NCBI RefSeq assembly: GCF_000334455.1
Contig: NZ_BANX01000011.1
Coordinates: 124,001-188,000 of the forward strand
Reading direction: 5' to 3'
Length of the DNA: 64,000 nucleotides
Origin: Gordonia soli NBRC 108243
GTDB lineage: Bacteria; Actinomycetota; Actinomycetes; Mycobacteriales; Mycobacteriaceae
Position numbers and translations under genes: made by a program. The notes under the pieces are model-generated. The model did no database searches. It was not told the origin of the DNA and saw only the letters and a list, made by a program, of their open reading frames with translations. Every line of letters starts with the position of its first letter. Positions within the stretch are counted from its first letter, which is position 1. This document shows positions 1 through 64,000 of this stretch, in pieces.

Positions 1-1457
1 AGCAGGTCGAGGATCTGCGCCTGTACCGAGATGTCCAGGGCCGAGACCGGTTCGTCGCAGACGATGAGGCGGGGATCGGCACCGAGGGCGCGGGCGATGT
101 TGACCCGTTGTCGCTGCCCGCCCGAGAGTTCGCGAGGGTGGCGCGCGGCGACATCGGGCGGGAGATGAACCGCCTCCAGGAGTTCGAGCACCCGGTCCGC
201 TCGGTTCTCCGGCGCGGTCGCGGACGCACCGACGCCCTCGGCGATGATCTCACGCACCAGGTGACGCGGATCGAACGAACCGACCGAGTCCTGGGCGACC
301 AACCCGATCCGCCCCACGTGTGCGGGTGCCGGGTGCGGTGCGCCGAGGAAGAGGAGTTCACCCGCGTCACGCCCGGCGGATCCGGTGATCATCGACGCGA
401 TCGTGGACTTGCCCGATCCGGATTCGCCGACGATACCGAGGACCTCGCCGTCATGCACCTCGAAGGAGACCTCGCTGACCGCCGGGATCGTCTGTCCGCG
501 TGAGCGATAGCTCTTTCGGAGGCCACGCGCGGTCAGCAGGGGTACGGCCCCCGGGACCTCGCGGAGCGGAGGCCGCGCCGCGCCGCCGGGCACGGCCGCG
601 AGCAGTTCACGGGTGTAGGCCGCGACCGGCCGGTCGATGACGTCGCGGGTCGGGCCCTCCTCGACGATGCGCCCACCCTGCATGACAAGGACCCGGTCGG
701 CGAGCGCGGACACGACGGCCAGGTCGTGACTGACCAGGATGACGGCACGACCCGCGCGCGCCTGCGTCGCGATGAGTTCGAGGATCTGGGCCTGCACGGT
801 GACGTCCAGTGCGGTCGTCGGTTCGTCGGCGATCAGCAGGTCCGGGTCGCCGGCCAGCGCCGCTGCGATCAATGCGCGCTGCCGCTGTCCGCCGGAGAGC
901 TGAAACGACCGTCGGGCCCGGGTGGTGGCGGGATCGTCGATGCCGACCGAGGTCAGCAGGCTCTCCACCCGCTGGGCACGCTCCCGACGCGGGACCGACG
1001 ACAGCCCCTCGGTGATCTCCTTGGTGACCGTGCGCAGGGGGTCGAGCGCGGTGAGTGCGTCCTGCAGGATCAGTCCGATGCGCGATCCGCGGAATCGCCG
1101 CCAGTCACGTTCACCGAGATCCGACACGTCGTCGCCGAGCACCTCGAAACGGTCGGCGCGGACACGCGCGCCGTCACCTGCGAGTCCCACGATGCTGCGG
1201 GTGGTCACCGACTTCCCCGATCCGGACTCGCCGACGATCGCGACGACCTCGCCGCGCCGCACCGTGAGATCCACCCCGGTGACCACGTCGGGGTCGCCGC
1301 GGAACCCGATGTGCAGACCCGCGATCCGGACCACGACGTCATCTGGGCTCGTGGCGCGCGCCGCGCTCTGCGGGTCGGCGGCCGATCGGGATCCCCTCGC
1401 ATCGGCGAGCCCTACCGCAGGGGGCGCCGTCCTGGTCGACGGTTCGTAAATGGTCAT
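1..1457 (-). CDS. Fused double-domain ABC transporter ATPase (oligopeptide/nickel type), 3' end cut by window edge
   Basis: Cytoplasmic ATPase of an importer of the peptide/opine/nickel (PepT) family, with two nucleotide-binding domains in one chain like YejF/GsiA. About 485 residues are visible. The start is the ATG at 1457, which overlaps the stop of the upstream permease gene as ATGA. Domain 1 has Walker A GESGSGKS at residues 76-83. Domain 2 has a second GESGSGKS near residues 344-351, the ABC signature ELSGGQRQR, and Walker B LIVCDEP followed by SALD close to the left edge. Both motif sets are in the same frame, so this is a real fusion. The stop codon lies outside the window. It is translationally coupled to two permeases. 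No substrate-binding protein is seen on this side, so the substrate cannot be named. Confidence 0.9.
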   Translation of the reverse strand, partial: MTIYEPSTRTAPPAVGLADARGSRSAADPQSAARATSPDDVVVRIAGLHIGFRGDPDVVTGVDLTVRRGEVVAIVGESGSGKSVTTRSIVGLAGDGARVRADRFEVLGDDVSDLGERDWRRFRGSRIGLILQDALTALDPLRTVTKEITEGLSSVPRRERAQRVESLLTSVGIDDPATTRARRSFQLSGGQRQRALIAAALAGDPDLLIADEPTTALDVTVQAQILELIATQARAGRAVILVSHDLAVVSALADRVLVMQGGRIVEEGPTRDVIDRPVAAYTRELLAAVPGGAARPPLREVPGAVPLLTARGLRKSYRSRGQTIPAVSEVSFEVHDGEVLGIVGESGSGKSTIASMITGSAGRDAGELLFLGAPHPAPAHVGRIGLVAQDSVGSFDPRHLVREIIAEGVGASATAPENRADRVLELLEAVHLPPDVAARHPRELSGGQRQRVNIARALGADPRLIVCDEPVSALDISVQAQILDL

Positions 1458-2305
1458 GTCGCGGTCCTCCGCTCGAATCGTCGGGCGACCTCGCGACCGA
1501 CGATGGTGGTCGCGACCACGGTCGCGGTGATGGCGACGCCCGGGAAGAAGACCGTCCACCAGGCGATACGGAGGTCGTCACGCGCCTCGGACAGGATCGC
1601 TCCCCATTCAGGAGTCGGCGGCTGCGGACCGAAGCCGAGGAAGCTCAGGGCCGCCGCACCGAGGATCGACGTGCCGAGACCGAGGGTGATCAGCACCGGC
1701 AGGGTGCCGATCGCGTTCGGCAAGATGTGCCGCCAGACGACGCGCGCACGCGATCGGGTCAGCAGGCCTGCGTGCGTGACGAAATCGGCGCCGGCGACGC
1801 GGGCGGTCTCGGCACGCATGACGCGGGCGAACCGCGGTGCGGACGCGATACCGATGGCGATGATCAGGTTGGCGGTCCCACTGCCGGTCAACGTGATCAA
1901 CACCAAGGCGAACAAGATCTCGGGAAATGCGCCCAGCAGATCGAAGAACCGGGACAGCACGATGTCGACCGCGCGGTTGCCGAGACCGGCGGCCAGCCCC
2001 AGGGGCACGCCGATGGCGACAGCCACGAGTGTTGCGGCTACGCCGATGAACACCGACAGCCGGGCTCCGTACACGACGCGGGTCCACACGTCGCGGCCCA
2101 GTTGATCGGTCCCGAACGGATGTGCCACCGACGGCGCGTTGTGCACGGCGGCGAGATCGGTGTGCAGTGGGTCGCCGAGCGCGAACACGACGGGGAACGC
2201 AACGGCCACCACGAGTGCCGCCAGGAAGCCTCCCGCGATCCACACGCCGACCGGGCCACGCGGCAGCGGCACCGACCACCGACGGCCGAGGGTGAGGGTG
2301 GTCAT
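1454..2305 (-). CDS. ABC transporter permease, DppC/OppC type
   Basis: Inner-membrane permease of the peptide/nickel importer class, 283 residues. The sequence has an N-terminal membrane segment, an extracytoplasmic stretch with the family motif HPFGTDQLGRDVWTRVVYG, then several membrane helices with a BPD_transp_1 EAA-type loop. The ATG at 2305 is preferred over upstream in-frame codons because it overlaps the previous gene's stop (ATGA) and has GGAGG a few bases upstream. The last base pairs overlap the ATPase start in the same way, so the three genes form one tightly coupled operon. Substrate specificity cannot be told from the permease. Confidence 0.9.
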   Translation of the reverse strand: MTTLTLGRRWSVPLPRGPVGVWIAGGFLAALVVAVAFPVVFALGDPLHTDLAAVHNAPSVAHPFGTDQLGRDVWTRVVYGARLSVFIGVAATLVAVAIGVPLGLAAGLGNRAVDIVLSRFFDLLGAFPEILFALVLITLTGSGTANLIIAIGIASAPRFARVMRAETARVAGADFVTHAGLLTRSRARVVWRHILPNAIGTLPVLITLGLGTSILGAAALSFLGFGPQPPTPEWGAILSEARDDLRIAWWTVFFPGVAITATVVATTIVGREVARRFERRTAT

Positions 2306-3327
2306 CGGCGGTCCTCCCGGAGTCGCGGGTCGATCCACGCATACGTCAGGTCGACCACCACGCTGACCGTGAGATAGACAGCGGCGGTGAGCAATGCGAC
2401 ACCGAGCACCACCGGGAGGTCGGAGTAGGTCACGGCCTCCACCGTGACCCTACCGAGGCCCGCCCGACCGAACACCTCCTCGACGACCATCGTCCCGGTG
2501 AGCAGTCCGCTGACCGCCCAGCCGGCCAACGTGGCGGCCGGGATCAGTGAATGCCGCAGGCCGTGCGTGAGTCGGAGCCGCAGCGTACCGACTCCCCGGG
2601 CGCGCGCCGAGACCGCGAACGGTTGCTCCAGTGCGCGCTCGACACCGCCCCGCATCACTTGCGCGAGGACCGCCGCGATCGGCAGGGCCAGGGTCAGCGC
2701 CGGGAGGATGAGACGCTGGAAGTCGTTCCCAGAGGTCACCGGGAGCACCCGTAGCGTGAATGCGAAGACCCAGATCAGGATGAGGCCGACCCAGAACGTC
2801 GGAGCCGATGCGAACGACATCTCGACACCGCTGACACCGCGCGACCACCAGGTGCGGTGTCCCGCGGTGAGCACTGCCAGAGTCGGCGCGAGGAGGACGA
2901 CCAACACCAGCGCCACCCCGGCCAGTTCCGCGGTGGCACGCAGCTGATCTCCGAACAGGATGTCGGCGACCGCCTCGCCCCGGACGTACGAGTAGCCGAG
3001 GTCGCCGTGCAAGAGGTCGCCGAGGTAGTTCACGTATTGCACGAGCAGTGGGCGATCGAGCCCCCAGTCCCGCGCGACCTGGGCCCGCAGGTCGGGGTTG
3101 GTCGAGTCGCCCATCACGGCAGTGACCGGGTCGCCGGGCGCGAGATGGATGGCCAGGAAAGCAAAGGTGACCGCGGCCCAGGCGGTCAGAAGCGCGGAGA
3201 GCACGACCACCAGGCCCCGCCGCGCGCGGGACCACCTGCGCGCGCCGACTCCCCCGACCACATCGGTCGGCGGCACGGCGACCGCATCGGTGCCCCTCGT
3301 CGGGTCGGCGGCAATCGTCGACGTCAC
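2302..3327 (-). CDS. ABC transporter permease, DppB/OppB type
   Basis: First visible gene of the importer operon, 341 residues. It is the DppB-like partner of the adjacent DppC-like permease. It has one N-terminal membrane helix near residues 35-60, the family motif LAPGDPVTAVMGDSTNPD, and a C-terminal BPD_transp_1 block with five further helices. The start is taken as the GTG at 3327 because GAGGGGG lies about 5 bases upstream; a longer reading to 3375 is possible but has no ribosome site. The gene is divergent from the flavin monooxygenase at 3525. Uptake of that enzyme's substrate is plausible but inferred only from position. Confidence 0.88.
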   Translation of the reverse strand: MTSTIAADPTRGTDAVAVPPTDVVGGVGARRWSRARRGLVVVLSALLTAWAAVTFAFLAIHLAPGDPVTAVMGDSTNPDLRAQVARDWGLDRPLLVQYVNYLGDLLHGDLGYSYVRGEAVADILFGDQLRATAELAGVALVLVVLLAPTLAVLTAGHRTWWSRGVSGVEMSFASAPTFWVGLILIWVFAFTLRVLPVTSGNDFQRLILPALTLALPIAAVLAQVMRGGVERALEQPFAVSARARGVGTLRLRLTHGLRHSLIPAATLAGWAVSGLLTGTMVVEEVFGRAGLGRVTVEAVTYSDLPVVLGVALLTAAVYLTVSVVVDLTYAWIDPRLREDRR

Positions 3328-3397
3328 GTGTTCCCCCTCTCGGCTGACCGAGGTCGGCCCTGGTGGGTGAAACATAAACGCGGCTCATCCACACGGC

Positions 3398-3449
3398 GAG
3401 TACAAAAATCAAGCCAATCCAAAATATGTTCCCACCAATGGTGAGTACA
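3398..3449. promoter_or_regulatory. AT-rich divergent control region with repeats
   Basis: The spacer between the permease operon and the LLM monooxygenase is markedly richer in A+T than its surroundings. It contains two direct copies of GAGTACA (3398-3404 and 3443-3449). Overlapping the second copy is a short inverted repeat, CACCA-A-TGGTG, at 3433-3443. This arrangement fits operators for a shared regulator of the two divergent units, but no regulator gene is identified for it and the -35/-10 elements are not convincing. Confidence 0.4.
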
Positions 3450-3524
3450 TAACTTTCCTCGAGGACTCACCGCCCGCTGACGGAAGAAGACTCCGATGTT
3501 CGATGGCCCTGTCCCGCCGGTCCG

Positions 3525-4841
3525 GTGGCGGACATGAGTTCCGACGCGCGACGTCACGCCATCCTCAACGTCAACCTCATCCCGGGTGGGATCATCGGCA
3601 GCCCATGGCGTCGAGCACCGGAGGGTGGTGCCTATTTCTCGACCGTCGAGCACTACCTGTCGGTCGCGCGTGTGGCCGAGCGGGGACTCCTCGACGCAGT
3701 CTTCCTCGCCGACTCCCCCGACCTCCAGGCCAGGGATTGGAATGCGCCTGCGCGACTGCTCGATCCGATCGTTGCGCAATCGGTGGTGGCAGCACAGACC
3801 GAGCGGATCGGTCTCATCGTCACCGCGACCACGTCGTACAACGACCCGTATCACCTGGCCAGACAGTTCGCCTCGCTTGCCGCGGTGTCGCATGGTCGCG
3901 TCGGGTGGAACTTCGTCGTCACCGGCGGTGACGCTGCGGCACGGCTGCACTCCGCCGACGAGGCGCTCCCGAAAGCGGATCGCTATCGCCGGGCCGAGAA
4001 GTTCGTCGAGGTCGTCACCGACCTCTGGGATTCCTGGCAGCCGGGAGCGCTGTCCGCCGACGTCGAAACCGGTCGATTCCTCGATCCCCGAGCCATCCGC
4101 GCGATCGCGCACGACAGCAAGCACTTCCGGGTGTCCGGACGCTTCAAGGCGCCACCGCTGGACGACGGACGACCGATCCTGATCCAGGCAGGCGCGTCGA
4201 CTCACGGGGTGGCACTCGGAGCGCGCGCGGCGGACGCCGTGTACTGCGCTCATTCCGACATCGACGATGCGCGACGACGACGGGACGAGGTCCGTGCGCT
4301 TGCCGCCGCCGCCGGCCGGGATCCCGACGCCGTCAAGCTGCTCCCCGGCCTGATCATCGTGCTGGCCGACACCGAGGAGGCGGCGCGGCGACGACAGGAC
4401 GAACTCATCGACCTGATCCCCGACGAAGTCCAGATCACCAACCTCGCTGCACGGCTGGATGTCCCGATCGAGGTGCTCGAACTCGACGGCCCGCTGCCGT
4501 GGGATCTGATCCCCGCGGACGGGACCGTGTCGGGCGCCCGCGCCCAGCGCGAGGTGCTGCTGGAGTTCGTACGACGACGCAATCTCGACACCCGCGGGGC
4601 CGCCCGACTCCTGGCCTCAGGAGGTCAGCACGTCACCGTCGTCGGCACACCCGAGCAGGTGGCCGACCACATCGAGGACTGGTTCCGCTCGGGCGCCTGC
4701 GACGGGTTCAACCTGATGCTCGACGAACTTCCTCACGGACTCGAGGTGTTCGTCGACGAGGTCGTGCCGATCCTGCAGCGCCGCGGGCTGTTCCGCACCC
4801 AGTACACGACGTCGACGCTGCGTGGGCACTTCGGGCTGTGA
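3525..4841 (+). CDS. LLM-class FMN-dependent monooxygenase, NtaA/DmoA/SnaA family
   Basis: Bacterial-luciferase-like flavin monooxygenase of about 438 residues, the usual length for the NtaA/SnaA/DszA/DmoA group, which uses reduced FMN from a separate reductase. Family features include the N-terminal block NVNLIPGGIIGSPWR, the segment LARQFASLAAVSHGRVGWNFVVT, and the later HFRVSGRF and IQAGAS motifs. The start may be the GTG at 3525 or the ATG at 3534; neither has a strong ribosome site, so a leaderless message is possible. Enzymes of this group oxidise nitrilotriacetate, dibenzothiophene sulfone, dimethylsulfide and similar compounds. The actual substrate is unknown. It is divergent from a PepT-type importer, as often seen for uptake-oxidation pairs. 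No flavin reductase is next to it. Confidence 0.88.
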   Translation: MADMSSDARRHAILNVNLIPGGIIGSPWRRAPEGGAYFSTVEHYLSVARVAERGLLDAVFLADSPDLQARDWNAPARLLDPIVAQSVVAAQTERIGLIVTATTSYNDPYHLARQFASLAAVSHGRVGWNFVVTGGDAAARLHSADEALPKADRYRRAEKFVEVVTDLWDSWQPGALSADVETGRFLDPRAIRAIAHDSKHFRVSGRFKAPPLDDGRPILIQAGASTHGVALGARAADAVYCAHSDIDDARRRRDEVRALAAAAGRDPDAVKLLPGLIIVLADTEEAARRRQDELIDLIPDEVQITNLAARLDVPIEVLELDGPLPWDLIPADGTVSGARAQREVLLEFVRRRNLDTRGAARLLASGGQHVTVVGTPEQVADHIEDWFRSGACDGFNLMLDELPHGLEVFVDEVVPILQRRGLFRTQYTTSTLRGHFGL

Positions 4842-4946
4842 GCGAGAGGACCGTGAGCCGGGGCAATACGAGACATGTGCCGACAAGGTTCGTCGAGACG
4901 CGACCGGTGATCCGCCCGCCCGTCGACCGACGTCGCTCTCCCGGCG

Positions 4947-6296
4947 TCAGCCCAAGAACTCGCGATGCACCGACCCGGCCGCCTCAACGGCGGCCTCGGC
5001 GAGTTCCGCGAGCGCGGCCTGGTCGTCGGGGAGCTGTGGGACCGCGATCCGCAACAGACCTCCCGACCGCGGCGTGACGAAGGACCGGGCACCCGCGCCC
5101 ACATGGATGCCACGTCGCGCGAGTTCGATCAACGCCCCCGTCTCGTCGCGGACATCCAGCCACACCACGAGGCTGTTGCGCCCGGCCCGTGCCGACGCCC
5201 CACGCGCGACGAGCTCGGTGACCAGCCCGTCCCGGCGCTGCTGATACCGGCTGCGGGCCACTGCGATGCCGTCGGCGGTGTCGGCGTCGACAACCAGGTG
5301 CGCCAGCGCGTCCTGCAGGATGCGGCTGTTGGTGGCGATGCCGTGCACACGCAATCGGATGACGCGATCGATCAGTTCGGTGCTCCCGCCGATCACACAC
5401 GTCTTGATGTCGAGTCCGTATGCCTTGCAATAACTGCGGACACGGACGGTTCGATCTCCGAAGGTCTCTCCGACGGACGGCGCCTGCCACTGCGCGAGCG
5501 GTCCGACCGCATCGTCCTCGACGATCCACGGCAGGTGGTCGGCGGCCTGGAAGACCTCGACCAGTTCTGCGACCCGCGACGCCGACAGCGCACCGAACGC
5601 GGAGTACGCGCCCTCCGGTTGCAGGACGACGGCGACCGGCCGTCGGGTCAGCGCGTCAGCCAAGGACTCCGGCCGCGCCCCCTCGTCGTCGGACGCGATG
5701 CCGATCACCTCGTAGCCGACCTCGGTGAGGGTGTCGAGGAACCCGGGGATCACCGGTTCCTCGACCGCGACCAGGGAACCCGCAGGCGCAGCCGCCTCGA
5801 CCGCCAGCAGCAGGCCCTCCGAACCACCTCCCGCGGCGACGAAGGACGCCGCGTCGAACGGCCAGTCGGCCAGCACCGCGTCCCGCAGTCGATCGGTGAT
5901 GTACTCGCGCCCGGGGTGATTGAGTTGGGACGACCTGAGTCCCGCGATGAGTGCGTCGGTGAGGTCGGGCTGGAGGCGGTGGTCTGGACTGCCGCTCAGC
6001 AGATCACGATCGGACCATGCCGGCCCGGCGGTCGCCGAGTTGACCACCACGGTCCCACCGCGCCGGTTGGTCTCGATCAGTCCTTCTCGACGCAGCGAGC
6101 CCCACGCGGAGACGATGGCGCGGGTGCTCACGCCCGACTGCTGGGTCAGTTCGCGGATCGTCGGCAATCGGGTGCCGACCGCCAAGCGCCCGTCCCGGAT
6201 GAGCCCGGCGGTCACGTCCCGGACATCCTCCGACGTCCGAGACCCGTGCCGGGTCAGCACCGACACCAGCACATCCGTGCCGTCCTCGAGCGTCAT
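4947..6296 (-). CDS. MocR-type transcriptional regulator (GntR wHTH fused to aminotransferase-like domain)
   Basis: A PLP-dependent aminotransferase fold (type I) carrying an N-terminal GntR winged helix, the MocR/GabR/PdxR architecture. The wHTH contains LAVGTRLPTIRELTQQSGVS. The C-terminal domain has the PLP-lysine region RSYCKAYGLDIKT. The ATG at 6296 gives 449 residues and leaves a direct-repeat operator candidate just upstream; in-frame ATGs at 6356 and 6380 would extend it by 20 or 28 residues across that repeat, so the shorter start is preferred. MocR proteins usually control pyridoxal, GABA, taurine or amino-acid genes. The target is unknown here; the nearest divergent gene is the methyltransferase at 6622. 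The end converges with the LLM gene, leaving a 105-base spacer without features. Confidence 0.85.
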   Translation of the reverse strand: MTLEDGTDVLVSVLTRHGSRTSEDVRDVTAGLIRDGRLAVGTRLPTIRELTQQSGVSTRAIVSAWGSLRREGLIETNRRGGTVVVNSATAGPAWSDRDLLSGSPDHRLQPDLTDALIAGLRSSQLNHPGREYITDRLRDAVLADWPFDAASFVAAGGGSEGLLLAVEAAAPAGSLVAVEEPVIPGFLDTLTEVGYEVIGIASDDEGARPESLADALTRRPVAVVLQPEGAYSAFGALSASRVAELVEVFQAADHLPWIVEDDAVGPLAQWQAPSVGETFGDRTVRVRSYCKAYGLDIKTCVIGGSTELIDRVIRLRVHGIATNSRILQDALAHLVVDADTADGIAVARSRYQQRRDGLVTELVARGASARAGRNSLVVWLDVRDETGALIELARRGIHVGAGARSFVTPRSGGLLRIAVPQLPDDQAALAELAEAAVEAAGSVHREFLG

Positions 6297-6321
6297 CGGC
6301 ACACCGGGCAGGTCACGAGCG

Positions 6322-6338
6322 CCAGTATGCCCGGTATG
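6322..6338. promoter_or_regulatory. Candidate MocR operator, direct repeat of CCRGTATG
   Basis: Two direct copies, CCAGTATG (6322-6329) and CCGGTATG (6331-6338), start 9 bases apart and lie 25-42 bases upstream of the preferred MocR start. MocR-family proteins are known to bind direct repeats, so an autoregulatory site is plausible. The site is short and this is inference. Confidence 0.3.
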
Positions 6339-6466
6339 TGATCGGGGGTCGACCATTTCTTTGCAGACGGGCGTAAACACAACGGCCGACTGCAGGGACT
6401 ATCCGAGGCCGGTGGCACAAGTGCGGACAAGCCGGCTGCGTGTCGACTCCGTGACGCCCCAACGAT

Positions 6467-6497
6467 CGGTTACCGCACGATGGGCGTCCGGTTACCG
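6467..6497. promoter_or_regulatory. Paired CGGTTACCG elements upstream of the methyltransferase
   Basis: The near-palindromic 9-mer CGGTTACCG occurs at 6467-6475 and again at 6489-6497, exactly 22 bases apart (about two helical turns), 125-155 bases upstream of the methyltransferase start. A third copy lies at 24609-24617 in the spacer between mmpL and the pfaA-like gene. The phased pair suggests a regulator site; no protein is assigned. Confidence 0.3.
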
Positions 6498-6621
6498 TCG
6501 GCTGCGTATCTCGTTGCGACACACGTTGACCTGCACTTCTGCCCGACGATACGGTCAAGAGGGGCGGCGGAGTGGAGGTCGGCGTCACCCGATCCCATAC
6601 TCCGCAGCAGAGAGGATCTCG

Positions 6622-7482
6622 GTGAACACTCCCCGGATCAAGGCCGATCTCACCGGGATTCCGGAGACGATGCTGTGGCCGCTGTACTGCCGCGCCGAGG
6701 AATCGCGACGGCCGGATTCCTTTCTCCGTGACCCCGTAATCGACGATCTCTACGCGTCGATCGACTACCCGTTCCATGAGCGATTCGGGGCCCCGCGCAC
6801 CGTCCTCGCGCTACGCGCCCTCACCTTCGACCGGCAGATCGAGACCTTCCTCGCCCGGCACCCGGACGGAACCGTCGTGGCCCTCGGCGACGGGCTGGAG
6901 ACACAGTTCCATCGCGTGGACAACGGCCGCGTCCACTGGGTGTCCGTCGACCTCCCCGAGGCGACCGAGTTGCGCCGACGACTGCTCCCCGGCTCGGATC
7001 GGGCCCGGATCGTCACGTGCTCGGCGCTGGACCGCTCCTGGATGGACGAGATCGACGACTCACGGGGACTTCTCATCACCGCCCTCGGACTGTTCATGTA
7101 CTTGGACGGCACCGCGGTGCTCGACCTCATCACCACCGCCGCCCGTAGGTTCCGCGGGGCGGAGCTGCTCTTCGACGCCGTCCCGCCGTGGCTTGTCCGC
7201 GAGACCGGTGGCGGTACCCGACTGTCGGCGTTGATGATGCGCGGCCGCGCCGACGACGACGCCGACACCAACACCGCCTACCGTCTACCGCCGATGGTCT
7301 GGGGAACCTCGACCACCAGGGTCCGAAAAGCGCTCGCCGACGAGCCCGCCGTCGCCGCGGTCCACGACGTCCCGATGGTCCCCGGACGCGGATTCGTGTT
7401 CCGGCGACTCAACCCGGTCTTCGGGTCGACGGCACCTGTCCGACGCATCCGGCCGAACAACGTGCTCGTCGAGTTCGCCTGA
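6622..7482 (+). CDS. LCM-family SAM-dependent O-methyltransferase
   Basis: Class I SAM-dependent methyltransferase of the leucine carboxyl methyltransferase/COG3315 group ('O-methyltransferase involved in polyketide biosynthesis'), 286 residues. The N-terminal half contains AKD-like family segments and the SAM-binding turn TVVALGDGLETQF, followed by WVSVDLPEA and later LLITALGLFMYL. The start is the GTG at 6622 with AGAGGA 5-6 bases upstream. It is on the plus strand and converges on the lipid-synthase operon, with only 41 bases between the two stops. Methylation of a product of the adjacent Pfa-like synthase is possible but inferred from position; this family is widespread in Mycobacteriales and mostly uncharacterised. 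Confidence 0.8.
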   Translation: MNTPRIKADLTGIPETMLWPLYCRAEESRRPDSFLRDPVIDDLYASIDYPFHERFGAPRTVLALRALTFDRQIETFLARHPDGTVVALGDGLETQFHRVDNGRVHWVSVDLPEATELRRRLLPGSDRARIVTCSALDRSWMDEIDDSRGLLITALGLFMYLDGTAVLDLITTAARRFRGAELLFDAVPPWLVRETGGGTRLSALMMRGRADDDADTNTAYRLPPMVWGTSTTRVRKALADEPAVAAVHDVPMVPGRGFVFRRLNPVFGSTAPVRRIRPNNVLVEFA

Positions 7483-7523
7483 CCGACAGTCGTTGTCGGA
7501 GTGCCACGCACTCGACCCGGCGG

Positions 7524-9062
7524 TCAGCGGATGGGCTCACCGCCCGGCGCAGACACCGATCCGGTGCTGTCGACGGACTCCGGGTCATCAGGGGTCTCGG
7601 TGCCGCGCACACTCGACACGAAAGTGAAGGCGCTCGGGTCCAACCTGCGCGTGCGGCGACGATAGGCGAACACGGCATCCGGCCAACTACTGGTCACCCG
7701 ACCGTTCGGATGCCGATACCAGCTCGCACACCGCGACAGGACCGACCGCCGCAGCTTCTGCTGCATCTCGTCGTCGAATGCCGTGGCGGCACTCTCGGAG
7801 ACCTCCAGTGCACGTCCGGGCTCACGGCCGATGAGTTCGACTGCCTGTCTGATGTAGCGCGCCTGCGACTCGATCACATAGATCAGGGATCCGGCCGAGA
7901 GGCTCGTGTTGGGACCGACCACCATGAAGAGATTCGGGAAGTTCGGAACCGCCATACCGAGGTAGCCCGTGGCACCTCCACTCGCGTCCCAGACGTCGGC
8001 GAGGGTTCGACCGCCCCGCCCGGTGACGGCTATCGACCACAGGAAGTCGGTCGCGCGGAAGCCGGTCGCGTACACGATCACATCCACCTCGTGGACCGTC
8101 CCGTCCGCCGTGCGCACCCCCTGCGGGACAACGGCGTCGATGGCTTCGGTCACCACCGAGACGTTGTCGCGCCCCAGCGCCGGCAGGTAGGCGTCGGAGA
8201 ACACCACCCGTTTACAGCCGACCTCGTAGTCGGGGGTCACCTTCTCACGCAGTCGGGGGTCGGGAACCTGTCTGCGGAGATGGCGGCGCGACAGCCAGGC
8301 CAGCGGCCGACGGACCGCAGGGACATCGACCAGACCGAGCGATGCCGTGTCCAGCATCGCGAAGAAGAAGAGCCGCTCCCCCAACTGGAACCCCCGGAGG
8401 TACTTGAACGCGGCCTTGCGCCATCGGGGGTACTCGACATCCATCTTGCGGAAGACCCACGGGGCGTGCCGTTGGAAGACGGTCAACTCGCCGACATCCG
8501 GTGCGATCCCCGGGATCAACTGCGCTGCACTCGCTCCGGTGCCGATGACCGCGACCCGGCGATCGGCGATCTCGATGTCGGGGTCCCAGCGGGCCGAGTG
8601 CACCGATGTCCCGTCGAACTCGTCGATCCCGTCGATGGCGGGCATCGCCGGTTGCGACAGCTGCCCGACCGCGCTCACCACGACATCTGCCCGGAACTCT
8701 GCCCCGTCGGCCGTGGTCACCGACCACTGCAGCCCGTGTTCGTCCCAGTTCGCGCTGACGACGTCACTACCGAACCGGATCCGCTCGCGCAGACCGTACC
8801 GCTCGGCGACATCCTGCGCGTATCCAAAGATTTCGTCACGCATGGCGAACCGGAAGGTCCAGTCCGTCTTGGGCGCGAACGAGTACGAGTACAACGGGGA
8901 CGGGGTGTCCACTCCCGCAGCGGGATACGCATTGTCCCGCCAGACTCCCCCCACCTCGGCGGCGCGTTCGAGGATCAGCAGATCGGCCGAGCCGTGTTCG
9001 AGGAGTTCGATCGCGACTCCCATCCCGCCGAAGCCGGCGCCGATGATGATCACCGAGGTCAC
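7524..9062 (-). CDS. Flavin-containing Baeyer-Villiger-type monooxygenase
   Basis: FAD- and NADPH-dependent monooxygenase of 512 residues, a normal length for the BVMO/FMO superfamily. The FAD-binding motif GAGFGG is at residues 8-13, and the second Rossmann motif GTGASA is near 174-179. The BVMO fingerprint FxGxxxHxxxW(P/D) is present as FDGTSVHSARWD at 149-160. Expected chemistry is oxidation of a ketone to an ester or of a heteroatom. The ATG at 9062 overlaps the stop of the upstream oxidoreductase (ATGA), so it is translated as the last gene of the Pfa-like operon. This makes a tailoring role on the lipid product plausible. Confidence 0.87.
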   Translation of the reverse strand: MTSVIIIGAGFGGMGVAIELLEHGSADLLILERAAEVGGVWRDNAYPAAGVDTPSPLYSYSFAPKTDWTFRFAMRDEIFGYAQDVAERYGLRERIRFGSDVVSANWDEHGLQWSVTTADGAEFRADVVVSAVGQLSQPAMPAIDGIDEFDGTSVHSARWDPDIEIADRRVAVIGTGASAAQLIPGIAPDVGELTVFQRHAPWVFRKMDVEYPRWRKAAFKYLRGFQLGERLFFFAMLDTASLGLVDVPAVRRPLAWLSRRHLRRQVPDPRLREKVTPDYEVGCKRVVFSDAYLPALGRDNVSVVTEAIDAVVPQGVRTADGTVHEVDVIVYATGFRATDFLWSIAVTGRGGRTLADVWDASGGATGYLGMAVPNFPNLFMVVGPNTSLSAGSLIYVIESQARYIRQAVELIGREPGRALEVSESAATAFDDEMQQKLRRSVLSRCASWYRHPNGRVTSSWPDAVFAYRRRTRRLDPSAFTFVSSVRGTETPDDPESVDSTGSVSAPGGEPIR

Positions 9063-10879
9063 ACCGCCGACTCCCGCGGATCACCGTCGGCCACACCGGC
9101 GGGAGACGTCGCCGACACCCGCTCGCCGTCGGCCGCACGCTCAGCACGTGCGGTCGTGAAACGCTCGGGCCTCGAACTCAGCCACAGCGGGTCGGCGGTG
9201 TCGCCGATCGGCCGCAATCGGCGGGTGTCGGCCAGCACCACGCCGTTGCGCACCTCGGTGTCGAGGTCGCGGTCCAGGATCGCGCCCGCCGCATGCATAC
9301 CGCTGAGCATCGATCCGGTGACACCCGGGCCCCAGGTGGTGCTGGTGCCGGCCAGGAAGAGCCCTGGGATCGCGGTGCGTACGCCAGGACGGAGCATGCC
9401 CCACTGGCTCACCCGCGGCTCGAGCCCGATCCCCGCGTGGGTGTTGGTGTACCGCTCCTGTGTTGCGGGCGAGGAGCTCTCGGACCAGGCCACCGATGCC
9501 CGCGCCCCCGGGATGGCCCGTTCGACCCGGTCCAACATCCCTTCGGTCAGGATGTCCTTGATCTCCAGGTAGAGCGGGTTCTTGCGGTAGCTGCCGTCGT
9601 CGATGGACTCCTGGTCGAGACCCCACACCGACGGCTCGGGCGGTGCGATCGACAGACTCTCGACCACTCCGCATCCCGGCGGTGCGGTGCGCGTGTTCTC
9701 GGGATCGCGCGTGGTGCCGGAGTGCACCATGCTGATCTGCCGACGCGCGTAGTCGTGCGCCCACTCGAGCGGGTCGCGCCGGTGGGCCTTGGTGACGAGA
9801 TCGGGCAACACCTTCAGCAGGCTGCGGGTGTTCTCGGTGCCATCCCACGACGGCATGACGTAGTAGTTGGTGTTCGGCGACGAGCGGAGGTCCATCTCGA
9901 GTCCGAAGTACGCGGTGAAATAGGGCTGCGACATCTTGTAGCCGCGGATACGGCGGGCCACCCACCAGGGCAGGTGGTCGTAGCCGACGAGGTCCCGATA
10001 GGTCTTCTTGATGTCGATGTCAGAGACCACCACCGCACTGCGGAGCTCTTCACCGTCGTCGGTGCGGACACCGGCGACACGACCGTTCTCGACGAGGATC
10101 TCGCCCACCGTGACGCCGGTCCGGATCTCGCCGCCGTGACTGGTGACGACGTCGGCGAAGGCTGCCGGCATCGCCTGCCCACCCCCCTTGGGAAACCACG
10201 AGCCGCCATCGATGTAGGCGTGCATGTACCCGGCGTGCATCCCGACAGACGCAACGGTCGCTGGGGCGGCATACGCGCCGGAGTACAGCGAGACCAGCAG
10301 CGCGATCCGCGGACTGATGCCGCTTGCACCGATGAGCGCCGCGTGCGGCGCATACATCCACGGCGACTTTCGGCCGACCTTTCGCATGGCCCGGAGCTGA
10401 TTGCGCCGAGACGAGCAGGACACGCTGTGGTCGATGCCGCCACCGATGGCACGTAGCACGCCGAAGTAACGGCGGATCGCCTTCTCCTCGTCGGGGAACT
10501 CCGCGATGAAGTTGTCCATGAGTTGGTCCCAGTCGCACGGGATCTTGATCTCCATGTCGGGAGCTACGACGGTGTCGAATCCGTCCCGATCCATCTCCAC
10601 GAATTCCATGCGGTCCTCGAGGCCGAGGCCGTTGAGCACCCGACTGACCTGTCCCCCTGGCCCGCAGTCGCCGAGATAGTGCACCCCCACGTCGAATTCC
10701 CATCGACCTCGACGGCGGAACACGTGGGACGATCCGCCGATGACGGTGTGCTGCTCCAACACCAGCGTCTTACGACCGGCGGCAGCCAGGTACGCGGCGG
10801 CCGACAACCCGCCGATACCGGCCCCCACCACGATCGCGTCCCACTGGCCGTGCGGCGCATCGGTTCTCGAATCAGACAT
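9059..10879 (-). CDS. Phytoene-desaturase-like FAD oxidoreductase (retinol saturase/CrtISO type)
   Basis: FAD-dependent amine-oxidase-fold protein of 606 residues, longer than typical CrtI (about 500). The dinucleotide-binding motif VVGAGIGGLSAAAYLA is near residues 17-32, followed by EQHTVIGGSSHVFRR, a pattern shared with retinol saturases and carotenoid isomerases. The C-terminal FAD motif PGLFLAGTSTTWGPGVTGSM is present. Relatives reduce, isomerise or desaturate polyene chains, which suits a neighbour of a polyunsaturated-lipid synthase. GGAGG lies about 8 bases upstream of the ATG. The gene follows pfaD after 72 bases and is coupled by ATGA to the BVMO gene. The reaction direction and substrate are not predictable. 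Confidence 0.82.
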   Translation of the reverse strand: MSDSRTDAPHGQWDAIVVGAGIGGLSAAAYLAAAGRKTLVLEQHTVIGGSSHVFRRRGRWEFDVGVHYLGDCGPGGQVSRVLNGLGLEDRMEFVEMDRDGFDTVVAPDMEIKIPCDWDQLMDNFIAEFPDEEKAIRRYFGVLRAIGGGIDHSVSCSSRRNQLRAMRKVGRKSPWMYAPHAALIGASGISPRIALLVSLYSGAYAAPATVASVGMHAGYMHAYIDGGSWFPKGGGQAMPAAFADVVTSHGGEIRTGVTVGEILVENGRVAGVRTDDGEELRSAVVVSDIDIKKTYRDLVGYDHLPWWVARRIRGYKMSQPYFTAYFGLEMDLRSSPNTNYYVMPSWDGTENTRSLLKVLPDLVTKAHRRDPLEWAHDYARRQISMVHSGTTRDPENTRTAPPGCGVVESLSIAPPEPSVWGLDQESIDDGSYRKNPLYLEIKDILTEGMLDRVERAIPGARASVAWSESSSPATQERYTNTHAGIGLEPRVSQWGMLRPGVRTAIPGLFLAGTSTTWGPGVTGSMLSGMHAAGAILDRDLDTEVRNGVVLADTRRLRPIGDTADPLWLSSRPERFTTARAERAADGERVSATSPAGVADGDPRESAV

Positions 10880-10951
10880 GATCTCGTTCCTCCGTTGTCG
10901 ACGTTGCCGTGCGGATCGGCTGGGGATGATGTGGGGTCGGTGACGGCCGGC

Positions 10952-12541
10952 TCATGTCGTCTCCGGTACGAGCAGGTGAGCGCAACCTGCCCTCGGCTGA
11001 AAGGTGCTGATCGACGCCGGGAGTCGGACCCCGTTGGTGCGCAGGTGGTGCACTCTGGTCTGGTATGCAGCGCCGACGATCAGGTTCGCGGCGACGTCCA
11101 CGACACCGCGATCCGAGGGATCGGTGAGGTCGCTGCCGGCCACCCAGTCGTTGAACGCCCCGAGTGCGGGCCCGGCCCACAGTTGGTAGTCGGCGGCGCG
11201 ATCGGAGTCGCCGTCACGCGCCCACCGGGATGACTGGCCGAGGTAGGAACGGAACAGCAGTGCCATGGCGCGCCGGGGCTCGATCTCGCCCGTCGCGTCC
11301 TCGGAGCCGACGCGGGACAGGTATGCCCGGACATCGGCGAAAGCGTCGTCCAGCGAGGTTCGGAACACCTTGTCCTCCAGCCACGCCCGGTCGGCATCGG
11401 AGAGTTCGGTCACCGATCGGTGGGTGTCGTACAGGTGCCGTAGCCGCTGCGCGCGGGACGCGAACATCGTGGACTTCTTGAGAACCTGCACCTGCGCGCC
11501 GATCTCGAACATGTCGGCGGCGGGCGCAAAGGCGAAGTCGGCGATCCCCGCCGACGCGAGCATCTTCTTGGCCGCATCCGAGACACCGGCCTCGCGACAC
11601 ACCTGATTGACCGAGCCGGTGACCACGTAGTCGGCGCCGAGCGCGAACGCGGCAGCCACCGCGGTCGGAGTTCCCAGGCCGCCGGCCGCACCGATGTGGA
11701 TGCCGCCGGCGGGACGGAAATCGCGACGGATCGACTCGCGTTCGGCGACGAAGCGCGGGAGCAGAACCGCGAGCGGACGAGAGTCGGTGTGTCCGCCGGA
11801 GTCTGCCTCGGCGGTGATCTCGTCGGCAACCGGGACCTCGCGGGCGAGCTGCGCCTGCACGGCGGTCACTTGACCTGCGTCGGTCAGCCGACGCAGCAGT
11901 GCGTCAGGAACCGGGCGCGCGAAGACGCGCACGAGTTCGGGTCGGGACACCTTGGCCATCACCCGGTTCTCTGCGACCACCTGACCGTCACGCACCCGCA
12001 GACCGGCGACCCGGTAGCGCGCCAGTGCTGGGGTGATCCCCATGAACGCGGATGCCTCGATCCCACGGACACGTCGGCGCAGCAGCAGGTCGACGAGTTC
12101 GTCCTCGGCATCGGGATCCTGTGGTGAATGCAGGAGATTCATCAGGAACCCTGGTCGGGACGCGGTCTCGCCCAGATCGTCGAGGGCGCGCGCGACGGAA
12201 TCGACCGGCAGACCACCGGATCCGAATGACGCCGACAGCCCCGCATCCGTCATCGATCGGACCAGATCCACCGAGGCGATCCCGCCCGCCATCGCGCCGG
12301 CCAGGTACGGCGCGCGCAGACCCCCACGATCGACGAATGCCGTCGAGCCGAGTGCTGTCGGCGGGCACGCAGACGCGGCCGCTGCGACTTCCCAACCGGG
12401 TGACCCGGGCTCGGCGGACAACCCGACGCCGTCCGTGCCCTCGACGACGTAGACGGGTTCGTGTAGCTGCTCCAGGATCGCGCGCATCCCGGTCGCGCGG
12501 GTCTGCACACCGTCGACTTTTCGCTCGGCCGCGACCGTCAT
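10952..12541 (-). CDS. pfaD: PfaD-like trans-acting enoyl reductase of a PUFA-type synthase
   Basis: FMN-dependent 2-nitropropane-dioxygenase/FabK-like TIM barrel, 529 residues. PfaD and its relatives supply enoyl reduction in trans to PUFA-type and some trans-AT synthases. Diagnostic stretches are HIGAAGGLGTPTAVAAAFAL with GADYVVTGSVNQ at about 282-312, the segment FEIGAQVQVLKKSTMFASRA at about 345-364, and the terminal YQLWAGPALGAFNDW. The ATG at 12541 overlaps the previous stop as ATGA and is preceded by AGGAGGT, so a longer in-frame reading to 12727 is rejected. The third gene of the pfa operon is exactly where pfaD is expected. Confidence 0.92.
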   Translation of the reverse strand: MTVAAERKVDGVQTRATGMRAILEQLHEPVYVVEGTDGVGLSAEPGSPGWEVAAAASACPPTALGSTAFVDRGGLRAPYLAGAMAGGIASVDLVRSMTDAGLSASFGSGGLPVDSVARALDDLGETASRPGFLMNLLHSPQDPDAEDELVDLLLRRRVRGIEASAFMGITPALARYRVAGLRVRDGQVVAENRVMAKVSRPELVRVFARPVPDALLRRLTDAGQVTAVQAQLAREVPVADEITAEADSGGHTDSRPLAVLLPRFVAERESIRRDFRPAGGIHIGAAGGLGTPTAVAAAFALGADYVVTGSVNQVCREAGVSDAAKKMLASAGIADFAFAPAADMFEIGAQVQVLKKSTMFASRAQRLRHLYDTHRSVTELSDADRAWLEDKVFRTSLDDAFADVRAYLSRVGSEDATGEIEPRRAMALLFRSYLGQSSRWARDGDSDRAADYQLWAGPALGAFNDWVAGSDLTDPSDRGVVDVAANLIVGAAYQTRVHHLRTNGVRLPASISTFQPRAGCAHLLVPETT

Positions 12542-15500
12542 CGGACCTCCTCGGTGCGGATGACCTCGACCGCGAGGTCGGTGAAGTGGTAGATCCGTAC
12601 CCCCGGCTTGAAGAGGCTGGCGTCGGCGGTGACAACGAGTCCCCGGTCGGTGGTCCGGACGTCGGTCACGTCGATCTCGAATCCCAGTTCCGCGTCGGTG
12701 CGGAGGATCTGCCCCCGGTACTTCCACGAGAACGGCACATCGACCGGGAGACCGAACCGCACCGGTCCCAGCGAATCCGCGACGCCCGAGGCGATGATGT
12801 AACTCTGCAGCCCCTGGGTCACGGCTTCGACCCCGAGCGACCCCGGCATCACCGGGTCGTTGTGGAAATGGCAGTCGAAGTACCAGTCGGCGGGGTCGAT
12901 GACCCGGGTGGCCTTGACGTATCCCTTACCGGACCGGCCGCCGTCGACGACGATCTGCGCCGAGTCGATCAAGCGGAAGTGTCCGGTGCCGATGCACAGA
13001 CCGTTGTTCGCATCCGGGTCGAACCAGGCGTGTTCGTCGCGGAAGTCGACCTCGACAACGGAATCCCTTGTGCTGGTGGCGCCGTCGGTGTCGATCCAGT
13101 ACGGGACATCAGCGCCGCCGTCGAGTCCGACATCCGACGACAATGCTTCGTGGGTGAAGTATCCGAACAGCGATTCACCCTCGTAGAAGGGCACCCCGTC
13201 GGCGTCCATCCGGTAGGCGAAGCGTTGCAGGATCTGGCCTGCCACCATCGTCGTGGACAACAGCGTGGACTCCTGCCGCAGCACTGCACCCCGGACGTCG
13301 AGATCCGCCACCACGGTGGCGGTCCCGTCCAGGTTGCGGATGGAGAGGCGCTGATCCCGCGGGACGTGCAGGGTGGTGCCGAGCGCTGAACCGGTCAGCG
13401 CAGCTGCCTGCAGGGAGGCCTCCATGATCATCGACCCGGGGATGCCCTCGAACGAGTTGTCGTCGTGGTACCAGGACTCGGTGGCGACGTCGTACTCCGA
13501 GATCATCGTGCCGCTGCGCAATTTCTCGCGATCGCCGACCACCGAGATGACCCGATCGACGAACCGGAACTCGCCGTTGGGGATGTGGAGTTCGGTCTTG
13601 CCGTCGTACTCGGCCACCGCGACGCCGAGCGCGATGTCGACCTCACCGTTCTCGAGGTGCGACATGTGGAACTCGTTGAGGGCAGCCACCTCTCCGTTGC
13701 GTCCGCGACGGCCCAGCGGAGCGGGCCGACCGTCGGTGTCGAACTCCGGGCGATACCTGCTACCCGGCCGTTCGCGGACCTCGATCGCGAGATCGACGAT
13801 GGTCGTGACGAGTTCGTCGCCCGCGTACACGTGGACATCGCCCACGATCGTCGGGCGCGGGATCATCGTGATGTCGGTGACCTCGATCCGATGCCGGATC
13901 GGACCGTCGGCGACGACCCGCGGCCGAGCGGACGCCACCCGGGTGATGACGTCGGGCGCCGCTCCGAACTCGCCGTCGAAGAACACCAGGTGCAGGCCGA
14001 GATACACCGCATAGATCCGTAGTGCCTCGGCGGCTGCGTCCACGAGATCGACGACGCCGGCATCCGCTGTCCCGGGTTTCGTCTGCTCGGGAGACTGCTC
14101 GGGGATGGGGTGTTCGAGCGGCATCTGGTCGGCGAGCAGATGCCCCAGTCGGAACTCACCACCGGACGGGTCGATGCTGGGAACCGCGCGTATCCGACGA
14201 CCCGACACGGCTGTACGGATGCCCGTCGTCACACCGGCGTCGCGCTGGTCCCAGCGGTCCCCGAAGACGGCGACGGAGTCGCCGACGACCAGTTGACCGA
14301 CCTGGGTGTCGCCGAGTTCACGCAGGCGCGTGTACTCCAGCGGCTTGAATCCCTTTCGTCGCTCCACACGAGACGATCGGGTGCGCGGTGCGATCGGCGT
14401 GAGTGCAGTGCGGGGTCGGACCGTGCCCCAGCTGCCCTCACCCGCACCGATTCCGAACACCGGTTCGCCACCGATCCGGAGTTCGGTACGGAACCTGAAC
14501 TCGCCGCCGCTGGGGCCGGGGTCGATTCCCGAGATGGCGATCTCGATCTGTGCCGATCCGATCCCCTCTGCCGATCGCGCGGAGTCGATGTGGCGATGTG
14601 TGATCTCGAGTGCGTGGACCTGCGGCGCGGCGTTGCGGTAACGCGGGTCGCCGGCGAGCAGGTCGGTCGCGAGCTCCCGCACCAGACCCGTGCTCGACGC
14701 GAGGGCCGTCGTCGCATCGAGGTCTGCGGCGGTGACCGGGAGGTCGACCGTCACGATGAACCCGTCCGCCGTCGGGGTGACCGTGGTCGTGTCGCGCGCA
14801 GCCGGCCCGGGTGCGCTGACATCAGATGATGCGGTCGTGATCGCTGTGCGCCCATGCGCTGCCGTCTCGTGTACTGCGGTCTCGTGTACTGCCGTCTCGT
14901 GCACTGCGGTCTCGTGTACCGCTGTGGAGTCCGTTGCGGCCGGATCTCGCACCGACTCGTCGGTGGACATGGCCGGTTGCTCCTGTGTCGCAACAGCAGC
15001 CGGCAGATCCCCCGACTCCAGGGCCGCCAGCGCCGCGCCCTGCAACGCCGACTGCGTCTCCAGAACCGCGATATGGGTTCGGGCCACATCCTGCGCGATG
15101 GCGGCGACATGACTGCACACGTCGCGCTCTGACGGAACCGGCTGCGTGTCTACCTGATTCGATGTGGCTTCATGATTCGACGAGGTCAGTCCATTCTCGT
15201 CGCGGCTGCCGGTCTCCGGCGTCACGGGTCGGGCGACGGGTGTGTCGGCAGTCCCACTCGGGGCGGTGCTGACGCCGGCAGGCCCGGTCGGCACGGGACC
15301 GGACCGTGCGGGGGTCGTCTCCGCGATGCTGCCGCGCGTGGAGTGGGACTGGCCGGAGATGACCGCCGACGGGGATCGGCGCTCGACGATGATCACGTCA
15401 TCGTCATCGACGCCGGGCGAGCCGTCATGGGTGACGTCACGCGCAGTGGCACCATCGATCTCGAGCTCACGCACGAGGTCGTCGTCGGATGTCGCGGACG

Positions 15501-17862
15501 GGAACAACCGCGCGAGCGGAATGTCGACACCACCGGCGATCAGCGCCGCCAGGGCGCGCGAGACGGATCTGCTGAGCGGGGTCCCGCGACGATCCAGGGA
15601 CACCGCCACGTGCGGCAGGCCTTTGAGGTTGGTGTCGATCCATCGAGTGCAATCGCTGCCGGGACCGATCTCGATGAAGTACCGGTAACCCTCTGCATAC
15701 GCACGCCGACACAGATCCGGGAAGTCCACCCCGTTCGCGCACAACGCGGCGATCGCCCCCGCGACGTCAGACTTCGAGTCGAGGTCGACCGATTGCGGCG
15801 CGGCCGCGAACAGGTACTCCAACGCCTCGTCGCGCGCCCCGAACTCGTTGTCGGTGAGCATGTCGATGCTGTCGGAGACCGCCTCGACCAACGGCACGTG
15901 CAACACCGGACCGCCACCGGGGAGTTCGAAGGAACCACAGCCCAGATCCGCGACCACCGCCGAGCACTGCGCAGGGTCGCCGGCGATCAGGACTTCGCGA
16001 TCGGTGTTCACATGGGTGATGAACACCCGGTCGTGGCCGGTCACCGCGGCGCGCACATCGTCGCTACGCGCGGCCAATGCGAGAGTCGTCCACACCCTTT
16101 CGTCGGGGACGTCATCGGCGACGCCCCACGCCTCCCGCACCACGGTGCGCGGTCCGTAGAGCTCGGTCCGGAAGACCGCGGAGCGTTGTACACCGAGACC
16201 GGTCCCGTCGCGAAGGGACCAGAGGTCGGTGGCCAGCAGCATGCAGAGCTCGCCGAGGCTGTAGCCCAGGACCCCGTCCGGGGACACATCCAGGATGTCG
16301 CGGATCATCGACGTCCCCAGCATCGCGTAGTGGACCGCGCTCGATGACATGAAGCCGACGTCCGAACGCACCTCCATCTCGTGCTGTGCGATCTCCTCGG
16401 GTGTCGGCACGGTGTCCGACCGCAGGAACTGCTTGGCCATCCCGAACGTCTCGGCCGGTCGCTCCGTGAACAGTTCGGTGCCGGCCAGCAACACCGGGAA
16501 CAGTTCGAACAGACCGGCTTCCGCGCCGGGATAGCTGGCATAGGTTCCCGGGTAGACGAATGCGACCCGGCCACCGCTACTCGACATCGCAGGGTCGCAA
16601 CGACTTCCGGCCGGAGTCGCCCAGGCCTTCCCCGACGCGACGGCCTCCGCGACGGACGACTCCGCCGCTGTCAGTTCCCGGATCATCGACGGGACATCGG
16701 TCGCGACGACGACCGCACGGACCGGCCCACGATGCGCCACTCGCGCCATGGCCGACGCGACCCGGTACAGGTCGGCCCCACGTTCGAGCACGCTGCGGAC
16801 CCGGGCGGCCGCTGTTTCGACGTCACGTCCGTCGGCGCCGGTCAGCACGATGATCGCGGGTCCGGAACAACCGATCCAGTCGATCGGTGAGCTGTCGGCC
16901 GCGGTGCCGTCACCCGACAGCACCACAGCATCGACCCCGGCAGACGTGACCGACAACAAGGCCGCGTGGCGTCGCCCTTCGCGGCTCGCGCGCAGCCACG
17001 GTTGATCGCTTGCCGTGATGCAGAGAGGCGAATTGCTCAGACCGACCTCGGCCGCGATCCGACCGATCGACTCGGGTGTGGCGGGCATCCGAGCCCAGAA
17101 CACGTCGGTGATCAGCTCGGCGAGCGCGTCCACACCCGACGACGAGGACCCGCCGAGGACGCAGGATGCGGCTGCGGCGGACACTCCGATGTGCGCGTCG
17201 ACGGCGGCCCGCACGAGTGCGGCTGTCCGATCGTCGGTCGCCGGGTCCCGTGCAGCACCACCGGCCTCGGGTGCCGTCGCGATCCGGAGATGTTCCAGGA
17301 GTGGCTCATCCGAGACGCCCGCGGCATCCATCGCACCCCGGAGCGCGTCCGTCGCCCCGTTGAGCGAGTCGCGTGAGCCGGAGCCGTCGATCCAGAGCGG
17401 CGGGTCACCGACGATGGCCCGCTCGCTGCCGAAGACCACCAGCGAGCCGCCCTCGGCGCCGGCACCGAAGGTCCGTGCGACGACCAGGTCGGCCTCGTCA
17501 CCCGTGACGATGTCGGCGACGCGGTCCAGCACGCCGCCGAGCCCGGACGACTCGTCGAGCACCTCGACCGCGGTCGTCGCCACGTCGATCCCCCATCGCA
17601 TCAGCCGGTCGAGGAGTTCGTCGGTCCATCCGACGTGCGGTGCGGTCGGTCCGGTCCCGTCGGTCGGTGCGATGGCGAGGATCACGACCCGGGACGGCGT
17701 ATCCGACAGCACGCGTCGGAGCGTGCCCGCTCCTCGGGTCCAGTCGGATGGCGCAGCGCCGTGCAGGATCCCGATCGGGCGGGTACGCGCGGCGGTGGTC
17801 GAGGGACTGGGCGATGAGCCGTCGGTGCTGTGCCGCAGCGACACCTGCAGATCTCCGGTCAT
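12538..17862 (-). CDS. PfaB/PfaC-like hybrid subunit: degenerate KS, acyltransferase, two FabA-like dehydratases
   Basis: Large synthase subunit of 1774 residues. Residues about 190-320 resemble the C-terminal half of a ketosynthase (for example DQPWLRASREGRRHAALLSV) but have no active-site cysteine motif. An acyltransferase follows at about 430-780, with nucleophile motif GYSLGE (Ser535) and a PfaB-like context. A disordered linker at about 810-1030 contains a fivefold AVHET-type repeat. The C-terminal part (about 1040-1774) carries hot-dog dehydratase folds: the first has SFEGIPGSMIMEA without an obvious catalytic His, the second has the FabA-type CHFHNDPVMPGSLGVEA with His1665. Canonical PUFA systems split these into PfaB (AT) and PfaC (KS-CLF-DH-DH). 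Here AT and DH-DH are fused and no intact KS-CLF pair is seen. Coupled to both neighbours by ATGA overlaps; GGGGGAG precedes its ATG. Confidence 0.85.
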   Translation of the reverse strand: MTGDLQVSLRHSTDGSSPSPSTTAARTRPIGILHGAAPSDWTRGAGTLRRVLSDTPSRVVILAIAPTDGTGPTAPHVGWTDELLDRLMRWGIDVATTAVEVLDESSGLGGVLDRVADIVTGDEADLVVARTFGAGAEGGSLVVFGSERAIVGDPPLWIDGSGSRDSLNGATDALRGAMDAAGVSDEPLLEHLRIATAPEAGGAARDPATDDRTAALVRAAVDAHIGVSAAAASCVLGGSSSSGVDALAELITDVFWARMPATPESIGRIAAEVGLSNSPLCITASDQPWLRASREGRRHAALLSVTSAGVDAVVLSGDGTAADSSPIDWIGCSGPAIIVLTGADGRDVETAAARVRSVLERGADLYRVASAMARVAHRGPVRAVVVATDVPSMIRELTAAESSVAEAVASGKAWATPAGSRCDPAMSSSGGRVAFVYPGTYASYPGAEAGLFELFPVLLAGTELFTERPAETFGMAKQFLRSDTVPTPEEIAQHEMEVRSDVGFMSSSAVHYAMLGTSMIRDILDVSPDGVLGYSLGELCMLLATDLWSLRDGTGLGVQRSAVFRTELYGPRTVVREAWGVADDVPDERVWTTLALAARSDDVRAAVTGHDRVFITHVNTDREVLIAGDPAQCSAVVADLGCGSFELPGGGPVLHVPLVEAVSDSIDMLTDNEFGARDEALEYLFAAAPQSVDLDSKSDVAGAIAALCANGVDFPDLCRRAYAEGYRYFIEIGPGSDCTRWIDTNLKGLPHVAVSLDRRGTPLSRSVSRALAALIAGGVDIPLARLFPSATSDDDLVRELEIDGATARDVTHDGSPGVDDDDVIIVERRSPSAVISGQSHSTRGSIAETTPARSGPVPTGPAGVSTAPSGTADTPVARPVTPETGSRDENGLTSSNHEATSNQVDTQPVPSERDVCSHVAAIAQDVARTHIAVLETQSALQGAALAALESGDLPAAVATQEQPAMSTDESVRDPAATDSTAVHETAVHETAVHETAVHETAAHGRTAITTASSDVSAPGPAARDTTTVTPTADGFIVTVDLPVTAADLDATTALASSTGLVRELATDLLAGDPRYRNAAPQVHALEITHRHIDSARSAEGIGSAQIEIAISGIDPGPSGGEFRFRTELRIGGEPVFGIGAGEGSWGTVRPRTALTPIAPRTRSSRVERRKGFKPLEYTRLRELGDTQVGQLVVGDSVAVFGDRWDQRDAGVTTGIRTAVSGRRIRAVPSIDPSGGEFRLGHLLADQMPLEHPIPEQSPEQTKPGTADAGVVDLVDAAAEALRIYAVYLGLHLVFFDGEFGAAPDVITRVASARPRVVADGPIRHRIEVTDITMIPRPTIVGDVHVYAGDELVTTIVDLAIEVRERPGSRYRPEFDTDGRPAPLGRRGRNGEVAALNEFHMSHLENGEVDIALGVAVAEYDGKTELHIPNGEFRFVDRVISVVGDREKLRSGTMISEYDVATESWYHDDNSFEGIPGSMIMEASLQAAALTGSALGTTLHVPRDQRLSIRNLDGTATVVADLDVRGAVLRQESTLLSTTMVAGQILQRFAYRMDADGVPFYEGESLFGYFTHEALSSDVGLDGGADVPYWIDTDGATSTRDSVVEVDFRDEHAWFDPDANNGLCIGTGHFRLIDSAQIVVDGGRSGKGYVKATRVIDPADWYFDCHFHNDPVMPGSLGVEAVTQGLQSYIIASGVADSLGPVRFGLPVDVPFSWKYRGQILRTDAELGFEIDVTDVRTTDRGLVVTADASLFKPGVRIYHFTDLAVEVIRTEEVR
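14861..14920 (-). repeat. 15-bp tandem repeat inside the synthase linker (4 units)
   Basis: Four near-identical 15-base units at 14861-14920 encode AVHET-type pentapeptides within the linker between the AT and dehydratase regions. The unit is a multiple of three, so copy-number change would preserve the frame. Confidence 0.8.
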
Positions 17863-20800
17863 GTGTTCTCCCCCGCGAAGAGTGCGTTGAGCGCTTCGGA
17901 CATCACGGCCTCGAAACCGCTGACGACCTGCAGGACCTCACCGCTCGAGTCGTAGCTGGTCAACGTCCCGACGACGACGTTCTCCGACGTCTGACCGAAT
18001 CCGCTGGCCACCACGAAGAACGGCTCGTCGTACGGCAGGCGCCGGAAGATGTCCACGCGCGCCACCGCGGCGGGCATCGGCGACTTCCCGTACTTGTGCC
18101 GTATCCACGGCGCGACGACCTGCCCCACGACATCGCCCAGATTGGAGTCGTAGAGCCCGACCTCGTACGCGCCGTCGGCCACCGGTGGTGTCCCCAGCCG
18201 ACATTCGGCCACGAGCTGGTCGTCGTCGTGGGTGACGATGCGGCGGACACCCTGCAGTGCCGGACCATGGAAGAGAACCCTGGTCGCGTAGGCGTCGGTC
18301 GGGTCGGCGGCCCCGACCACCGGCAGCGGCGACAGTGGCGGTGGCGGTGCGATCCGCTCGGCATCGGGCCGGATGGTGGCGCGGAACCGCGGTCGCCCGT
18401 TCTCGTCCGTGGCCAGGATCGTGCGGGATGATCCGTCGTCGACGAACCGGATCGTCGTGGTGAGTCGCTCGGGTTCGGTGCCGTCGCGGACCACGCCCTG
18501 AGCACGCGGAAGTCGGTGATGAGGTGACTGTCCTCGCCGGTGACGCGCCGAGCCATGTTCATCAGCCCGCCCATCGCCCACGCCGCCGGGATGACGGCCT
18601 GACCGACCAGTGCGTGATCGTCGATGACCGGGTCGGCGTAGACCGGCGCCATGGACCGTACGAGCTGCACACTCTCGGTTCGCACCGGGACCGTTGTGCG
18701 GTCCACCAGCGGTGTCCGCGGTCCGACCAACTCGATGCTCGTCCCGGCGGCGCGGGTGAAGATGTCGACGAATGCCGCTACGCCGTCGGCGATCTCGACC
18801 ATCTCGACGCCGCGGTCCCGGAAGACGGCGGCCAACTCCGGGCGTACCATCCCGCCGTTCCAGGGGCCCCAGTTCACGACGGTGACCTGGGCTTCGGGTG
18901 AACGCCGCCCTAGCCACACACCGATCCTGCTGATCGCCTCGTTGCCGGTCGCGTAGTCGGATTGTCCTGGATTGCCGTGGAATCCGGCCACCGACCCGAA
19001 CAGGGCCACCTGTCGGAGCGTCGCGATGTCGACGACGGCGAGCACGTTCAACAGAGAGGTGACCTTGACGTCGAGTACCCGCCGGACATCGGTCGCCGAC
19101 TTGTCGACCAGGAGTTTGTCCCGGATCGCACCGGCGCCGTGGACGACTCCGGTGATGCGGTCGGCCAGCGGACCGAGCTTTTCGGCGGTTGCCGCAGCGT
19201 CGGTCAGGTCGATCTGCAGGTAGCGCACCGACGATCCGGTGGCCGACACCGCCGCGACCGTCGCGGCGATCTCCCGGCTCGCGGTGACACTCGTGGCCGC
19301 CGCCGCGATCTGACCGGGCGACGGCCGATCACCCCCCGACGTGAGGTGATCGGCCGCCGCGCGGCGCAGATCGCCGTCGGCGACCCTTACTGCCCACTCG
19401 GGCTCGTCGTGCTGCGCACTGCTGCCGACGAGCAGGAACTCCGCGTCGGTGTGGTTCGCGAGTGCGCGGACGCAGGCCGCGGTGATCCCGCGTGCACCGC
19501 CGGTGACGAGGACGACGTCGTCGGCGCCGAGGCGAACGGACCGAGCCCGTGTGGGATCGCCCAATTCGATCGGCGGCCCCGCGACCCGACCGACCCGACG
19601 CCCGCTGACGTCGACGCCGACCTCGGAGTACCAGGTGTCGGAGTCGTAGAGCTCGGCGAGCAGTGCGGCACCGGCGGTCTCGTCGTCGAGATCGCGGCCG
19701 AGGTCCACCGAACGCGTGAAGACGGCATCGGCTTCGTGGCCCGCTGTCTTGACCAGGCCGGCGACCCCGGACGCGATCGCCTCGGCCAGGGTCGGATCGG
19801 TGACGCCGGTGGTTCCGTCGCCCCGGCTGACGGTGAACAGCGCCGTGCGCGCACCGTCCGCGTGCATCGCGAGGCGATCGATCACGCTGCCGGCGAACAG
19901 GATCGCCTCGGCGAGGTGGCCGACCACCCGCCCGTCATCTCCCTCGGACCGAGCCGGGATCACCCACAGGGCCAGGTCGATCCGGCTGTCGGTGACCGGT
20001 GATGTCGCATCCCGGACATCCCAGCCTCGATCCCGGAGTGCATCCAGGAAGCCGAGCGGTAGTTCGTCGGTCGCTCCACCGACGATGGCGATCGGGTCGG
20101 CACGAAACGGTGCGACCAGTGCGTCGATGGCGGGTAGCGCGATCGTCTCGATCTCCCGACGGACGATCGCACCCCCGCCCTCAGCTTTTGGGTCCGTGCT
20201 CACCCCGCCGTCCATGCTCGCCACGGCCGCGTCATCCCCGGCGGGCACCACGAGCTTGACGATGTAGTCGACGATGTCCTGCAGCGTCGACAGCGAGAAC
20301 ACCTCTTCCGGCGGAGGTGGCGGGATGTCGGGGAACCGTTCTTGGAGCGAACTCAGGATCTCGACCCGCTTGATGGAGTCGATGCCGAGATCGGCTTCCA
20401 TCGTCATCTCGAGATCGAGCATGTCGGTCGGGTAACCGGTCTTGTCGGCGATGGTCTCCAGCATCAGCGTCGCCACCGATGCCGGATCAGTGAGTGCCGC
20501 ATCGGTCTTCGGTTGCTCGGCTGGTGCTTCGGTTGCCGGCGAAGACGTCGCGGTCGGCGACCCGGTCCCGTTGTTCTGAGGCGGGTGTTGAGAACCGTTG
20601 AGCGATGTGGTGTCTGCGGCATGTCCGTTGGTGTCCGCGAATCCGTTCGTCGCCCCGTTCGTCCCGGTTCCGTTCGCCTCAGCGCCGTTGGTCACAGCGC
20701 CGTTGGTCACAGCGCCATTGGTCACGCCGTTCGTCGCGACCCCGTTCGGCACAGCACCGTTCGGCACGGTCCCGTTCGTCCCGGCCCCGTTGCTCGTCGG

Positions 20801-23800
20801 CTGACCGACGGGAGCGTCCACCTCGTGGAAACCGTTGAGCTGCCGACCGTGGTCGATTCCAGCGCCGTTCGTGTGCGGCAGGTCCGTCCGGTACGACGTG
20901 GACGGGAGGGCCCGGGAAGCGTTACGCACCGGAGTGCTCCGAATGCGTTCCGCCGGACCGACCTCGACACCGGCCTCCAGTTCGGCGAAGCTCCGCAACA
21001 CGCCGCTGGCGTGGATGTGGGATTCGCTGATGGCCGTCGACTGCCGCACCACCGCGTCGATGCCGTCGATCAGTTCCGGCCGGATGGTCTGCCCGGCCTC
21101 GGCACTGAGCAGCCCACTGACCCGGTCGGCGATGGAGAGCTGGCTGGCGAGGTAGGCACGATGCATCGTCAGGTGCTCACCGGCGAGATCCCAGATGGAC
21201 GTGCTGCCCACCGGTGTCGTGGCCTGCGGTGTCGTGGCATGCGGGGTCCCTGCGTGCGGGGTCTGGGCCGCCGCGGGCGCCGATCGTGGATCCGGGCTCG
21301 GATCGGGTTCGCCGACGGTGCCGTTCACCGTCGATTCGTCGTGAAGGGTCACGCTGCTCTGCCTTTCGATTCGATATCCGTTGTCCATCTCCTCGCGGAA
21401 CGCTCGACGCCGCTCCTCGGACACGTACTCACTGCCGGTGAGCGTGATCGATCCCCTGGCCGGCTCGCCGGCCGCGGGCCGGGCGGGGGCGACGCCGCGG
21501 TTGAGGTCGCGCAGGGGCAGTCCGAGCACAGTGAGTCGGGCGATCGTGTCGACCGCGTGACGCTCTCCGTCGACCGACGGTCCACCGTCGATCGCCAGTG
21601 CGATCACGTCGGCGCGGTCGCCGAGGGTCTTGCGGACCAACTCGGTCAGCGTCGATTTCGGGCCGAACTCGACGAAGACGCGGAATCCGTCGTCGTACAT
21701 CTCGACCAGTCGATCGGCGAACACCACCGGGGCGGTCATCTGACCGGCGAGCACGTCGCGGTTGGCCGCCACGTCGCTGCCGTAGGAGCGATCCGCTGTG
21801 TCGGCGAACACCGGGATCGAGGGTTCGGGGATCTGGGCGTCGCCGAGTGCGGTGCGGAAGGACTCGACGGCATGCGCGACCAGCGGCGTGTGGAACGCTG
21901 CCGCCACCGGCAGGGCGCGGGCCCCGACTCCCTCGGAACCGCATCGCTCGACAAACGCCGTGATCGCCTCCGTCGCACCACCGACCACCACTTGTTCGGG
22001 GGCGTTCACGTTGCAGACCCACAGGTCCGCGTACTCGGCGATCAGGTCGTCGACCACCGCTCGTGATGCGGTGACAGCCGCCATCGCACCCGGGTCGGCG
22101 CTGTCTGCCGGTCGATCTGCCATCGCGGCACCGCGGGCGATCGTGATCGAACGGAAGGTCTCGTCGTCGAGGCTCCCGGCCGCCCACAGCGCGGTGATCT
22201 CGCCGTAGCTGTGGCCGAGGGCACCGTCGGGGGTGAAGCCGATCGAGCGGAGGTGATCGAACTGCCCCTGCGCCAGTGCTCCGATCGCGGGTTGGGCGAA
22301 CTCGGTGGCCCGCAGGGCCTTCTCCTGCGCGGCGGCATCAGCCGGCGTGAACGCCGACGGCGGGTAGACGGTCGAGCCGAAGTCCCCGGACTCGAATCGT
22401 TCGGCCATCGCGTCGAGTGCGTCGGCGATCCGCGGGAATGCCGTGGCCGCACCGGAACCCATGTTGGCGTACTGGCTGCCCTGCCCGGCGAACAGCGCGG
22501 CGACCTTGCCGTCGACGATCCCGCGCTCACGGTAGTGGACCCCGGCGGGCAGTTCACCGCCGAGCCGGATGTGGTCGATCGCAGCCGCTCGCAGCGCATC
22601 CAGGTCGGTACGTCGGTCGGCGACGATGGCCAGGCGTGCGTCGGCCGCCGGGATGGTGTCGACAGTTGCCCGACGCATCGGGTCACCCTCGATCTCGGCG
22701 ATGAGGCCATCTGGCGTCGGCGCGTGCCAGAGGTATGTGACGAGCGTTCGGTGCGACGGGCGTTCGGCCCCCCGGGCCAGGGGCGGCTCCTCGAGCACGC
22801 AGTGGAAGTTGGTGCCGCCGAAACCGAACGACGACACCCCGGCACGCCGAACGCCTGTCCGCGGATCTGACACCCACGGCCGGGTCGAAGCGTTGGGGTA
22901 CAGCGGAGAATCCGCGAATCCCATCGCCGCCTTGGGCGAGTTCACGTTGAGGGTCGGCGGGAGGATCCGCTGCTGCAGAGCCAACGCAGCCTTGATGACG
23001 CCCGCGGCACCTGCCGCCGACTTGGTGTGGCCGATCTGCGATTTCACACTGCCGATAGCGATCGATCCACGCTCGAGATCGTGCGCGTCGAAGACCTCGT
23101 TCAGCGCCGAGATCTCGACGTGGTCGCCGACCGCCGTACCGGTGCCGTGACATTCGAGGAGTCGCACGGTGTCCGGCGAGACCCGTGCCGTCGAGTAGGC
23201 CCGCTCGAGAGCGGTCACCTGCCCTTCGGCGCGGGGCGCGTAGATGCTCTTGAAGCGGCCGTCACTCGACGACCCGATCCCCTTGATCGTCGCGTAGATC
23301 CGGTCGCCGTCACGCTCGGCATCGGCGAGTCGCTTGAGACCCACCATGCCGATGCCCTGACCAATGAGGGTCCCGTCCGCGTCCTCGTCGAACGGTCGGA
23401 TGTCGTCGTTCACCGACAGCGCCGGGGTCTTGGAGAAGCACACGTACATCGTCGGACTGTTCTCGAGGTCGCAGCCGCCGGCGATCATGAAGTCCGCCCG
23501 CCCCAACGAGAGCTCCGCGATCGCCACGTTGATCGCCGCGAGCGAACTGGCGCACGCGGCGTCGGTGGTGCAGTTGAGGGCGCCCAGGTCGAATCGGTTC
23601 GCGATCCGACCCGCGACCACGTTGCCGAGGATGCCGGGAAACGAGTTCTCCTGCCAGGGCGCGTACGCCGACTTGTACTTCTCGGCGATGGCCTCCGACT
23701 CCGCCTGACCGAGCCCGCTGCTGCGCAACACCTCGACCAGGACCGGGGCCTGCATCCGCGACATCATGTCCCGCACCAGCGCATTGGCGCCCGAGGTTCC

Positions 23801-24235
23801 CAACACCACACCGGCGCGGGAACGGTCGAAGTCCGGATCATCGAAGCATCCCGAGTCCTCGAGCGTCTGCTTGGCGATGACCAGGCTCAGCAGCTGGAGA
23901 ACGCTGGTGGCCTCGACGGTCTTCGGCGGGATGCCGTACTCGAGCGGATTGAAGACCACCGGCGGGATGAACCCCCCGCGTTTTGAGTACGTCTTGTCCT
24001 CTGCCCGCGGGTCCGGATCGAAGTGGTCTTCGATGCGCCACTCGTGTTCGGGCACATCGGTGATGCAGTCGGCCTTGGACAGGATGTTGTCCCAGTACTC
24101 GTCGACGTTTGCCGCATCGGGGAACAGGGCGCCGATGCCGACGATCGCGACCGGGACATCGCCGGCAGGCCGAAGAACCTCCGGCGCTGGTTCGGCGCCC
24201 TCGAGGTGCGCGTTCGGGGCGGTGTCTGCGGTCAT
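17859..24235 (-). CDS. pfaA: PfaA-like iterative type I synthase KS-AT-ACP-KR-DH, with an apparent frameshift
   Basis: Core subunit of a PUFA-type (secondary lipid) synthase, about 2125 residues once a one-base deletion is repaired. Domain order: KS at about 27-487 (Cys228 in TTDAACAS, His363 in ECHGTGTAVGD, His403 in GHTKSAAG); AT at about 580-880 (GHSYGE, Ser676; AAFHTP, a malonyl-type signature); one ACP (GIDSIKR, Ser1287); KR at about 1570-1800 (VTGGARG, Ser1748, Tyr1761); PKS-type DH from about 1865 (His1874). At 18496-18498 a run of three C (GGG in the gene) appears to have lost one base. Before it the frame reads sensible DH sequence, and after it only the neighbouring frame does, ending at 17859 in an ATGA overlap with the next gene. 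Unrepaired, the chain would end at 17960 with about 177 nonsense residues. GAGGA lies about 7 bases upstream of the start. Only one ACP is seen, where most PUFA synthases have several. Confidence 0.9.
20682..20726 (-). repeat. 15-bp tandem repeat in the Asn-Gly-rich linker of the PfaA-like protein
   Basis: Three consecutive 15-base units at 20682-20726 encode repeated (A/V)TNGA-type peptides. They sit in an Asn/Gly-rich, probably disordered linker just upstream of the single ACP domain (residues about 1140-1215). Confidence 0.75.
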
Positions 24236-24651
24236 GGGCGTGTCCTCACCGTCGTCTGGGCAGCCGACATCACGAGAGTCGGCGCATCATGGGATCGTCG
24301 CGCAGGCGCGCCGTACAATAATCGATCGTCGGAAAGCATTGATACATCGAGCGTTCGGGGTCCGCGGGCTCCGGCAGAGCGCATCTGCACGACGGCTGTC
24401 CGAGGCCCGGTCCCGTGGACACCCGTGAACGCGATCGTCGCTGCCGGGAACCGGACCGGAGGCGCACACAGAGCGCGGAGACGACGTGATCGTGATCCAG
24501 TCAACAACCGAACCGTACAGATGTCAAGGACCATCAGATGCCTCGCTCCCGTCGAATAGTGCTGTACATCAACTGTTTTCAGGCAGCCTTGATCGACGCC
24601 GGTCGATGCGGTTACCGGTCGATTACCGTGTGTTCTCGCTGCGGCGCCGGC
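24236..24651. promoter_or_regulatory. 416-bp spacer between mmpL and pfaA; probable pfa promoter region
   Basis: No convincing gene is present. The region is less GC-biased than the flanking genes. It holds one copy of CGGTTACCG (24609-24617), also seen twice upstream of the methyltransferase, and TGTACA-like motifs. The sequence just upstream of pfaA contains a TATTGT hexamer on the minus strand (about 24315), but no good -35 partner. Because mmpL reads in the same direction, pfaA could be transcribed from here or by read-through. Confidence 0.4.
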
Positions 24652-27600
24652 TCAGGGGGACGCCCTCTCCTCGGCGGTCGACACGGATGATGTCGAGGAC
24701 TCTGTCGATGCCCGGGCCGGACCGGCCTGCGCCGGCTCGCCCGGTGCTGGGTCACCAGGTCCGCCCGACCCGTCGGCCGCCTCTCCGCGTCCGGGTATCG
24801 CGGCCTCGTCCGGCGGTCGGCTCGGCCACCAGTTCCAGCGGCCGAGCAACGCGGCCAGCGAGGGAATGGTCAACGTGCGCACGATCATCGCGTCGATGAG
24901 CAGCCCGACCGCGATGGTGAAACCGATCTGGCCGACGTTGGTGACCGACGAGATGAGCAGCGCCATCATCGTTATCGCGAAGATGACCGCGGCCACCGTG
25001 ATCACTCCTCCGGTCCCGGTGACTGCTCGGATGACGGCGGCACGGGTACCGCCGCCCGGATGATCGCGCGCCTCCTCCCGGACCCGGGACATCAGCAACA
25101 GGTTGTAATCCGCGCCGACCGCAGCGAGGGCGATGAACGACATCGACGGCACCGCCCAGTGCAGCGGGATGTGCAGGAGGTGTTGCCAGAGGAGCACACT
25201 GACGCCGATCGCGGCGAGATAGGACAGGATGACCGAAGCCAGGATGTAGGCCGGGATCACGATGCTGCGCAACATGAACGCGAGGATCACCACGATCAGG
25301 ATGCTGGCGGTGAGGGCGATGAGCAACAGGTCCCGGAATGCGAAGTCGCCGAGCTCGAAGTACATGATGGAAGGTCCGGTCAGTGCTGTACGCGCAGCCG
25401 GAAGTCCACTGTCGTCCGCGGCCTGCTGTGCGACCGTCCGGATCTGTTGCGCCTGCTGATCGGCCTTCTCACTGAAGGCGTCGCCGGTGGTGACGATCTG
25501 CATGCGCGCCGACTTGCCGTCCGGTGCGATGAAGAGCGAGATCGCCGGTGCCAGGCGGGGCGAGGCGAGCGCGGAAGCGGGCAGGTAGAAGCCTCCGCCT
25601 TCGGTGGGCGAACCGGCGTTGTCACGCAACTCCCCGAGGTAGTCGGCCGCCTGCCGTAGCCCGCGCTGCATGTCGGTGACCCCGGATGTCAGCTGCGTGA
25701 CACCACCGGCCAACGGTCCGACGCCGTCGGCGAGTCGTCGTGCGCCGGTGCGCGCAGCCACCGCGCCGTCGTCGAGGGTCACCAGACCGGAGTTCAGCGC
25801 GACCTGACCGTTGCGGAGCTGGCGCGCGCCCTCCACGGCGCGGTTCATCTCGGTGGTGAGCGTCGTCAGCCCGGATTGCAGGCGTGCGTTGCCCTCGGCG
25901 AGTTGGTCGACGCCGCTGCGCAACTGCTCGACGTCGCCGACGGGCGACCGCTCCACGGCGACGAGCAGGGTCCGCGCTGCGCTGCACATCGGGTTGGTGG
26001 CGCACTGCGGGTCGGCATCCACCAGGCCACGGAGTGACCGGACGGCGTCGGTTGCCGGGAGCAGCGGAGCGGTCGCGTCGTCCGCCCGACGCTTGAGGAG
26101 CGCCGCCCCTCGACCTACCTGCCGGGATCCCTCGGCGAGCTGGTCCGCGCCGTCGGACAGCCGGGTCAGACCGGTCGAGAGCTGCTCGCTGCCGTCGACG
26201 AGGCGTTGCGAGCCATTCCGCGCCGCACGCGTCCCGGTGGCAAGGCGGTCGGTGCCGTCACGGAGTTGCCTGCTGCCGTCGACCACCTTAGTCATACCCG
26301 AGCCCAGTTGGCGGACCTGCGGATCGGACCGGGCGAGCTGCACCACTGCGGCGTCGAGGCGGTCGCCGACGACCCCGGCCTGGTATCCGACTGCCGCCTC
26401 GGTCAGCGGACGACCCATCGGTCGCGTCACCCCGCGGACCGACTCGACACCGTCGACGCCGGCGACTGCAGCCGAGATCCGCTCCAGGGATGCGAATCCG
26501 GCGGACGTGCGCAGATCGGCGTCGGATCGGACCAGCATGGTAATGGGCAGGAGTTCGTTGGCCCCGAAGGACTGTGCCGCGAGCTGGTATCCACGGTTGC
26601 TGTCGGTGTCGTCACCGATGGTCGACCGCTCGTCGTAGGCGATGACGATGGTCGGCACGATCAGCGCGAGGATCACGAGCAGTACCAACGATCCGGCGAG
26701 CGTCCGGACCGGGCGCTTGACCGCGGCGTTCGCGACGCCGCGCCACCAGTCGGTGGCCGAGTGCGGTCGCGGCTCCGCCCAACCACGCTCGGAGACCAGG
26801 GCGAGTGTCGCCGGTGTCAGGGTGACCGCTGCCGCGGCGACGACCAGGATGCCGACCGCACAGGGCAATCCGATCGACCGGAACATGCCGATCTCTGCGA
26901 CACTCATCGACGCCGACGTCACGGCGACCACGAGTGCGGAGGCCAGTATCACCGTCGAGATGCGGGAACAGGCCGAGACCATCGCCGCGCGGTCGTCGAG
27001 GCCCGCTCTGCGTTCCTCGTGGTAGCGGCTGATCAGGAAGATCGCGTAGTCGGTGCCGGCACCCAGGATCAACGCGGCGAGCAGCGCCAGCGAGAAGATC
27101 GAGATCGGGCTGCCGTGCAAACCCATCAGCGCCACCACCGGGCGGGCGACACCGAGGCCCAGGCCGATGGTCAACAGCGGGACCGCGGCCACGGCGATCG
27201 ACCGATAGACCGCGAACAGGAGGAGTGCGATCAACAGCACCGTCACGCCGGTGATGAGCTGCAGTGATGTGTGCACGCCGTCGAGTTCGTCGGCGACCGT
27301 CGCGCCGAGACCCGCCACCTCGGCCTCGAGGCCCGGCGGTCGGGGCACGGCCGTCAGATCCGACCGGATCGAGGAGATCGCATTGGTCGCCGCGGTCGCA
27401 CCGGTGTCGGCCGACAGCCGGATCATCGTGTACGCGGTCGTCCCGTCCGGACTGACCGCCGAGGCAGCCGTGTCGGGGTTCGACCAGAGGTTCTGCACGG
27501 CCGCGACATGCTCGCGATCGGCGCCGACCTCGGCCAAGACCGCGTCGTGGTACCGACGATCCTGATCGGTGAGACCGGTGCCACGGCGGACCACCAGATA

Positions 27601-27813
27601 GGCGAGCCCGTTGGCGGACGGCTCGTGGAACTGCTCGCCGAGTTCGGCCAGGACTTTCATGCCCTGGGCATCGGCCGGCACCATCGGCGTCGAGCGTTCC
27701 GTCGCAACGGTTTCCAGCTGCGGGACCAGGAGGTTGAGTGCGCCCGCGACGCCGAGCCAGAGGAGTACGACGACCACGCGCCAGCGGAGTACGAACTCCC
27801 CGAATCTCTTCAC
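24652..27813 (-). CDS. MmpL-family RND lipid transporter
   Basis: Inner-membrane RND protein of about 1053 residues with two MMPL halves, each with a six-helix cluster. Proton-relay Asp-Tyr pairs are seen as GAGTDYAIFL (first half) and VGADYNLLLMS (second half), as in mycobacterial MmpL proteins. The large loop between the halves holds many LxxGxxxL-type repeats (LRDGTDRLATG, LSDGADQLAEG and similar), predicted to form a long helical periplasmic domain. The C-terminal tail of about 60 residues is Pro/Gly/Ser-rich. The GTG at 27813 is preferred because GGAGG lies 7 bases upstream. MmpL proteins commonly export lipids made by neighbouring polyketide or fatty-acid synthases. Its position directly upstream of pfaA suggests it exports that product; this is inference. 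Confidence 0.88.
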   Translation of the reverse strand: MKRFGEFVLRWRVVVVLLWLGVAGALNLLVPQLETVATERSTPMVPADAQGMKVLAELGEQFHEPSANGLAYLVVRRGTGLTDQDRRYHDAVLAEVGADREHVAAVQNLWSNPDTAASAVSPDGTTAYTMIRLSADTGATAATNAISSIRSDLTAVPRPPGLEAEVAGLGATVADELDGVHTSLQLITGVTVLLIALLLFAVYRSIAVAAVPLLTIGLGLGVARPVVALMGLHGSPISIFSLALLAALILGAGTDYAIFLISRYHEERRAGLDDRAAMVSACSRISTVILASALVVAVTSASMSVAEIGMFRSIGLPCAVGILVVAAAAVTLTPATLALVSERGWAEPRPHSATDWWRGVANAAVKRPVRTLAGSLVLLVILALIVPTIVIAYDERSTIGDDTDSNRGYQLAAQSFGANELLPITMLVRSDADLRTSAGFASLERISAAVAGVDGVESVRGVTRPMGRPLTEAAVGYQAGVVGDRLDAAVVQLARSDPQVRQLGSGMTKVVDGSRQLRDGTDRLATGTRAARNGSQRLVDGSEQLSTGLTRLSDGADQLAEGSRQVGRGAALLKRRADDATAPLLPATDAVRSLRGLVDADPQCATNPMCSAARTLLVAVERSPVGDVEQLRSGVDQLAEGNARLQSGLTTLTTEMNRAVEGARQLRNGQVALNSGLVTLDDGAVAARTGARRLADGVGPLAGGVTQLTSGVTDMQRGLRQAADYLGELRDNAGSPTEGGGFYLPASALASPRLAPAISLFIAPDGKSARMQIVTTGDAFSEKADQQAQQIRTVAQQAADDSGLPAARTALTGPSIMYFELGDFAFRDLLLIALTASILIVVILAFMLRSIVIPAYILASVILSYLAAIGVSVLLWQHLLHIPLHWAVPSMSFIALAAVGADYNLLLMSRVREEARDHPGGGTRAAVIRAVTGTGGVITVAAVIFAITMMALLISSVTNVGQIGFTIAVGLLIDAMIVRTLTIPSLAALLGRWNWWPSRPPDEAAIPGRGEAADGSGGPGDPAPGEPAQAGPARASTESSTSSVSTAEERASP

Positions 27814-28110
27814 CCTGTTCCCTCCGGTCGCGCGCATACGGGCACACCGTGTTTCGCACACACATCTGGTCCGAGCTCATCCGGTCCGGGAGCACTCGCC
27901 GGTCCGGGAAGGTGGGGAGGATCGATGCCGAGGCGACGCGAGTCGATGCGGCCGGGCGGCCCCCTCACACACGGTGACGCCACCGCGTATGTCCATCGAT
28001 CACGCTATGGTCGCGCGAGGAGTGCCACAACAGCCTCCGAGCGGAGCGGTCGCTACGCCCAGGGGCGTAGACGCGGCCCTCCTCCAGCACGATGACGCCG
28101 AGGTCGGAGC

Positions 28111-29478
28111 GTGCCTACACTGCGATCTGTGCACAGGGTCACAGAGCTGTTCGCCCGCCGGATCGAGGCAACCGGGTACTCGTACCCGGCGGTGTACCTC
28201 GTGGTGGCCTACAGCGGTGTCATCCTCAGTGCGATGGCGGCCGTCGTGCAGCGCATCCCACACGGACTGACCTGGCCGGTCATCACCGGCCTCGTGCTGG
28301 TGATCTATACAGTCGCCTGGAACCTCGCCTTCGGCACCACGACCCGATTCGGTATGGCCATCATGATGATGACGGCCACGTCCCTGCTCTTGACCACGCC
28401 GGTCAGCGCCGACGTCGCGCCGGTGATCCTGGTGGTGTGCACCGCGATGGTGTCGTCGACGGCGAGCGTGCGCGGCAGCCTCCTGGCGGCGGTTGCCGCA
28501 GCCACGATCATCGTCGTCGCATCCGTATCGGGACATCTCGACAATCCGTTCGCCTACCTCGTCTTCGTCGGCTTCGGGTGGACGGTCGGCTACATGTTCC
28601 TGATGCAGCTGCGCCTGCTCACCCGGGAACAGGAGGCCGCCGACAGCCGGAGCGAACAGGCCGCCATCGACGAACGCCAGCGCATCGCCCGTGAGGTACA
28701 CGACGTGATCGCCCACTCGCTGAGCATCACCCTGCTGAATCTGACCGGCGCTCGCCGCGCACTGCAGGAAGACCGGGACATCGACGAGGCCATCGACAAC
28801 CTCGCCGACGCCGAGCGCGTCGGTCGGCAGGCCATGGCCGACATCCGCCACACGGTGAAGGTGCTGGACTCCGGCGAACCGCGGACCGGCGAGCGGATCG
28901 ACGACGCCGGCGCCCACCCCTCCGAGATGTCTGCTGATCCGACACCCGACGAGCGGTCGGTCGAGGTCGCACGACCCGAGCCGGGTATCGACGACATCGC
29001 CGACCTCGTGATGGACTTCCGCCGGGCCAACCTCAGCGTCGGGCTGTGGATGCTCGGCGATCGGACCCGGGTGTCGGCGACGACTGGGCTCGCGCTGTAT
29101 CGCATCGCGCAGGAGTCGCTGGCGAATTTCGCCAAGCACTCGCCCACCTCCCACGCCGAGGTGACGGTGGAGATCGCCGAGGACGGCGTCCGGATCCGGA
29201 TCACCAACTCGGTCACGGTCACGTGTCCCGACGCCGGCGACAGCTCCGACGAGGAGGGGTCGGGGCTCCGCGGGATGGCGCGTCGGGCCGAACTGCTCGG
29301 CGGAACGCTGACCGCGGAGACACTCGACGACTCGTGGGTGGTCGTGGCCACCTTCCCGCCCACCGACGACGAGCCGTCGGTCGCCGTCACCCAGGACATC
29401 CCGGTGCCGCTCTCCGACATCGCCCACCTCGTCGCCCGCGCTCGGGCGGGGTCGGATCGACTCGAGGGCGACCGATGA
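28111..29478 (+). CDS. Sensor histidine kinase, HisKA_3 (DesK/NarX-like)
   Basis: Membrane sensor kinase of 455 residues. Five or six hydrophobic segments cover about residues 25-165, followed by a short linker and the HisKA_3 dimerisation helix with phosphoacceptor His197 in AREVHDVIAHSLS. The HATPase domain has ALYRIAQESLANFAKHS and EGSGLRGMARRAELLGG. A GTG start at 28111 has GAGGT 6 bases upstream. The gene is divergent from mmpL (297-base spacer) and overlaps the response regulator by ATGA. The membrane-embedded sensor resembles kinases that respond to membrane or envelope state, so control of the lipid cluster is a reasonable guess. Confidence 0.88.
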   Translation: MPTLRSVHRVTELFARRIEATGYSYPAVYLVVAYSGVILSAMAAVVQRIPHGLTWPVITGLVLVIYTVAWNLAFGTTTRFGMAIMMMTATSLLLTTPVSADVAPVILVVCTAMVSSTASVRGSLLAAVAAATIIVVASVSGHLDNPFAYLVFVGFGWTVGYMFLMQLRLLTREQEAADSRSEQAAIDERQRIAREVHDVIAHSLSITLLNLTGARRALQEDRDIDEAIDNLADAERVGRQAMADIRHTVKVLDSGEPRTGERIDDAGAHPSEMSADPTPDERSVEVARPEPGIDDIADLVMDFRRANLSVGLWMLGDRTRVSATTGLALYRIAQESLANFAKHSPTSHAEVTVEIAEDGVRIRITNSVTVTCPDAGDSSDEEGSGLRGMARRAELLGGTLTAETLDDSWVVVATFPPTDDEPSVAVTQDIPVPLSDIAHLVARARAGSDRLEGDR

Positions 29479-30179
29479 CCGAGATAGCCGAGGACATCAT
29501 CGTCGAGGACACCCGCGTCCTCCTCGTCGACGACCAGGAGCTGGTCCGGTCCGGACTGCGGAAGATCCTGCGCCCCAAGGACGGATTCACCATCGTCGGC
29601 GAATGCTCCGATGGCGGCGAGGTGGTGGATGCGGTGGTCGCCCACCAGCCGCATGTCGTCGTGATGGATCTGCGGATGCGCCGCGTCGACGGCATCGAGG
29701 CGACCCGACGACTGCAAGAACTCCCGGCGCCACCACGGGTCCTTGCGCTCACCACCTTCAACGACGACCAGTTGTTGTCGGGTGCGTTGCGCGCCGGTGC
29801 AGCCGGATTCATCCTCAAGGACTCGTCGGCCGAATCCCTGGTCCGCGCAGTGCATTCGGTCGCCCGTGACGGCGCGTGTCTCGATCCGGCGATCACCGCG
29901 CGGGTGCTGCGCGACTACCGCGGATCGTCGAGCCGCGCGGCCGACCGGCGTGTCGAGGACATCCTGACCTCGCGCGAGTACGACGTCCTCGCCCTCATCG
30001 GCCGTGGATCGTCCAACTCCGAGATTGCCGACCGCCTGGACATCTCGAACGTGACCGTGAAGAGCCACATCCGACACATCTTCGACAAGCTCGGTCTGCG
30101 TGACCGGGCGGCGGCAATCGTGTTCGCCTTCGACCGGGGCATCGTGGTTCCCGAGCGCCGGGAGGAGTCGCCGTATTAG
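29475..30179 (+). CDS. NarL/FixJ-family response regulator
   Basis: Response regulator of 234 residues: receiver domain with acidic pair Asp19-Asp20 and phosphoacceptor Asp65 (VVMDLRM), Thr/Lys switch residues in LALTTF and GFILKDSS, and a C-terminal LuxR-type HTH (LTSREYDVLALIGRGSSNSE, then VTVKSHIRHIFDKLG). The ATG at 29475 overlaps the kinase stop (ATGA), which makes these two a cognate pair. DNA targets are unknown. The kinase-mmpL spacer has repeated GGTCC boxes at 27868, 27883 and 27901 that could be tested as sites. Confidence 0.92.
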   Translation: MTEIAEDIIVEDTRVLLVDDQELVRSGLRKILRPKDGFTIVGECSDGGEVVDAVVAHQPHVVVMDLRMRRVDGIEATRRLQELPAPPRVLALTTFNDDQLLSGALRAGAAGFILKDSSAESLVRAVHSVARDGACLDPAITARVLRDYRGSSSRAADRRVEDILTSREYDVLALIGRGSSNSEIADRLDISNVTVKSHIRHIFDKLGLRDRAAAIVFAFDRGIVVPERREESPY

Positions 30180-30265
30180 CGGCAGCTCTTCTCGGACACC
30201 GTAATCCGAGGTCTCGCACTCTGATCCCGGATGTGTGACCTGACACTCTCGACGGGAGATTTCTC

Positions 30266-31090
30266 ATGCAGAACGACCTCACCATCTCGGTACTGGGAGC
30301 CATCGCGCTCAACGGTCGCAACGGCGAACTGGAGTTCCCCGGCGGGCGCATCGAGAAGGCCGTGCTCGGCCATCTCGCGCTCAACGCGAATCGTGTGCTG
30401 CCGGTGAGCGCGATCCAGGAGGCGGTCTGGCCCGGCGACCGCCCGGAGACGTCGCGGAAGATGATCCAGAACGCGGTCTCACGGATTCGTCGGGTCATCG
30501 CCGGCAATGCCGCACCGACCCAGAACATCCAGCTCGTCACCCGGGCGCCCGGATACCTGCTACGCATCGACAACGGCGCGGTCGATCTCAACGTCTTCCG
30601 CTCGATGGTCAACTCTGCGCGCGAGCTCCTCGAGGACGGCGACGCGGTGGTGGCCCGTGATCGGCTCCGGCGCGCACTCGACCTCTGGCGGGGTGAGGCC
30701 CTCGCCGACCTCGTCGAGGCCGGTTTCGCCTGCCCTGAGCTGGCAGCCGTGGAGGACGAACGCCTGACCGCGATGGAGGACTACTTCGACGCCGAACTGG
30801 CCTGCGATCGATTCCGTGAGATGACCCCCGGACTCGAGCGGGCCATCGCACAGGCCCCGCTCCGCGAACGCCTGCGTCGGCAGCACATGATCGCGCTGTA
30901 CCGCTCGGGACGCCAAGCCGAGGCACTGGCGACGTTCCGCGAACTGCGCGAAGCGCTGGTCACCGCGTATGGCATCGAGCCGGGGCCGAGTCTGCAGGCG
31001 CACCATCGGATGATCCTGCGTCACGACCCGGCGCTGTTGCGGTCGGCTGCGCGCGGTCGCGTGGAGCGCGGTTCGGCAAACGCCTCGTAG
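30266..31090 (+). CDS. SARP-type transcriptional regulator (Trans_reg_C plus BTAD)
   Basis: AfsR/DnrI/EmbR-family regulator of 274 residues without an added ATPase or FHA domain. An OmpR-type winged helix occupies about residues 1-100 (LPVSAIQEAVWPGDRPETSR, RIRRVI, TRAPGYLLRI), followed by the bacterial transcriptional activation domain to about 250 (DLWRGEAL, LRERLRRQHMIALYRSGRQ). GGGAG lies upstream of the ATG. Proteins of this form usually activate secondary-metabolite clusters. It sits 3.7 kb from the pfaA-like gene, with the two-component genes in between, which supports but does not prove a pathway-specific role. Confidence 0.85.
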   Translation: MQNDLTISVLGAIALNGRNGELEFPGGRIEKAVLGHLALNANRVLPVSAIQEAVWPGDRPETSRKMIQNAVSRIRRVIAGNAAPTQNIQLVTRAPGYLLRIDNGAVDLNVFRSMVNSARELLEDGDAVVARDRLRRALDLWRGEALADLVEAGFACPELAAVEDERLTAMEDYFDAELACDRFREMTPGLERAIAQAPLRERLRRQHMIALYRSGRQAEALATFRELREALVTAYGIEPGPSLQAHHRMILRHDPALLRSAARGRVERGSANAS

Positions 31091-31152
31091 CCGGTCGGCT
31101 CAGCGTCGCCGGGTCGCCTCCGGCGGAGTCGGCGCGGGTTAGGCTGATCCGC

Positions 31153-31656
31153 ATGGCAGGTCGCAGCATGGAGTTCGACCCCATCGCCGAGGCCAGGGCG
31201 AACTGGACCGAGGCCGGATGGGGTGACGTGGCCGACGGCATGGTCGCGGTGACGTCGGTGATGCGGGCGCACCAGATCCTGCTCGCCCGCGTCGAATCCG
31301 CGCTGCGCCCCTACGATCTGAGCTTCTCCCGGTTCGAACTGCTACGCCTGCTGGCCTTCTCACGCAACGGCGCACTGCCGATCACCAAGGCATCCGACCG
31401 ACTGCAGGTGCACGTCACGAGCGTCACGCACGCCATCCGTCGGCTCGAGGCCGGTGGACTGGTGCGGCGCGTCCCGCACCCCACCGACGGTCGGACCACC
31501 CTGGTCGAGATCACCGAGCTCGGACGATCGACCGTCGAGGACGCGACCACAACACTGAACCGCGAGGTCTTCGCCGATGTCGGGATCCCGGCCGACGAGA
31601 TGACCTCGATGGTCGGTGCGATCCAGGCGCTCCGCCACAACGCGGGCGATTTCTGA
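31153..31656 (+). CDS. MarR-family transcriptional regulator
   Basis: 167-residue MarR-type winged-helix protein. The DNA-binding core contains LSFSRFELLRLL, LPITKASDRLQVHVTSVTHA, IRRLEAGGLVRR and the beta-wing PHPTDGRTTLVEIT. A start at 31168 (Met6) is also possible; neither ATG has a strong ribosome site. It is convergent with the mmsB operon, across a spacer that contains a 21-bp tandem repeat. The ligand and targets are unknown. Confidence 0.85.
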   Translation: MAGRSMEFDPIAEARANWTEAGWGDVADGMVAVTSVMRAHQILLARVESALRPYDLSFSRFELLRLLAFSRNGALPITKASDRLQVHVTSVTHAIRRLEAGGLVRRVPHPTDGRTTLVEITELGRSTVEDATTTLNREVFADVGIPADEMTSMVGAIQALRHNAGDF

Positions 31657-31761
31657 CGGGTCCTCCCCGCGCGAGCGCCCGCCGGGCTGGTACGAGATCT
31701 GTACACCAGCGGCCCGCCATCGAGATATCGTCGTCCGCGCCCTTCCCTCGTACATATTTTT

Positions 31762-31830
31762 GACGGTTCCGAGCGCACGATCGACGGTTTCGAGCGCACG
31801 ATCGACAGTTCCGAGCGCACGATCGACGGG
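31762..31830. repeat. 21-bp tandem repeat, 3.2 copies, between convergent genes
   Basis: Three 21-base units (31762-31782, 31783-31803, 31804-31824) plus a 6-base partial copy lie in the 182-base spacer between the marR and mmsB ends. The units differ at one or two positions. Each ends in GAGCGCACGATC. No hairpin strong enough for a terminator is obvious. Confidence 0.85.
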
Positions 31831-31838
31831 GATGCCGC

Positions 31839-32708
31839 CTATCGGAGGGTGGTGATGATAGCGCTGAAGTCGAGCGCGCCGTTGTCGGCGGCGAAGGCCC
31901 GGTAGATCTCGGCGGCGTGGGTACCCAGCGGGGCCGCCGAGCCGGAACTGGAAACGGCATCCATCGCGAGGCCGAGATCTTTGTTCATCAGGGCGGTCGC
32001 GAAGCCGGGCCTGAACTCGTTGTTGGCGGGCGAGGTCGGCACCGGCCCGGGGACCGGACAGTTGGTCTGCACCGCCCAGCAGTTTCCGGTCGCACCGGTG
32101 ATGACGTCGTACAGCGCCTGGTCGCTCAGTCCGAGCTTCTCGGCCAGCACGAAGGCCTCGCCGACAGCGATCTGCTGCACCGCCAGCACCATGTTGTTGC
32201 ACACCTTCGCGGCCTGGCCGGCGCCGGCGTCACCGCAGTGGATCACCTTGCCCGCCATCGGCTCCAGCGTGGAGCGGGCAGCGCTGAAGGCCTCCTCGGT
32301 ACCGCCGACCATGAAGGCCAGGGTGCCCGCGGTCGCCCCCTTCACCCCGCCCGACACCGGGGCGTCGAGCTGCGCGTAGCCGTGATCGGCCGCCAGCTGG
32401 TTGATCTCGCGCGCATCGTCGACCGAGATCGTCGAGCTGTCGATGAACAGCGCACCGGTGGGCGTTGCGGTGAGGATGTCGCGGTAGAGGTCCTTGACGA
32501 TGGACCCGTTCGGCAGCATCGAGATCACCACCTCGGCGGCAGCGACCGCCTCGATCGCGCTCGGGAACGTGGCGATGCCGTTCTCCTCGGCTGCCTTCAC
32601 CGCATCGGGGACCGGATCGAAGCCGTGCACGGTGTGCCCGGCCGACACCAGGTTGGCGGCCATCGGCCCGCCCATGTTGCCGAGGCCGAGAAAGGCGATC
32701 GTCGTCAT
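31839..32708 (-). CDS. mmsB: 3-hydroxyisobutyrate dehydrogenase
   Basis: NAD-dependent oxidation of 3-hydroxyisobutyrate to methylmalonate semialdehyde in valine degradation. The protein has 289 residues, typical for the family. It shows the N-terminal GLGNMGGPMAANL, the substrate-binding DAPVSGGVKGATAGTL (about 115-130), and the catalytic-lysine region GAGQAAKVCNNM (Lys168). GGGAG is found about 10 bases upstream of the ATG. The gene is last in an operon with an acyl-CoA dehydrogenase and mmsA, which strongly supports the assignment. Confidence 0.94.
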   Translation of the reverse strand: MTTIAFLGLGNMGGPMAANLVSAGHTVHGFDPVPDAVKAAEENGIATFPSAIEAVAAAEVVISMLPNGSIVKDLYRDILTATPTGALFIDSSTISVDDAREINQLAADHGYAQLDAPVSGGVKGATAGTLAFMVGGTEEAFSAARSTLEPMAGKVIHCGDAGAGQAAKVCNNMVLAVQQIAVGEAFVLAEKLGLSDQALYDVITGATGNCWAVQTNCPVPGPVPTSPANNEFRPGFATALMNKDLGLAMDAVSSSGSAAPLGTHAAEIYRAFAADNGALDFSAIITTLR

Positions 32709-32762
32709 TGTCGATTACTCCCTGTTGTCGAGGTGTCCTGAAGTCCGCTACTGCGACATCCG

Positions 32763-33929
32763 CTAGTGGGCCCGGTGGCGCGCGGCGATGGATCTGCCGA
32801 CCACCACCCGCATGATCTCGTTGGTGCCCTCCAGAATCCGGTGAACCCGCAGATCCCGCACGATCTTCTCCAAGCCGTACTCGCGGAGGTAGCCGTAGCC
32901 ACCGTGCAACTGCAACGCCTGGTCGGCGACGGTGTAACAGGAGTCGGTGACGTATCGCTTTGCCATCGCGCACTGCTCGACCTTGTCGGGCGCGCCGGTG
33001 TCGAGGGCGGTCGCCGCATGCCACAGCATCAGGCGCGCGGTCTGCAGCGAGGTCGCCATGTCGGCGAGGGTGAAGCGGATGGTTGGCTCGTCGATCAGCT
33101 TGCCGCCGAACGCCTGTCGGGTCGCCACGTAGTCGGCTGCCTTGTCGAATGCCGCCTGGGCGCCGCCCAGTGACGATGCCGCGATGTTCAGCCGACCGCC
33201 GTTGAGACCGTTCATCGCGATCCCGAATCCGATGCCCTCGGTCTCGCCGAGCAGATTGGTGGCGGGTACGCGCACCTCGTCGAGGACGACCTGTGCGGTG
33301 GGTTGGGCATGCCAACCCATCTTCTTCTCCTGGGCGCCAAAACTCAGTCCGGCACGGTCTTTCTCGACCAGGAAGGTGGAGATCCCCCGTGCGCCGGAGT
33401 CGCCGGTGCGAGCCATGACGACGTACAGATCCGATGACCCGGCACCGGAGATGAACTGTTTCACCCCGGTCAGCACGTACTCGTCGCCGGAACGCACCGC
33501 CTTGGTCGACAACGCCGCCGCATCCGAACCGGCACCCGGCTCGGTGAGGCAGTAACTCGCGATGGCCTCCATGGACGCCAGCTTCGGCACCCACTCTTCC
33601 CGTTGGGCGTCGGTGCCGTATTGGTCGACCATCCACGTGCACATGTTGTGGATGGACAGGAACGCGGCGACTGCCGGGTCGGCGTAGGCGAGTTGCTCGA
33701 AGATCCGCACCCCGTCCAGACGTCGGAGACCACTGCCCCCGACCTCCTCGGAACAGTAGATGGCTCCCATGCCGAGCTCCGCCGCCGCACGGAGCTCGGC
33801 CACCGGGAAGTGGTCCGACTCGTCCCACTCCAGGGCGAAGGGCGCCAGCCGCTTCGCGGCGAAACCGGCTGCGGTCTCGACGATCACCCGCTCGTCGGCG
33901 TCGAGGGAAGGGTCGGCGAATGTGGTCAT
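32763..33929 (-). CDS. Acyl-CoA dehydrogenase, probably isobutyryl-CoA dehydrogenase
   Basis: FAD-dependent acyl-CoA dehydrogenase of 388 residues. Family signatures: ASYCLTEPGAGSDAA (flavin/substrate region), the C-terminal LQLHGGYGYLREYG, and the catalytic-glutamate segment RVHRILEGTNEIMR near residue 370. Operon position between mmsA and mmsB points to isobutyryl-CoA oxidation in the valine pathway, although a broader branched-chain specificity is possible. The ATG at 33929 is preferred to a longer reading to 34136, whose extra 69 residues look unlike this family. The gene starts 65 bases after the mmsA stop. Confidence 0.9.
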   Translation of the reverse strand: MTTFADPSLDADERVIVETAAGFAAKRLAPFALEWDESDHFPVAELRAAAELGMGAIYCSEEVGGSGLRRLDGVRIFEQLAYADPAVAAFLSIHNMCTWMVDQYGTDAQREEWVPKLASMEAIASYCLTEPGAGSDAAALSTKAVRSGDEYVLTGVKQFISGAGSSDLYVVMARTGDSGARGISTFLVEKDRAGLSFGAQEKKMGWHAQPTAQVVLDEVRVPATNLLGETEGIGFGIAMNGLNGGRLNIAASSLGGAQAAFDKAADYVATRQAFGGKLIDEPTIRFTLADMATSLQTARLMLWHAATALDTGAPDKVEQCAMAKRYVTDSCYTVADQALQLHGGYGYLREYGLEKIVRDLRVHRILEGTNEIMRVVVGRSIAARHRAH

Positions 33930-33994
33930 CCTGGTACTTTCGACATGCTGGGCGATGGCGCGGATCGATCCGCCGGGCGTCGTGCGGACCGCCG

Positions 33995-35548
33995 TCAGTC
34001 CATCGTCGGGATGACGAACTCGGCACCGTCCTTGATGCCCGACGGCCAGCGCGAGGTGATGGTCTTCACCTTGGTGTAGAACTGGATCGACGCCGGTCCG
34101 TGCTGGTTGAGGTCGCCGAATCCGGACCGCTTCCACCCACCGAAGGTGTGGTACGCCACCGGCACCGGGATCGGCACGTTGACGCCGACCATGCCGACCT
34201 GCACCCGGGCGGTGAAGTCGCGAGCGGCATCGCCGTCCTGGGTGAAGATGGCCACGCCGTTCCCGTACTCGTGCTCGGTCGGAAGTGCCAGCGCCTCTTC
34301 GTAGTCGGCGGCGCGCACGATGCAGACCACCGGACCGAAGATCTCGTCGGTGTAGATCGTCTGGTCCTTGGTGACGTGGTCGAAGAGGCTGGGTCCGATG
34401 AAGAAGCCCTCCTCCAGGCTGTCGCCGTCGTAGGTGAGGTCGTCGGTGGCTCGCTCCCGACCGTCGATGACGAGCTCGGCGCCGGCGTCGACACCCTGCT
34501 GGATGTAATCCTTCACCCGCTCCAGTGCCGCCCTGCTGACCAGTGGGCCGTAGTCGGCCTTGATGTCGAGGCTGTGGCCGACGCGGAGTGCGTTGACCTT
34601 GTCGACCAGCTTCTCGCGCAGACGATTCGCGGTGGCCTCACCGACCGGTACGGCCACCGAGATCGCCATGCAGCGCTCGCCCGCACTGCCGTAGCCCGCG
34701 CCGATGAGGGCATCGACGACCTGGTCGAGGTCGGCGTCGGGAAGGATGATCATGTGGTTCTTCGCGCCGCCGAAGCACTGTGCGCGCTTGCCGTTCGCGG
34801 CCGCGGTCGCATAGATGTACTGCGCGATGTCGGAACTGCCGACGAATCCGAAGGCCTGGATGTCGTCGTTGCCCAGCAGTGCGTCGACGGCCTCCTTGTC
34901 GCCGTGCACCACCTGGAACACGCCGTCGGGAAGTCCCGCCTCGGTGAACAACTCGGCGAGCCGGACCGGCACCGACGGGTCGCGCTCGCTGGGCTTGAGG
35001 ATGAAGGCGTTACCGCAGGCCAGCGCCGGTCCCGCCTTCCACAGCGGGATCATCGCCGGGAAGTTGAAGGGTGTGATGCCCGCGACCACGCCGAGCGGCT
35101 GACGCACCGAGTGCACGTCGATGCCGGTACCGGCCCCCTCGGTGAACTCGCCCTTGAGCAGATGCGGGATGCCGATGGCGAACTCGATGACCTCGATGCC
35201 GCGCTGGATGTCGCCCTTGGCATCCGGCACGGTCTTGCCGTGCTCGCGCGACAGCAGCTCGGCGAGCTCCTCGATGTTCTGGTTGACCAGGTCGACGAAT
35301 CGCATCAGCACGCGGGCGCGCCGTTGCGGATTCCAGGCGGCCCACACCTTCTGCGCCTCGACGGCGGTGACGACCGCGGCATCGACCTCCGCGGCGGACG
35401 CGAGCGGGACCTTCGCCTGCACTGCACCGGTGTTCGGATCGAATACGTCGGCGAACCGGCCGGTCTCGGCGGTGACGGTCTCGCCGGCCAGGTAGTGCGG
35501 GATCGAGCGCACGGCGTCGGTGGAGGAGGGTGCAGCTGCAGCGGACAC
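33995..35548 (-). CDS. mmsA: CoA-acylating methylmalonate-semialdehyde dehydrogenase
   Basis: Converts methylmalonate semialdehyde, and usually malonate semialdehyde, with CoA and NAD to propionyl-CoA or acetyl-CoA. The protein has 517 residues and an aldehyde dehydrogenase fold. It has the MmsA-type ITPFNFPAMIPLWK, the catalytic Cys293 in GSAGERCMA, and the C-terminal HTFGGWKRSGFGD. MmsA-type enzymes lack the general-base Glu of hydrolytic ALDHs, consistent with the segment CFGGAKNHM here. GTG start at 35548 with AGGTGA upstream. First gene of the valine operon, with a promoter and overlapping operator candidate just upstream. Confidence 0.94.
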   Translation of the reverse strand: MSAAAAPSSTDAVRSIPHYLAGETVTAETGRFADVFDPNTGAVQAKVPLASAAEVDAAVVTAVEAQKVWAAWNPQRRARVLMRFVDLVNQNIEELAELLSREHGKTVPDAKGDIQRGIEVIEFAIGIPHLLKGEFTEGAGTGIDVHSVRQPLGVVAGITPFNFPAMIPLWKAGPALACGNAFILKPSERDPSVPVRLAELFTEAGLPDGVFQVVHGDKEAVDALLGNDDIQAFGFVGSSDIAQYIYATAAANGKRAQCFGGAKNHMIILPDADLDQVVDALIGAGYGSAGERCMAISVAVPVGEATANRLREKLVDKVNALRVGHSLDIKADYGPLVSRAALERVKDYIQQGVDAGAELVIDGRERATDDLTYDGDSLEEGFFIGPSLFDHVTKDQTIYTDEIFGPVVCIVRAADYEEALALPTEHEYGNGVAIFTQDGDAARDFTARVQVGMVGVNVPIPVPVAYHTFGGWKRSGFGDLNQHGPASIQFYTKVKTITSRWPSGIKDGAEFVIPTMD

Positions 35549-35595
35549 GGGTGATCACCTGTACTTCGACTCGTTTGTGTGGCCTGTCGCACTCA

Positions 35596-35624
35596 ATAGT
35601 AGGACATCCAACTAAATTGGCCAA
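35596..35624 (-). promoter_or_regulatory. mmsA promoter with overlapping palindromic operator
   Basis: On the minus strand TTGGCC (complement of 35619-35624) and TACTAT (complement of 35596-35601) are separated by exactly 17 bases, about 50-75 bases upstream of mmsA. An 18-base imperfect inverted repeat at 35597-35614 (arms TAGTnGGA and TCCnACTA) covers the -10 box, the usual place for a repressor site. No regulator gene is adjacent. Confidence 0.5.
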
Positions 35625-35646
35625 CCGCCTCCTGACCTGCAGGTTC

Positions 35647-35674
35647 TTGCGTAACGGGCAGGTTAGGGTACCCT
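35647..35674 (+). promoter_or_regulatory. Candidate promoter of the flavodoxin gene
   Basis: TTGCGT (35647-35652) and TACCCT (35669-35674) are 16 bases apart, 60 bases upstream of the flavodoxin start, in a divergent spacer shared with mmsA. The match to the -35/-10 consensus is only moderate. Confidence 0.35.
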
Positions 35675-35733
35675 TTGGGCTCGTCGGTCGCCCGCGATCG
35701 GCACATCGACGACGAATGAGGGGAGCACCTGCC

Positions 35734-36195
35734 ATGTCGGTTGTCATCCTGTACGGCACCGAGACCGGGACGAGTGAGTTGGTCGCAGACGCGATCGCCG
35801 ACGTCCTCGCCACCGACCACGACCCGTCGGTCTACGACATGAGCGAGTTCGCGGTCGAGGATCTCGACGCCGAGGACTTTCTCGTCGTGGTCTGCGCGAC
35901 CTACGGCGAAGGCGAGTTCCCGACCGGTGCCGAACCCTTCGCCGACGAGCTGAACGAGGTCGAACCGGACCTCGCCGGACTGCGTTTCGCGGTCTTCGGC
36001 CTCGGCGACACGATCTACGGCGAGACCTTCAACCGGGGCGGCGAGCTGATGGCCGAACTCCTCACGAAGTACGGCGCGACGCAGGTCGGCGAGCACGCGC
36101 GCCACGACAACTCGTCGGCGATCAAGCCGGCCAAGCTGGCCGCGGAGTGGGCCGAAGGCCTGTCGCCGATCATCGAGCCGGTGTCGGCCAACTGA
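35734..36195 (+). CDS. Flavodoxin-like FMN protein (MioC-like)
   Basis: Short-chain flavodoxin fold of 153 residues, an electron carrier. The FMN phosphate loop is YGTETGTSE near the N terminus, followed by VVVCATYGEGEFPTGAEPF and FGLGDTIYGETFNRGG, which match MioC/flavodoxin and sulfite-reductase-type flavodoxin domains. The ATG at 35734 has GGGGAG upstream; an ATG at 35716 would add six residues. Its 3' end overlaps the end of the convergent DMT gene by 26 bases. Partner enzymes are not evident nearby. Confidence 0.88.
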   Translation: MSVVILYGTETGTSELVADAIADVLATDHDPSVYDMSEFAVEDLDAEDFLVVVCATYGEGEFPTGAEPFADELNEVEPDLAGLRFAVFGLGDTIYGETFNRGGELMAELLTKYGATQVGEHARHDNSSAIKPAKLAAEWAEGLSPIIEPVSAN

Positions 36196-37441
36196 CCCCG
36201 TCAGGCGTCTTCGCACTCGCCTGATGCCGACGCTCCGCCGGTCCCCCGGCAGCGTCGGCGTCTGCGCGTCCGAGTCCGGGTTCGGCGCGACCGGTCCCGG
36301 CGCATCCGCTGTCCGGATCGGCGGCATACCCGTCCGGATGGTCGGCATACGTGCAGGAGGCCGGTCCGCCGCCGGGCACCGACCCTCCCGGTGAGTTCTG
36401 CCGGTCGTCGACGTCGGCTGACGCCGACTCGCCCGTCGCGTCGGCGGTCCCATGCTCGCCGACCTCCCCGCCGTCGGCGTCCTCGACATCGGTGTTCTCG
36501 ACGTCGGCTTCCTCGAGCGCGGCTTCCTCGAGCGCGACCGCCTCGACTTCCGCAGCGAGTTCCTCCGCCAGTACCTCTTGCGCCGCCTGTTCTTCTGCCG
36601 CCTGTTCTTCTGCGATGACGGCTTCCTCGTAGCCCCGGATCGCCGACAGCTTCGCCAACTCGATGACCGCGCGGACCATGACCGCGAGCACGACGCCGAG
36701 GAAGACCGCGGTCATCACCGACACCTTCAGGTTCTCGCCGAGCAGGATCACTCCGAGCACCATCGCGACGGCCGGCTCCATCACGGTCATCGCCGGGAAC
36801 GACGTCTGCAGGTCGCCCGCGCCGAACCCCTTCTGCTGGGCCACGATGGCACCGATCACGACCACCACGAACAGGTAGATCTCGGGCCGCAGGAACATGC
36901 CGAACGGGGCATGGGTGAGCTGGTAGATGACGCCCTTGACCAGCAGAGCCGACACACCGAACAGGATGCCCGCGGTCAGGCCGTAGAACAGCGCACGGTA
37001 GTGCGGGCTGGAGCGCTCGGCCAGCCAGACCAACACCAGCGGGACCACCGCGATCGACGCGAAGGTGATCCATTCGACGAGGGGTTCGGGCCGCCGCATG
37101 GACGGCTCCGGATGCGCGACCAGGAGGAAGGTCGCGACACATGCGACCAGCACCCCTCCCCAGGTCCATTCGATCCGAGCGGGCCGACGGTGGTCGGCCC
37201 ACGCCTCCAGGGGCAGCGCGAAGAGAACCGCGAGCACGACGAGGGGCTGCACGAGGAGGATCGAACCCAGACCCAACGCCGATGCCTGCAGGGTGAAGCC
37301 CAGCAGGGCGATCGCGGCTCCGACCCACCACCCCGCGGTGATCGCGCCGGACGCCCGCGACGCGCGCTGACGCAACACGGTTCCCGCCGCGATCAACAGC
37401 GCCGCTGCGACGGCGAGCAGCGCGGGAACCCAGGAGTGCAC
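36170..37441 (-). CDS. DMT/EamA-like membrane protein with long acidic C-terminal tail
   Basis: Integral membrane protein of 423 residues with about nine predicted helices over residues 1-265 (for example LLAVAAALLIAAGTVL and YLFVVVVIGAIVAQ), similar to the DMT superfamily (EamA or NIPA-like Mg transporter group). The last about 155 residues form a very acidic, Glu/Ala-rich and then Gly/Pro-rich cytoplasmic tail that is unusual for the family. The gene ends inside the 3' end of the convergent flavodoxin gene. The transported substrate is unknown. A 57-base gap separates it from the VWA gene upstream. Confidence 0.8.
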   Translation of the reverse strand: MHSWVPALLAVAAALLIAAGTVLRQRASRASGAITAGWWVGAAIALLGFTLQASALGLGSILLVQPLVVLAVLFALPLEAWADHRRPARIEWTWGGVLVACVATFLLVAHPEPSMRRPEPLVEWITFASIAVVPLVLVWLAERSSPHYRALFYGLTAGILFGVSALLVKGVIYQLTHAPFGMFLRPEIYLFVVVVIGAIVAQQKGFGAGDLQTSFPAMTVMEPAVAMVLGVILLGENLKVSVMTAVFLGVVLAVMVRAVIELAKLSAIRGYEEAVIAEEQAAEEQAAQEVLAEELAAEVEAVALEEAALEEADVENTDVEDADGGEVGEHGTADATGESASADVDDRQNSPGGSVPGGGPASCTYADHPDGYAADPDSGCAGTGRAEPGLGRADADAAGGPAERRHQASAKTPDGVSWPTPAR

Positions 37442-37498
37442 GTTCTCCAGGCTAACGGCATCGACGGAGTCGGACGGGCCGTGCAGGCGAACCGGAGG

Positions 37499-38326
37499 TC
37501 ATCGCGGTGCGAGCAGTCGGGACACCGCGGGCGCGACGTCGGAGATGGATTCGATCGAGGCGACCGCGGCCCCACCTGCCCGTCCGAGGGCGAGCGCAGC
37601 CTCGTTGTCCTGGGCCGGAGCCAAGATCAGCACCTCGTCGAGAGCACGCAGAGCGGGCACCGGATCGATGTCGTCGGTGTGCCGACAATCCGACAGCAAC
37701 AGCACCACCCGGCGGGCCGCGTCGGCCGTCGCGAGTTCTCGCCGAGCCGACTCCAACGCCGCCGACACCGCGGTCACGCCGTGCCCGCGCAGCCGCAGCA
37801 CCGCGTCGACCACCCGTGCATCGGTCGCCGTCACCCCCATCTTCTTCAGCACCGCGGGCCGCGACGCGAAGGAGATCACCGCGGTCTGGCCACGGGCGCG
37901 CAGCAGACAGGCCGCCGCGGCCACCGCGGCGGTCGCGAGTCGGCTGCCGTTCATCGACCCCGAGGCGTCGACGACCAGACACAGTGCCACCTCCGGCCGC
38001 GCCCATACCTGCGACCTCAGCTCGTCGAGCGCCGGTACGCGTCGTTCGGCGCGGGCCGCGACCACCGCATCCAGCGATGCCTCGACGTCGAGGTCACCGC
38101 CGCGATCGGCAGGCACCACACGGCGACGCGTGATGCCGCGCACCTTGGGCGCACCCCGCCGCGCCTGCTCGAGAACGAGCCGCGGCACGATGCGCCGCAC
38201 CGCCGCGCGTAACCCTTCATCGGTGGCGTGACTCATGGCGATGAGGGTCGCCATGGTCTGGTCGGCGTCCTCGGCCATCGCGTCGGCGACAGCCTCCTCG
38301 TCGAGTTCACCGACATCCGGCGACAA
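37499..38326 (-). CDS. VWA-domain protein, CoxE-like; true start uncertain
   Basis: Protein of at least 275 residues with a C-terminal von Willebrand A domain. The MIDAS motif DASGSMNG lies near residues 117-124. The N-terminal helical part is typical of CoxE/DUF58-type partners of MoxR ATPases, which act together in metal-enzyme maturation or protein remodelling. The start is a problem: the codon at 38326 is TTG, and homologous-looking sequence (RQPRFAE immediately before it) continues upstream in frame with no ATG, GTG or TTG for about 200 bases. The first ATG inside is at 38278. It lies 122 bases after the MoxR-type ATPase gene, probably in the same transcript. Confidence 0.75.
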   Translation of the reverse strand: MSPDVGELDEEAVADAMAEDADQTMATLIAMSHATDEGLRAAVRRIVPRLVLEQARRGAPKVRGITRRRVVPADRGGDLDVEASLDAVVAARAERRVPALDELRSQVWARPEVALCLVVDASGSMNGSRLATAAVAAAACLLRARGQTAVISFASRPAVLKKMGVTATDARVVDAVLRLRGHGVTAVSAALESARRELATADAARRVVLLLSDCRHTDDIDPVPALRALDEVLILAPAQDNEAALALGRAGGAAVASIESISDVAPAVSRLLAPR

Positions 38327-38448
38327 CTCGGCGAACCGCGGTTGTCGGGACAGCTCGGATCGGCCTGTGGACCGCGATCGGGGTGCGTTGCGGTCCGGTC
38401 GCTCGCGTGGTTTCTCCGGTGTCGATGGGTTGCCCGCCGACGGCGGGC

Positions 38449-39486
38449 TCAGCGTTCCCCCGGCGACTCCCCACCCCGCGTACGTTCGTCGTCCCGGCTC
38501 TCCTCGGGTACGGCGAACACCCGGCGGTAGAGCTCGACGATGATGTCCTCAGCGCTGCGACCACACCCGTCGTGCAGCCGGATACGGCCCGACAGCGCAG
38601 TGGTCGCGGCCGCGACACCCACTTCGTCGTCGGTGAGCGGGACGCCGCGCCGGCGACTCAGTGCGACGGCGAGCCGGGTGAGGTCGATGGCCCCGCGGAC
38701 CGACGAACCGACCTCGATGTCGGGGTGCGTGCGCGTCGATCGCACGACCTCGACCACCCGCTCCCGCCATCCCGCGTCGACGTCCGGCTCGCGCAGGGCG
38801 ACGATGTCGGTCTCCGCCTCGGCGCTCTGGTAGCCCATCACGATCCGGCAGGTCCGGTCGTAGAGAGCGCTCGACACCCGCGCGGTACCGACCGCGTCGA
38901 AGGGGTTCATCGCCGCGATGAACGCGAAACCCGGCGCGGCCGTCACACGTCCCAGTCGCGGCACCGCGACCTGCCCCTCGCTCATCGCCGAGAGCAGCAC
39001 GTTGAGCGTCTCCTCGGGCACCCGGTTGAGTTCCTCGACGTAGAGCAGTGCGCCGGACCGCATCGCCTCCAGCAGCGGCCCGTCGGCGAAGATCTCCGGC
39101 GAGTAACCGCGGCTGAGGACGAGCGCCGGATCGAACTGTCCGAGCAGTCGCGCTGGTGTCAGTTCGGCGTTGCCCTCGACGAGGACGTACGGGACGTCGA
39201 CATCGGCGGCCACCGACCGTAGGAGCGTCGACTTGCCGGTCCCCGGCGGGCCCTCGAGGAGGACATGGGCACCGCACGACAGTGCGGCCTCGAGCAGCTC
39301 GATCTCACGGGCCCGGTCGACGACCGGGGGCGACGAGGTGATCGCCGCTCCCCGGGCGTCCACGGACCCCGCTCCCACGCCGGGATCACGGCCGCGTGCC
39401 CCGAACCCGTCGATGTCGCCGGATCCGAGGTTGTCGGGTCTGGCACTGTCGGGTCTGGCGCTGTCGGGTCTGGCGCTGCCGTGCAT
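38449..39486 (-). CDS. MoxR-family AAA+ ATPase
   Basis: AAA+ ATPase of 345 residues from the ATG at 39486, chosen because GGAGG lies 8 bases upstream; a longer start at 39531 would overlap the alcohol dehydrogenase end. The N terminus has three SARPD repeats and a flexible linker. The ATPase core has Walker A GPPGTGKS, Walker B LLYVEELN, and sensor region FAFIAAMNPFD. MoxR ATPases work with VWA proteins as chaperones for metalloenzyme or cofactor assembly, and a VWA gene follows directly. Immediately downstream of an alcohol dehydrogenase gene, it may assist the alcohol-oxidising module; this is inferred from order. Confidence 0.87.
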   Translation of the reverse strand: MHGSARPDSARPDSARPDNLGSGDIDGFGARGRDPGVGAGSVDARGAAITSSPPVVDRAREIELLEAALSCGAHVLLEGPPGTGKSTLLRSVAADVDVPYVLVEGNAELTPARLLGQFDPALVLSRGYSPEIFADGPLLEAMRSGALLYVEELNRVPEETLNVLLSAMSEGQVAVPRLGRVTAAPGFAFIAAMNPFDAVGTARVSSALYDRTCRIVMGYQSAEAETDIVALREPDVDAGWRERVVEVVRSTRTHPDIEVGSSVRGAIDLTRLAVALSRRRGVPLTDDEVGVAAATTALSGRIRLHDGCGRSAEDIIVELYRRVFAVPEESRDDERTRGGESPGER

Positions 39487-39508
39487 GGATGGACCCTCCG
39501 ACGATCGC

Positions 39509-40621
39509 TCAGTGCTGATGGACGACGACACCCCGGACGTTCTTCCCGTTCAGCAGATCGTCGTAGCCCTCGTTGACCTGGTCCAGCGTGTAGGTGCGGG
39601 TGATGATCTCGTCCAGCTTGAGATCGCCCGACTGGTAGAGCCCGAGGATCTTGGGGATGTCCGTGGTCGGGTTGCAGTCGCCGAACAGGCTGCCCTTCAC
39701 GTTCTTACGGAACAGCGTGAGGATCGACCCCGACAGCTGGATGGTCTGCTCCTCCAGCTTGTTGAGGCCGGTCACCACGACCGTGCCGCCCTTGCCGATC
39801 GCGTCGAAACCGCTCGAGACGATCTCCGAGGTCATCAGCCCGGGTGTCAGGATCGCCGAGTCGGCCATCTGTCCCCGGGTCAGGTCGACGATGGTGTTCT
39901 GAGCCTCCTCGGCGGTGGCGAAGGCGTGCGTCGCACCGAGTTCGAGTGCCTTCTCACGTTTGTTCTCCAGCGGGTCGATGGCGACGATGTTCTTCGCGCC
40001 GGCCAGACGCGCGCCCTGTACGGCGTTGATGCCGATGCCACCGATGCCGAAGACGGCGACGGTGTCACCCGCGGTGACGTTGGCGGTGTTCACCGCGGCA
40101 CCCCAGCCGGTGGGCACACCGCACCCGACCAGGACGGCCTTGTCGCGCGGCAGGTCGTCGTCGATCTTCACGCACGAGTTCTGGTGGATGACGCCGTACT
40201 GGCTGAAGGTGCCGAGCATGCACATGGCGCCGTACTTGCCCCGCGGGCCGGTGATCGGGAACCGCTCACCAGGCAGATAGCCCTCCAGGATGGTGGCGCC
40301 CATGTCGCAGATGGACTGCTGACCGTTGGCGCAGTATCGACACGTTCCGCAGTTCGGGATGAACGAGCAGACCACGCTGTCACCCGGCTTCACGCGAGTC
40401 ACACCGGGTCCGACCTCCTCGATGACGCCCGCACCCTCGTGACCGAGGACCATCGGCAGACGAGCCTCGAGGTCACCGTGCGCGATGTGCACGTCGGAGT
40501 GGCAGAGCCCCGCATGGGTGTAGCGGATGAGGACCTCGCCCTCCTGCGGCTTGTCGAGTTCGAGCTCCTCGATCTCGATCGGCTTGCCCGGCTCGTAGAC
40601 GACTGCAGCGGTGGTCTTCAT
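39509..40621 (-). CDS. NDMA-dependent zinc alcohol dehydrogenase (nicotinoprotein type)
   Basis: Zinc-containing medium-chain dehydrogenase of 370 residues. Catalytic zinc ligands are Cys40 and His61-Glu62 (GLCHSD, GHEGAG). The structural zinc site is CGTCRYC plus a later Cys (Cys91, 94, 97, 105). The NAD site is FGIGGIGINAVQG. Overall it matches the actinobacterial NDMA-dependent, Rxyl_3153-type alcohol dehydrogenases, which hold NAD tightly and are associated with mycofactocin as electron acceptor. The ATG at 40621 has GAGGAG 6 bases upstream; an ATG at 40639 is less likely. Divergent from an activator gene with a 19-base palindrome between them. Likely oxidises primary alcohols to aldehydes for the aldehyde dehydrogenase at 42779. 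Confidence 0.9.
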   Translation of the reverse strand: MKTTAAVVYEPGKPIEIEELELDKPQEGEVLIRYTHAGLCHSDVHIAHGDLEARLPMVLGHEGAGVIEEVGPGVTRVKPGDSVVCSFIPNCGTCRYCANGQQSICDMGATILEGYLPGERFPITGPRGKYGAMCMLGTFSQYGVIHQNSCVKIDDDLPRDKAVLVGCGVPTGWGAAVNTANVTAGDTVAVFGIGGIGINAVQGARLAGAKNIVAIDPLENKREKALELGATHAFATAEEAQNTIVDLTRGQMADSAILTPGLMTSEIVSSGFDAIGKGGTVVVTGLNKLEEQTIQLSGSILTLFRKNVKGSLFGDCNPTTDIPKILGLYQSGDLKLDEIITRTYTLDQVNEGYDDLLNGKNVRGVVVHQH

Positions 40622-40708
40622 CGACAACTCCTCGTTCATTTCGTGCGATGGTCACGCCGCCGACGGCCGCGCGGTGCGATCACAGTTGCATCGCGACGCA
40701 TGTGTCGG

Positions 40709-40727
40709 CTGTTCAATTTCTGAACAG
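40709..40727. promoter_or_regulatory. 19-bp perfect palindrome, candidate activator binding site
   Basis: CTGTTCA and TGAACAG form perfect 7-base arms around a 5-base spacer, in the divergent region between the alcohol dehydrogenase (start 40621) and the activator gene (start 40839). A near copy with the same spacer length lies upstream of the aldehyde dehydrogenase at 42685-42701. The natural candidate binder is the Fis-type HTH protein encoded at 40839. Confidence 0.6.
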
Positions 40728-40838
40728 TCGGCCCGACCACTCGCACCCGTAGACTGTGACTGGGGACACAGCCGTCCCCGATCTGCGCGTGCCACGACCG
40801 ACGGCGCAGATCGCACCGACGACGCGAGGTGGACGCCC

Positions 40839-42488
40839 GTGGACGACCGCGCCCGACGCAGCACCGACATCGGTGGGCACCTGCTCCGCCCCGACATCGC
40901 GGCGTCCTGGCACCGATCCAGTCTCGCGGGTCTCGAGCGCGTCGGATCGCTGACCAACATCGCCACCGCGCCCATCGATCCACAGAGCACACTGCTGCGG
41001 ATCGCTGCCCCGGTCCTCGAGGCGATGGAGAACAGCCTCGAAGGGAGCATGTTCTCGACCGTCCTGGTCGACCGCGACTGTCGCGTGATCCGGCGCTGGT
41101 TCGACGACAAGCGGGTCGAGGAGAGTTTCGACGCGCTGAATCTCACCCGCGGCGCGAGTCTCCTCGAAGAGACGATCGGCACCAACGCGCTGGGCACCGT
41201 CATGGAGCTGCGACGCGGTGTCACCATCAACGGCGGCGAGCACTATGTCTCCGAGCTGCGATCCTTCAGCTGCTACGGACACCCGATCCGCAACCCGCTC
41301 ACCAAACGCATCGACGGCGTCCTCGACGTGTCGGCGATGGCCGAGCGCACCAATCCGCTGCTCCGACCGCTGGTGTCACGCGCGGTGGAAGACATCGAGG
41401 CCAGGCTTCTCGACAGCAGTCGGGTCTCGGAGAAGGAACTGCTGGCCGCCTTCCAGACCGCGGCGCGCCACCGACGTCCGGTGGTGGCCATCGGCGACGA
41501 CCTGCACCTGTCGAACCAGGCGGCGTCGGACCTGCTCAGCGCCAACGACATCGCGCTCCTGCGGGTGCTGGTGGAAGAACCGCTGCGCCGCGACCGGGTC
41601 ACCCACGGACTCACGCTGGAGTCGGGTCGGCCGGTCACCGTCGAGATCAGCCGACTCCCCGACGGACGCTCGGGCGCGCTGATCCGCATCGAGCCCGGCG
41701 AGATCTCCGGTTCGACTGCCGGTCATCCGACGGCCCGATCCTCCGATGCGGTCACCTCGATCACGCTCGTGTCGGGGCAGCCGGGCACCGGCCGGACCAC
41801 CCGGGCCCGGGAACTGGCGGGTGACCGACCGATCCGATTCCTCCGTCCCGCGGCCGCCCTGCTGGAAGGCAGTTCGAGCTGGGCACGCGACTTCATCACC
41901 GCGATCGAGCGTCGAACGCAGGTGGTCTGCGTCGACGGCATCGACCTGCTCCCCGACGACCTGCTGGATCTGATCATCGACTCGCTGGCCGAACGCACCG
42001 GCGTCGAGGTGATCCTGACCTCCGGTCCCGCCGACGACCTGTCCGGACGCGCCGCGGCACTCGCCGGCATGTCCACCGCGCGCGACACACTGGTCCCGCT
42101 CTCCGATCGACGTGCCGAGATCCCCCGCCTGGCGGCCGCGATGCTCAAGTCGGTCGACGAGCGCGGGCTGCTGCATCTCACCCCGGCCGCGGTGTCGGCG
42201 TTGGCAGCGCACCCGTGGCCGGGCAACCTCCGGGAGTTGCGGGCGGTGATCGAGCATGCGGCGGCTCGTCATTCGGCCGGCGGCCTCGGTGTCGACGACC
42301 TACCCGTGCCCTACCGCGAGGTCGCACCGAGTCGCGAACTCCCCGCACTCGACCGCGCCGAACGTGACGTCATCGTCGCGGCCCTGCGTCGTGCCGACGG
42401 CAACAAGGTCAGGGCCGCACAAGAACTCGGCGTCTCGAGGACGACGCTCTACACCCGGATGCGCACCTTCAAGATCACCACCTACTGA
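40839..42488 (+). CDS. Enhancer-binding-protein-like activator with GAF, degenerate AAA+ and Fis HTH (MimR/AcoR-like)
   Basis: 549-residue regulator from the GTG at 40839, which has GAGGTG 7 bases upstream. A GAF-type sensory region spans about 50-190, an atypical AAA+ region about 305-490, and a Fis-type HTH about 505-545 (NKVRAAQELGVSRTTLYTRM). The Walker A reads GQPGTGRT at 313-320 with Arg in place of the essential Lys. No GAFTGA sigma-54 contact loop is visible, and the domain is shortened. Actinobacteria of this group lack sigma-54, and similar proteins such as MimR activate alkane or propane oxidation genes through other sigma factors. Likely controls the flanking alcohol and aldehyde dehydrogenase genes through the TGTTCA palindromes. 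Confidence 0.83.
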   Translation: MDDRARRSTDIGGHLLRPDIAASWHRSSLAGLERVGSLTNIATAPIDPQSTLLRIAAPVLEAMENSLEGSMFSTVLVDRDCRVIRRWFDDKRVEESFDALNLTRGASLLEETIGTNALGTVMELRRGVTINGGEHYVSELRSFSCYGHPIRNPLTKRIDGVLDVSAMAERTNPLLRPLVSRAVEDIEARLLDSSRVSEKELLAAFQTAARHRRPVVAIGDDLHLSNQAASDLLSANDIALLRVLVEEPLRRDRVTHGLTLESGRPVTVEISRLPDGRSGALIRIEPGEISGSTAGHPTARSSDAVTSITLVSGQPGTGRTTRARELAGDRPIRFLRPAAALLEGSSSWARDFITAIERRTQVVCVDGIDLLPDDLLDLIIDSLAERTGVEVILTSGPADDLSGRAAALAGMSTARDTLVPLSDRRAEIPRLAAAMLKSVDERGLLHLTPAAVSALAAHPWPGNLRELRAVIEHAAARHSAGGLGVDDLPVPYREVAPSRELPALDRAERDVIVAALRRADGNKVRAAQELGVSRTTLYTRMRTFKITTY

Positions 42489-42553
42489 ATCGCTGATCGA
42501 TGCTTCACGCTGATCGCAGGATTCATCACCGCCGACGGAACAGCGACAACCTC

Positions 42554-42688
42554 GACCGTCGCCGGGTCCGCGACAGGATCGACCGTCGCCGGGTCCGCGA
42601 CAACCCCGACCGTCGCCGGGTCCGCGACAACCCCGACCGTCGCCGGGTCCGCGACAACCCCGACCGTCGCCGGGTCCGCGACAATGTC
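42554..42688. repeat. Five tandem 27-bp units upstream of the aldehyde dehydrogenase
   Basis: Five units (42554, 42581, 42608, 42635, 42662; 27 bases each) are nearly identical and end exactly at the TGTCCA-N5-TGAACA palindrome. Each contains the hairpin arms GTCGC and GCGAC around a 7-base loop. The array fills most of the 290-base spacer between the activator and aldehyde dehydrogenase genes. The open frames across it on either strand are compositional and are not called as genes. Confidence 0.9.
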
Positions 42689-42701
42689 CAAACTCTGAAC
42701 A
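42685..42701. promoter_or_regulatory. Second TGTTCA-type palindrome, upstream of the aldehyde dehydrogenase
   Basis: TGTCCA-N5-TGAACA at 42685-42701 matches the core of the palindrome at 40709-40727 with one mismatch and the same 5-base spacer. It lies 78 bases upstream of the aldehyde dehydrogenase start and abuts the 27-bp repeat array. Shared control of alcohol and aldehyde oxidation by one activator is the simplest explanation. Confidence 0.55.
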
Positions 42702-42778
42702 TCCCGGCCCCCGAGCACCCGGCAGGGTGTGGGAGCAGATCGCGTAGCACGCGCGGTCGCACCCCAAGGAGGCCAACC

Positions 42779-44302
42779 GTGACAACCGATCTCGCGCCCA
42801 ACTCATCTGCCGACTCCCTCGACCCGGTGGTCGTCGAACCGGTACGGGAGTTCCTGCGCACACCCAAGCAACACCTCATCGGCGGACGGTGGGTGGACTC
42901 CGCGTCCGGCGAGCGATTCGACACCGTCGACCCGGCCACCGGACGGGTGCTCACCTCCATCGCCAAAGGAGGCGCCGAGGACGTCGATCGCGCAGTCCGC
43001 GCGGCGCGCGAGGCCTTCGAGGGTGAGTGGAGCCGCTGGACGCCCGCCCAGCGCCAGCGTCTGCTCTACCGTGTCAGCGAGGTCATCCGCGACCGGGCAA
43101 CCGAATTCGCGCAACTCGAATCGTTGGACAACGGCAAGTCGGTGGCGGTCGCCGAGGGCGTCGACGTGCTGTGGAGTGCCGAACTCTTCGCGTACTACGC
43201 CGGCTGGGCCACCAAGATCGAGGGACGCACCATCGACATCTCGGTGCCGTGGGTGCCAGGGGGCAGCTGGCATGCATACACCCTGCGCGAGCCGGTCGGC
43301 GTCTGTGGCGCAATCGTCCCGTGGAACTTCCCGCTGGTCATGGCGTGCTTCAAGATCCCGGCCGCACTCGCCTGCGGTAACACCGTCGTCCTGAAACCGG
43401 CGGAGCAGACGCCACTCACCGCCCTGCTCCTGGGCGAGGTGCTCAGCGAGGCAGGACTTCCCGACGGAGTGTTCAACGTCGTCACCGGATACGGCGAGGC
43501 CGGAGCGGCACTGGCCGCACACGACGACGTCGACAAGATCGCCTTCACCGGCTCGACCGAGGTCGGCAAGCTCATCGTCGACGCCGCAAAGGGCAATCTC
43601 AAGAAGGTGTCGCTGGAGTTGGGCGGCAAGAGTCCGCAGGTGGTCTACGCCGACGCCGACCTCGACACCGCGATCCCCGGCACCGCGAGCGGGTTCTTGT
43701 TCAACCACGGCCAGACCTGCACCGCCGGAACCCGACTGCTGGTGGAGAACTCGATCTTCGACGAGTTCACCGCCGGTGTCGCCGAAGTGGCCCGCGGAGC
43801 CAAGATCGGGCCGGGACTCGACCCGACCACCGACATCGGTCCACTGGTCTCGGCCGAGCAGTTGGCCCGCGTGACCGGCTATCTCGACCAAGGGCTCGCC
43901 GACGGCGCCCGCGCACTGTCGGGAGGTAAGCGCCACGGCGACAACGGGTTCTACGTCGAACCCACCGTACTCGTCGACGTCAAGGACGACTTCAGCGTCT
44001 ACCGCGAGGAGATCTTCGGCCCGGTCGTCGTGGCCACCCCGTTCGACGCCGAGGAAGGCGTGCGACCGGCGGCCAACGACACCCCGTACGGCCTTGCCGC
44101 GAGCATCTGGACCCGTGACATCTCCAAGGCACATCGCACCGCGCGAGAGATCAATGCCGGGACGGTGTGGATCAACTGCCACAACGCCTTCGACTGCGCG
44201 ATGCCCTTCGGCGGCTACAAGCAGTCCGGCTGGGGCCGGGAACTGGGCGAGGCCGCGATCGACCTGTACACGCAGACCAAGGCGGTGAACGTGGCGCTGT
44301 AG
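42779..44302 (+). CDS. NAD-dependent aldehyde dehydrogenase
   Basis: Aldehyde dehydrogenase of 507 residues in the phenylacetaldehyde/betaine-aldehyde-like group. Catalytic residues are Cys314 (NHGQTCTAG) and Glu280 (LELGGKSPQ). Other signatures include VPWNFPLVMACFK, IAFTGSTEVGK and MPFGGYKQSGWGREL. The GTG at 42779 has AAGGAGG 7 bases upstream. The probable role is oxidation of the aldehyde made by the NDMA-dependent alcohol dehydrogenase. The acid could then be activated by the acyl-CoA synthetase encoded downstream, past a strong hairpin. Confidence 0.9.
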   Translation: MTTDLAPNSSADSLDPVVVEPVREFLRTPKQHLIGGRWVDSASGERFDTVDPATGRVLTSIAKGGAEDVDRAVRAAREAFEGEWSRWTPAQRQRLLYRVSEVIRDRATEFAQLESLDNGKSVAVAEGVDVLWSAELFAYYAGWATKIEGRTIDISVPWVPGGSWHAYTLREPVGVCGAIVPWNFPLVMACFKIPAALACGNTVVLKPAEQTPLTALLLGEVLSEAGLPDGVFNVVTGYGEAGAALAAHDDVDKIAFTGSTEVGKLIVDAAKGNLKKVSLELGGKSPQVVYADADLDTAIPGTASGFLFNHGQTCTAGTRLLVENSIFDEFTAGVAEVARGAKIGPGLDPTTDIGPLVSAEQLARVTGYLDQGLADGARALSGGKRHGDNGFYVEPTVLVDVKDDFSVYREEIFGPVVVATPFDAEEGVRPAANDTPYGLAASIWTRDISKAHRTAREINAGTVWINCHNAFDCAMPFGGYKQSGWGRELGEAAIDLYTQTKAVNVAL

Positions 44303-44312
44303 CGAAACGGTC

Positions 44313-44344
44313 GCGCCGGACCCGGAAGACACCGGGTCCGGCGC
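44313..44344 (+). terminator. Strong hairpin between aldehyde dehydrogenase and acyl-CoA synthetase genes
   Basis: Perfect 13-base arms (GCGCCGGACCCGG and its complement) around a 6-base loop, 10 bases after the aldehyde dehydrogenase stop. No T-run follows, which is common for actinobacterial terminators. It could end transcription or attenuate expression of the downstream synthetase. Confidence 0.55.
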
Positions 44345-44400
44345 ACCCGCGTCGCCCCCGCGGCACGCACACTCATCGGATACGAGAGGACCCAAGAGCG

Positions 44401-46047
44401 ATGACCACCGACACGGCATCTCCCCACGCGCCGTCGACGAGTGCCGGACCCACCGATATCCCGCTGCTGACCACCACGATCGGTGGGGCACTCGCCGAGA
44501 CCGCCCGCACCCATCCGCGGTCGTTCGCACTGGTCGACGTCCCGACCGACCGACGATGGACCTATCGCGAACTGCTCACCGACGTCGACGCCCTCGCGAG
44601 CGGACTGCTCGACCTGGGCATCACCACCGGCGACCGGGTCGGTATCTGGGCACCCAACTGCGCCGAATGGGTTCTCGTGCAATACGCCACGGCGCGCATC
44701 GGTGCGATCCTGGTGACGATCAACCCCGCCTACCGCACCGAAGAACTCTCCTACGTACTACGGCAAGCCGGCATCCGGACGCTGATCTGCGCACCCCAGT
44801 TCAAGAGCTCCGACTACCCAGCGATGGCCCACCAGGTCCGCGCCGACTGCCCCGACCTCCTCGACGTCCTGGTCATCGGCGACGACCAATGGGATCAGGT
44901 CTCACACGGATCCGACACCACGGCATCAATCGAGGAGATCGGACAAACCCTGGCCCCCGACGACGCGATCAACATCCAGTACACCTCCGGCACCACCGGA
45001 TTCCCCAAGGGCGCCACCCTCTCCCACCGCAACATCCTCAACAACGGCTACTTCGTCGGCGAGCTGGTCCACTACACCCCCGACGACCGCATCTGCGTCC
45101 CGGTGCCCTTCTACCACTGCTTCGGCATGGTGATGGGCAACCTGGCAGCGCTCACCCACGCCGCCCGGATCGTCATCCCCGCACCGGCATTCGACCCCGC
45201 CGCCACATTGCGCGCCGTCGCCGACGAGCACTGCACCTCCCTGTACGGCGTGCCGACCATGTTCATCGCGATGCTCAACGATCCCGTTCTCACCGACCTC
45301 GACACCTCGTCGCTACGCACCGGCATCATGGCCGGATCACCGTGCCCGATCGAGACCATGAAGCAGGTCATCGACACGATGGGCATCGAGGAGATCTCCA
45401 TCTGCTACGGCATGACCGAGACATCCCCGGTGTCGGCGCAGACCCGCACCGACGACAGCATCCACCGGCGCACCGCCACCGTCGGGGCGGCCGGCCCCCA
45501 CATCGAGATCAGCATCGTCGATCCCGTCACCCGCGAAATCCTGCCGCGCGGTGAGGCCGGAGAGCTCTGCACCCGCGGCTACTCGGTGATGCTCGGCTAC
45601 TGGGAGCAGCCCGACAAGACCGCCGAGGCCATCGACGCCGACCGATGGATGCACACCGGCGACATCGCGGTGATGGACGACGACGGCTACCTGTCCATCA
45701 CCGGCCGAATCAAGGACATGGTCATCCGCGGCGGCGAGAACCTCTACCCACGTGAGATCGAGGAATTCCTGATCACCCACCCCGACGTCCAAGACGTCCA
45801 GGTGATCGGAGTGCCCGACGAAAAGTACGGCGAAGAGCTGATGGCATGGATACAAATGCGCGCCGGCACCACCGCACTCGACGTCCACACCGTACGCGCG
45901 TTCTGCGACGGCCGGCTCGCACGTCACAAAATCCCCCGCTACGTCCACGTCGTCGACGCCTTCCCCATCACCATCACCGGCAAGGTCCGCAAAGTGGAAA
46001 TGCGCGCACAGGCCGCGACGATGTTGGGCTTGTCCGACCAGGGATGA
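44401..46047 (+). CDS. Acyl-CoA synthetase (AMP-binding, FadD-like)
   Basis: Adenylate-forming ligase of 548 residues that activates a carboxylic acid to its CoA thioester using ATP. Motifs: P-loop [19 protein letters not shown]5-like [16 protein letters not shown], and the C-terminal [20 protein letters not shown], with the catalytic Lys in ITGKVRK near the end. The ATG at 44401 has GAGAGG upstream. Position suggests completion of alcohol to aldehyde to acid to acyl-CoA conversion. Chain-length specificity cannot be read from the sequence. Confidence 0.9.
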
Positions 46048-46115
46048 ACCGCCCGGCCGACCGCCGTCCCGTGTCGGTCGGCCACGCCGTCGGTGCTTCG
46101 TCCTACCGTGGGGAC

Positions 46116-46394
46116 ATGCGGTACCGGTCCGATCTCGAACTCCTCGTCACGCTCGACGCCTCGGCGATCGAACGTGCGTGCACCAGCCCCGACTGTCTAC
46201 CGGAGCTGATCTCGCTCGCGATCGACGAGAGCCTCGAGTTCGACGACTGCGCCGACCTCGCCACCTCGTCCGGCGACGACGCCGCCGCGGCGTTCTGCAC
46301 ACAGGAGGCCGCGGCCTGGCGGGCCACTGCCGCACTGCTGCGCGAGATGCGGCACGCCTACGGGCACGGCGGTCGGCGGCGAGGAGCCGCGTGA
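46116..46394 (+). CDS. Small conserved-looking protein of unknown function
   Basis: 92-residue acidic, alanine-rich helical protein with no recognised domain. The start is set at the ATG at 46116 because a TACCGT -10-like hexamer lies 6 bases upstream, a pattern typical of leaderless genes. An ATG at 46044 overlapping the synthetase stop would add 24 residues without a ribosome site. Its stop overlaps the GTG start of the SixA gene (GTGA), so it is co-translated with the phosphatase. That coupling is the only clue to its role. Confidence 0.6.
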   Translation: MRYRSDLELLVTLDASAIERACTSPDCLPELISLAIDESLEFDDCADLATSSGDDAAAAFCTQEAAAWRATAALLREMRHAYGHGGRRRGAA

Positions 46395-46885
46395 GCGATT
46401 TCCCACGCACCCTCGTCCTGATGCGACACGGGAAGTCGGGGTATCCGCCCGGCATCGGCGATCATGCCCGTCCCCTGGCCCCGCGCGGGCAGCGGCAGGC
46501 CGCGCTGGCCGGGCAATGGATGGCAGACGACGGCCTCCGCGTCGACGCGGTGCTGTGCTCGCCCGCCACCCGCACTCGGGAGACGTTGACGGCCACCGGG
46601 ATCGACGCATCCACCCGATACGTCGACGAGATCTACGGTGGTACCGCCTTCGAGATCCTGGAGGCACTCCGCATCTGGGCGCCCGCGGAGGCGTCGACCG
46701 TCCTGGTGGTCGGTCACGAGCCCGGGATGCCCGACACCGCTCTCACCCTGGCTCCCGACGGCGACATCGAACGCTTCCCCACCTCGACCTACGCTGTCGT
46801 CGACACAGGTGTCCCGTGGGCGGAGATCGGCCTCGAACCGGAGCCGACGGCGCGCCTGCGCGCGGTACGCATCCCCCGCGACTGA
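46391..46885 (+). CDS. SixA-like histidine phosphatase
   Basis: Histidine phosphatase superfamily protein of 164 residues. The catalytic RHG motif is in LVLMRHGKSGYP, with SPATRTRETL and the second catalytic His in VVGHEPGMPD. SixA-type members are short like this one and remove phosphate from phosphohistidine, often on signalling or PTS-like proteins. The GTG start overlaps the stop of the small unknown gene. It converges with the AraC gene, leaving only 18 bases. Confidence 0.88.
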   Translation: MSDFPRTLVLMRHGKSGYPPGIGDHARPLAPRGQRQAALAGQWMADDGLRVDAVLCSPATRTRETLTATGIDASTRYVDEIYGGTAFEILEALRIWAPAEASTVLVVGHEPGMPDTALTLAPDGDIERFPTSTYAVVDTGVPWAEIGLEPEPTARLRAVRIPRD

Positions 46886-46903
46886 ACCCGTCACGCGGTC
46901 CGG

Positions 46904-47932
46904 TCACCCCAACACCTGCACCGCCGTCCGCCGGCCACCACCGGTGAGTTCGCGGCGCTTCTGCAGCGGCGCCATGCCGAACCATCGACGACAACTCCGC
47001 GTGAGGGTGCTCTGCTCGGAGTAGCCGATCTGCCGGGCGACCGCCGAGAGCGGCACCCCACGGTTGGCCAGCAGTGACGTCGCGAGTTCACGCCGAGCAT
47101 CGTCCACCAGGCGTTCGAAGGTCGTATCTGTCTCGGCGAGTGCCCGCTGGACCGCACGCGGATGCATCATCAGCAGCCGTGCGATCGCCTCGAGCGACGC
47201 GGCACCGGCGGGCAGCGCACGCACGATCAGTTCGGACACGGTGTCGGCGAACGCGCTGTCGCGGTCGTGCCCTGTCATGAACCGGACCGCTATGTCGCGC
47301 GCCAGGGCGTCCACCTGCGGTAGTCGGCGGCGCATCACGCCGCTCGGGAAGACGACCAGGTTGGCGGCGGCCTCGAAGTCGACCGGACAGTCGAAGTAGT
47401 CGGTGTAGACCCGCGGGTCCGCGATCGCCGAGTGTTCGAAGGTGACACGCGTCGGCCGGAAGTCGTTGCCGCCGAGCATCTTGAACGTCCCGAGTGTGAC
47501 GCCCATCGCGAGCTCGACGATGTGCGGTCGATACGGGAGGCGCTGCAGGACGGTCGAGAACTGGTACGAACTCTCCCGGTCGCCGAGATGCAGCTTCGAA
47601 CGGATGGACGGACTGTAGACGTGCGCGAACGCGGTGACCTCGTGCAGGGCATCACCCACCGTCTCGGCGTTGCGTGCCGCGATCGCGATGGGGCCGAGGA
47701 TGTCCGGATCCTGGCGCGCGGCCAGACGTAGCGCGAAGTCGGGCACGTCGAGTTCCGACGCGCAGGTCCCCAGCAGCGTGGACACGGCCGTGAACGGGAT
47801 GAAGCGCTCGTACGCCCCGATCACACCGATGTCGATGCCCACCCGGGTCAGCATGGCACGCGCGTCGCCGTCGCACTCCTCGATGAGCTCGGTGACGTGA
47901 CTCAACGACGATGCGCTGATCAAGTCGGCCAT
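46904..47932 (-). CDS. AraC-family regulator with Arabinose_bd domain (VirS/OruR-like)
   Basis: 342-residue regulator. The N-terminal two thirds match the PF12625-type ligand domain (LRLAARQDPDILGPIAIAAR, FRPTRVTFEH, VDFEAAANLVVFP). The C-terminal AraC HTH pair includes LEAIARLLMMHPRAVQRAL and VARQIGYSEQSTLTRSCRRW. The ATG at 47932 is chosen; an ATG at 47944 and a longer reading to 48046 are alternatives that run into the operator candidates. Regulators of this type, such as mycobacterial VirS, activate divergent lipid or amino-acid metabolism operons. The divergent aldehyde dehydrogenase operon is the obvious target. Confidence 0.87.
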   Translation of the reverse strand: MADLISASSLSHVTELIEECDGDARAMLTRVGIDIGVIGAYERFIPFTAVSTLLGTCASELDVPDFALRLAARQDPDILGPIAIAARNAETVGDALHEVTAFAHVYSPSIRSKLHLGDRESSYQFSTVLQRLPYRPHIVELAMGVTLGTFKMLGGNDFRPTRVTFEHSAIADPRVYTDYFDCPVDFEAAANLVVFPSGVMRRRLPQVDALARDIAVRFMTGHDRDSAFADTVSELIVRALPAGAASLEAIARLLMMHPRAVQRALAETDTTFERLVDDARRELATSLLANRGVPLSAVARQIGYSEQSTLTRSCRRWFGMAPLQKRRELTGGGRRTAVQVLG

Positions 47933-47948
47933 GACTCCGACCATACGG

Positions 47949-47982
47949 CGTGAACTGTCAAATATCAGTCGTGAGATGTCAA
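47949..47982. promoter_or_regulatory. Phased direct repeats, candidate AraC-type operator
   Basis: Two copies of CGTGNNNTGTCAA, at 47949-47961 and 47970-47982, start exactly 21 bases apart (two helical turns) in the spacer between the AraC gene and the divergent aldehyde dehydrogenase. Direct repeats with this phasing are characteristic AraC-family sites. On the minus strand the same bases read TTGACA, so the site could also overlap the araC promoter. Confidence 0.6.
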
Positions 47983-48064
47983 GAATTCGCGCATTTGTCG
48001 GAGTGATGATGGACACACAGAGCTCCTTGCGGGGCTGCTGCCACACTCGACGAGGAGTTCTCCG

Positions 48065-49522
48065 ATGGCCACCGATCCCGTGCGTACGTCCTTCTTCATC
48101 GACGGCGCCTGGCGCGAACCCGCGCAGGTGTCGACGTTCCCGGTGATCTCACCGTTGACCGAGGAACAGATCGGATCGGTGCCGTCCGCGACGACCGACG
48201 ATGTCGACGCCGCGGTGGGGGCGGCCCGTTCTGCCCTGCGCCGACCGGGATGGCGCGACCTCGACCACGGCGCTCGAGCCGCGCATCTACGACGATTCGC
48301 CGACGAGCTCGAGGCACGTGCCGAGGACCGCGCATCGACGGTGACCGCCGAGAACGGCATGCCCATCACACTCGCGCGGTTCGCCGAAGGCGCGGCGCCG
48401 GTTCAGCTCCTTCGCTACTACGCCGACCTCATCGAGGCGACTCCGATCGAGGAGCGTCGCGAGAGCCGACCACTGCCCGGGACCACCGTGGTGCGCCGCG
48501 AGCCGGTCGGTGTGGTCGCGGCGATCGCGCCGTGGAACTTCCCGGCGGTCCTGTCCATGTTCAAGATCGCGCCCGCCCTGGCAGCGGGGTGCACCGTCGT
48601 GCTCAAGCCCTCTCCGGAGACCAGCCTCGACGCGTACGTACTGGCCGAGGCCGCCATCGCCGCCGATCTCCCGGCAGGCGTCCTCAACATCGTCAACGGC
48701 GGCACCGACATCGGGCAGTACCTGGTGGCGCACCCGCATGTGGACAAGGTCGCCTTCACCGGATCGACCGCGGCCGGCCGTGAGATCGGCCGGGTCTGCG
48801 GCGAGCTCATCCGGCCGGTCACCCTCGAACTGGGTGGCAAGTCGGCTGCCCTCGTCCTCGACGACGCCGATGTCGAGCAGACGGTCACCGGGCTGGCGAC
48901 CGCATCACTGCTCAACACCGGGCAGACCTGCTACATGTCGACCCGAATCCTGGTGCCCGCGACCCGATACGACACCTGGGTGGATGCGATCAGCGCGATG
49001 TCGGCGTCGTTGCCGATCGGGGATCCGATGGACGAGACCGTCGCCGTCGGTCCCCTCGCCAGCCGACGCCATCGCGACCGGGTGTTGTCGCTGATCGATC
49101 GCGGACGCTCCGAGGGCGGCACCGTGACCACCGGTGGCGGTCGCCCCGCGGACCACGATCGTGGCTTCTTCGTCGAGCCCACCGTCTTTGCGGGAGTCGA
49201 CAACTCGGCGACGATCGCACGTGAAGAGGTGTTCGGTCCGGTGCTGACCGTGCTGCGATACGACGACATCGACGACGCGATCGCGTTGGCCAACGATTCC
49301 GCATACGGCCTCGGCGGCACGGTCTGGACCGCCGACGAGGAGCGTGGTGTAGAAGTCGCTCGTCGGGTCGAGACCGGCTCGTTCGGCGTCAACTACTTCA
49401 ACCTCGACTGGGGTTCACCGTTCGGCGGGGTCAAGGCCAGCGGTATCGGTCGCGAACTCGGGCCGGAAGGTCTTGCCGCATACCAGCACACCAAGTCGAT
49501 CTTCTTGCCCGCGTCCGCCTGA
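48065..49522 (+). CDS. NAD(P)-dependent aldehyde dehydrogenase
   Basis: Second aldehyde dehydrogenase of the window, 485 residues. Motifs: APWNFPAVLSMFK, VAFTGSTAAGREIG, catalytic Glu in LELGGKSAALV, catalytic Cys in NTGQTCYMSTR, and FGGVKASGIGRELG. GAGGAG lies about 7 bases upstream of the ATG. It opens a plus-strand operon with an MDMPI-family protein, an SDR and an acyl-CoA synthetase, divergent from the AraC regulator. The substrate is an unspecified aldehyde, perhaps fatty or terpenoid. Confidence 0.9.
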   Translation: MATDPVRTSFFIDGAWREPAQVSTFPVISPLTEEQIGSVPSATTDDVDAAVGAARSALRRPGWRDLDHGARAAHLRRFADELEARAEDRASTVTAENGMPITLARFAEGAAPVQLLRYYADLIEATPIEERRESRPLPGTTVVRREPVGVVAAIAPWNFPAVLSMFKIAPALAAGCTVVLKPSPETSLDAYVLAEAAIAADLPAGVLNIVNGGTDIGQYLVAHPHVDKVAFTGSTAAGREIGRVCGELIRPVTLELGGKSAALVLDDADVEQTVTGLATASLLNTGQTCYMSTRILVPATRYDTWVDAISAMSASLPIGDPMDETVAVGPLASRRHRDRVLSLIDRGRSEGGTVTTGGGRPADHDRGFFVEPTVFAGVDNSATIAREEVFGPVLTVLRYDDIDDAIALANDSAYGLGGTVWTADEERGVEVARRVETGSFGVNYFNLDWGSPFGGVKASGIGRELGPEGLAAYQHTKSIFLPASA

Positions 49523-49580
49523 ACCGGACCGGACCTCATCCACCCACCGACACACGACACCGCACAGGAGGCGATCGGTC

Positions 49581-50381
49581 ATGTCCGATGCCGGCGCAGC
49601 CGCCGCGAAAGGACTGGTGGCAGACACCTTTTCCCTACTCGACCAACTGCGACCCGAAGACTGGACGGCCGACAGCGCCGCTCACGGCTGGCGAGTCCAC
49701 GACGTGATCACCCACATGGGGTTCTTCTTCAACTTCATCGCCGACCCGGATCTGGTCTTCCCGGACAATCCGAGCGGGATGTCGGAGCGCCTCAACGACG
49801 CCGCGGTCCGCGAACGCGCCGACTGGACGTCGCAACAGGCCATCGACTACTACCGCGCGCAGTCGGCCGCCGGGCTCGCCACCCTGGAAGCACTCCAGGG
49901 CGAGGACCTCCGCGATGTGCCGCTGGAGATGCTCGACCTCGGCACATACCGGATGAGTCAGCTGAGCGACGCCGTCGCCTTCGACCATCTGGTCCACCTC
50001 ACCAGCGACCTGCTGGCACCGCACGGACCGTTGTCACCGGCCGACCTCTCGGTCTCCGTCGCTGCGGCCATCGATCCGGCGATCGACTGGATGATCGCGG
50101 GCCTGCCCCAGATGAACGGTGCGGCACTGTATCCCATCCTCTCGTCGCCGATCGGTCTGCGCTTGGTCGGCGCGACCGAGCGAACCTTCGTCCTGACACG
50201 TGGGGAAGGCAACTCGGTGACGGTCACCGAGACGGACGACCTCCCCGCCGAGGTCGCGACGTCGGCGGCGACCGAATTCCTGCGCTGGGGCACCACCCGC
50301 AGCGCATGGCGGTCCGCGGTCACCACCGCAGGCGACCGCACCCTGGTGAGCTCGGTTCTCGACGCGGTGAACATCGTGTGA
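49581..50381 (+). CDS. Maleylpyruvate-isomerase/DinB-fold family protein (mycothiol-dependent type)
   Basis: 266-residue protein with an N-terminal four-helix MDMPI/DinB-like domain: the family pattern (W)xxxSxxxGW-x-VxDVITHMG is seen near residues 28-48, including a candidate metal His in ITHMG, with a second helical part after it. Related proteins use mycothiol as cofactor in actinobacteria, but most, including this one, have no known substrate. GGAGG lies about 10 bases upstream of the ATG at 49581. It sits 58 bases after the aldehyde dehydrogenase, presumably in the same operon. Confidence 0.72.
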   Translation: MSDAGAAAAKGLVADTFSLLDQLRPEDWTADSAAHGWRVHDVITHMGFFFNFIADPDLVFPDNPSGMSERLNDAAVRERADWTSQQAIDYYRAQSAAGLATLEALQGEDLRDVPLEMLDLGTYRMSQLSDAVAFDHLVHLTSDLLAPHGPLSPADLSVSVAAAIDPAIDWMIAGLPQMNGAALYPILSSPIGLRLVGATERTFVLTRGEGNSVTVTETDDLPAEVATSAATEFLRWGTTRSAWRSAVTTAGDRTLVSSVLDAVNIV

Positions 50382-50451
50382 CCTCTGGTCACCGTCAGCA
50401 CCGTCTGACCTCTGGTCACCGTCAGCACCGTCTGACCTCTGGCCACCGTCT
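50380..50451. repeat. 27-bp tandem repeat with TGACC-TCT-GGTCA palindromes upstream of the SDR
   Basis: Units begin at 50380, 50407 and 50434 (27-base period; the third is partial and reads TGGCCA). Each opens with a 13-base inverted repeat, TGACC-TCT-GGTCA. The array starts at the stop codon of the preceding gene and ends about 57 bases upstream of the SDR start. It looks like an operator array for an internal promoter, or a repeat expansion. Confidence 0.8.
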
Positions 50452-50508
50452 GAATCCCATGAGTCACCACCCTCCACTCCCATCCCCCACCACCACAGAG
50501 GAGTCACC

Positions 50509-51345
50509 ATGTCCGAGTACCTGAAGGACAAGGTCATCGTCGTCACCGGAGCCGGCAGCGGTTTCGGCAAACTGATCTCCGAGAAGGTCGCCGCCGCCGG
50601 TGCGCATGTCGTCGGCGTGGATGTCAACGCCGACAACCTGAACGGTGTCATCGACGCCATCACCGCCACCGGCGGCTCGGCCCTCGCGCAGGTCGCCGAT
50701 GTCACCGACATCGCACAGGTCAAGGCCGCGACCGCCGCGGCCGTCGAGAAGTTCGGCGCGATCGACGTACTCGTGAACAACGCGGGCGTCATGCCGCTGG
50801 CCTATTTCGCCGATCACGAGCGTGCCTGGCAGAAGTGGCATGCCGCGATCGACATCAACATCAAGGGGGTCGTCAACGGGATCTCCGCCGTCTACGACCA
50901 GATGATCGAGCAGGGACGCGGTCAGGTCGTCAACATCTCGTCGATCTACGGCAACGCCGGCATCGAGGGGTCCGGCGTCTACAGCGCGACCAAGGCCGCG
51001 GTCACCACCATCTCCGACTCCCTGCGCATCGAGGCCAAGGGCAAGATCAAGGTCACCACGGTCAAGCCCACCGGGATCACCGGCACCAACCTGGCCAGCT
51101 GGATCGTCAACGACTCCGCCATCTTCGGGCTCGTCGGCCAGCGCGCCGCGTCCTACGGCGAGCATGTGGACGGCCTGGTCAACGGAACGCTCCCCGATGA
51201 GCTGACCGACGTCGACTCCATCAAGTACTGGCTCATCAAGCCGGACGACCTGGCGAATGCAGTTGTCCACGTCATCGACCAGCCATGGGGCATCAGCCTC
51301 AGCGACGTCACCGTCCGCGCGAGCGGCGAGGACTACCTGTACTGA
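50509..51345 (+). CDS. Short-chain dehydrogenase/reductase (SadH-like)
   Basis: Classical SDR of 278 residues. The cofactor motif is TGAGSGFG near residue 14, with NNAG in VLVNNAGVM, and catalytic Ser plus YSATK in NISSIYGN and GVYSATKAAV. The protein resembles the mycobacterial SadH group, found in the mymA operon next to an AraC-type VirS regulator and FadD13. It probably oxidises or reduces a hydroxyl/keto group of a lipid or alcohol. Preceded by the 27-bp palindromic repeats; GAGGAG precedes the ATG. Confidence 0.88.
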   Translation: MSEYLKDKVIVVTGAGSGFGKLISEKVAAAGAHVVGVDVNADNLNGVIDAITATGGSALAQVADVTDIAQVKAATAAAVEKFGAIDVLVNNAGVMPLAYFADHERAWQKWHAAIDINIKGVVNGISAVYDQMIEQGRGQVVNISSIYGNAGIEGSGVYSATKAAVTTISDSLRIEAKGKIKVTTVKPTGITGTNLASWIVNDSAIFGLVGQRAASYGEHVDGLVNGTLPDELTDVDSIKYWLIKPDDLANAVVHVIDQPWGISLSDVTVRASGEDYLY

Positions 51346-51396
51346 CACCCCGGTCGTCCTCACCGGACGACCGCACCCGACCCGAGCGGAGCAACG

Positions 51397-53034
51397 ATGT
51401 ACCCCGGCGCCCACCTCGCCACCCGTCCCCACGATCCCGCCGTCATCGTCGAGAACGAGCACGGCGTGGACGAGGTGGTCACCTTCACCCAGCTCGAGTC
51501 ACGCTCGATCCAGGTCGCGCGGGCACTGCGCTCGCGCGGCCTGCGACCGGGCGACCACCTCGCCGTGCTGGCGACCAACACCGCCCGTGTGTTCGACATC
51601 TATTGGGCAGCCATGCGTTCGGGGCTGTATCTGACGATGGTGAACTGGCATCTCACGCCGGGTGAGGCGGCCTACATCGTCGACGACTGCGGGGCGCGAG
51701 CCCTGATCGTCGACGCGGCACTGGCCGAGATGGCAGGCGACATGGTGGCTCTGACGCCCCACGTCGAGACGCGATGGTCGTGCTCGGGATCGATCGACGA
51801 CCACGAGGACCTCGACATCGCCGCCGCAGCGGAATCGACCGAGGCACCGGCAGATCAACCGCGAGGCGCGGACATGCTCTACTCGTCGGGGACCACCGGC
51901 CGCCCCAAGGGCATCAAGCCCGAACTCCCCGACCGCCAGGTCGGCGATCCCGGCGACACCATGACCACGATGAACCAGACCGTGTGGGGTGTCGGACCCG
52001 ACACCGTCTATCTCTCCCCGGCTCCGCTGTATCACGCTGCGCCACTACGGACCTGCGCGGCCGTGCAGGCGCTGGGCGGGACCGTCGTCGTGCTCGATCG
52101 CTTCGACGCGGAACGAGCCCTGTCGGCCATCGAACGTCATCGCGTCACCTACAGCCAATGGGTGCCGACCATGTTCGTCCGGATGCTGCGACTGCCCGAC
52201 GAGGTGCGCACCCGCTACGACGTCTCCAGTCTGCGGGTGGCCGTTCACGCCGCCGCTCCGTGCCCGGTGGACATCAAGCGACAGATGATCGACTGGTGGG
52301 GTCCGATCCTGTCGGAGTACTACTCGTCGACGGAGTTGAACGGTCTGACCATCGTCGACACCGGGGAGTGGCTGCAACGGCCGGGCACCGTCGGTCGGGC
52401 GGCCCTCGGGACGGTTCGCATCTGTGACGAGTCCGGCGCGGAGGTGGGCGCGGGAACGATCGGCACCATCTACTTCGAACGGGATCGACTTCCTTTCGAA
52501 TACCACAAAGCGCCCGAGAAGACCCGCGCCGCACAACATCCTGAGCATCTGACTTGGACCACCACCGGCGACGTCGGCTACGTCGACGAGGACGGCTATC
52601 TGTTCCTGACCGACCGCAGTTCGTTCCTGATCATCTCCGGCGGCGTGAACATCTATCCGCAGGAGATCGAGGACGCGCTGCTCGCACACCCCGATGTGCT
52701 CGACGCGGCCGTCGTCGGCCTCCCCGATCCCGACCTCGGCGAGCGGGTCACGGCTGTGGTGCAGCCGGTGCCCGCGCGACTGGGCATGTCCCCTGACGGC
52801 TCGGGAGGTGTGGACGCGGCATCAGATCAGACATCGGGCGACGGCACCGCGACCTGGATCGATGATGCTCTAGCGGCCGAACTGCTCGACCACCTGCGCG
52901 GTCGAATCGCCGGTTTCAAGCTGCCGCGCGCGATCGTGTTCCGCGACAGCCTGCCACGTACGCCGGCGGGAAAGCTGGTCAAGCGCACCATCACCGAGGA
53001 CGTGCTGGAAGGAGCTCGTTCGCGGGCCCGGTGA
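51397..53034 (+). CDS. Acyl-CoA synthetase (AMP-binding)
   Basis: Adenylate-forming ligase of 545 residues. Motifs: MLYSSGTTGRPKGIKP, SEYYSSTELNG, TTGDVGYVDEDGY, SGGVNIYPQEIEDAL, and the catalytic Lys in RTPAGKLVKR. A Ser/Gly-rich insertion lies in the C-terminal domain at about residues 465-490. It closes the operon begun by the aldehyde dehydrogenase at 48065, 51 bases after the SDR. This fits conversion of an aldehyde-derived acid to its CoA ester. Substrate unknown. Confidence 0.9.
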   Translation: MYPGAHLATRPHDPAVIVENEHGVDEVVTFTQLESRSIQVARALRSRGLRPGDHLAVLATNTARVFDIYWAAMRSGLYLTMVNWHLTPGEAAYIVDDCGARALIVDAALAEMAGDMVALTPHVETRWSCSGSIDDHEDLDIAAAAESTEAPADQPRGADMLYSSGTTGRPKGIKPELPDRQVGDPGDTMTTMNQTVWGVGPDTVYLSPAPLYHAAPLRTCAAVQALGGTVVVLDRFDAERALSAIERHRVTYSQWVPTMFVRMLRLPDEVRTRYDVSSLRVAVHAAAPCPVDIKRQMIDWWGPILSEYYSSTELNGLTIVDTGEWLQRPGTVGRAALGTVRICDESGAEVGAGTIGTIYFERDRLPFEYHKAPEKTRAAQHPEHLTWTTTGDVGYVDEDGYLFLTDRSSFLIISGGVNIYPQEIEDALLAHPDVLDAAVVGLPDPDLGERVTAVVQPVPARLGMSPDGSGGVDAASDQTSGDGTATWIDDALAAELLDHLRGRIAGFKLPRAIVFRDSLPRTPAGKLVKRTITEDVLEGARSRAR

Positions 53035-53137
53035 CGGCCCGGTCTTTCGATGTGGCCGGGTCGCGGACCGTCGGATGCCGATTGTTGGAGATCGCGCCCG
53101 TCGGGTATCCGGCCGTGAGGTAGCGATCTGGTCGGTC

Positions 53138-53520
53138 CCGGAGAAATGAAACGTGAGCGAGCCCGGCTGTGCGCAATCCACACCACCCACCGCACAGGTG
53201 CCATTTGTCCGGCCGAGTCCGCGGGCCGGGCACCACCCTCGGAGAACTGACACCTGAGCGAGCCGCGCCGTGCACAATCCACACCACCCACCGCACAGGT
53301 GTCATTTGTCCGGCCGAGTCCGCGGGCCGGGCACCACCACCGGAGAACTGACACCTGAGCGAGCCCGGCTGTGCACAATCCACACCACCCACCGCACAGG
53401 TGCCATTTGTCCGGCCGAGTCCGCGGGCCGGGCACCACCCTCGGAGAACTGACACCTGAGCGAGCCCGGCTGTGCACAATCCACACCACCAGCCGCTCAG
53501 GTGTCATCCGTCCGGTCGAT
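53138..53520. repeat. About 101-bp tandem repeat with nested palindromes, nearly 4 copies
   Basis: The landmark CGCACAGGTG recurs at 53191, 53292, 53393 and, as CGCTCAGGTG, 53494, exactly 101 bases apart each time. Each unit has outer arms CAGGTGYCA and TGACACCTG and an inner CGGCC/GGCCG stem. The first and last copies are more diverged than the middle ones. The array lies in a 522-base spacer between the convergent acyl-CoA synthetase and lipase genes. Open frames across it are periodic artefacts. It may be a member of a dispersed repeat family and may act as a terminator. Confidence 0.9.
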
Positions 53521-53556
53521 CCGGGCGTCACACCACCGCGCGGTCGCCGCGAGCGG

Positions 53557-54552
53557 TCAGGCTCCCGTGTACGGCGGCACGTAGAGGCAGGGCACCGGCG
53601 GGGCGTGCGCGGGGTCGAGCGCGCCGAGTACCAGCGCGGCACTTCGCCGGTTCGCGACGATCGAGACGTGATCGGAATGGTCGGTCGGACATCCGGTCTG
53701 CACCACGATGTTGGTGACATCGGTGCCGGGTGGGCCGGCGAGCTGGCCACTGCTGTAGGGCGTCACGATCTGGTCGTCGCGGGTCGAGATGTTGGTGTAC
53801 CGCACGGCGGGAAGGTACGGGGTCGGTTGCCGTACCGCCTGGTTGAAGTCCCGATCCTGCGGCGGCGCCGTGCATTCCGGACACGCAGGACGGTGCGGGG
53901 CGGGGATGCCGAGGCTGCGGCGGAACATCGCGATGGACTCGCCACGCGCGTCGTCCTCGTCGGCGGCCTGCTTCCAGTAGGGCGCGAGCGAGACGTATGC
54001 GCCGACCTGACCGCGACCGCCGAGGTACTTCATCCAGTACGTGGGGATCTCGGTACCCAGTGAATGACCGACGATGTCGACCTGGTCGGCGCCGGTCGCC
54101 TGCCGGACACGGTCGATGTAGCGCTTGAGATCCCAGGCGGTGTCCTCCTTGGGGCCCAGACCGCCGATCGCCGATGCCGGCCAGATGCCGGACAGTGCGC
54201 CGACCGTCGGCGCGAACACGCAGTAGCCGGCGTTCTTCAACACCGGCGCGAGCGTTCCCCAATTCGTCTGTCGGCCACCGCCACTGCCGTGCACCAAGAT
54301 CACCGGTCGCGGGTGCTCCGCAGCCGGGCGACACGAGAAGTCGTCGGTGCCCGGCAGCGTCCCGCCGGGATGCGTGAGTTCGGCCTGGATACCCGACAGG
54401 AAACTGTAGGTGACCGGCAGTGGTGCGGGCCGGGCATCGGCGGACCCGGATCCACCCAGAACCATTGCCACCACGGTGAACAGCACGAGTACCAGCACTG
54501 GAAGGGCCGGACGTCCGACAGTCGGTGACGTCGCATCGGCCGCGATGATCAT
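53557..54552 (-). CDS. Secreted lipase/esterase, alpha/beta hydrolase fold
   Basis: 331-residue exported hydrolase. The N terminus has a hydrophobic signal segment (LPVLVLVLFTVVAMVLGG, residues about 17-35) followed by SADARPAP. The oxyanion region VILVHGSGGGRQTNWG and nucleophile elbow GHSLG (IVGHSLGTEIP) are clear, and the late SDHVS supplies a candidate catalytic His. It resembles actinobacterial triacylglycerol lipases. The ATG at 54552 overlaps the polymerase stop (ATGA), so a longer in-frame reading to 54876 is rejected. Coupling to a DNA polymerase gene is probably incidental. Confidence 0.83.
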   Translation of the reverse strand: MIIAADATSPTVGRPALPVLVLVLFTVVAMVLGGSGSADARPAPLPVTYSFLSGIQAELTHPGGTLPGTDDFSCRPAAEHPRPVILVHGSGGGRQTNWGTLAPVLKNAGYCVFAPTVGALSGIWPASAIGGLGPKEDTAWDLKRYIDRVRQATGADQVDIVGHSLGTEIPTYWMKYLGGRGQVGAYVSLAPYWKQAADEDDARGESIAMFRRSLGIPAPHRPACPECTAPPQDRDFNQAVRQPTPYLPAVRYTNISTRDDQIVTPYSSGQLAGPPGTDVTNIVVQTGCPTDHSDHVSIVANRRSAALVLGALDPAHAPPVPCLYVPPYTGA

Positions 54553-55679
54553 GCCGCGTCCTCCTCGGTGACGAGATCGAGTCGGACGCCGAGCAATCGG
54601 ACCGGACGGTCGATGTCGAATCGTCCCAACAGGTCGGCGACCACCGGGGCGATGTCGTCGAGCCTGATGGTCGGCGCCGGTAGCTTCCGCGACTTGGTGC
54701 GGGTGTAGAAGGTCGTCGTGCGGACGGTGACGGCCACCCGGAAGACCTCGCGCTCCTCGGTGACCACCTGCTCGAGCACTTCCTGGGCGAGTTCGGCAGC
54801 GGCGGGCCGCAACTCGTCGAGTCCGACGAGATCGGTGGCGTAGGTGCGTGACTTGGAATGCGATCGGGCCAGCCACGGCTCCTCGGTGACCGTCGAGTCG
54901 CCACCCCCGCGGCAGAGCACGTACAACCAGTTGCCCTGATGCGGACCGAAGGTGTCGATGAGGTCGTCGCGCGGGGCGTCGATGAGGTCGCGGACCGTGT
55001 CGATGGAGTGGGCACCGAGTTTGTCTGCCGTTCGGGGGCCGACGCTCCAGAGATCACGGACGGGTCGATCACCCATCAGCGCAATCCAATTGGTGGCGTC
55101 GAGCAGGAAGACACGATCCTCCGGCCGCGTTCCGGTGGCCCGCTTGGCGAATCCGGTGGCCATCTTGGCGCGCTGCTTGTTGTCGCTGATCCCGACAGCT
55201 GACCGGAGACCGGTCCGGTCGAGCACGGCGGTACGGATGTCGGCGGCGACCTGTCGGATATCGTCGGGTGCGATGTCGGGGTCGAGCGGCGTCGGCGCAT
55301 CGGCCGTCCCGATGGGACCGACGCCGAGGTATGCCTCGTCCCACCCCCAGACCTCCAACGGGTGCCCGAACCCGCGGAGCACTGCCATCACCTCGCCGGA
55401 AGCGACGTCGTAGGTGGGTGTGTCGAGCGGCAGATAGATCGCGTCGGGCATCTTGCGGTATGCGGCCCGGAGCGGCATGCCGGCCCGGACGCCGACGTCG
55501 CGCGCCTCGTAGGACGCGCAGGTGACCACCTTGCGGGCCTCGGTCGGGTCGCCGTTGCCGCCGACGATGACCGGGACCTCGGCGAGTTCGGGGCTGCGCA
55601 GCCGTTCGACCGAGACCTGGAACTGATCGAGGTCGACATGCAGGAGCCACCGGAAGCGTTGCGGTGGTCGACCTGTCAC
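54549..55679 (-). CDS. dinB: Y-family DNA polymerase IV, DinB2/DinP-like, with Gln at the steric-gate position
   Basis: Translesion polymerase of 376 residues with complete palm, thumb and little-finger regions. Metal-binding residues are Asp16 (HVDLDQF) and Asp114-Glu115 (WGWDEAYL). The helix-hairpin-helix and little-finger parts include GVGISDNK-like and VAVTVRTTTFYTRTKSRKL segments. It is closest in appearance to mycobacterial DinB2-type enzymes. The residue aligned with the E. coli DinB steric gate Phe13 is Gln21 (DQFQVSVE), so ribonucleotide exclusion may be altered. A perfect hairpin at 55703-55737 precedes it. No SOS box was identified. Confidence 0.88.
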   Translation of the reverse strand: MTGRPPQRFRWLLHVDLDQFQVSVERLRSPELAEVPVIVGGNGDPTEARKVVTCASYEARDVGVRAGMPLRAAYRKMPDAIYLPLDTPTYDVASGEVMAVLRGFGHPLEVWGWDEAYLGVGPIGTADAPTPLDPDIAPDDIRQVAADIRTAVLDRTGLRSAVGISDNKQRAKMATGFAKRATGTRPEDRVFLLDATNWIALMGDRPVRDLWSVGPRTADKLGAHSIDTVRDLIDAPRDDLIDTFGPHQGNWLYVLCRGGGDSTVTEEPWLARSHSKSRTYATDLVGLDELRPAAAELAQEVLEQVVTEEREVFRVAVTVRTTTFYTRTKSRKLPAPTIRLDDIAPVVADLLGRFDIDRPVRLLGVRLDLVTEEDAA

Positions 55680-55702
55680 GGTTGTCAGCGTACTGCGCCC
55701 CA

Positions 55703-55737
55703 GGGTCGGACCGGTCGTTCTCCGACCGGTCCGACCC
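55703..55737. terminator. Perfect 15-bp hairpin upstream of dinB
   Basis: Arms GGGTCGGACCGGTCG (55703-55717) and its exact complement (55723-55737) enclose a 5-base loop. It lies between the end of the unknown minus-strand gene (55795) and the start of dinB (55679), as expected for a terminator of the former. No T-run is present. Confidence 0.6.
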
Positions 55738-55794
55738 GACCTCGTGCGGCGTTCTCCCCCAACGCCAGAGCACGAGAGTCTCGGTTGCCGCGGG

Positions 55795-56607
55795 TCAGCG
55801 ATCCATGGCAGCCAGGCGATAGGAGCCCGGACCGAGCCCGATCGCCTTGCAGGTCTGCCGGAGCGCGATCGCGTCGTAGTTCAGCAGCGACTCCGGACGC
55901 GGCCCCCGCGGAGTCTCGTCGACCGCAGTCCAGCGCACCTCGTCGGCCTCGGTCAGGAAGATGGATGCCTTGCCGATGTAGAGCCCCAGCGCGGCACGAT
56001 TGTCGCCGACCAGACCGGGTAGCGCCTGGGACAGGATGTCCCGCAACAACTCCCGCTCCGAGAGACGCAGCCCCTCGGCCCCCGGGTCGGGAATCTGATC
56101 CAGCGAGTGCACCGCCGCGACCAGGAACGCCGTGCGGACGACCGCCTGCATCCCGGCGTCACGCACCCGGCGCGGATGCGCCAGGACCGACTCCACCGCG
56201 CGGACCGGCAACGCCAGCGGGACGTCCTCCAGGACGTCGGGCTCCACAGCCTGCCCCCGCAATGCGTCGACCAGGAGCTGCTTGACCGCCAACACGCGGT
56301 CGAGGTGTCGGTCGAGTGCGGCATCGACCGCCGACGACTGTTCGCCGGTGACCGCGAACAGACCCGGATCGTCGGCGATGGCCGCGAACCCCGGGATGAC
56401 GACCCCCTCCTCGATCTCGATGAGCTGCCGAAGAGCGAGTGGCCTGCTCAGATCCCGGACGGATTCCGGGGTGGTGTCCATATCTGTACTGCGCGTATTG
56501 CTGACGCACGTCTGCGAAGTCATGATCATCGAGCCCCCCATTTTCAGTACGCCCCGTCGAGCCACGATGCTCGGACCCGACGAGACGATTTCCCCCATCA
56601 GTCCCAC
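55795..56607 (-). CDS. Protein of unknown function, mainly helical
   Basis: Up to 270 residues from a GTG at 56607; ATGs at 56598 and near 56526 are alternative starts, the latter preceded by a G-rich stretch. No family is recognised. The sequence from LALRQLIEIEEGVVIPGF onward is mostly amphipathic helix with many Leu/Ala/Asp and no membrane segment or signal peptide. The strong upstream palindrome at 56650-56673 lies 43 bases from the GTG, suggesting tight control, perhaps by the protein itself if it is a regulator. No HTH is visible, so this is not claimed. The coding character (G/C third positions) supports a real gene. Confidence 0.6.
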   Translation of the reverse strand: MGLMGEIVSSGPSIVARRGVLKMGGSMIMTSQTCVSNTRSTDMDTTPESVRDLSRPLALRQLIEIEEGVVIPGFAAIADDPGLFAVTGEQSSAVDAALDRHLDRVLAVKQLLVDALRGQAVEPDVLEDVPLALPVRAVESVLAHPRRVRDAGMQAVVRTAFLVAAVHSLDQIPDPGAEGLRLSERELLRDILSQALPGLVGDNRAALGLYIGKASIFLTEADEVRWTAVDETPRGPRPESLLNYDAIALRQTCKAIGLGPGSYRLAAMDR

Positions 56608-56649
56608 TTCTTCGTCGACTTTGACCAGGTCAGAAGCGGTTACCAGGCA

Positions 56650-56673
56650 GTAGCTTACCGATGCGTAAGCTAC
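56650..56673. promoter_or_regulatory. 24-bp perfect palindrome in an AT-rich divergent spacer
   Basis: Arms GTAGCTTAC (56650-56658) and GTAAGCTAC (56665-56673) surround a 6-base centre, in the 233-base AT-rich spacer between the unknown gene and the VOC gene. Extra TTACC/GGTAA half-sites follow at about 56674-56683. This is the shape of a TetR- or MarR-type operator. The rest of the spacer (to 56840) holds no gene. Confidence 0.65.
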
Positions 56674-56840
56674 CGTAGGGTAAATTCTGATTACTGTCCA
56701 GAACTCGTTAGCATCGTGAATTCATGGTGTGCTTTACAACAAACGTTGAGACATTCCGTCAATTCGGTCGCATCAATTAGGACCTCATCTGTCCGCTATC
56801 GATGCGATGGTTGAACCACTCCCAACGGAAGGCTCTCGTC

Positions 56841-57206
56841 ATGAACTGGACACTCGAGGTCGCATTTCTCCCCGTCACCGACGTCGACCGCGCGAAGGAT
56901 TTCTACAGCCGGATCGGCTTCAACGCCGACCACGACCAATCCCCGACCGACGACATCCGTTTCGTCCAGATGACGCCGCCGGGATCGAACTGCTCGATCG
57001 CATTCGGCAAGGGCCTCATCGAGGGCACCCCGCCCAGCGCCGGCACCCTGATGGTCTGCGTCGACGACATCAACGTCGCGCGACAGCAGCTCGTCGATGC
57101 GGGCATCGACGTCAGCGAAGTCGATGAGCAGCGGTGGGGTCACTTCGTCTACTTCGACGATCCGGACGGAAACCATTGGAACGTGCAATATCTGCCGTAT
57201 CGGTAG
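56841..57206 (+). CDS. VOC (glyoxalase/bleomycin resistance-like) protein
   Basis: 121-residue single vicinal-oxygen-chelate domain: LEVAFLPVTDVDRAKDFYSR at the start, FVQMTPPGSNCSI in the middle, and the C-terminal HFVYFDDPDGNHWNVQYLP. Candidate metal ligands are partly conserved. Members range from metal-dependent isomerases and dioxygenases to binding proteins, so function is open. The ATG at 56841 has GGAAGG upstream; a start at 56802 is less likely. It is divergent from the unknown gene across the 24-bp palindrome. Confidence 0.82.
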   Translation: MNWTLEVAFLPVTDVDRAKDFYSRIGFNADHDQSPTDDIRFVQMTPPGSNCSIAFGKGLIEGTPPSAGTLMVCVDDINVARQQLVDAGIDVSEVDEQRWGHFVYFDDPDGNHWNVQYLPYR

Positions 57207-57256
57207 GGTCGGGCGCCGGGTTCTGAGTAGCGGGCGGCCGCCGGCCTGACCAAAAA

Positions 57257-57313
57257 CTGCCGCCCAGCGGGCCGTCGCGTGGATATTGCGCGCGGCGCCT
57301 CGCTGGACGGCAG
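57257..57313. repeat. Imperfect 13-base inverted repeat between VOC and AlbA_2 genes
   Basis: CTGCCGCCCAGCG (57257-57269) and CGCTGGACGGCAG (57301-57313) are complementary with one mismatch, 31 bases apart, in the 163-base spacer. It may be a terminator for the VOC gene or a regulatory hairpin. Confidence 0.35.
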
Positions 57314-57369
57314 ATTGTGGCTGGGCAGGTCGGGGACGATGGCCCCACCGACCCCGACATACTGAACGC

Positions 57370-58260
57370 GTGAACAACCACGAGTCACCGGCCCGGTCGT
57401 TCGAGGTCGCCGAGCCTCTGATCGCCATGGCGATAGCGCTGGTGGCCGTGCTCGCGATCGCCTGGGTGTTCGGGTCGGTGGCGCGATGGCTGCTGCGTCG
57501 CCGGGCCCGGTTGAACACCACGACCTCGATGATCTTGTCGATCCTCGGGTCCGCGGTCGGGCTGCTCATCGCCGGGGTGATCGACGAAGACCTGAAGGTG
57601 TGGAGCCTGCTGACGATCCTTCTGGCCCTGGGGAGTTCGGTGATCGCGGTCGGCGCATACGGGGCCGTGTCTGCGCACTTCCAGCATCGCGATCACACCC
57701 CGATCGCCGATCTGCTGGTCGCCGGCGAGTCCGACCGGGTGGAGTTCAAGTCGACGGCGCGGATCAATCTGCGCACCGGGGACAAGGACGCCCGGATGGA
57801 GCAGGTCATCGTGAAGACGGTGTCGGCGTTCCTCAACTCCGACGGCGGGACCCTGCTCATCGGCGTCGACGACGACGGCACACCACTCGGCCTCGAGCCC
57901 GACTTCGGGACACTGAAGGTCCCCGACGCCGATCGGTTCGAACTGTGGCTCCGCGACCTGCTGACCACGACGCTCGGTCAGAACACGGCGGCCGCGGTCG
58001 AGATCACCGTGGAGGACATCGACTCCGACGCTGGCCCCCGGCCGGTCTGCCGGGTGGCGACCCTGGCATCACCGCGGCCGGTGTACCTGCGCGCCGGGAA
58101 GAACGCCGCTCCCGAGTTCTGGCTCCGCACGGGCAATTCGACCCGACAGCTGACCGTCGACGAAGCGGCGGAGTACATCATGCACCGATGGCCGCTCGGC
58201 GCAGGCAGGTCGGTCGCCGCGCAGGTCCGCGCGGCCGTCCGGTTCTCCGTGGAACGCTGA
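57370..58260 (+). CDS. Membrane-anchored AlbA_2 (Schlafen-like) domain protein
   Basis: 296-residue protein with three predicted membrane helices at about residues 15-40, 52-72 and 76-100, then a cytoplasmic AlbA_2 domain. The family hallmarks are ESDRVEFKSTAR, a helix with KTVSAFLNSDGG, and TLLIGVDDDGTPLGLEPD. AlbA_2 domains occur in regulators and defence proteins, usually soluble; a membrane-tethered form is less usual. The GTG at 57370 has no ribosome site but CATACT lies 6 bases upstream, suggesting a leaderless message. It converges with the DHA2 exporter gene after 29 bases. Role unknown. Confidence 0.78.
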   Translation: MNNHESPARSFEVAEPLIAMAIALVAVLAIAWVFGSVARWLLRRRARLNTTTSMILSILGSAVGLLIAGVIDEDLKVWSLLTILLALGSSVIAVGAYGAVSAHFQHRDHTPIADLLVAGESDRVEFKSTARINLRTGDKDARMEQVIVKTVSAFLNSDGGTLLIGVDDDGTPLGLEPDFGTLKVPDADRFELWLRDLLTTTLGQNTAAAVEITVEDIDSDAGPRPVCRVATLASPRPVYLRAGKNAAPEFWLRTGNSTRQLTVDEAAEYIMHRWPLGAGRSVAAQVRAAVRFSVER

Positions 58261-58289
58261 GGGCAGCCGCGCGGACGAGGAAAGACCGC

Positions 58290-59744
58290 TCAGTGTGGCT
58301 CTTCGGCGAGCCGCGAGTTGGTCAACGTCAGGGCGCCGACCCCGGCGATCAGACCGACGACCACCGCGAGTGCCGCGTAGGTGATCCGCTCGCCGTGGAA
58401 GAACGACGTGACGAGGTCGCTGCTCCACACGCCGGTCGGCAGACTCACGGTCACCAACGCGGCGATCAGGGTTCCGACGACGGCGGTGCCGACGCTCGTC
58501 CCGACCTCCTGCGCGGTGTCGTTGAGAGCCGCACCGATCGAGGTCCGGTTCTCCGGCATCGCGGCGACAAGCGCCACCGCACAGATGGTCATGACGGTTC
58601 GCAGGCCGATGGTCAGGGTGACCATGAACAGAGCGATCGCCAGGTAGCCGTGGTCGACGCCCCACGCCAGCCCCGCCAGTGAACCGGCGAGCAGAACGGC
58701 ACCGACCAGACATGCGATGCGATGACCGAACTTCTTGGCCAGCCCCTCCGAGATCGGCGTCGCCAGGATCATCGTGATGATCATCGGCAGGTTCGCCAGA
58801 CCCGCCTTGACCGGACTCCAGCCGTACGCGTATTGGAAGTGCAGGATCAACCCGAACATCACGCCGGCCATCGCGATCGACGTGCCGATCTGGGCGATGG
58901 CCGCCCCGCGCACGGTGCCGGAGGTGAAGACCTTCAGGTCGAGCATCGGCTGCGCCGTGCGACGTTCGTGCCAGACGAACCCGATCAACGCGAGGACCGC
59001 ACCGAGTGCGCATCCCACCGTCGGCATCGACGTCCATCCGTGTTCGACACCGCTGGTGAGCGTGTAGCACGCGAGTCCGATCGTGGCGATGCTCAGGACC
59101 GCACCGGGCAGGTCCAACCGATCGGAGGTCAGATCCTCGGGGCGATCGGCCGAGACGCCCATCCGGACACCGATCCACGCGATGAGTGCGATGGGTGCGT
59201 TGACCACGAGCAGCCACTCCCAGCCCACGTGCGCGAGGGCGGTTCCGCCGAGCAGCGGTCCGAGGATGAAGCCACTCATCCCGACGACGATCATCAGCGT
59301 CATGGCACGCATACGCAGCGCCTCGGCGTCGAAGAGTCGGAAGACGAGCGAGTTGGTGATGGGCGCCATCGCTGCGGCCGCGACACCGAGGGCGGCACGC
59401 AACGCGATCAGCTCGCCCGCCGAGTGGACGACCGCGGCCAGCAGGCTGATCAGGCCGAAGGCGGCGAGACCGATCAGCAGGACGCGGCGTCGGCCGAGTC
59501 GGTCGGCAGCCGAGCCGGCCGTGAGCAGCAGCCCGCCGAAGGTGAGCGAGTAGGCGCCGGTCACCCACTGCAGCGCAGTCGTACCGCTGCCGAGGTCTCG
59601 ACCGATGGTCGGCAGGGCGATGGTGAGCAGCGTGTTGTCGACCATCTCCACGAAGAAGGCCAGACACAGAGCGGCGAGCGGAATCCACGCCGCACGCAGG
59701 GACGCGTAGGTGCGCGTCGGATCAGATGTGGTCGTCGAGGTCAT
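58290..59744 (-). CDS. MFS drug-type exporter, DHA2 family (14 TM)
   Basis: 484-residue major-facilitator transporter with about 14 helices. Motif A is GSAADRLGRRRVLLIG, motif C is VGMSGFILGPLLGG, and the first helix has MVDNTLLTIALPTI, the DHA2 motif D1 region. Such proteins export drugs or biocides by proton antiport. The ATG at 59744 has AGGAGGT 7 bases upstream, so the in-frame extension to 60287 is rejected. It is divergent from a TetR gene with three phased palindromes between, indicating repression by that protein. Confidence 0.9.
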   Translation of the reverse strand: MTSTTTSDPTRTYASLRAAWIPLAALCLAFFVEMVDNTLLTIALPTIGRDLGSGTTALQWVTGAYSLTFGGLLLTAGSAADRLGRRRVLLIGLAAFGLISLLAAVVHSAGELIALRAALGVAAAAMAPITNSLVFRLFDAEALRMRAMTLMIVVGMSGFILGPLLGGTALAHVGWEWLLVVNAPIALIAWIGVRMGVSADRPEDLTSDRLDLPGAVLSIATIGLACYTLTSGVEHGWTSMPTVGCALGAVLALIGFVWHERRTAQPMLDLKVFTSGTVRGAAIAQIGTSIAMAGVMFGLILHFQYAYGWSPVKAGLANLPMIITMILATPISEGLAKKFGHRIACLVGAVLLAGSLAGLAWGVDHGYLAIALFMVTLTIGLRTVMTICAVALVAAMPENRTSIGAALNDTAQEVGTSVGTAVVGTLIAALVTVSLPTGVWSSDLVTSFFHGERITYAALAVVVGLIAGVGALTLTNSRLAEEPH

Positions 59745-59761
59745 CGCCACACCTCCTTTCA

Positions 59762-59812
59762 TCGAACGTTGTTCGAGACTCGAACATGGTTCGAGAATAG
59801 AACGACGTTCGG
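59762..59812. promoter_or_regulatory. Three phased 15-bp palindromes, probable TetR operators
   Basis: TCGAAC-N3-GTTCGA occurs perfectly at 59762-59776 and 59780-59794, with a third, weaker copy (core GAAC-N3-GTTC) at 59798-59812. Starts are exactly 18 bases apart. The array fills the spacer between the DHA2 exporter and the tetR gene and covers the likely promoters of both. Confidence 0.75.
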
Positions 59813-59855
59813 TCCAGCGCAAGACCGCTGATCGGCATGTGATGGGATAGACGAC

Positions 59856-60554
59856 ATGGCACCGGAACGGCCCGCCAACCGGCGGCGCGTCTCTCACTCG
59901 CTCGAGGCCGTCGTGGACGCGGCGGTCGCACTGTTGGACGAGTCCGGGGAGGCGGCGCTGACATTTCGCGCCCTGGCCGCCCGGCTCGGCGGTGGCGTCG
60001 GCAGCATCTACTGGTACGTGTCCAACAAGGACGAGCTGCTCGACCGGGCCACCGACCGTGTCCTGACCGGAGTCCTCACCCAGATCCAATCGGTCGACGA
60101 CACCGAGGGGCCGATCGACAACATCCGCACCATCGCGGTGACCCTCTTCGCGGCGATCGCCGAACGGCCGTGGCTCGCCGCATACTTCCTGCGCAACACG
60201 ACGATCCAGGCGAATGGTCTGGTGTTCTACGAACGTCTCGGCGAGGAGGTCATGCGGTTGAACCTCTCGCCGCGGCGGACCTTCCACACGGTGTCAGCCG
60301 TACTCGGCTATGTCATCGGCGTCGCCGCCGACCTCGGCCAGGACCCGCCGGCGGAGGTTCTCGACGGATCGGTGCCCGCCGAGGACTACCTGCGCACGAT
60401 CGCGGATCAGTGGCGTGCGCTCGACCCCACCGACTTCCCGTTCATGCACTACATCGTCGACGAGTTCGACGGTCACGAGGACATCGACCAATTCCGTGCC
60501 GGACTCGAACTCTTGCTCGACGGGATACGCCTCGAAGCAGGCCTGTCACGATGA
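59856..60554 (+). CDS. TetR-family repressor
   Basis: 232-residue regulator. N-terminal HTH: VVDAAVALLDESG, LTFRALAARLGGGVGSIYWY, VSNKDELLDRATDRVL. The C-terminal ligand domain is of the TetR_C type with an aromatic-rich pocket (FLRNTTIQANGLVFYERLG). GGGATAG lies 6 bases upstream of the ATG. The divergent exporter and the operator array point to control of that exporter and of itself. The gene ends just before a 19-base-arm hairpin shared with rpoC. Confidence 0.9.
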   Translation: MAPERPANRRRVSHSLEAVVDAAVALLDESGEAALTFRALAARLGGGVGSIYWYVSNKDELLDRATDRVLTGVLTQIQSVDDTEGPIDNIRTIAVTLFAAIAERPWLAAYFLRNTTIQANGLVFYERLGEEVMRLNLSPRRTFHTVSAVLGYVIGVAADLGQDPPAEVLDGSVPAEDYLRTIADQWRALDPTDFPFMHYIVDEFDGHEDIDQFRAGLELLLDGIRLEAGLSR

Positions 60555-60555
60555 C

Positions 60556-60594
60556 GAGAACGGCCCCGCACTCGTCGAGTGCGGGGCCGTTCTC
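60556..60594. terminator. Bidirectional terminator between tetR and rpoC
   Basis: Perfect 19-base arms (60556-60574 and 60576-60594) centred on one T, rich in GGCCCCGC, immediately after the tetR stop and 69 bases past the rpoC stop. The convergent arrangement suits a bidirectional terminator. Confidence 0.8.
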
Positions 60595-60662
60595 ATGTCT
60601 CTCGATCTCGTGGTACGAACCCGACCGATGGAGTCGTTTCGTCCTACGAGATCGGTTGGAGG

Positions 60663-64000
<3,338 letters not shown>

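Follow-up and report, generated by a model that had tools for sequence, protein, structure and literature searches.

Polyunsaturated fatty acid synthases of the Pfa type are the closest described relatives of the locus analysed here. In the marine EPA/DHA synthases (Types A and B of PMC3098273), a PfaA subunit with the order KS-MAT-ACP-KR and four to six ACPs works with a PfaB-type acyltransferase (AT), a pair of FabA-like dehydratase (DH) domains, the KS-CLF of PfaC and the reductase PfaD. The final condensations have been attributed to the PfaC KS-CLF (PMC12895367, section 3.7), and an excerpt of PMC13291983 links polyketide chain length to CLF phylogeny. Pfa-like clusters have been published for Rhodococcus erythropolis PR4 (PMC3098273, section 7) and, in excerpts of the respective sources, for Nocardia (PMC4035055) and mycobacteria (PMC13291983). 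A strong PfaD match, which by itself is no proof of a Pfa cluster, is found in 54 of 401 genomes of the host's family, and the statement in the earlier note that such a lipid has not been described for this group is therefore too wide. No report of the present gene combination came up in searches of open-licence PMC papers.

The locus lies in a 64,000-nucleotide stretch of Gordonia soli DNA (hereafter, the window). It resembles the marine synthases in the PfaA domain order, the PfaB-type AT, the FabA-like DH pair and PfaD, but has no PfaC KS-CLF, carries one ACP instead of 4–6, has PfaB fused to the DH pair and is accompanied by tailoring and export genes. We read it, with a probability of roughly 0.7, as a 'secondary lipid' synthase of a reduced Pfa type that has tailoring genes of its own. 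Apparently new, to us at least, are the KS'-AT-DH-DH subunit, a second apparent loss of KS-CLF and this tailoring set.

Actinobacterial clusters with fused pfaBC are also present in four other genomes of the order (G574, G591, G606 and G465) and in Streptomyces, Kutzneria and Catenulispora (compare Type H in PMC3098273). The four have PfaB AT and DH pair in one protein with pfaD adjoining, as in the window, but they retain KS-CLF, in frames of 2349 to 2559 aa with the Pfam order KS, CLF, AT, DH2 in the two tested. All four have acyl-CoA-dehydrogenase-like genes after pfaD, unlike the window, and in G606 and G574 pfaA occupies two frames. The common three-gene clusters of the family (PfaA, DH-pair protein and PfaD, with one KS and no KS-CLF; 22 of the 31 loci examined) are like the window in these respects but have no PfaB AT and differ in their neighbours, which in G031 include an AMP ligase and a FAD monooxygenase; Nocardia cluster #11, with two ACPs in the excerpt of PMC4035055, is possibly one of them. 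The KS'-AT-DH-DH subunit is present in only 2 of the 31 loci. In Ottowia thiooxydans, an excerpt of PMC13291983 describes a fused pfaBC homologue said to lack KS-CLF, as in the window, although pfaD is there fused to pfaA; according to the same excerpt, these genes and the clade V PUFA-synthase-like genes of Streptomyces are parts of PKS-NRPS hybrids, unlike the window.

Layout and conservation of the locus

Six genes named in the earlier note, encoding MmpL, PfaA, PfaB/C, PfaD, an oxidoreductase and a Baeyer-Villiger-type monooxygenase (BVMO), are found where it had placed them, all on the minus strand. The gene for the MmpL-family RND transporter (24652–27813; PF03176, 520 bits) starts at 27813, the end coordinate given in that note, with a longer start possible at 27861; it precedes pfaA in the same direction, as claimed, but at a distance of 416 bp, so that a single common transcript is only putative. 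The pfaA gene (17859–24235) runs in two frames that change near 18,500 and is followed by the fused pfaBC (12538–17862), pfaD (10952–12541), a gene for a CrtI/CrtISO-family FAD oxidoreductase (9059–10879) and the BVMO gene (7524–9062). ATGA overlaps are read at 17859–17862 (pfaA/pfaBC) and 12538–12541 (pfaBC/pfaD); the proposed overlap of the pfa genes holds outright for the second pair and for the first only given the pfaA frame change. The oxidoreductase and BVMO genes likewise overlap by four bases, GTGA at 9059–9062.

On the plus strand, a gene for a SAM-dependent methyltransferase of LCM/TIGR00027 type (6622–7482; PF04072, 25.8 bits over 22.3) is convergent with the BVMO gene, and a two-component system is divergent from mmpL. 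The latter comprises a HisKA_3-type sensor histidine kinase (28111–29478; PF07730, 52.1 bits) and a NarL/MadR-like response regulator (29475–30179; family models below cut-offs), whose genes overlap by 4 bases. The earlier note is silent on these genes, as it is on the pfaA frameshift, the missing KS-CLF and the single ACP.

Genome G200, the one close relative, carries the same combination. Identities to it amount to 934/1491 residues for PfaB/C, 352/518 for PfaD, 472/573 (82%) for the oxidoreductase, 356/486 (73%) for the BVMO and 198/283 (70%) for the methyltransferase; the kinase has a homologue (239/409 identical) in the same divergent position, with the response regulator (159/226) adjoining it. 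The methyltransferase and the divergent two-component system are part of the conserved unit, the methyltransferase gene in G200 being reversed relative to the window and co-directional with and overlapping the BVMO gene. The association of a CrtI-family flavoenzyme, BVMO and MmpL with the synthase thus recurs at the same places, except that mmpL is reduced to an internally deleted 119-aa remnant at its position. Either export by this MmpL is unneeded in G200 or the pathway is failing there too.

The synthase subunits

PfaA scores 1394.9 bits on TIGR02813 (cut-off 1010.1) and PfaD 543 bits on TIGR02814 (cut-off 449.25), the latter marking it as the enoyl reductase; with both above NCBIfam cut-offs and FabA-like DH domains detected by PF07977, the domain search proposed in advance favours a Pfa-type synthase. 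The Pfam order in PfaA is KS, AT, ACP, KR, and by sequence the subunit holds a single KS, malonyl-type AT, ACP and KR, with a DH at its C-terminus. The KS motifs DAACASS, ECHGTGT and GHTKSAAG (Cys/His/His) are intact, as are the MAT motif GHSYG and those of the KR. One PP-binding stretch with one LGIDSI motif corresponds to a single ACP, as opposed to the tandem array of 4–6.

In PfaB/C, two PF07977 stretches form the DH pair, the motif DPVMPG being present in the second only. The active-site motif GYSLG resembles GYSMG of PfaB and is unlike the GHSxG of MATs (PMC12895367, section 2.6), which argues for a PfaB-type AT. Although the TIGR02816 score (83.1 bits) is below the cut-off of 144.3, this assignment is supported by a phmmer match to the PfaB crystal structure 9ry8 and by the predicted fold, for which 9ry8 ranks first among 997 chains aligned (Z 32.6, rmsd 3.3 over 513 residues); residues 1–170 of the model are of low confidence (pLDDT blocks 22–37). 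The sequence shows PfaB/C to be a fusion in which a decayed KS' precedes a PfaB-type acyltransferase, with two FabA-like domains in the same protein. Neither Pfam nor tblastn revealed a KS in PfaB/C, and with it no PfaC-type KS-CLF. The first 32 kb of the window hold one KS of at least 250 aa, and the host genome has 14 PF00109 matches, including Pks13, pfaA, a 421-aa KAS, a 3149-aa frame of FAS-I size and a 496-aa KAS-like frame; the remaining nine are weaker.

A ketosynthase phylogeny had been set beforehand as a test that could refute the Pfa assignment; the tree, of 56 rows, did not refute it. The window and G200 pair at 100/100 within a 17-row actinobacterial PfaA clade (99/99) whose base is not resolved. 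This clade joins (89/89) another of 13 rows, which includes cyanobacterial HglE and marine EPA/DHA PfaA among others, and the window KS sits within a 45-row PfaA clade (99/97) that includes validated PfaA. After G200, the rows closest by path are from Streptomyces and Catenulispora. The five common three-gene clusters in the tree group with Antrihabitans, which retains KS-CLF. The family appears to have lost KS-CLF twice independently, once with PfaB kept and once without. Long branches, including those of Pks13 and the PfaC rows, are flagged by the program. In the Antrihabitans cluster, Ole-type hydrocarbon genes were considered and rejected: a KAS III-like gene is present, but the adjoining genes tested encode P450s and a reductase.

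Candidate tailoring genes and their distribution

The oxidoreductase matches PF01593 and stays below the curated cut-offs of TIGR02730 (146.8 of 586.9 bits) and TIGR02734 (125.9 of 238.1). Its listed model matches are carotenoid isomerase and phytoene desaturase, none being named retinol saturase, the likeness first suggested for it; the best solved chain is 4dgk, a phytoene dehydrogenase. The BVMO carries FDGTSVHSARWD, which fits the type I fingerprint FxGxxxHxxxW(P/D), together with two Rossmann motifs, and its best solved matches are cyclohexanone, steroid and phenylacetone monooxygenases; its initial identification as a Baeyer-Villiger enzyme is upheld. The methyltransferase reaches 24.4 bits on TIGR00027 (cut-off 93.55) and MmpL 714.2 bits on TIGR00833 (cut-off 874.7), and for oxidoreductase, methyltransferase and BVMO alike, no named enzyme model among those shown reaches its cut-off. 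In trehalose polyphleate and other mycobacterial MmpL lipid clusters a lipid synthase adjoins MmpL, as here, but those clusters use modular-type PKS genes. The window genes run against Pfam include no PPTase, of which the canonical EPA/DHA synthases have a PfaE-type member, and no release enzyme besides the PfaB-type AT was seen.

Among the 401 family genomes, PfaD and this oxidoreductase stand side by side only in the window's genome and G200, with three candidates scored per genome in either search, such that an additional copy of lower score might have escaped. The next best homologues after G200 are at 51% identity for the oxidoreductase (family sample) and 45–46% for the BVMO (G200's genus). 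Order-wide, the oxidoreductase is matched at E <= 1e-130 in 3 of 397 genomes, of which one is additional (45% identity). That oxidoreductase and BVMO form a module of their own was considered and rejected; pfa genes were matched in none of 16 oxidoreductase-homologue loci (14–26 kb each), and a BVMO match occurs in three (L152, a 50-residue edge match, L161 and L163), in no case adjacent. Plasmid origin was likewise rejected, the best plasmid matches reaching 42% (oxidoreductase) and about 50% (PfaD), and a scan of viral contigs gave no match.

Alternative readings and a candidate pathway

That a modular or mycobacterial-type PKS (Pks13, Pks2 or mycocerosic-like) has been misread as Pfa is extremely improbable. 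The Pks13 and Pks2 models do match PfaA, but far below their cut-offs: the Pks13 model gives 373.4 bits, against the TIGR02813 score quoted above, and the relation is reversed in the host's own Pks13 (281.9 bits on TIGR02813, 2734.9 on its own model, which needs 2100). The ACP also precedes the KR, and the host Pks13 falls outside the PfaA clade, though on a flagged long branch; a Pks13-like or modular identity was rejected on the model scores and KS tree. An ordinary Pfa synthase making EPA/DHA-like membrane PUFA, with the flanking flavoenzymes as bystanders, would agree with the TIGR02813 and TIGR02814 scores, yet we think it improbable given the absence of KS-CLF and tandem ACPs, the presence of oxidoreductase, BVMO and methyltransferase beside the pfa genes in G200 as well, and the lower identity of the next best homologues of the two flavoenzymes.

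The frameshift in pfaA bears on whether the synthase functions. The main open reading frame spans 17960–24235 and the C-terminus continues in the frame 17859–18917, the change lying inside the C-terminal dehydratase and corresponding to a one-base length difference. In G200, pfaA is a single frame of 2071 aa, intact at the corresponding site; the part past the shift is identical at 145/210 positions, compared with 663/884, 212/361 and 321/540 in three earlier segments. As it is as conserved as the rest, it shows no decay, and the shift either arose very recently or stems from a sequencing error. The chances that the shift is an error of sequencing or assembly, leaving the cluster intact, seem to us about even: the assembly is a 60-contig draft, and the ATGA overlap of pfaBC with the shifted frame is preserved. 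Were the shift real, it would remove most of the C-terminal DH, possibly impairing the pathway in this strain. A lipid pathway of patchy distribution that is losing function in both known carriers, with no product in this strain, would account for the frameshift, the mmpL deletion in G200, the differing methyltransferase orientation and the patchy presence among genomes; we regard it as rather unlikely, since the unit otherwise consists of full open frames and the damage affects different genes in the two genomes. Programmed frameshifting is not supported, G200 having one frame and the stretch read no long slippery run. The split pfaA of Type H (split pfaA, fused pfaBC) is not matched, as the window shows a late frameshift and no gene split.

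For the preferred reading, a reduced Pfa-type synthase with its own tailoring genes, a pathway can be sketched. Because KS-CLF is absent, the single PfaA KS would run every elongation cycle, giving a chain that probably falls short of EPA/DHA in length or differs from them in unsaturation. Off-loading of the acyl chain would fall to the PfaB-type AT, the CrtI-type flavoenzyme could alter its double bonds, the BVMO would insert oxygen and the methyltransferase might cap a carboxyl or hydroxyl, after which MmpL would move the lipid to the envelope; expression might be controlled by the divergent two-component system. The complete scheme, in which a one-KS, one-ACP Pfa machine that lost KS-CLF independently of the three-gene type makes an undescribed polyene that is isomerised or saturated, BVMO-oxygenated, O-methylated and then exported to serve this mycolic-acid actinobacterium as a lipid of the envelope or a secreted one, is tentative and less likely than not. 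Counted against the preferred reading are the pfaA frameshift, the G200 mmpL remnant and the weak family scores of the tailoring genes, as well as the opposite strand of the methyltransferase gene in the window, the spacing of mmpL and pfaA, the want of another release enzyme, the lone DPVMPG motif and the low-confidence PfaB/C N-terminus.

The two apparent losses of KS-CLF constitute natural experiments on the roles of KS-CLF and PfaB. Should a product come to light, mycolic-acid bacteria would have yielded a new exported lipid, made by a tailoring route that is new for Pfa chains.

Gene order and a reduced synthase

The cluster spans 27,813 to 7,524 on the minus strand. Its genes encode, in this order, MmpL, PfaA, a PfaB/C fusion, PfaD, a flavoenzyme of the CrtI/CrtISO family and a type I BVMO. 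The gene overlaps described in the earlier note were confirmed by reading the window sequence, and its identification of the Pfa genes stood up to a domain-model check, in which PfaA and PfaD exceeded their NCBIfam cut-offs while the PfaB model match was below cut-off. SARP-type (BTAD) and MarR-type regulators are found at 30,266–31,656, beyond the two-component genes, and are without a match in the viewed stretch of G200, the genome of the family that holds one close relative of the cluster. The host genome (5.38 Mb, 60 contigs) encodes a Pks13 scoring 2734.9 bits versus a model cut-off of 2100, which points to a mycolic-acid bacterium.

PfaA carries a single ACP, and no KS was detected in PfaB/C with Pfam. 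Three relatives (G465, G574 and Antrihabitans cavernicola) have KS-CLF-AT-DH-DH proteins (2,349, 2,399 and 2,243 residues, respectively). Where PfaB/C aligns with proteins of this kind, the match begins for the most part midway through the CLF and continues from there. The AT motif is GYSLG; according to PMC12895367 the corresponding motif is GYSMG in PfaB and GHSxG in MATs, and PfaB is a terminal acyltransferase with a KS'-AT architecture. The PfaB crystal structure of that paper is the top match of a predicted model of PfaB/C residues 1–830 (mean pLDDT 61.5), with a Z-score of 32.6 and an rmsd of 3.3 over 513 residues, covering model residues 163–788. Residues 1–170 have no confident fold in the model.

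The pfaA reading frame

The main frame of pfaA runs from 24,235 to 17,960, and its final part is not PfaA. The PfaA C-terminus lies in a different frame (17,859–18,917), residues 208–347 of which match the end of TIGR02813; the distance from the pfaA start codon to the stop of this frame is 6,377 bases, which is not divisible by three. In G200 the gene is a single open frame of 2,071 residues, and the two sequences differ by one base in length near 18,500 (18,480–18,520). The shift sits in the C-terminal dehydratase, after the HxxxGxxxxP motif (residue 1874) and before the D-x3-Q motif, which we take to be the catalytic motifs of this domain. Past the shift, identity to G200 is 145/210; three segments that precede it give 663/884, 212/361 and 321/540. 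As the sequence past the shift is still conserved, the frameshift is either a recent mutation or a sequencing error.

Conservation, distribution and phylogeny

Besides pfaA, the window and G200 share the kinase (239/409 identical residues), regulator (159/226), pfaBC (934/1491), pfaD (352/518), oxidoreductase (472/573), BVMO (356/486) and methyltransferase (198/283). The last of these follows the BVMO gene in G200 with a 4-base overlap, and is reversed in the window (6,622–7,482, plus strand). Upstream of pfaA, G200 keeps an internally deleted MmpL remnant (L035 9,144–9,566), a 119-residue frame in which the N-terminal part is joined to residues near 824–885; MmpL was therefore probably present in the common ancestor of the two clusters and then lost in G200.

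Arrangements were compared in 31 loci, the window and 30 other genomes, 20 of them viewed in 20-kb stretches reaching about 3 kb past pfaD and ten in stretches of up to 40 kb. In 22/31 there is one KS together with PfaD and a DH-pair match, with no PfaB AT above 50 bits; one KS with a PfaB AT occurs in the window and G200 only (2/31). Two or three KS occur in three loci (G132, which is Antrihabitans, G278 and G033), and PfaD lacks a nearby KS in two (G398, G310); G315 has KS and PfaD without a DH match, and G004 has KS and PfaD in a locus cut by the contig end. AT matches of 46–57 bits in G330, G305, G315 and G004, and of 63–85 bits in G278 and G033, were taken as putative cross-hits of other ATs. 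Among the 30 other genomes, only G200 has the cluster's oxidoreductase, BVMO or methyltransferase in the viewed stretch.

The surroundings of pfaD vary. The PfaD-like genes of G398 and G310 (L236 and L235 between them) have no KS or DH match within the 20 kb viewed, a different PfaD context. At the Antrihabitans locus (L044 183–1,688 and beyond), pfaD is accompanied by a further tailoring set, a KAS III-like gene and P450 genes. Two acyl-CoA-dehydrogenase-like genes follow pfaD in L203 (11,391–14,953), a KS-CLF-AT-DH2 cluster of another family, and one such gene likewise in L199, L201 and L202. Locus L152 (9,372–12,868) holds a tandem pair of CrtI-type oxidoreductase copies without pfa genes.

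With three candidates scored per genome in overlapping family and order samples, both drawn from larger groups, PfaD was found in 5/59 genomes of the genus and, own genome counted, in 54/401 of the family at E <= 2e-50 (three of the 54 matched over <280 residues) or 75/401 at E <= 0.001. The oxidoreductase occurs in 23/401 at E <= 1e-60, and order-wide at E <= 1e-130 in 3/397, namely the window's genome, G272 (47%) and G474 (45%). Both proteins are encoded in six family genomes (G000, the window's own; G031, G132, G200, G272 and G320), the genes adjoining in G000 and G200 and lying on separate contigs in the other four. A BVMO match at E <= 1e-60 is present in 37/37 genomes of G200's genus, at 73% in G200 only and next at 45–46%.

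The description of the cluster as PUFA-synthase-like is borne out by a 56-row KS tree. The window and G200 pair (100/100) within a 17-row actinobacterial PfaA clade (99/99), which joins a 13-row clade of cyanobacterial HglE, marine EPA/DHA PfaA and some others at 89/89; the host's own Pks13 falls outside the PfaA clades, on a long branch flagged by the tree program. The tree does not resolve the deepest branching of the 17-row clade. Inside this clade, Antrihabitans, which keeps KS-CLF (the ketosynthase and CLF of PfaC), is sister (98/91) to five KS-CLF-less rows (100/100), and together they join three Streptomyces rows (98/97). Since the window and G200 do not belong to this grouping, KS-CLF would have been lost at least two times, if the tree is right.

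Proposed pathway and relation to known clusters

The enzyme roles are taken from family membership, and the substrate of each is what we infer. The likeliest scheme is iterative synthesis by one KS and off-loading by the PfaB-type AT, after which the CrtI/CrtISO-family flavoenzyme would change double bonds, the BVMO insert oxygen, the methyltransferase add a methyl cap and MmpL export the product, under control of the two-component system.

Pfa-type clusters have been set out in 20 types, with Rhodococcus erythropolis PR4 as Type Q, and single-ACP clusters were accepted if backed by domain content and KS tree (PMC3098273). A PUFA product was predicted for a Nocardia pfaA cluster, PUFA not having been found previously in that genus (PMC4035055), and hybrid clusters are reported from mycobacteria (PMC13291983). 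As the latter paper also reports a fused pfaBC without KS-CLF in Ottowia, KS-CLF loss as such is not new. Among the papers listed in searches of open-licence PMC literature, none was seen to report the window's gene set. The cluster is real and rare, its weight lessened by the pfaA frameshift, and it poses a clean biological question.
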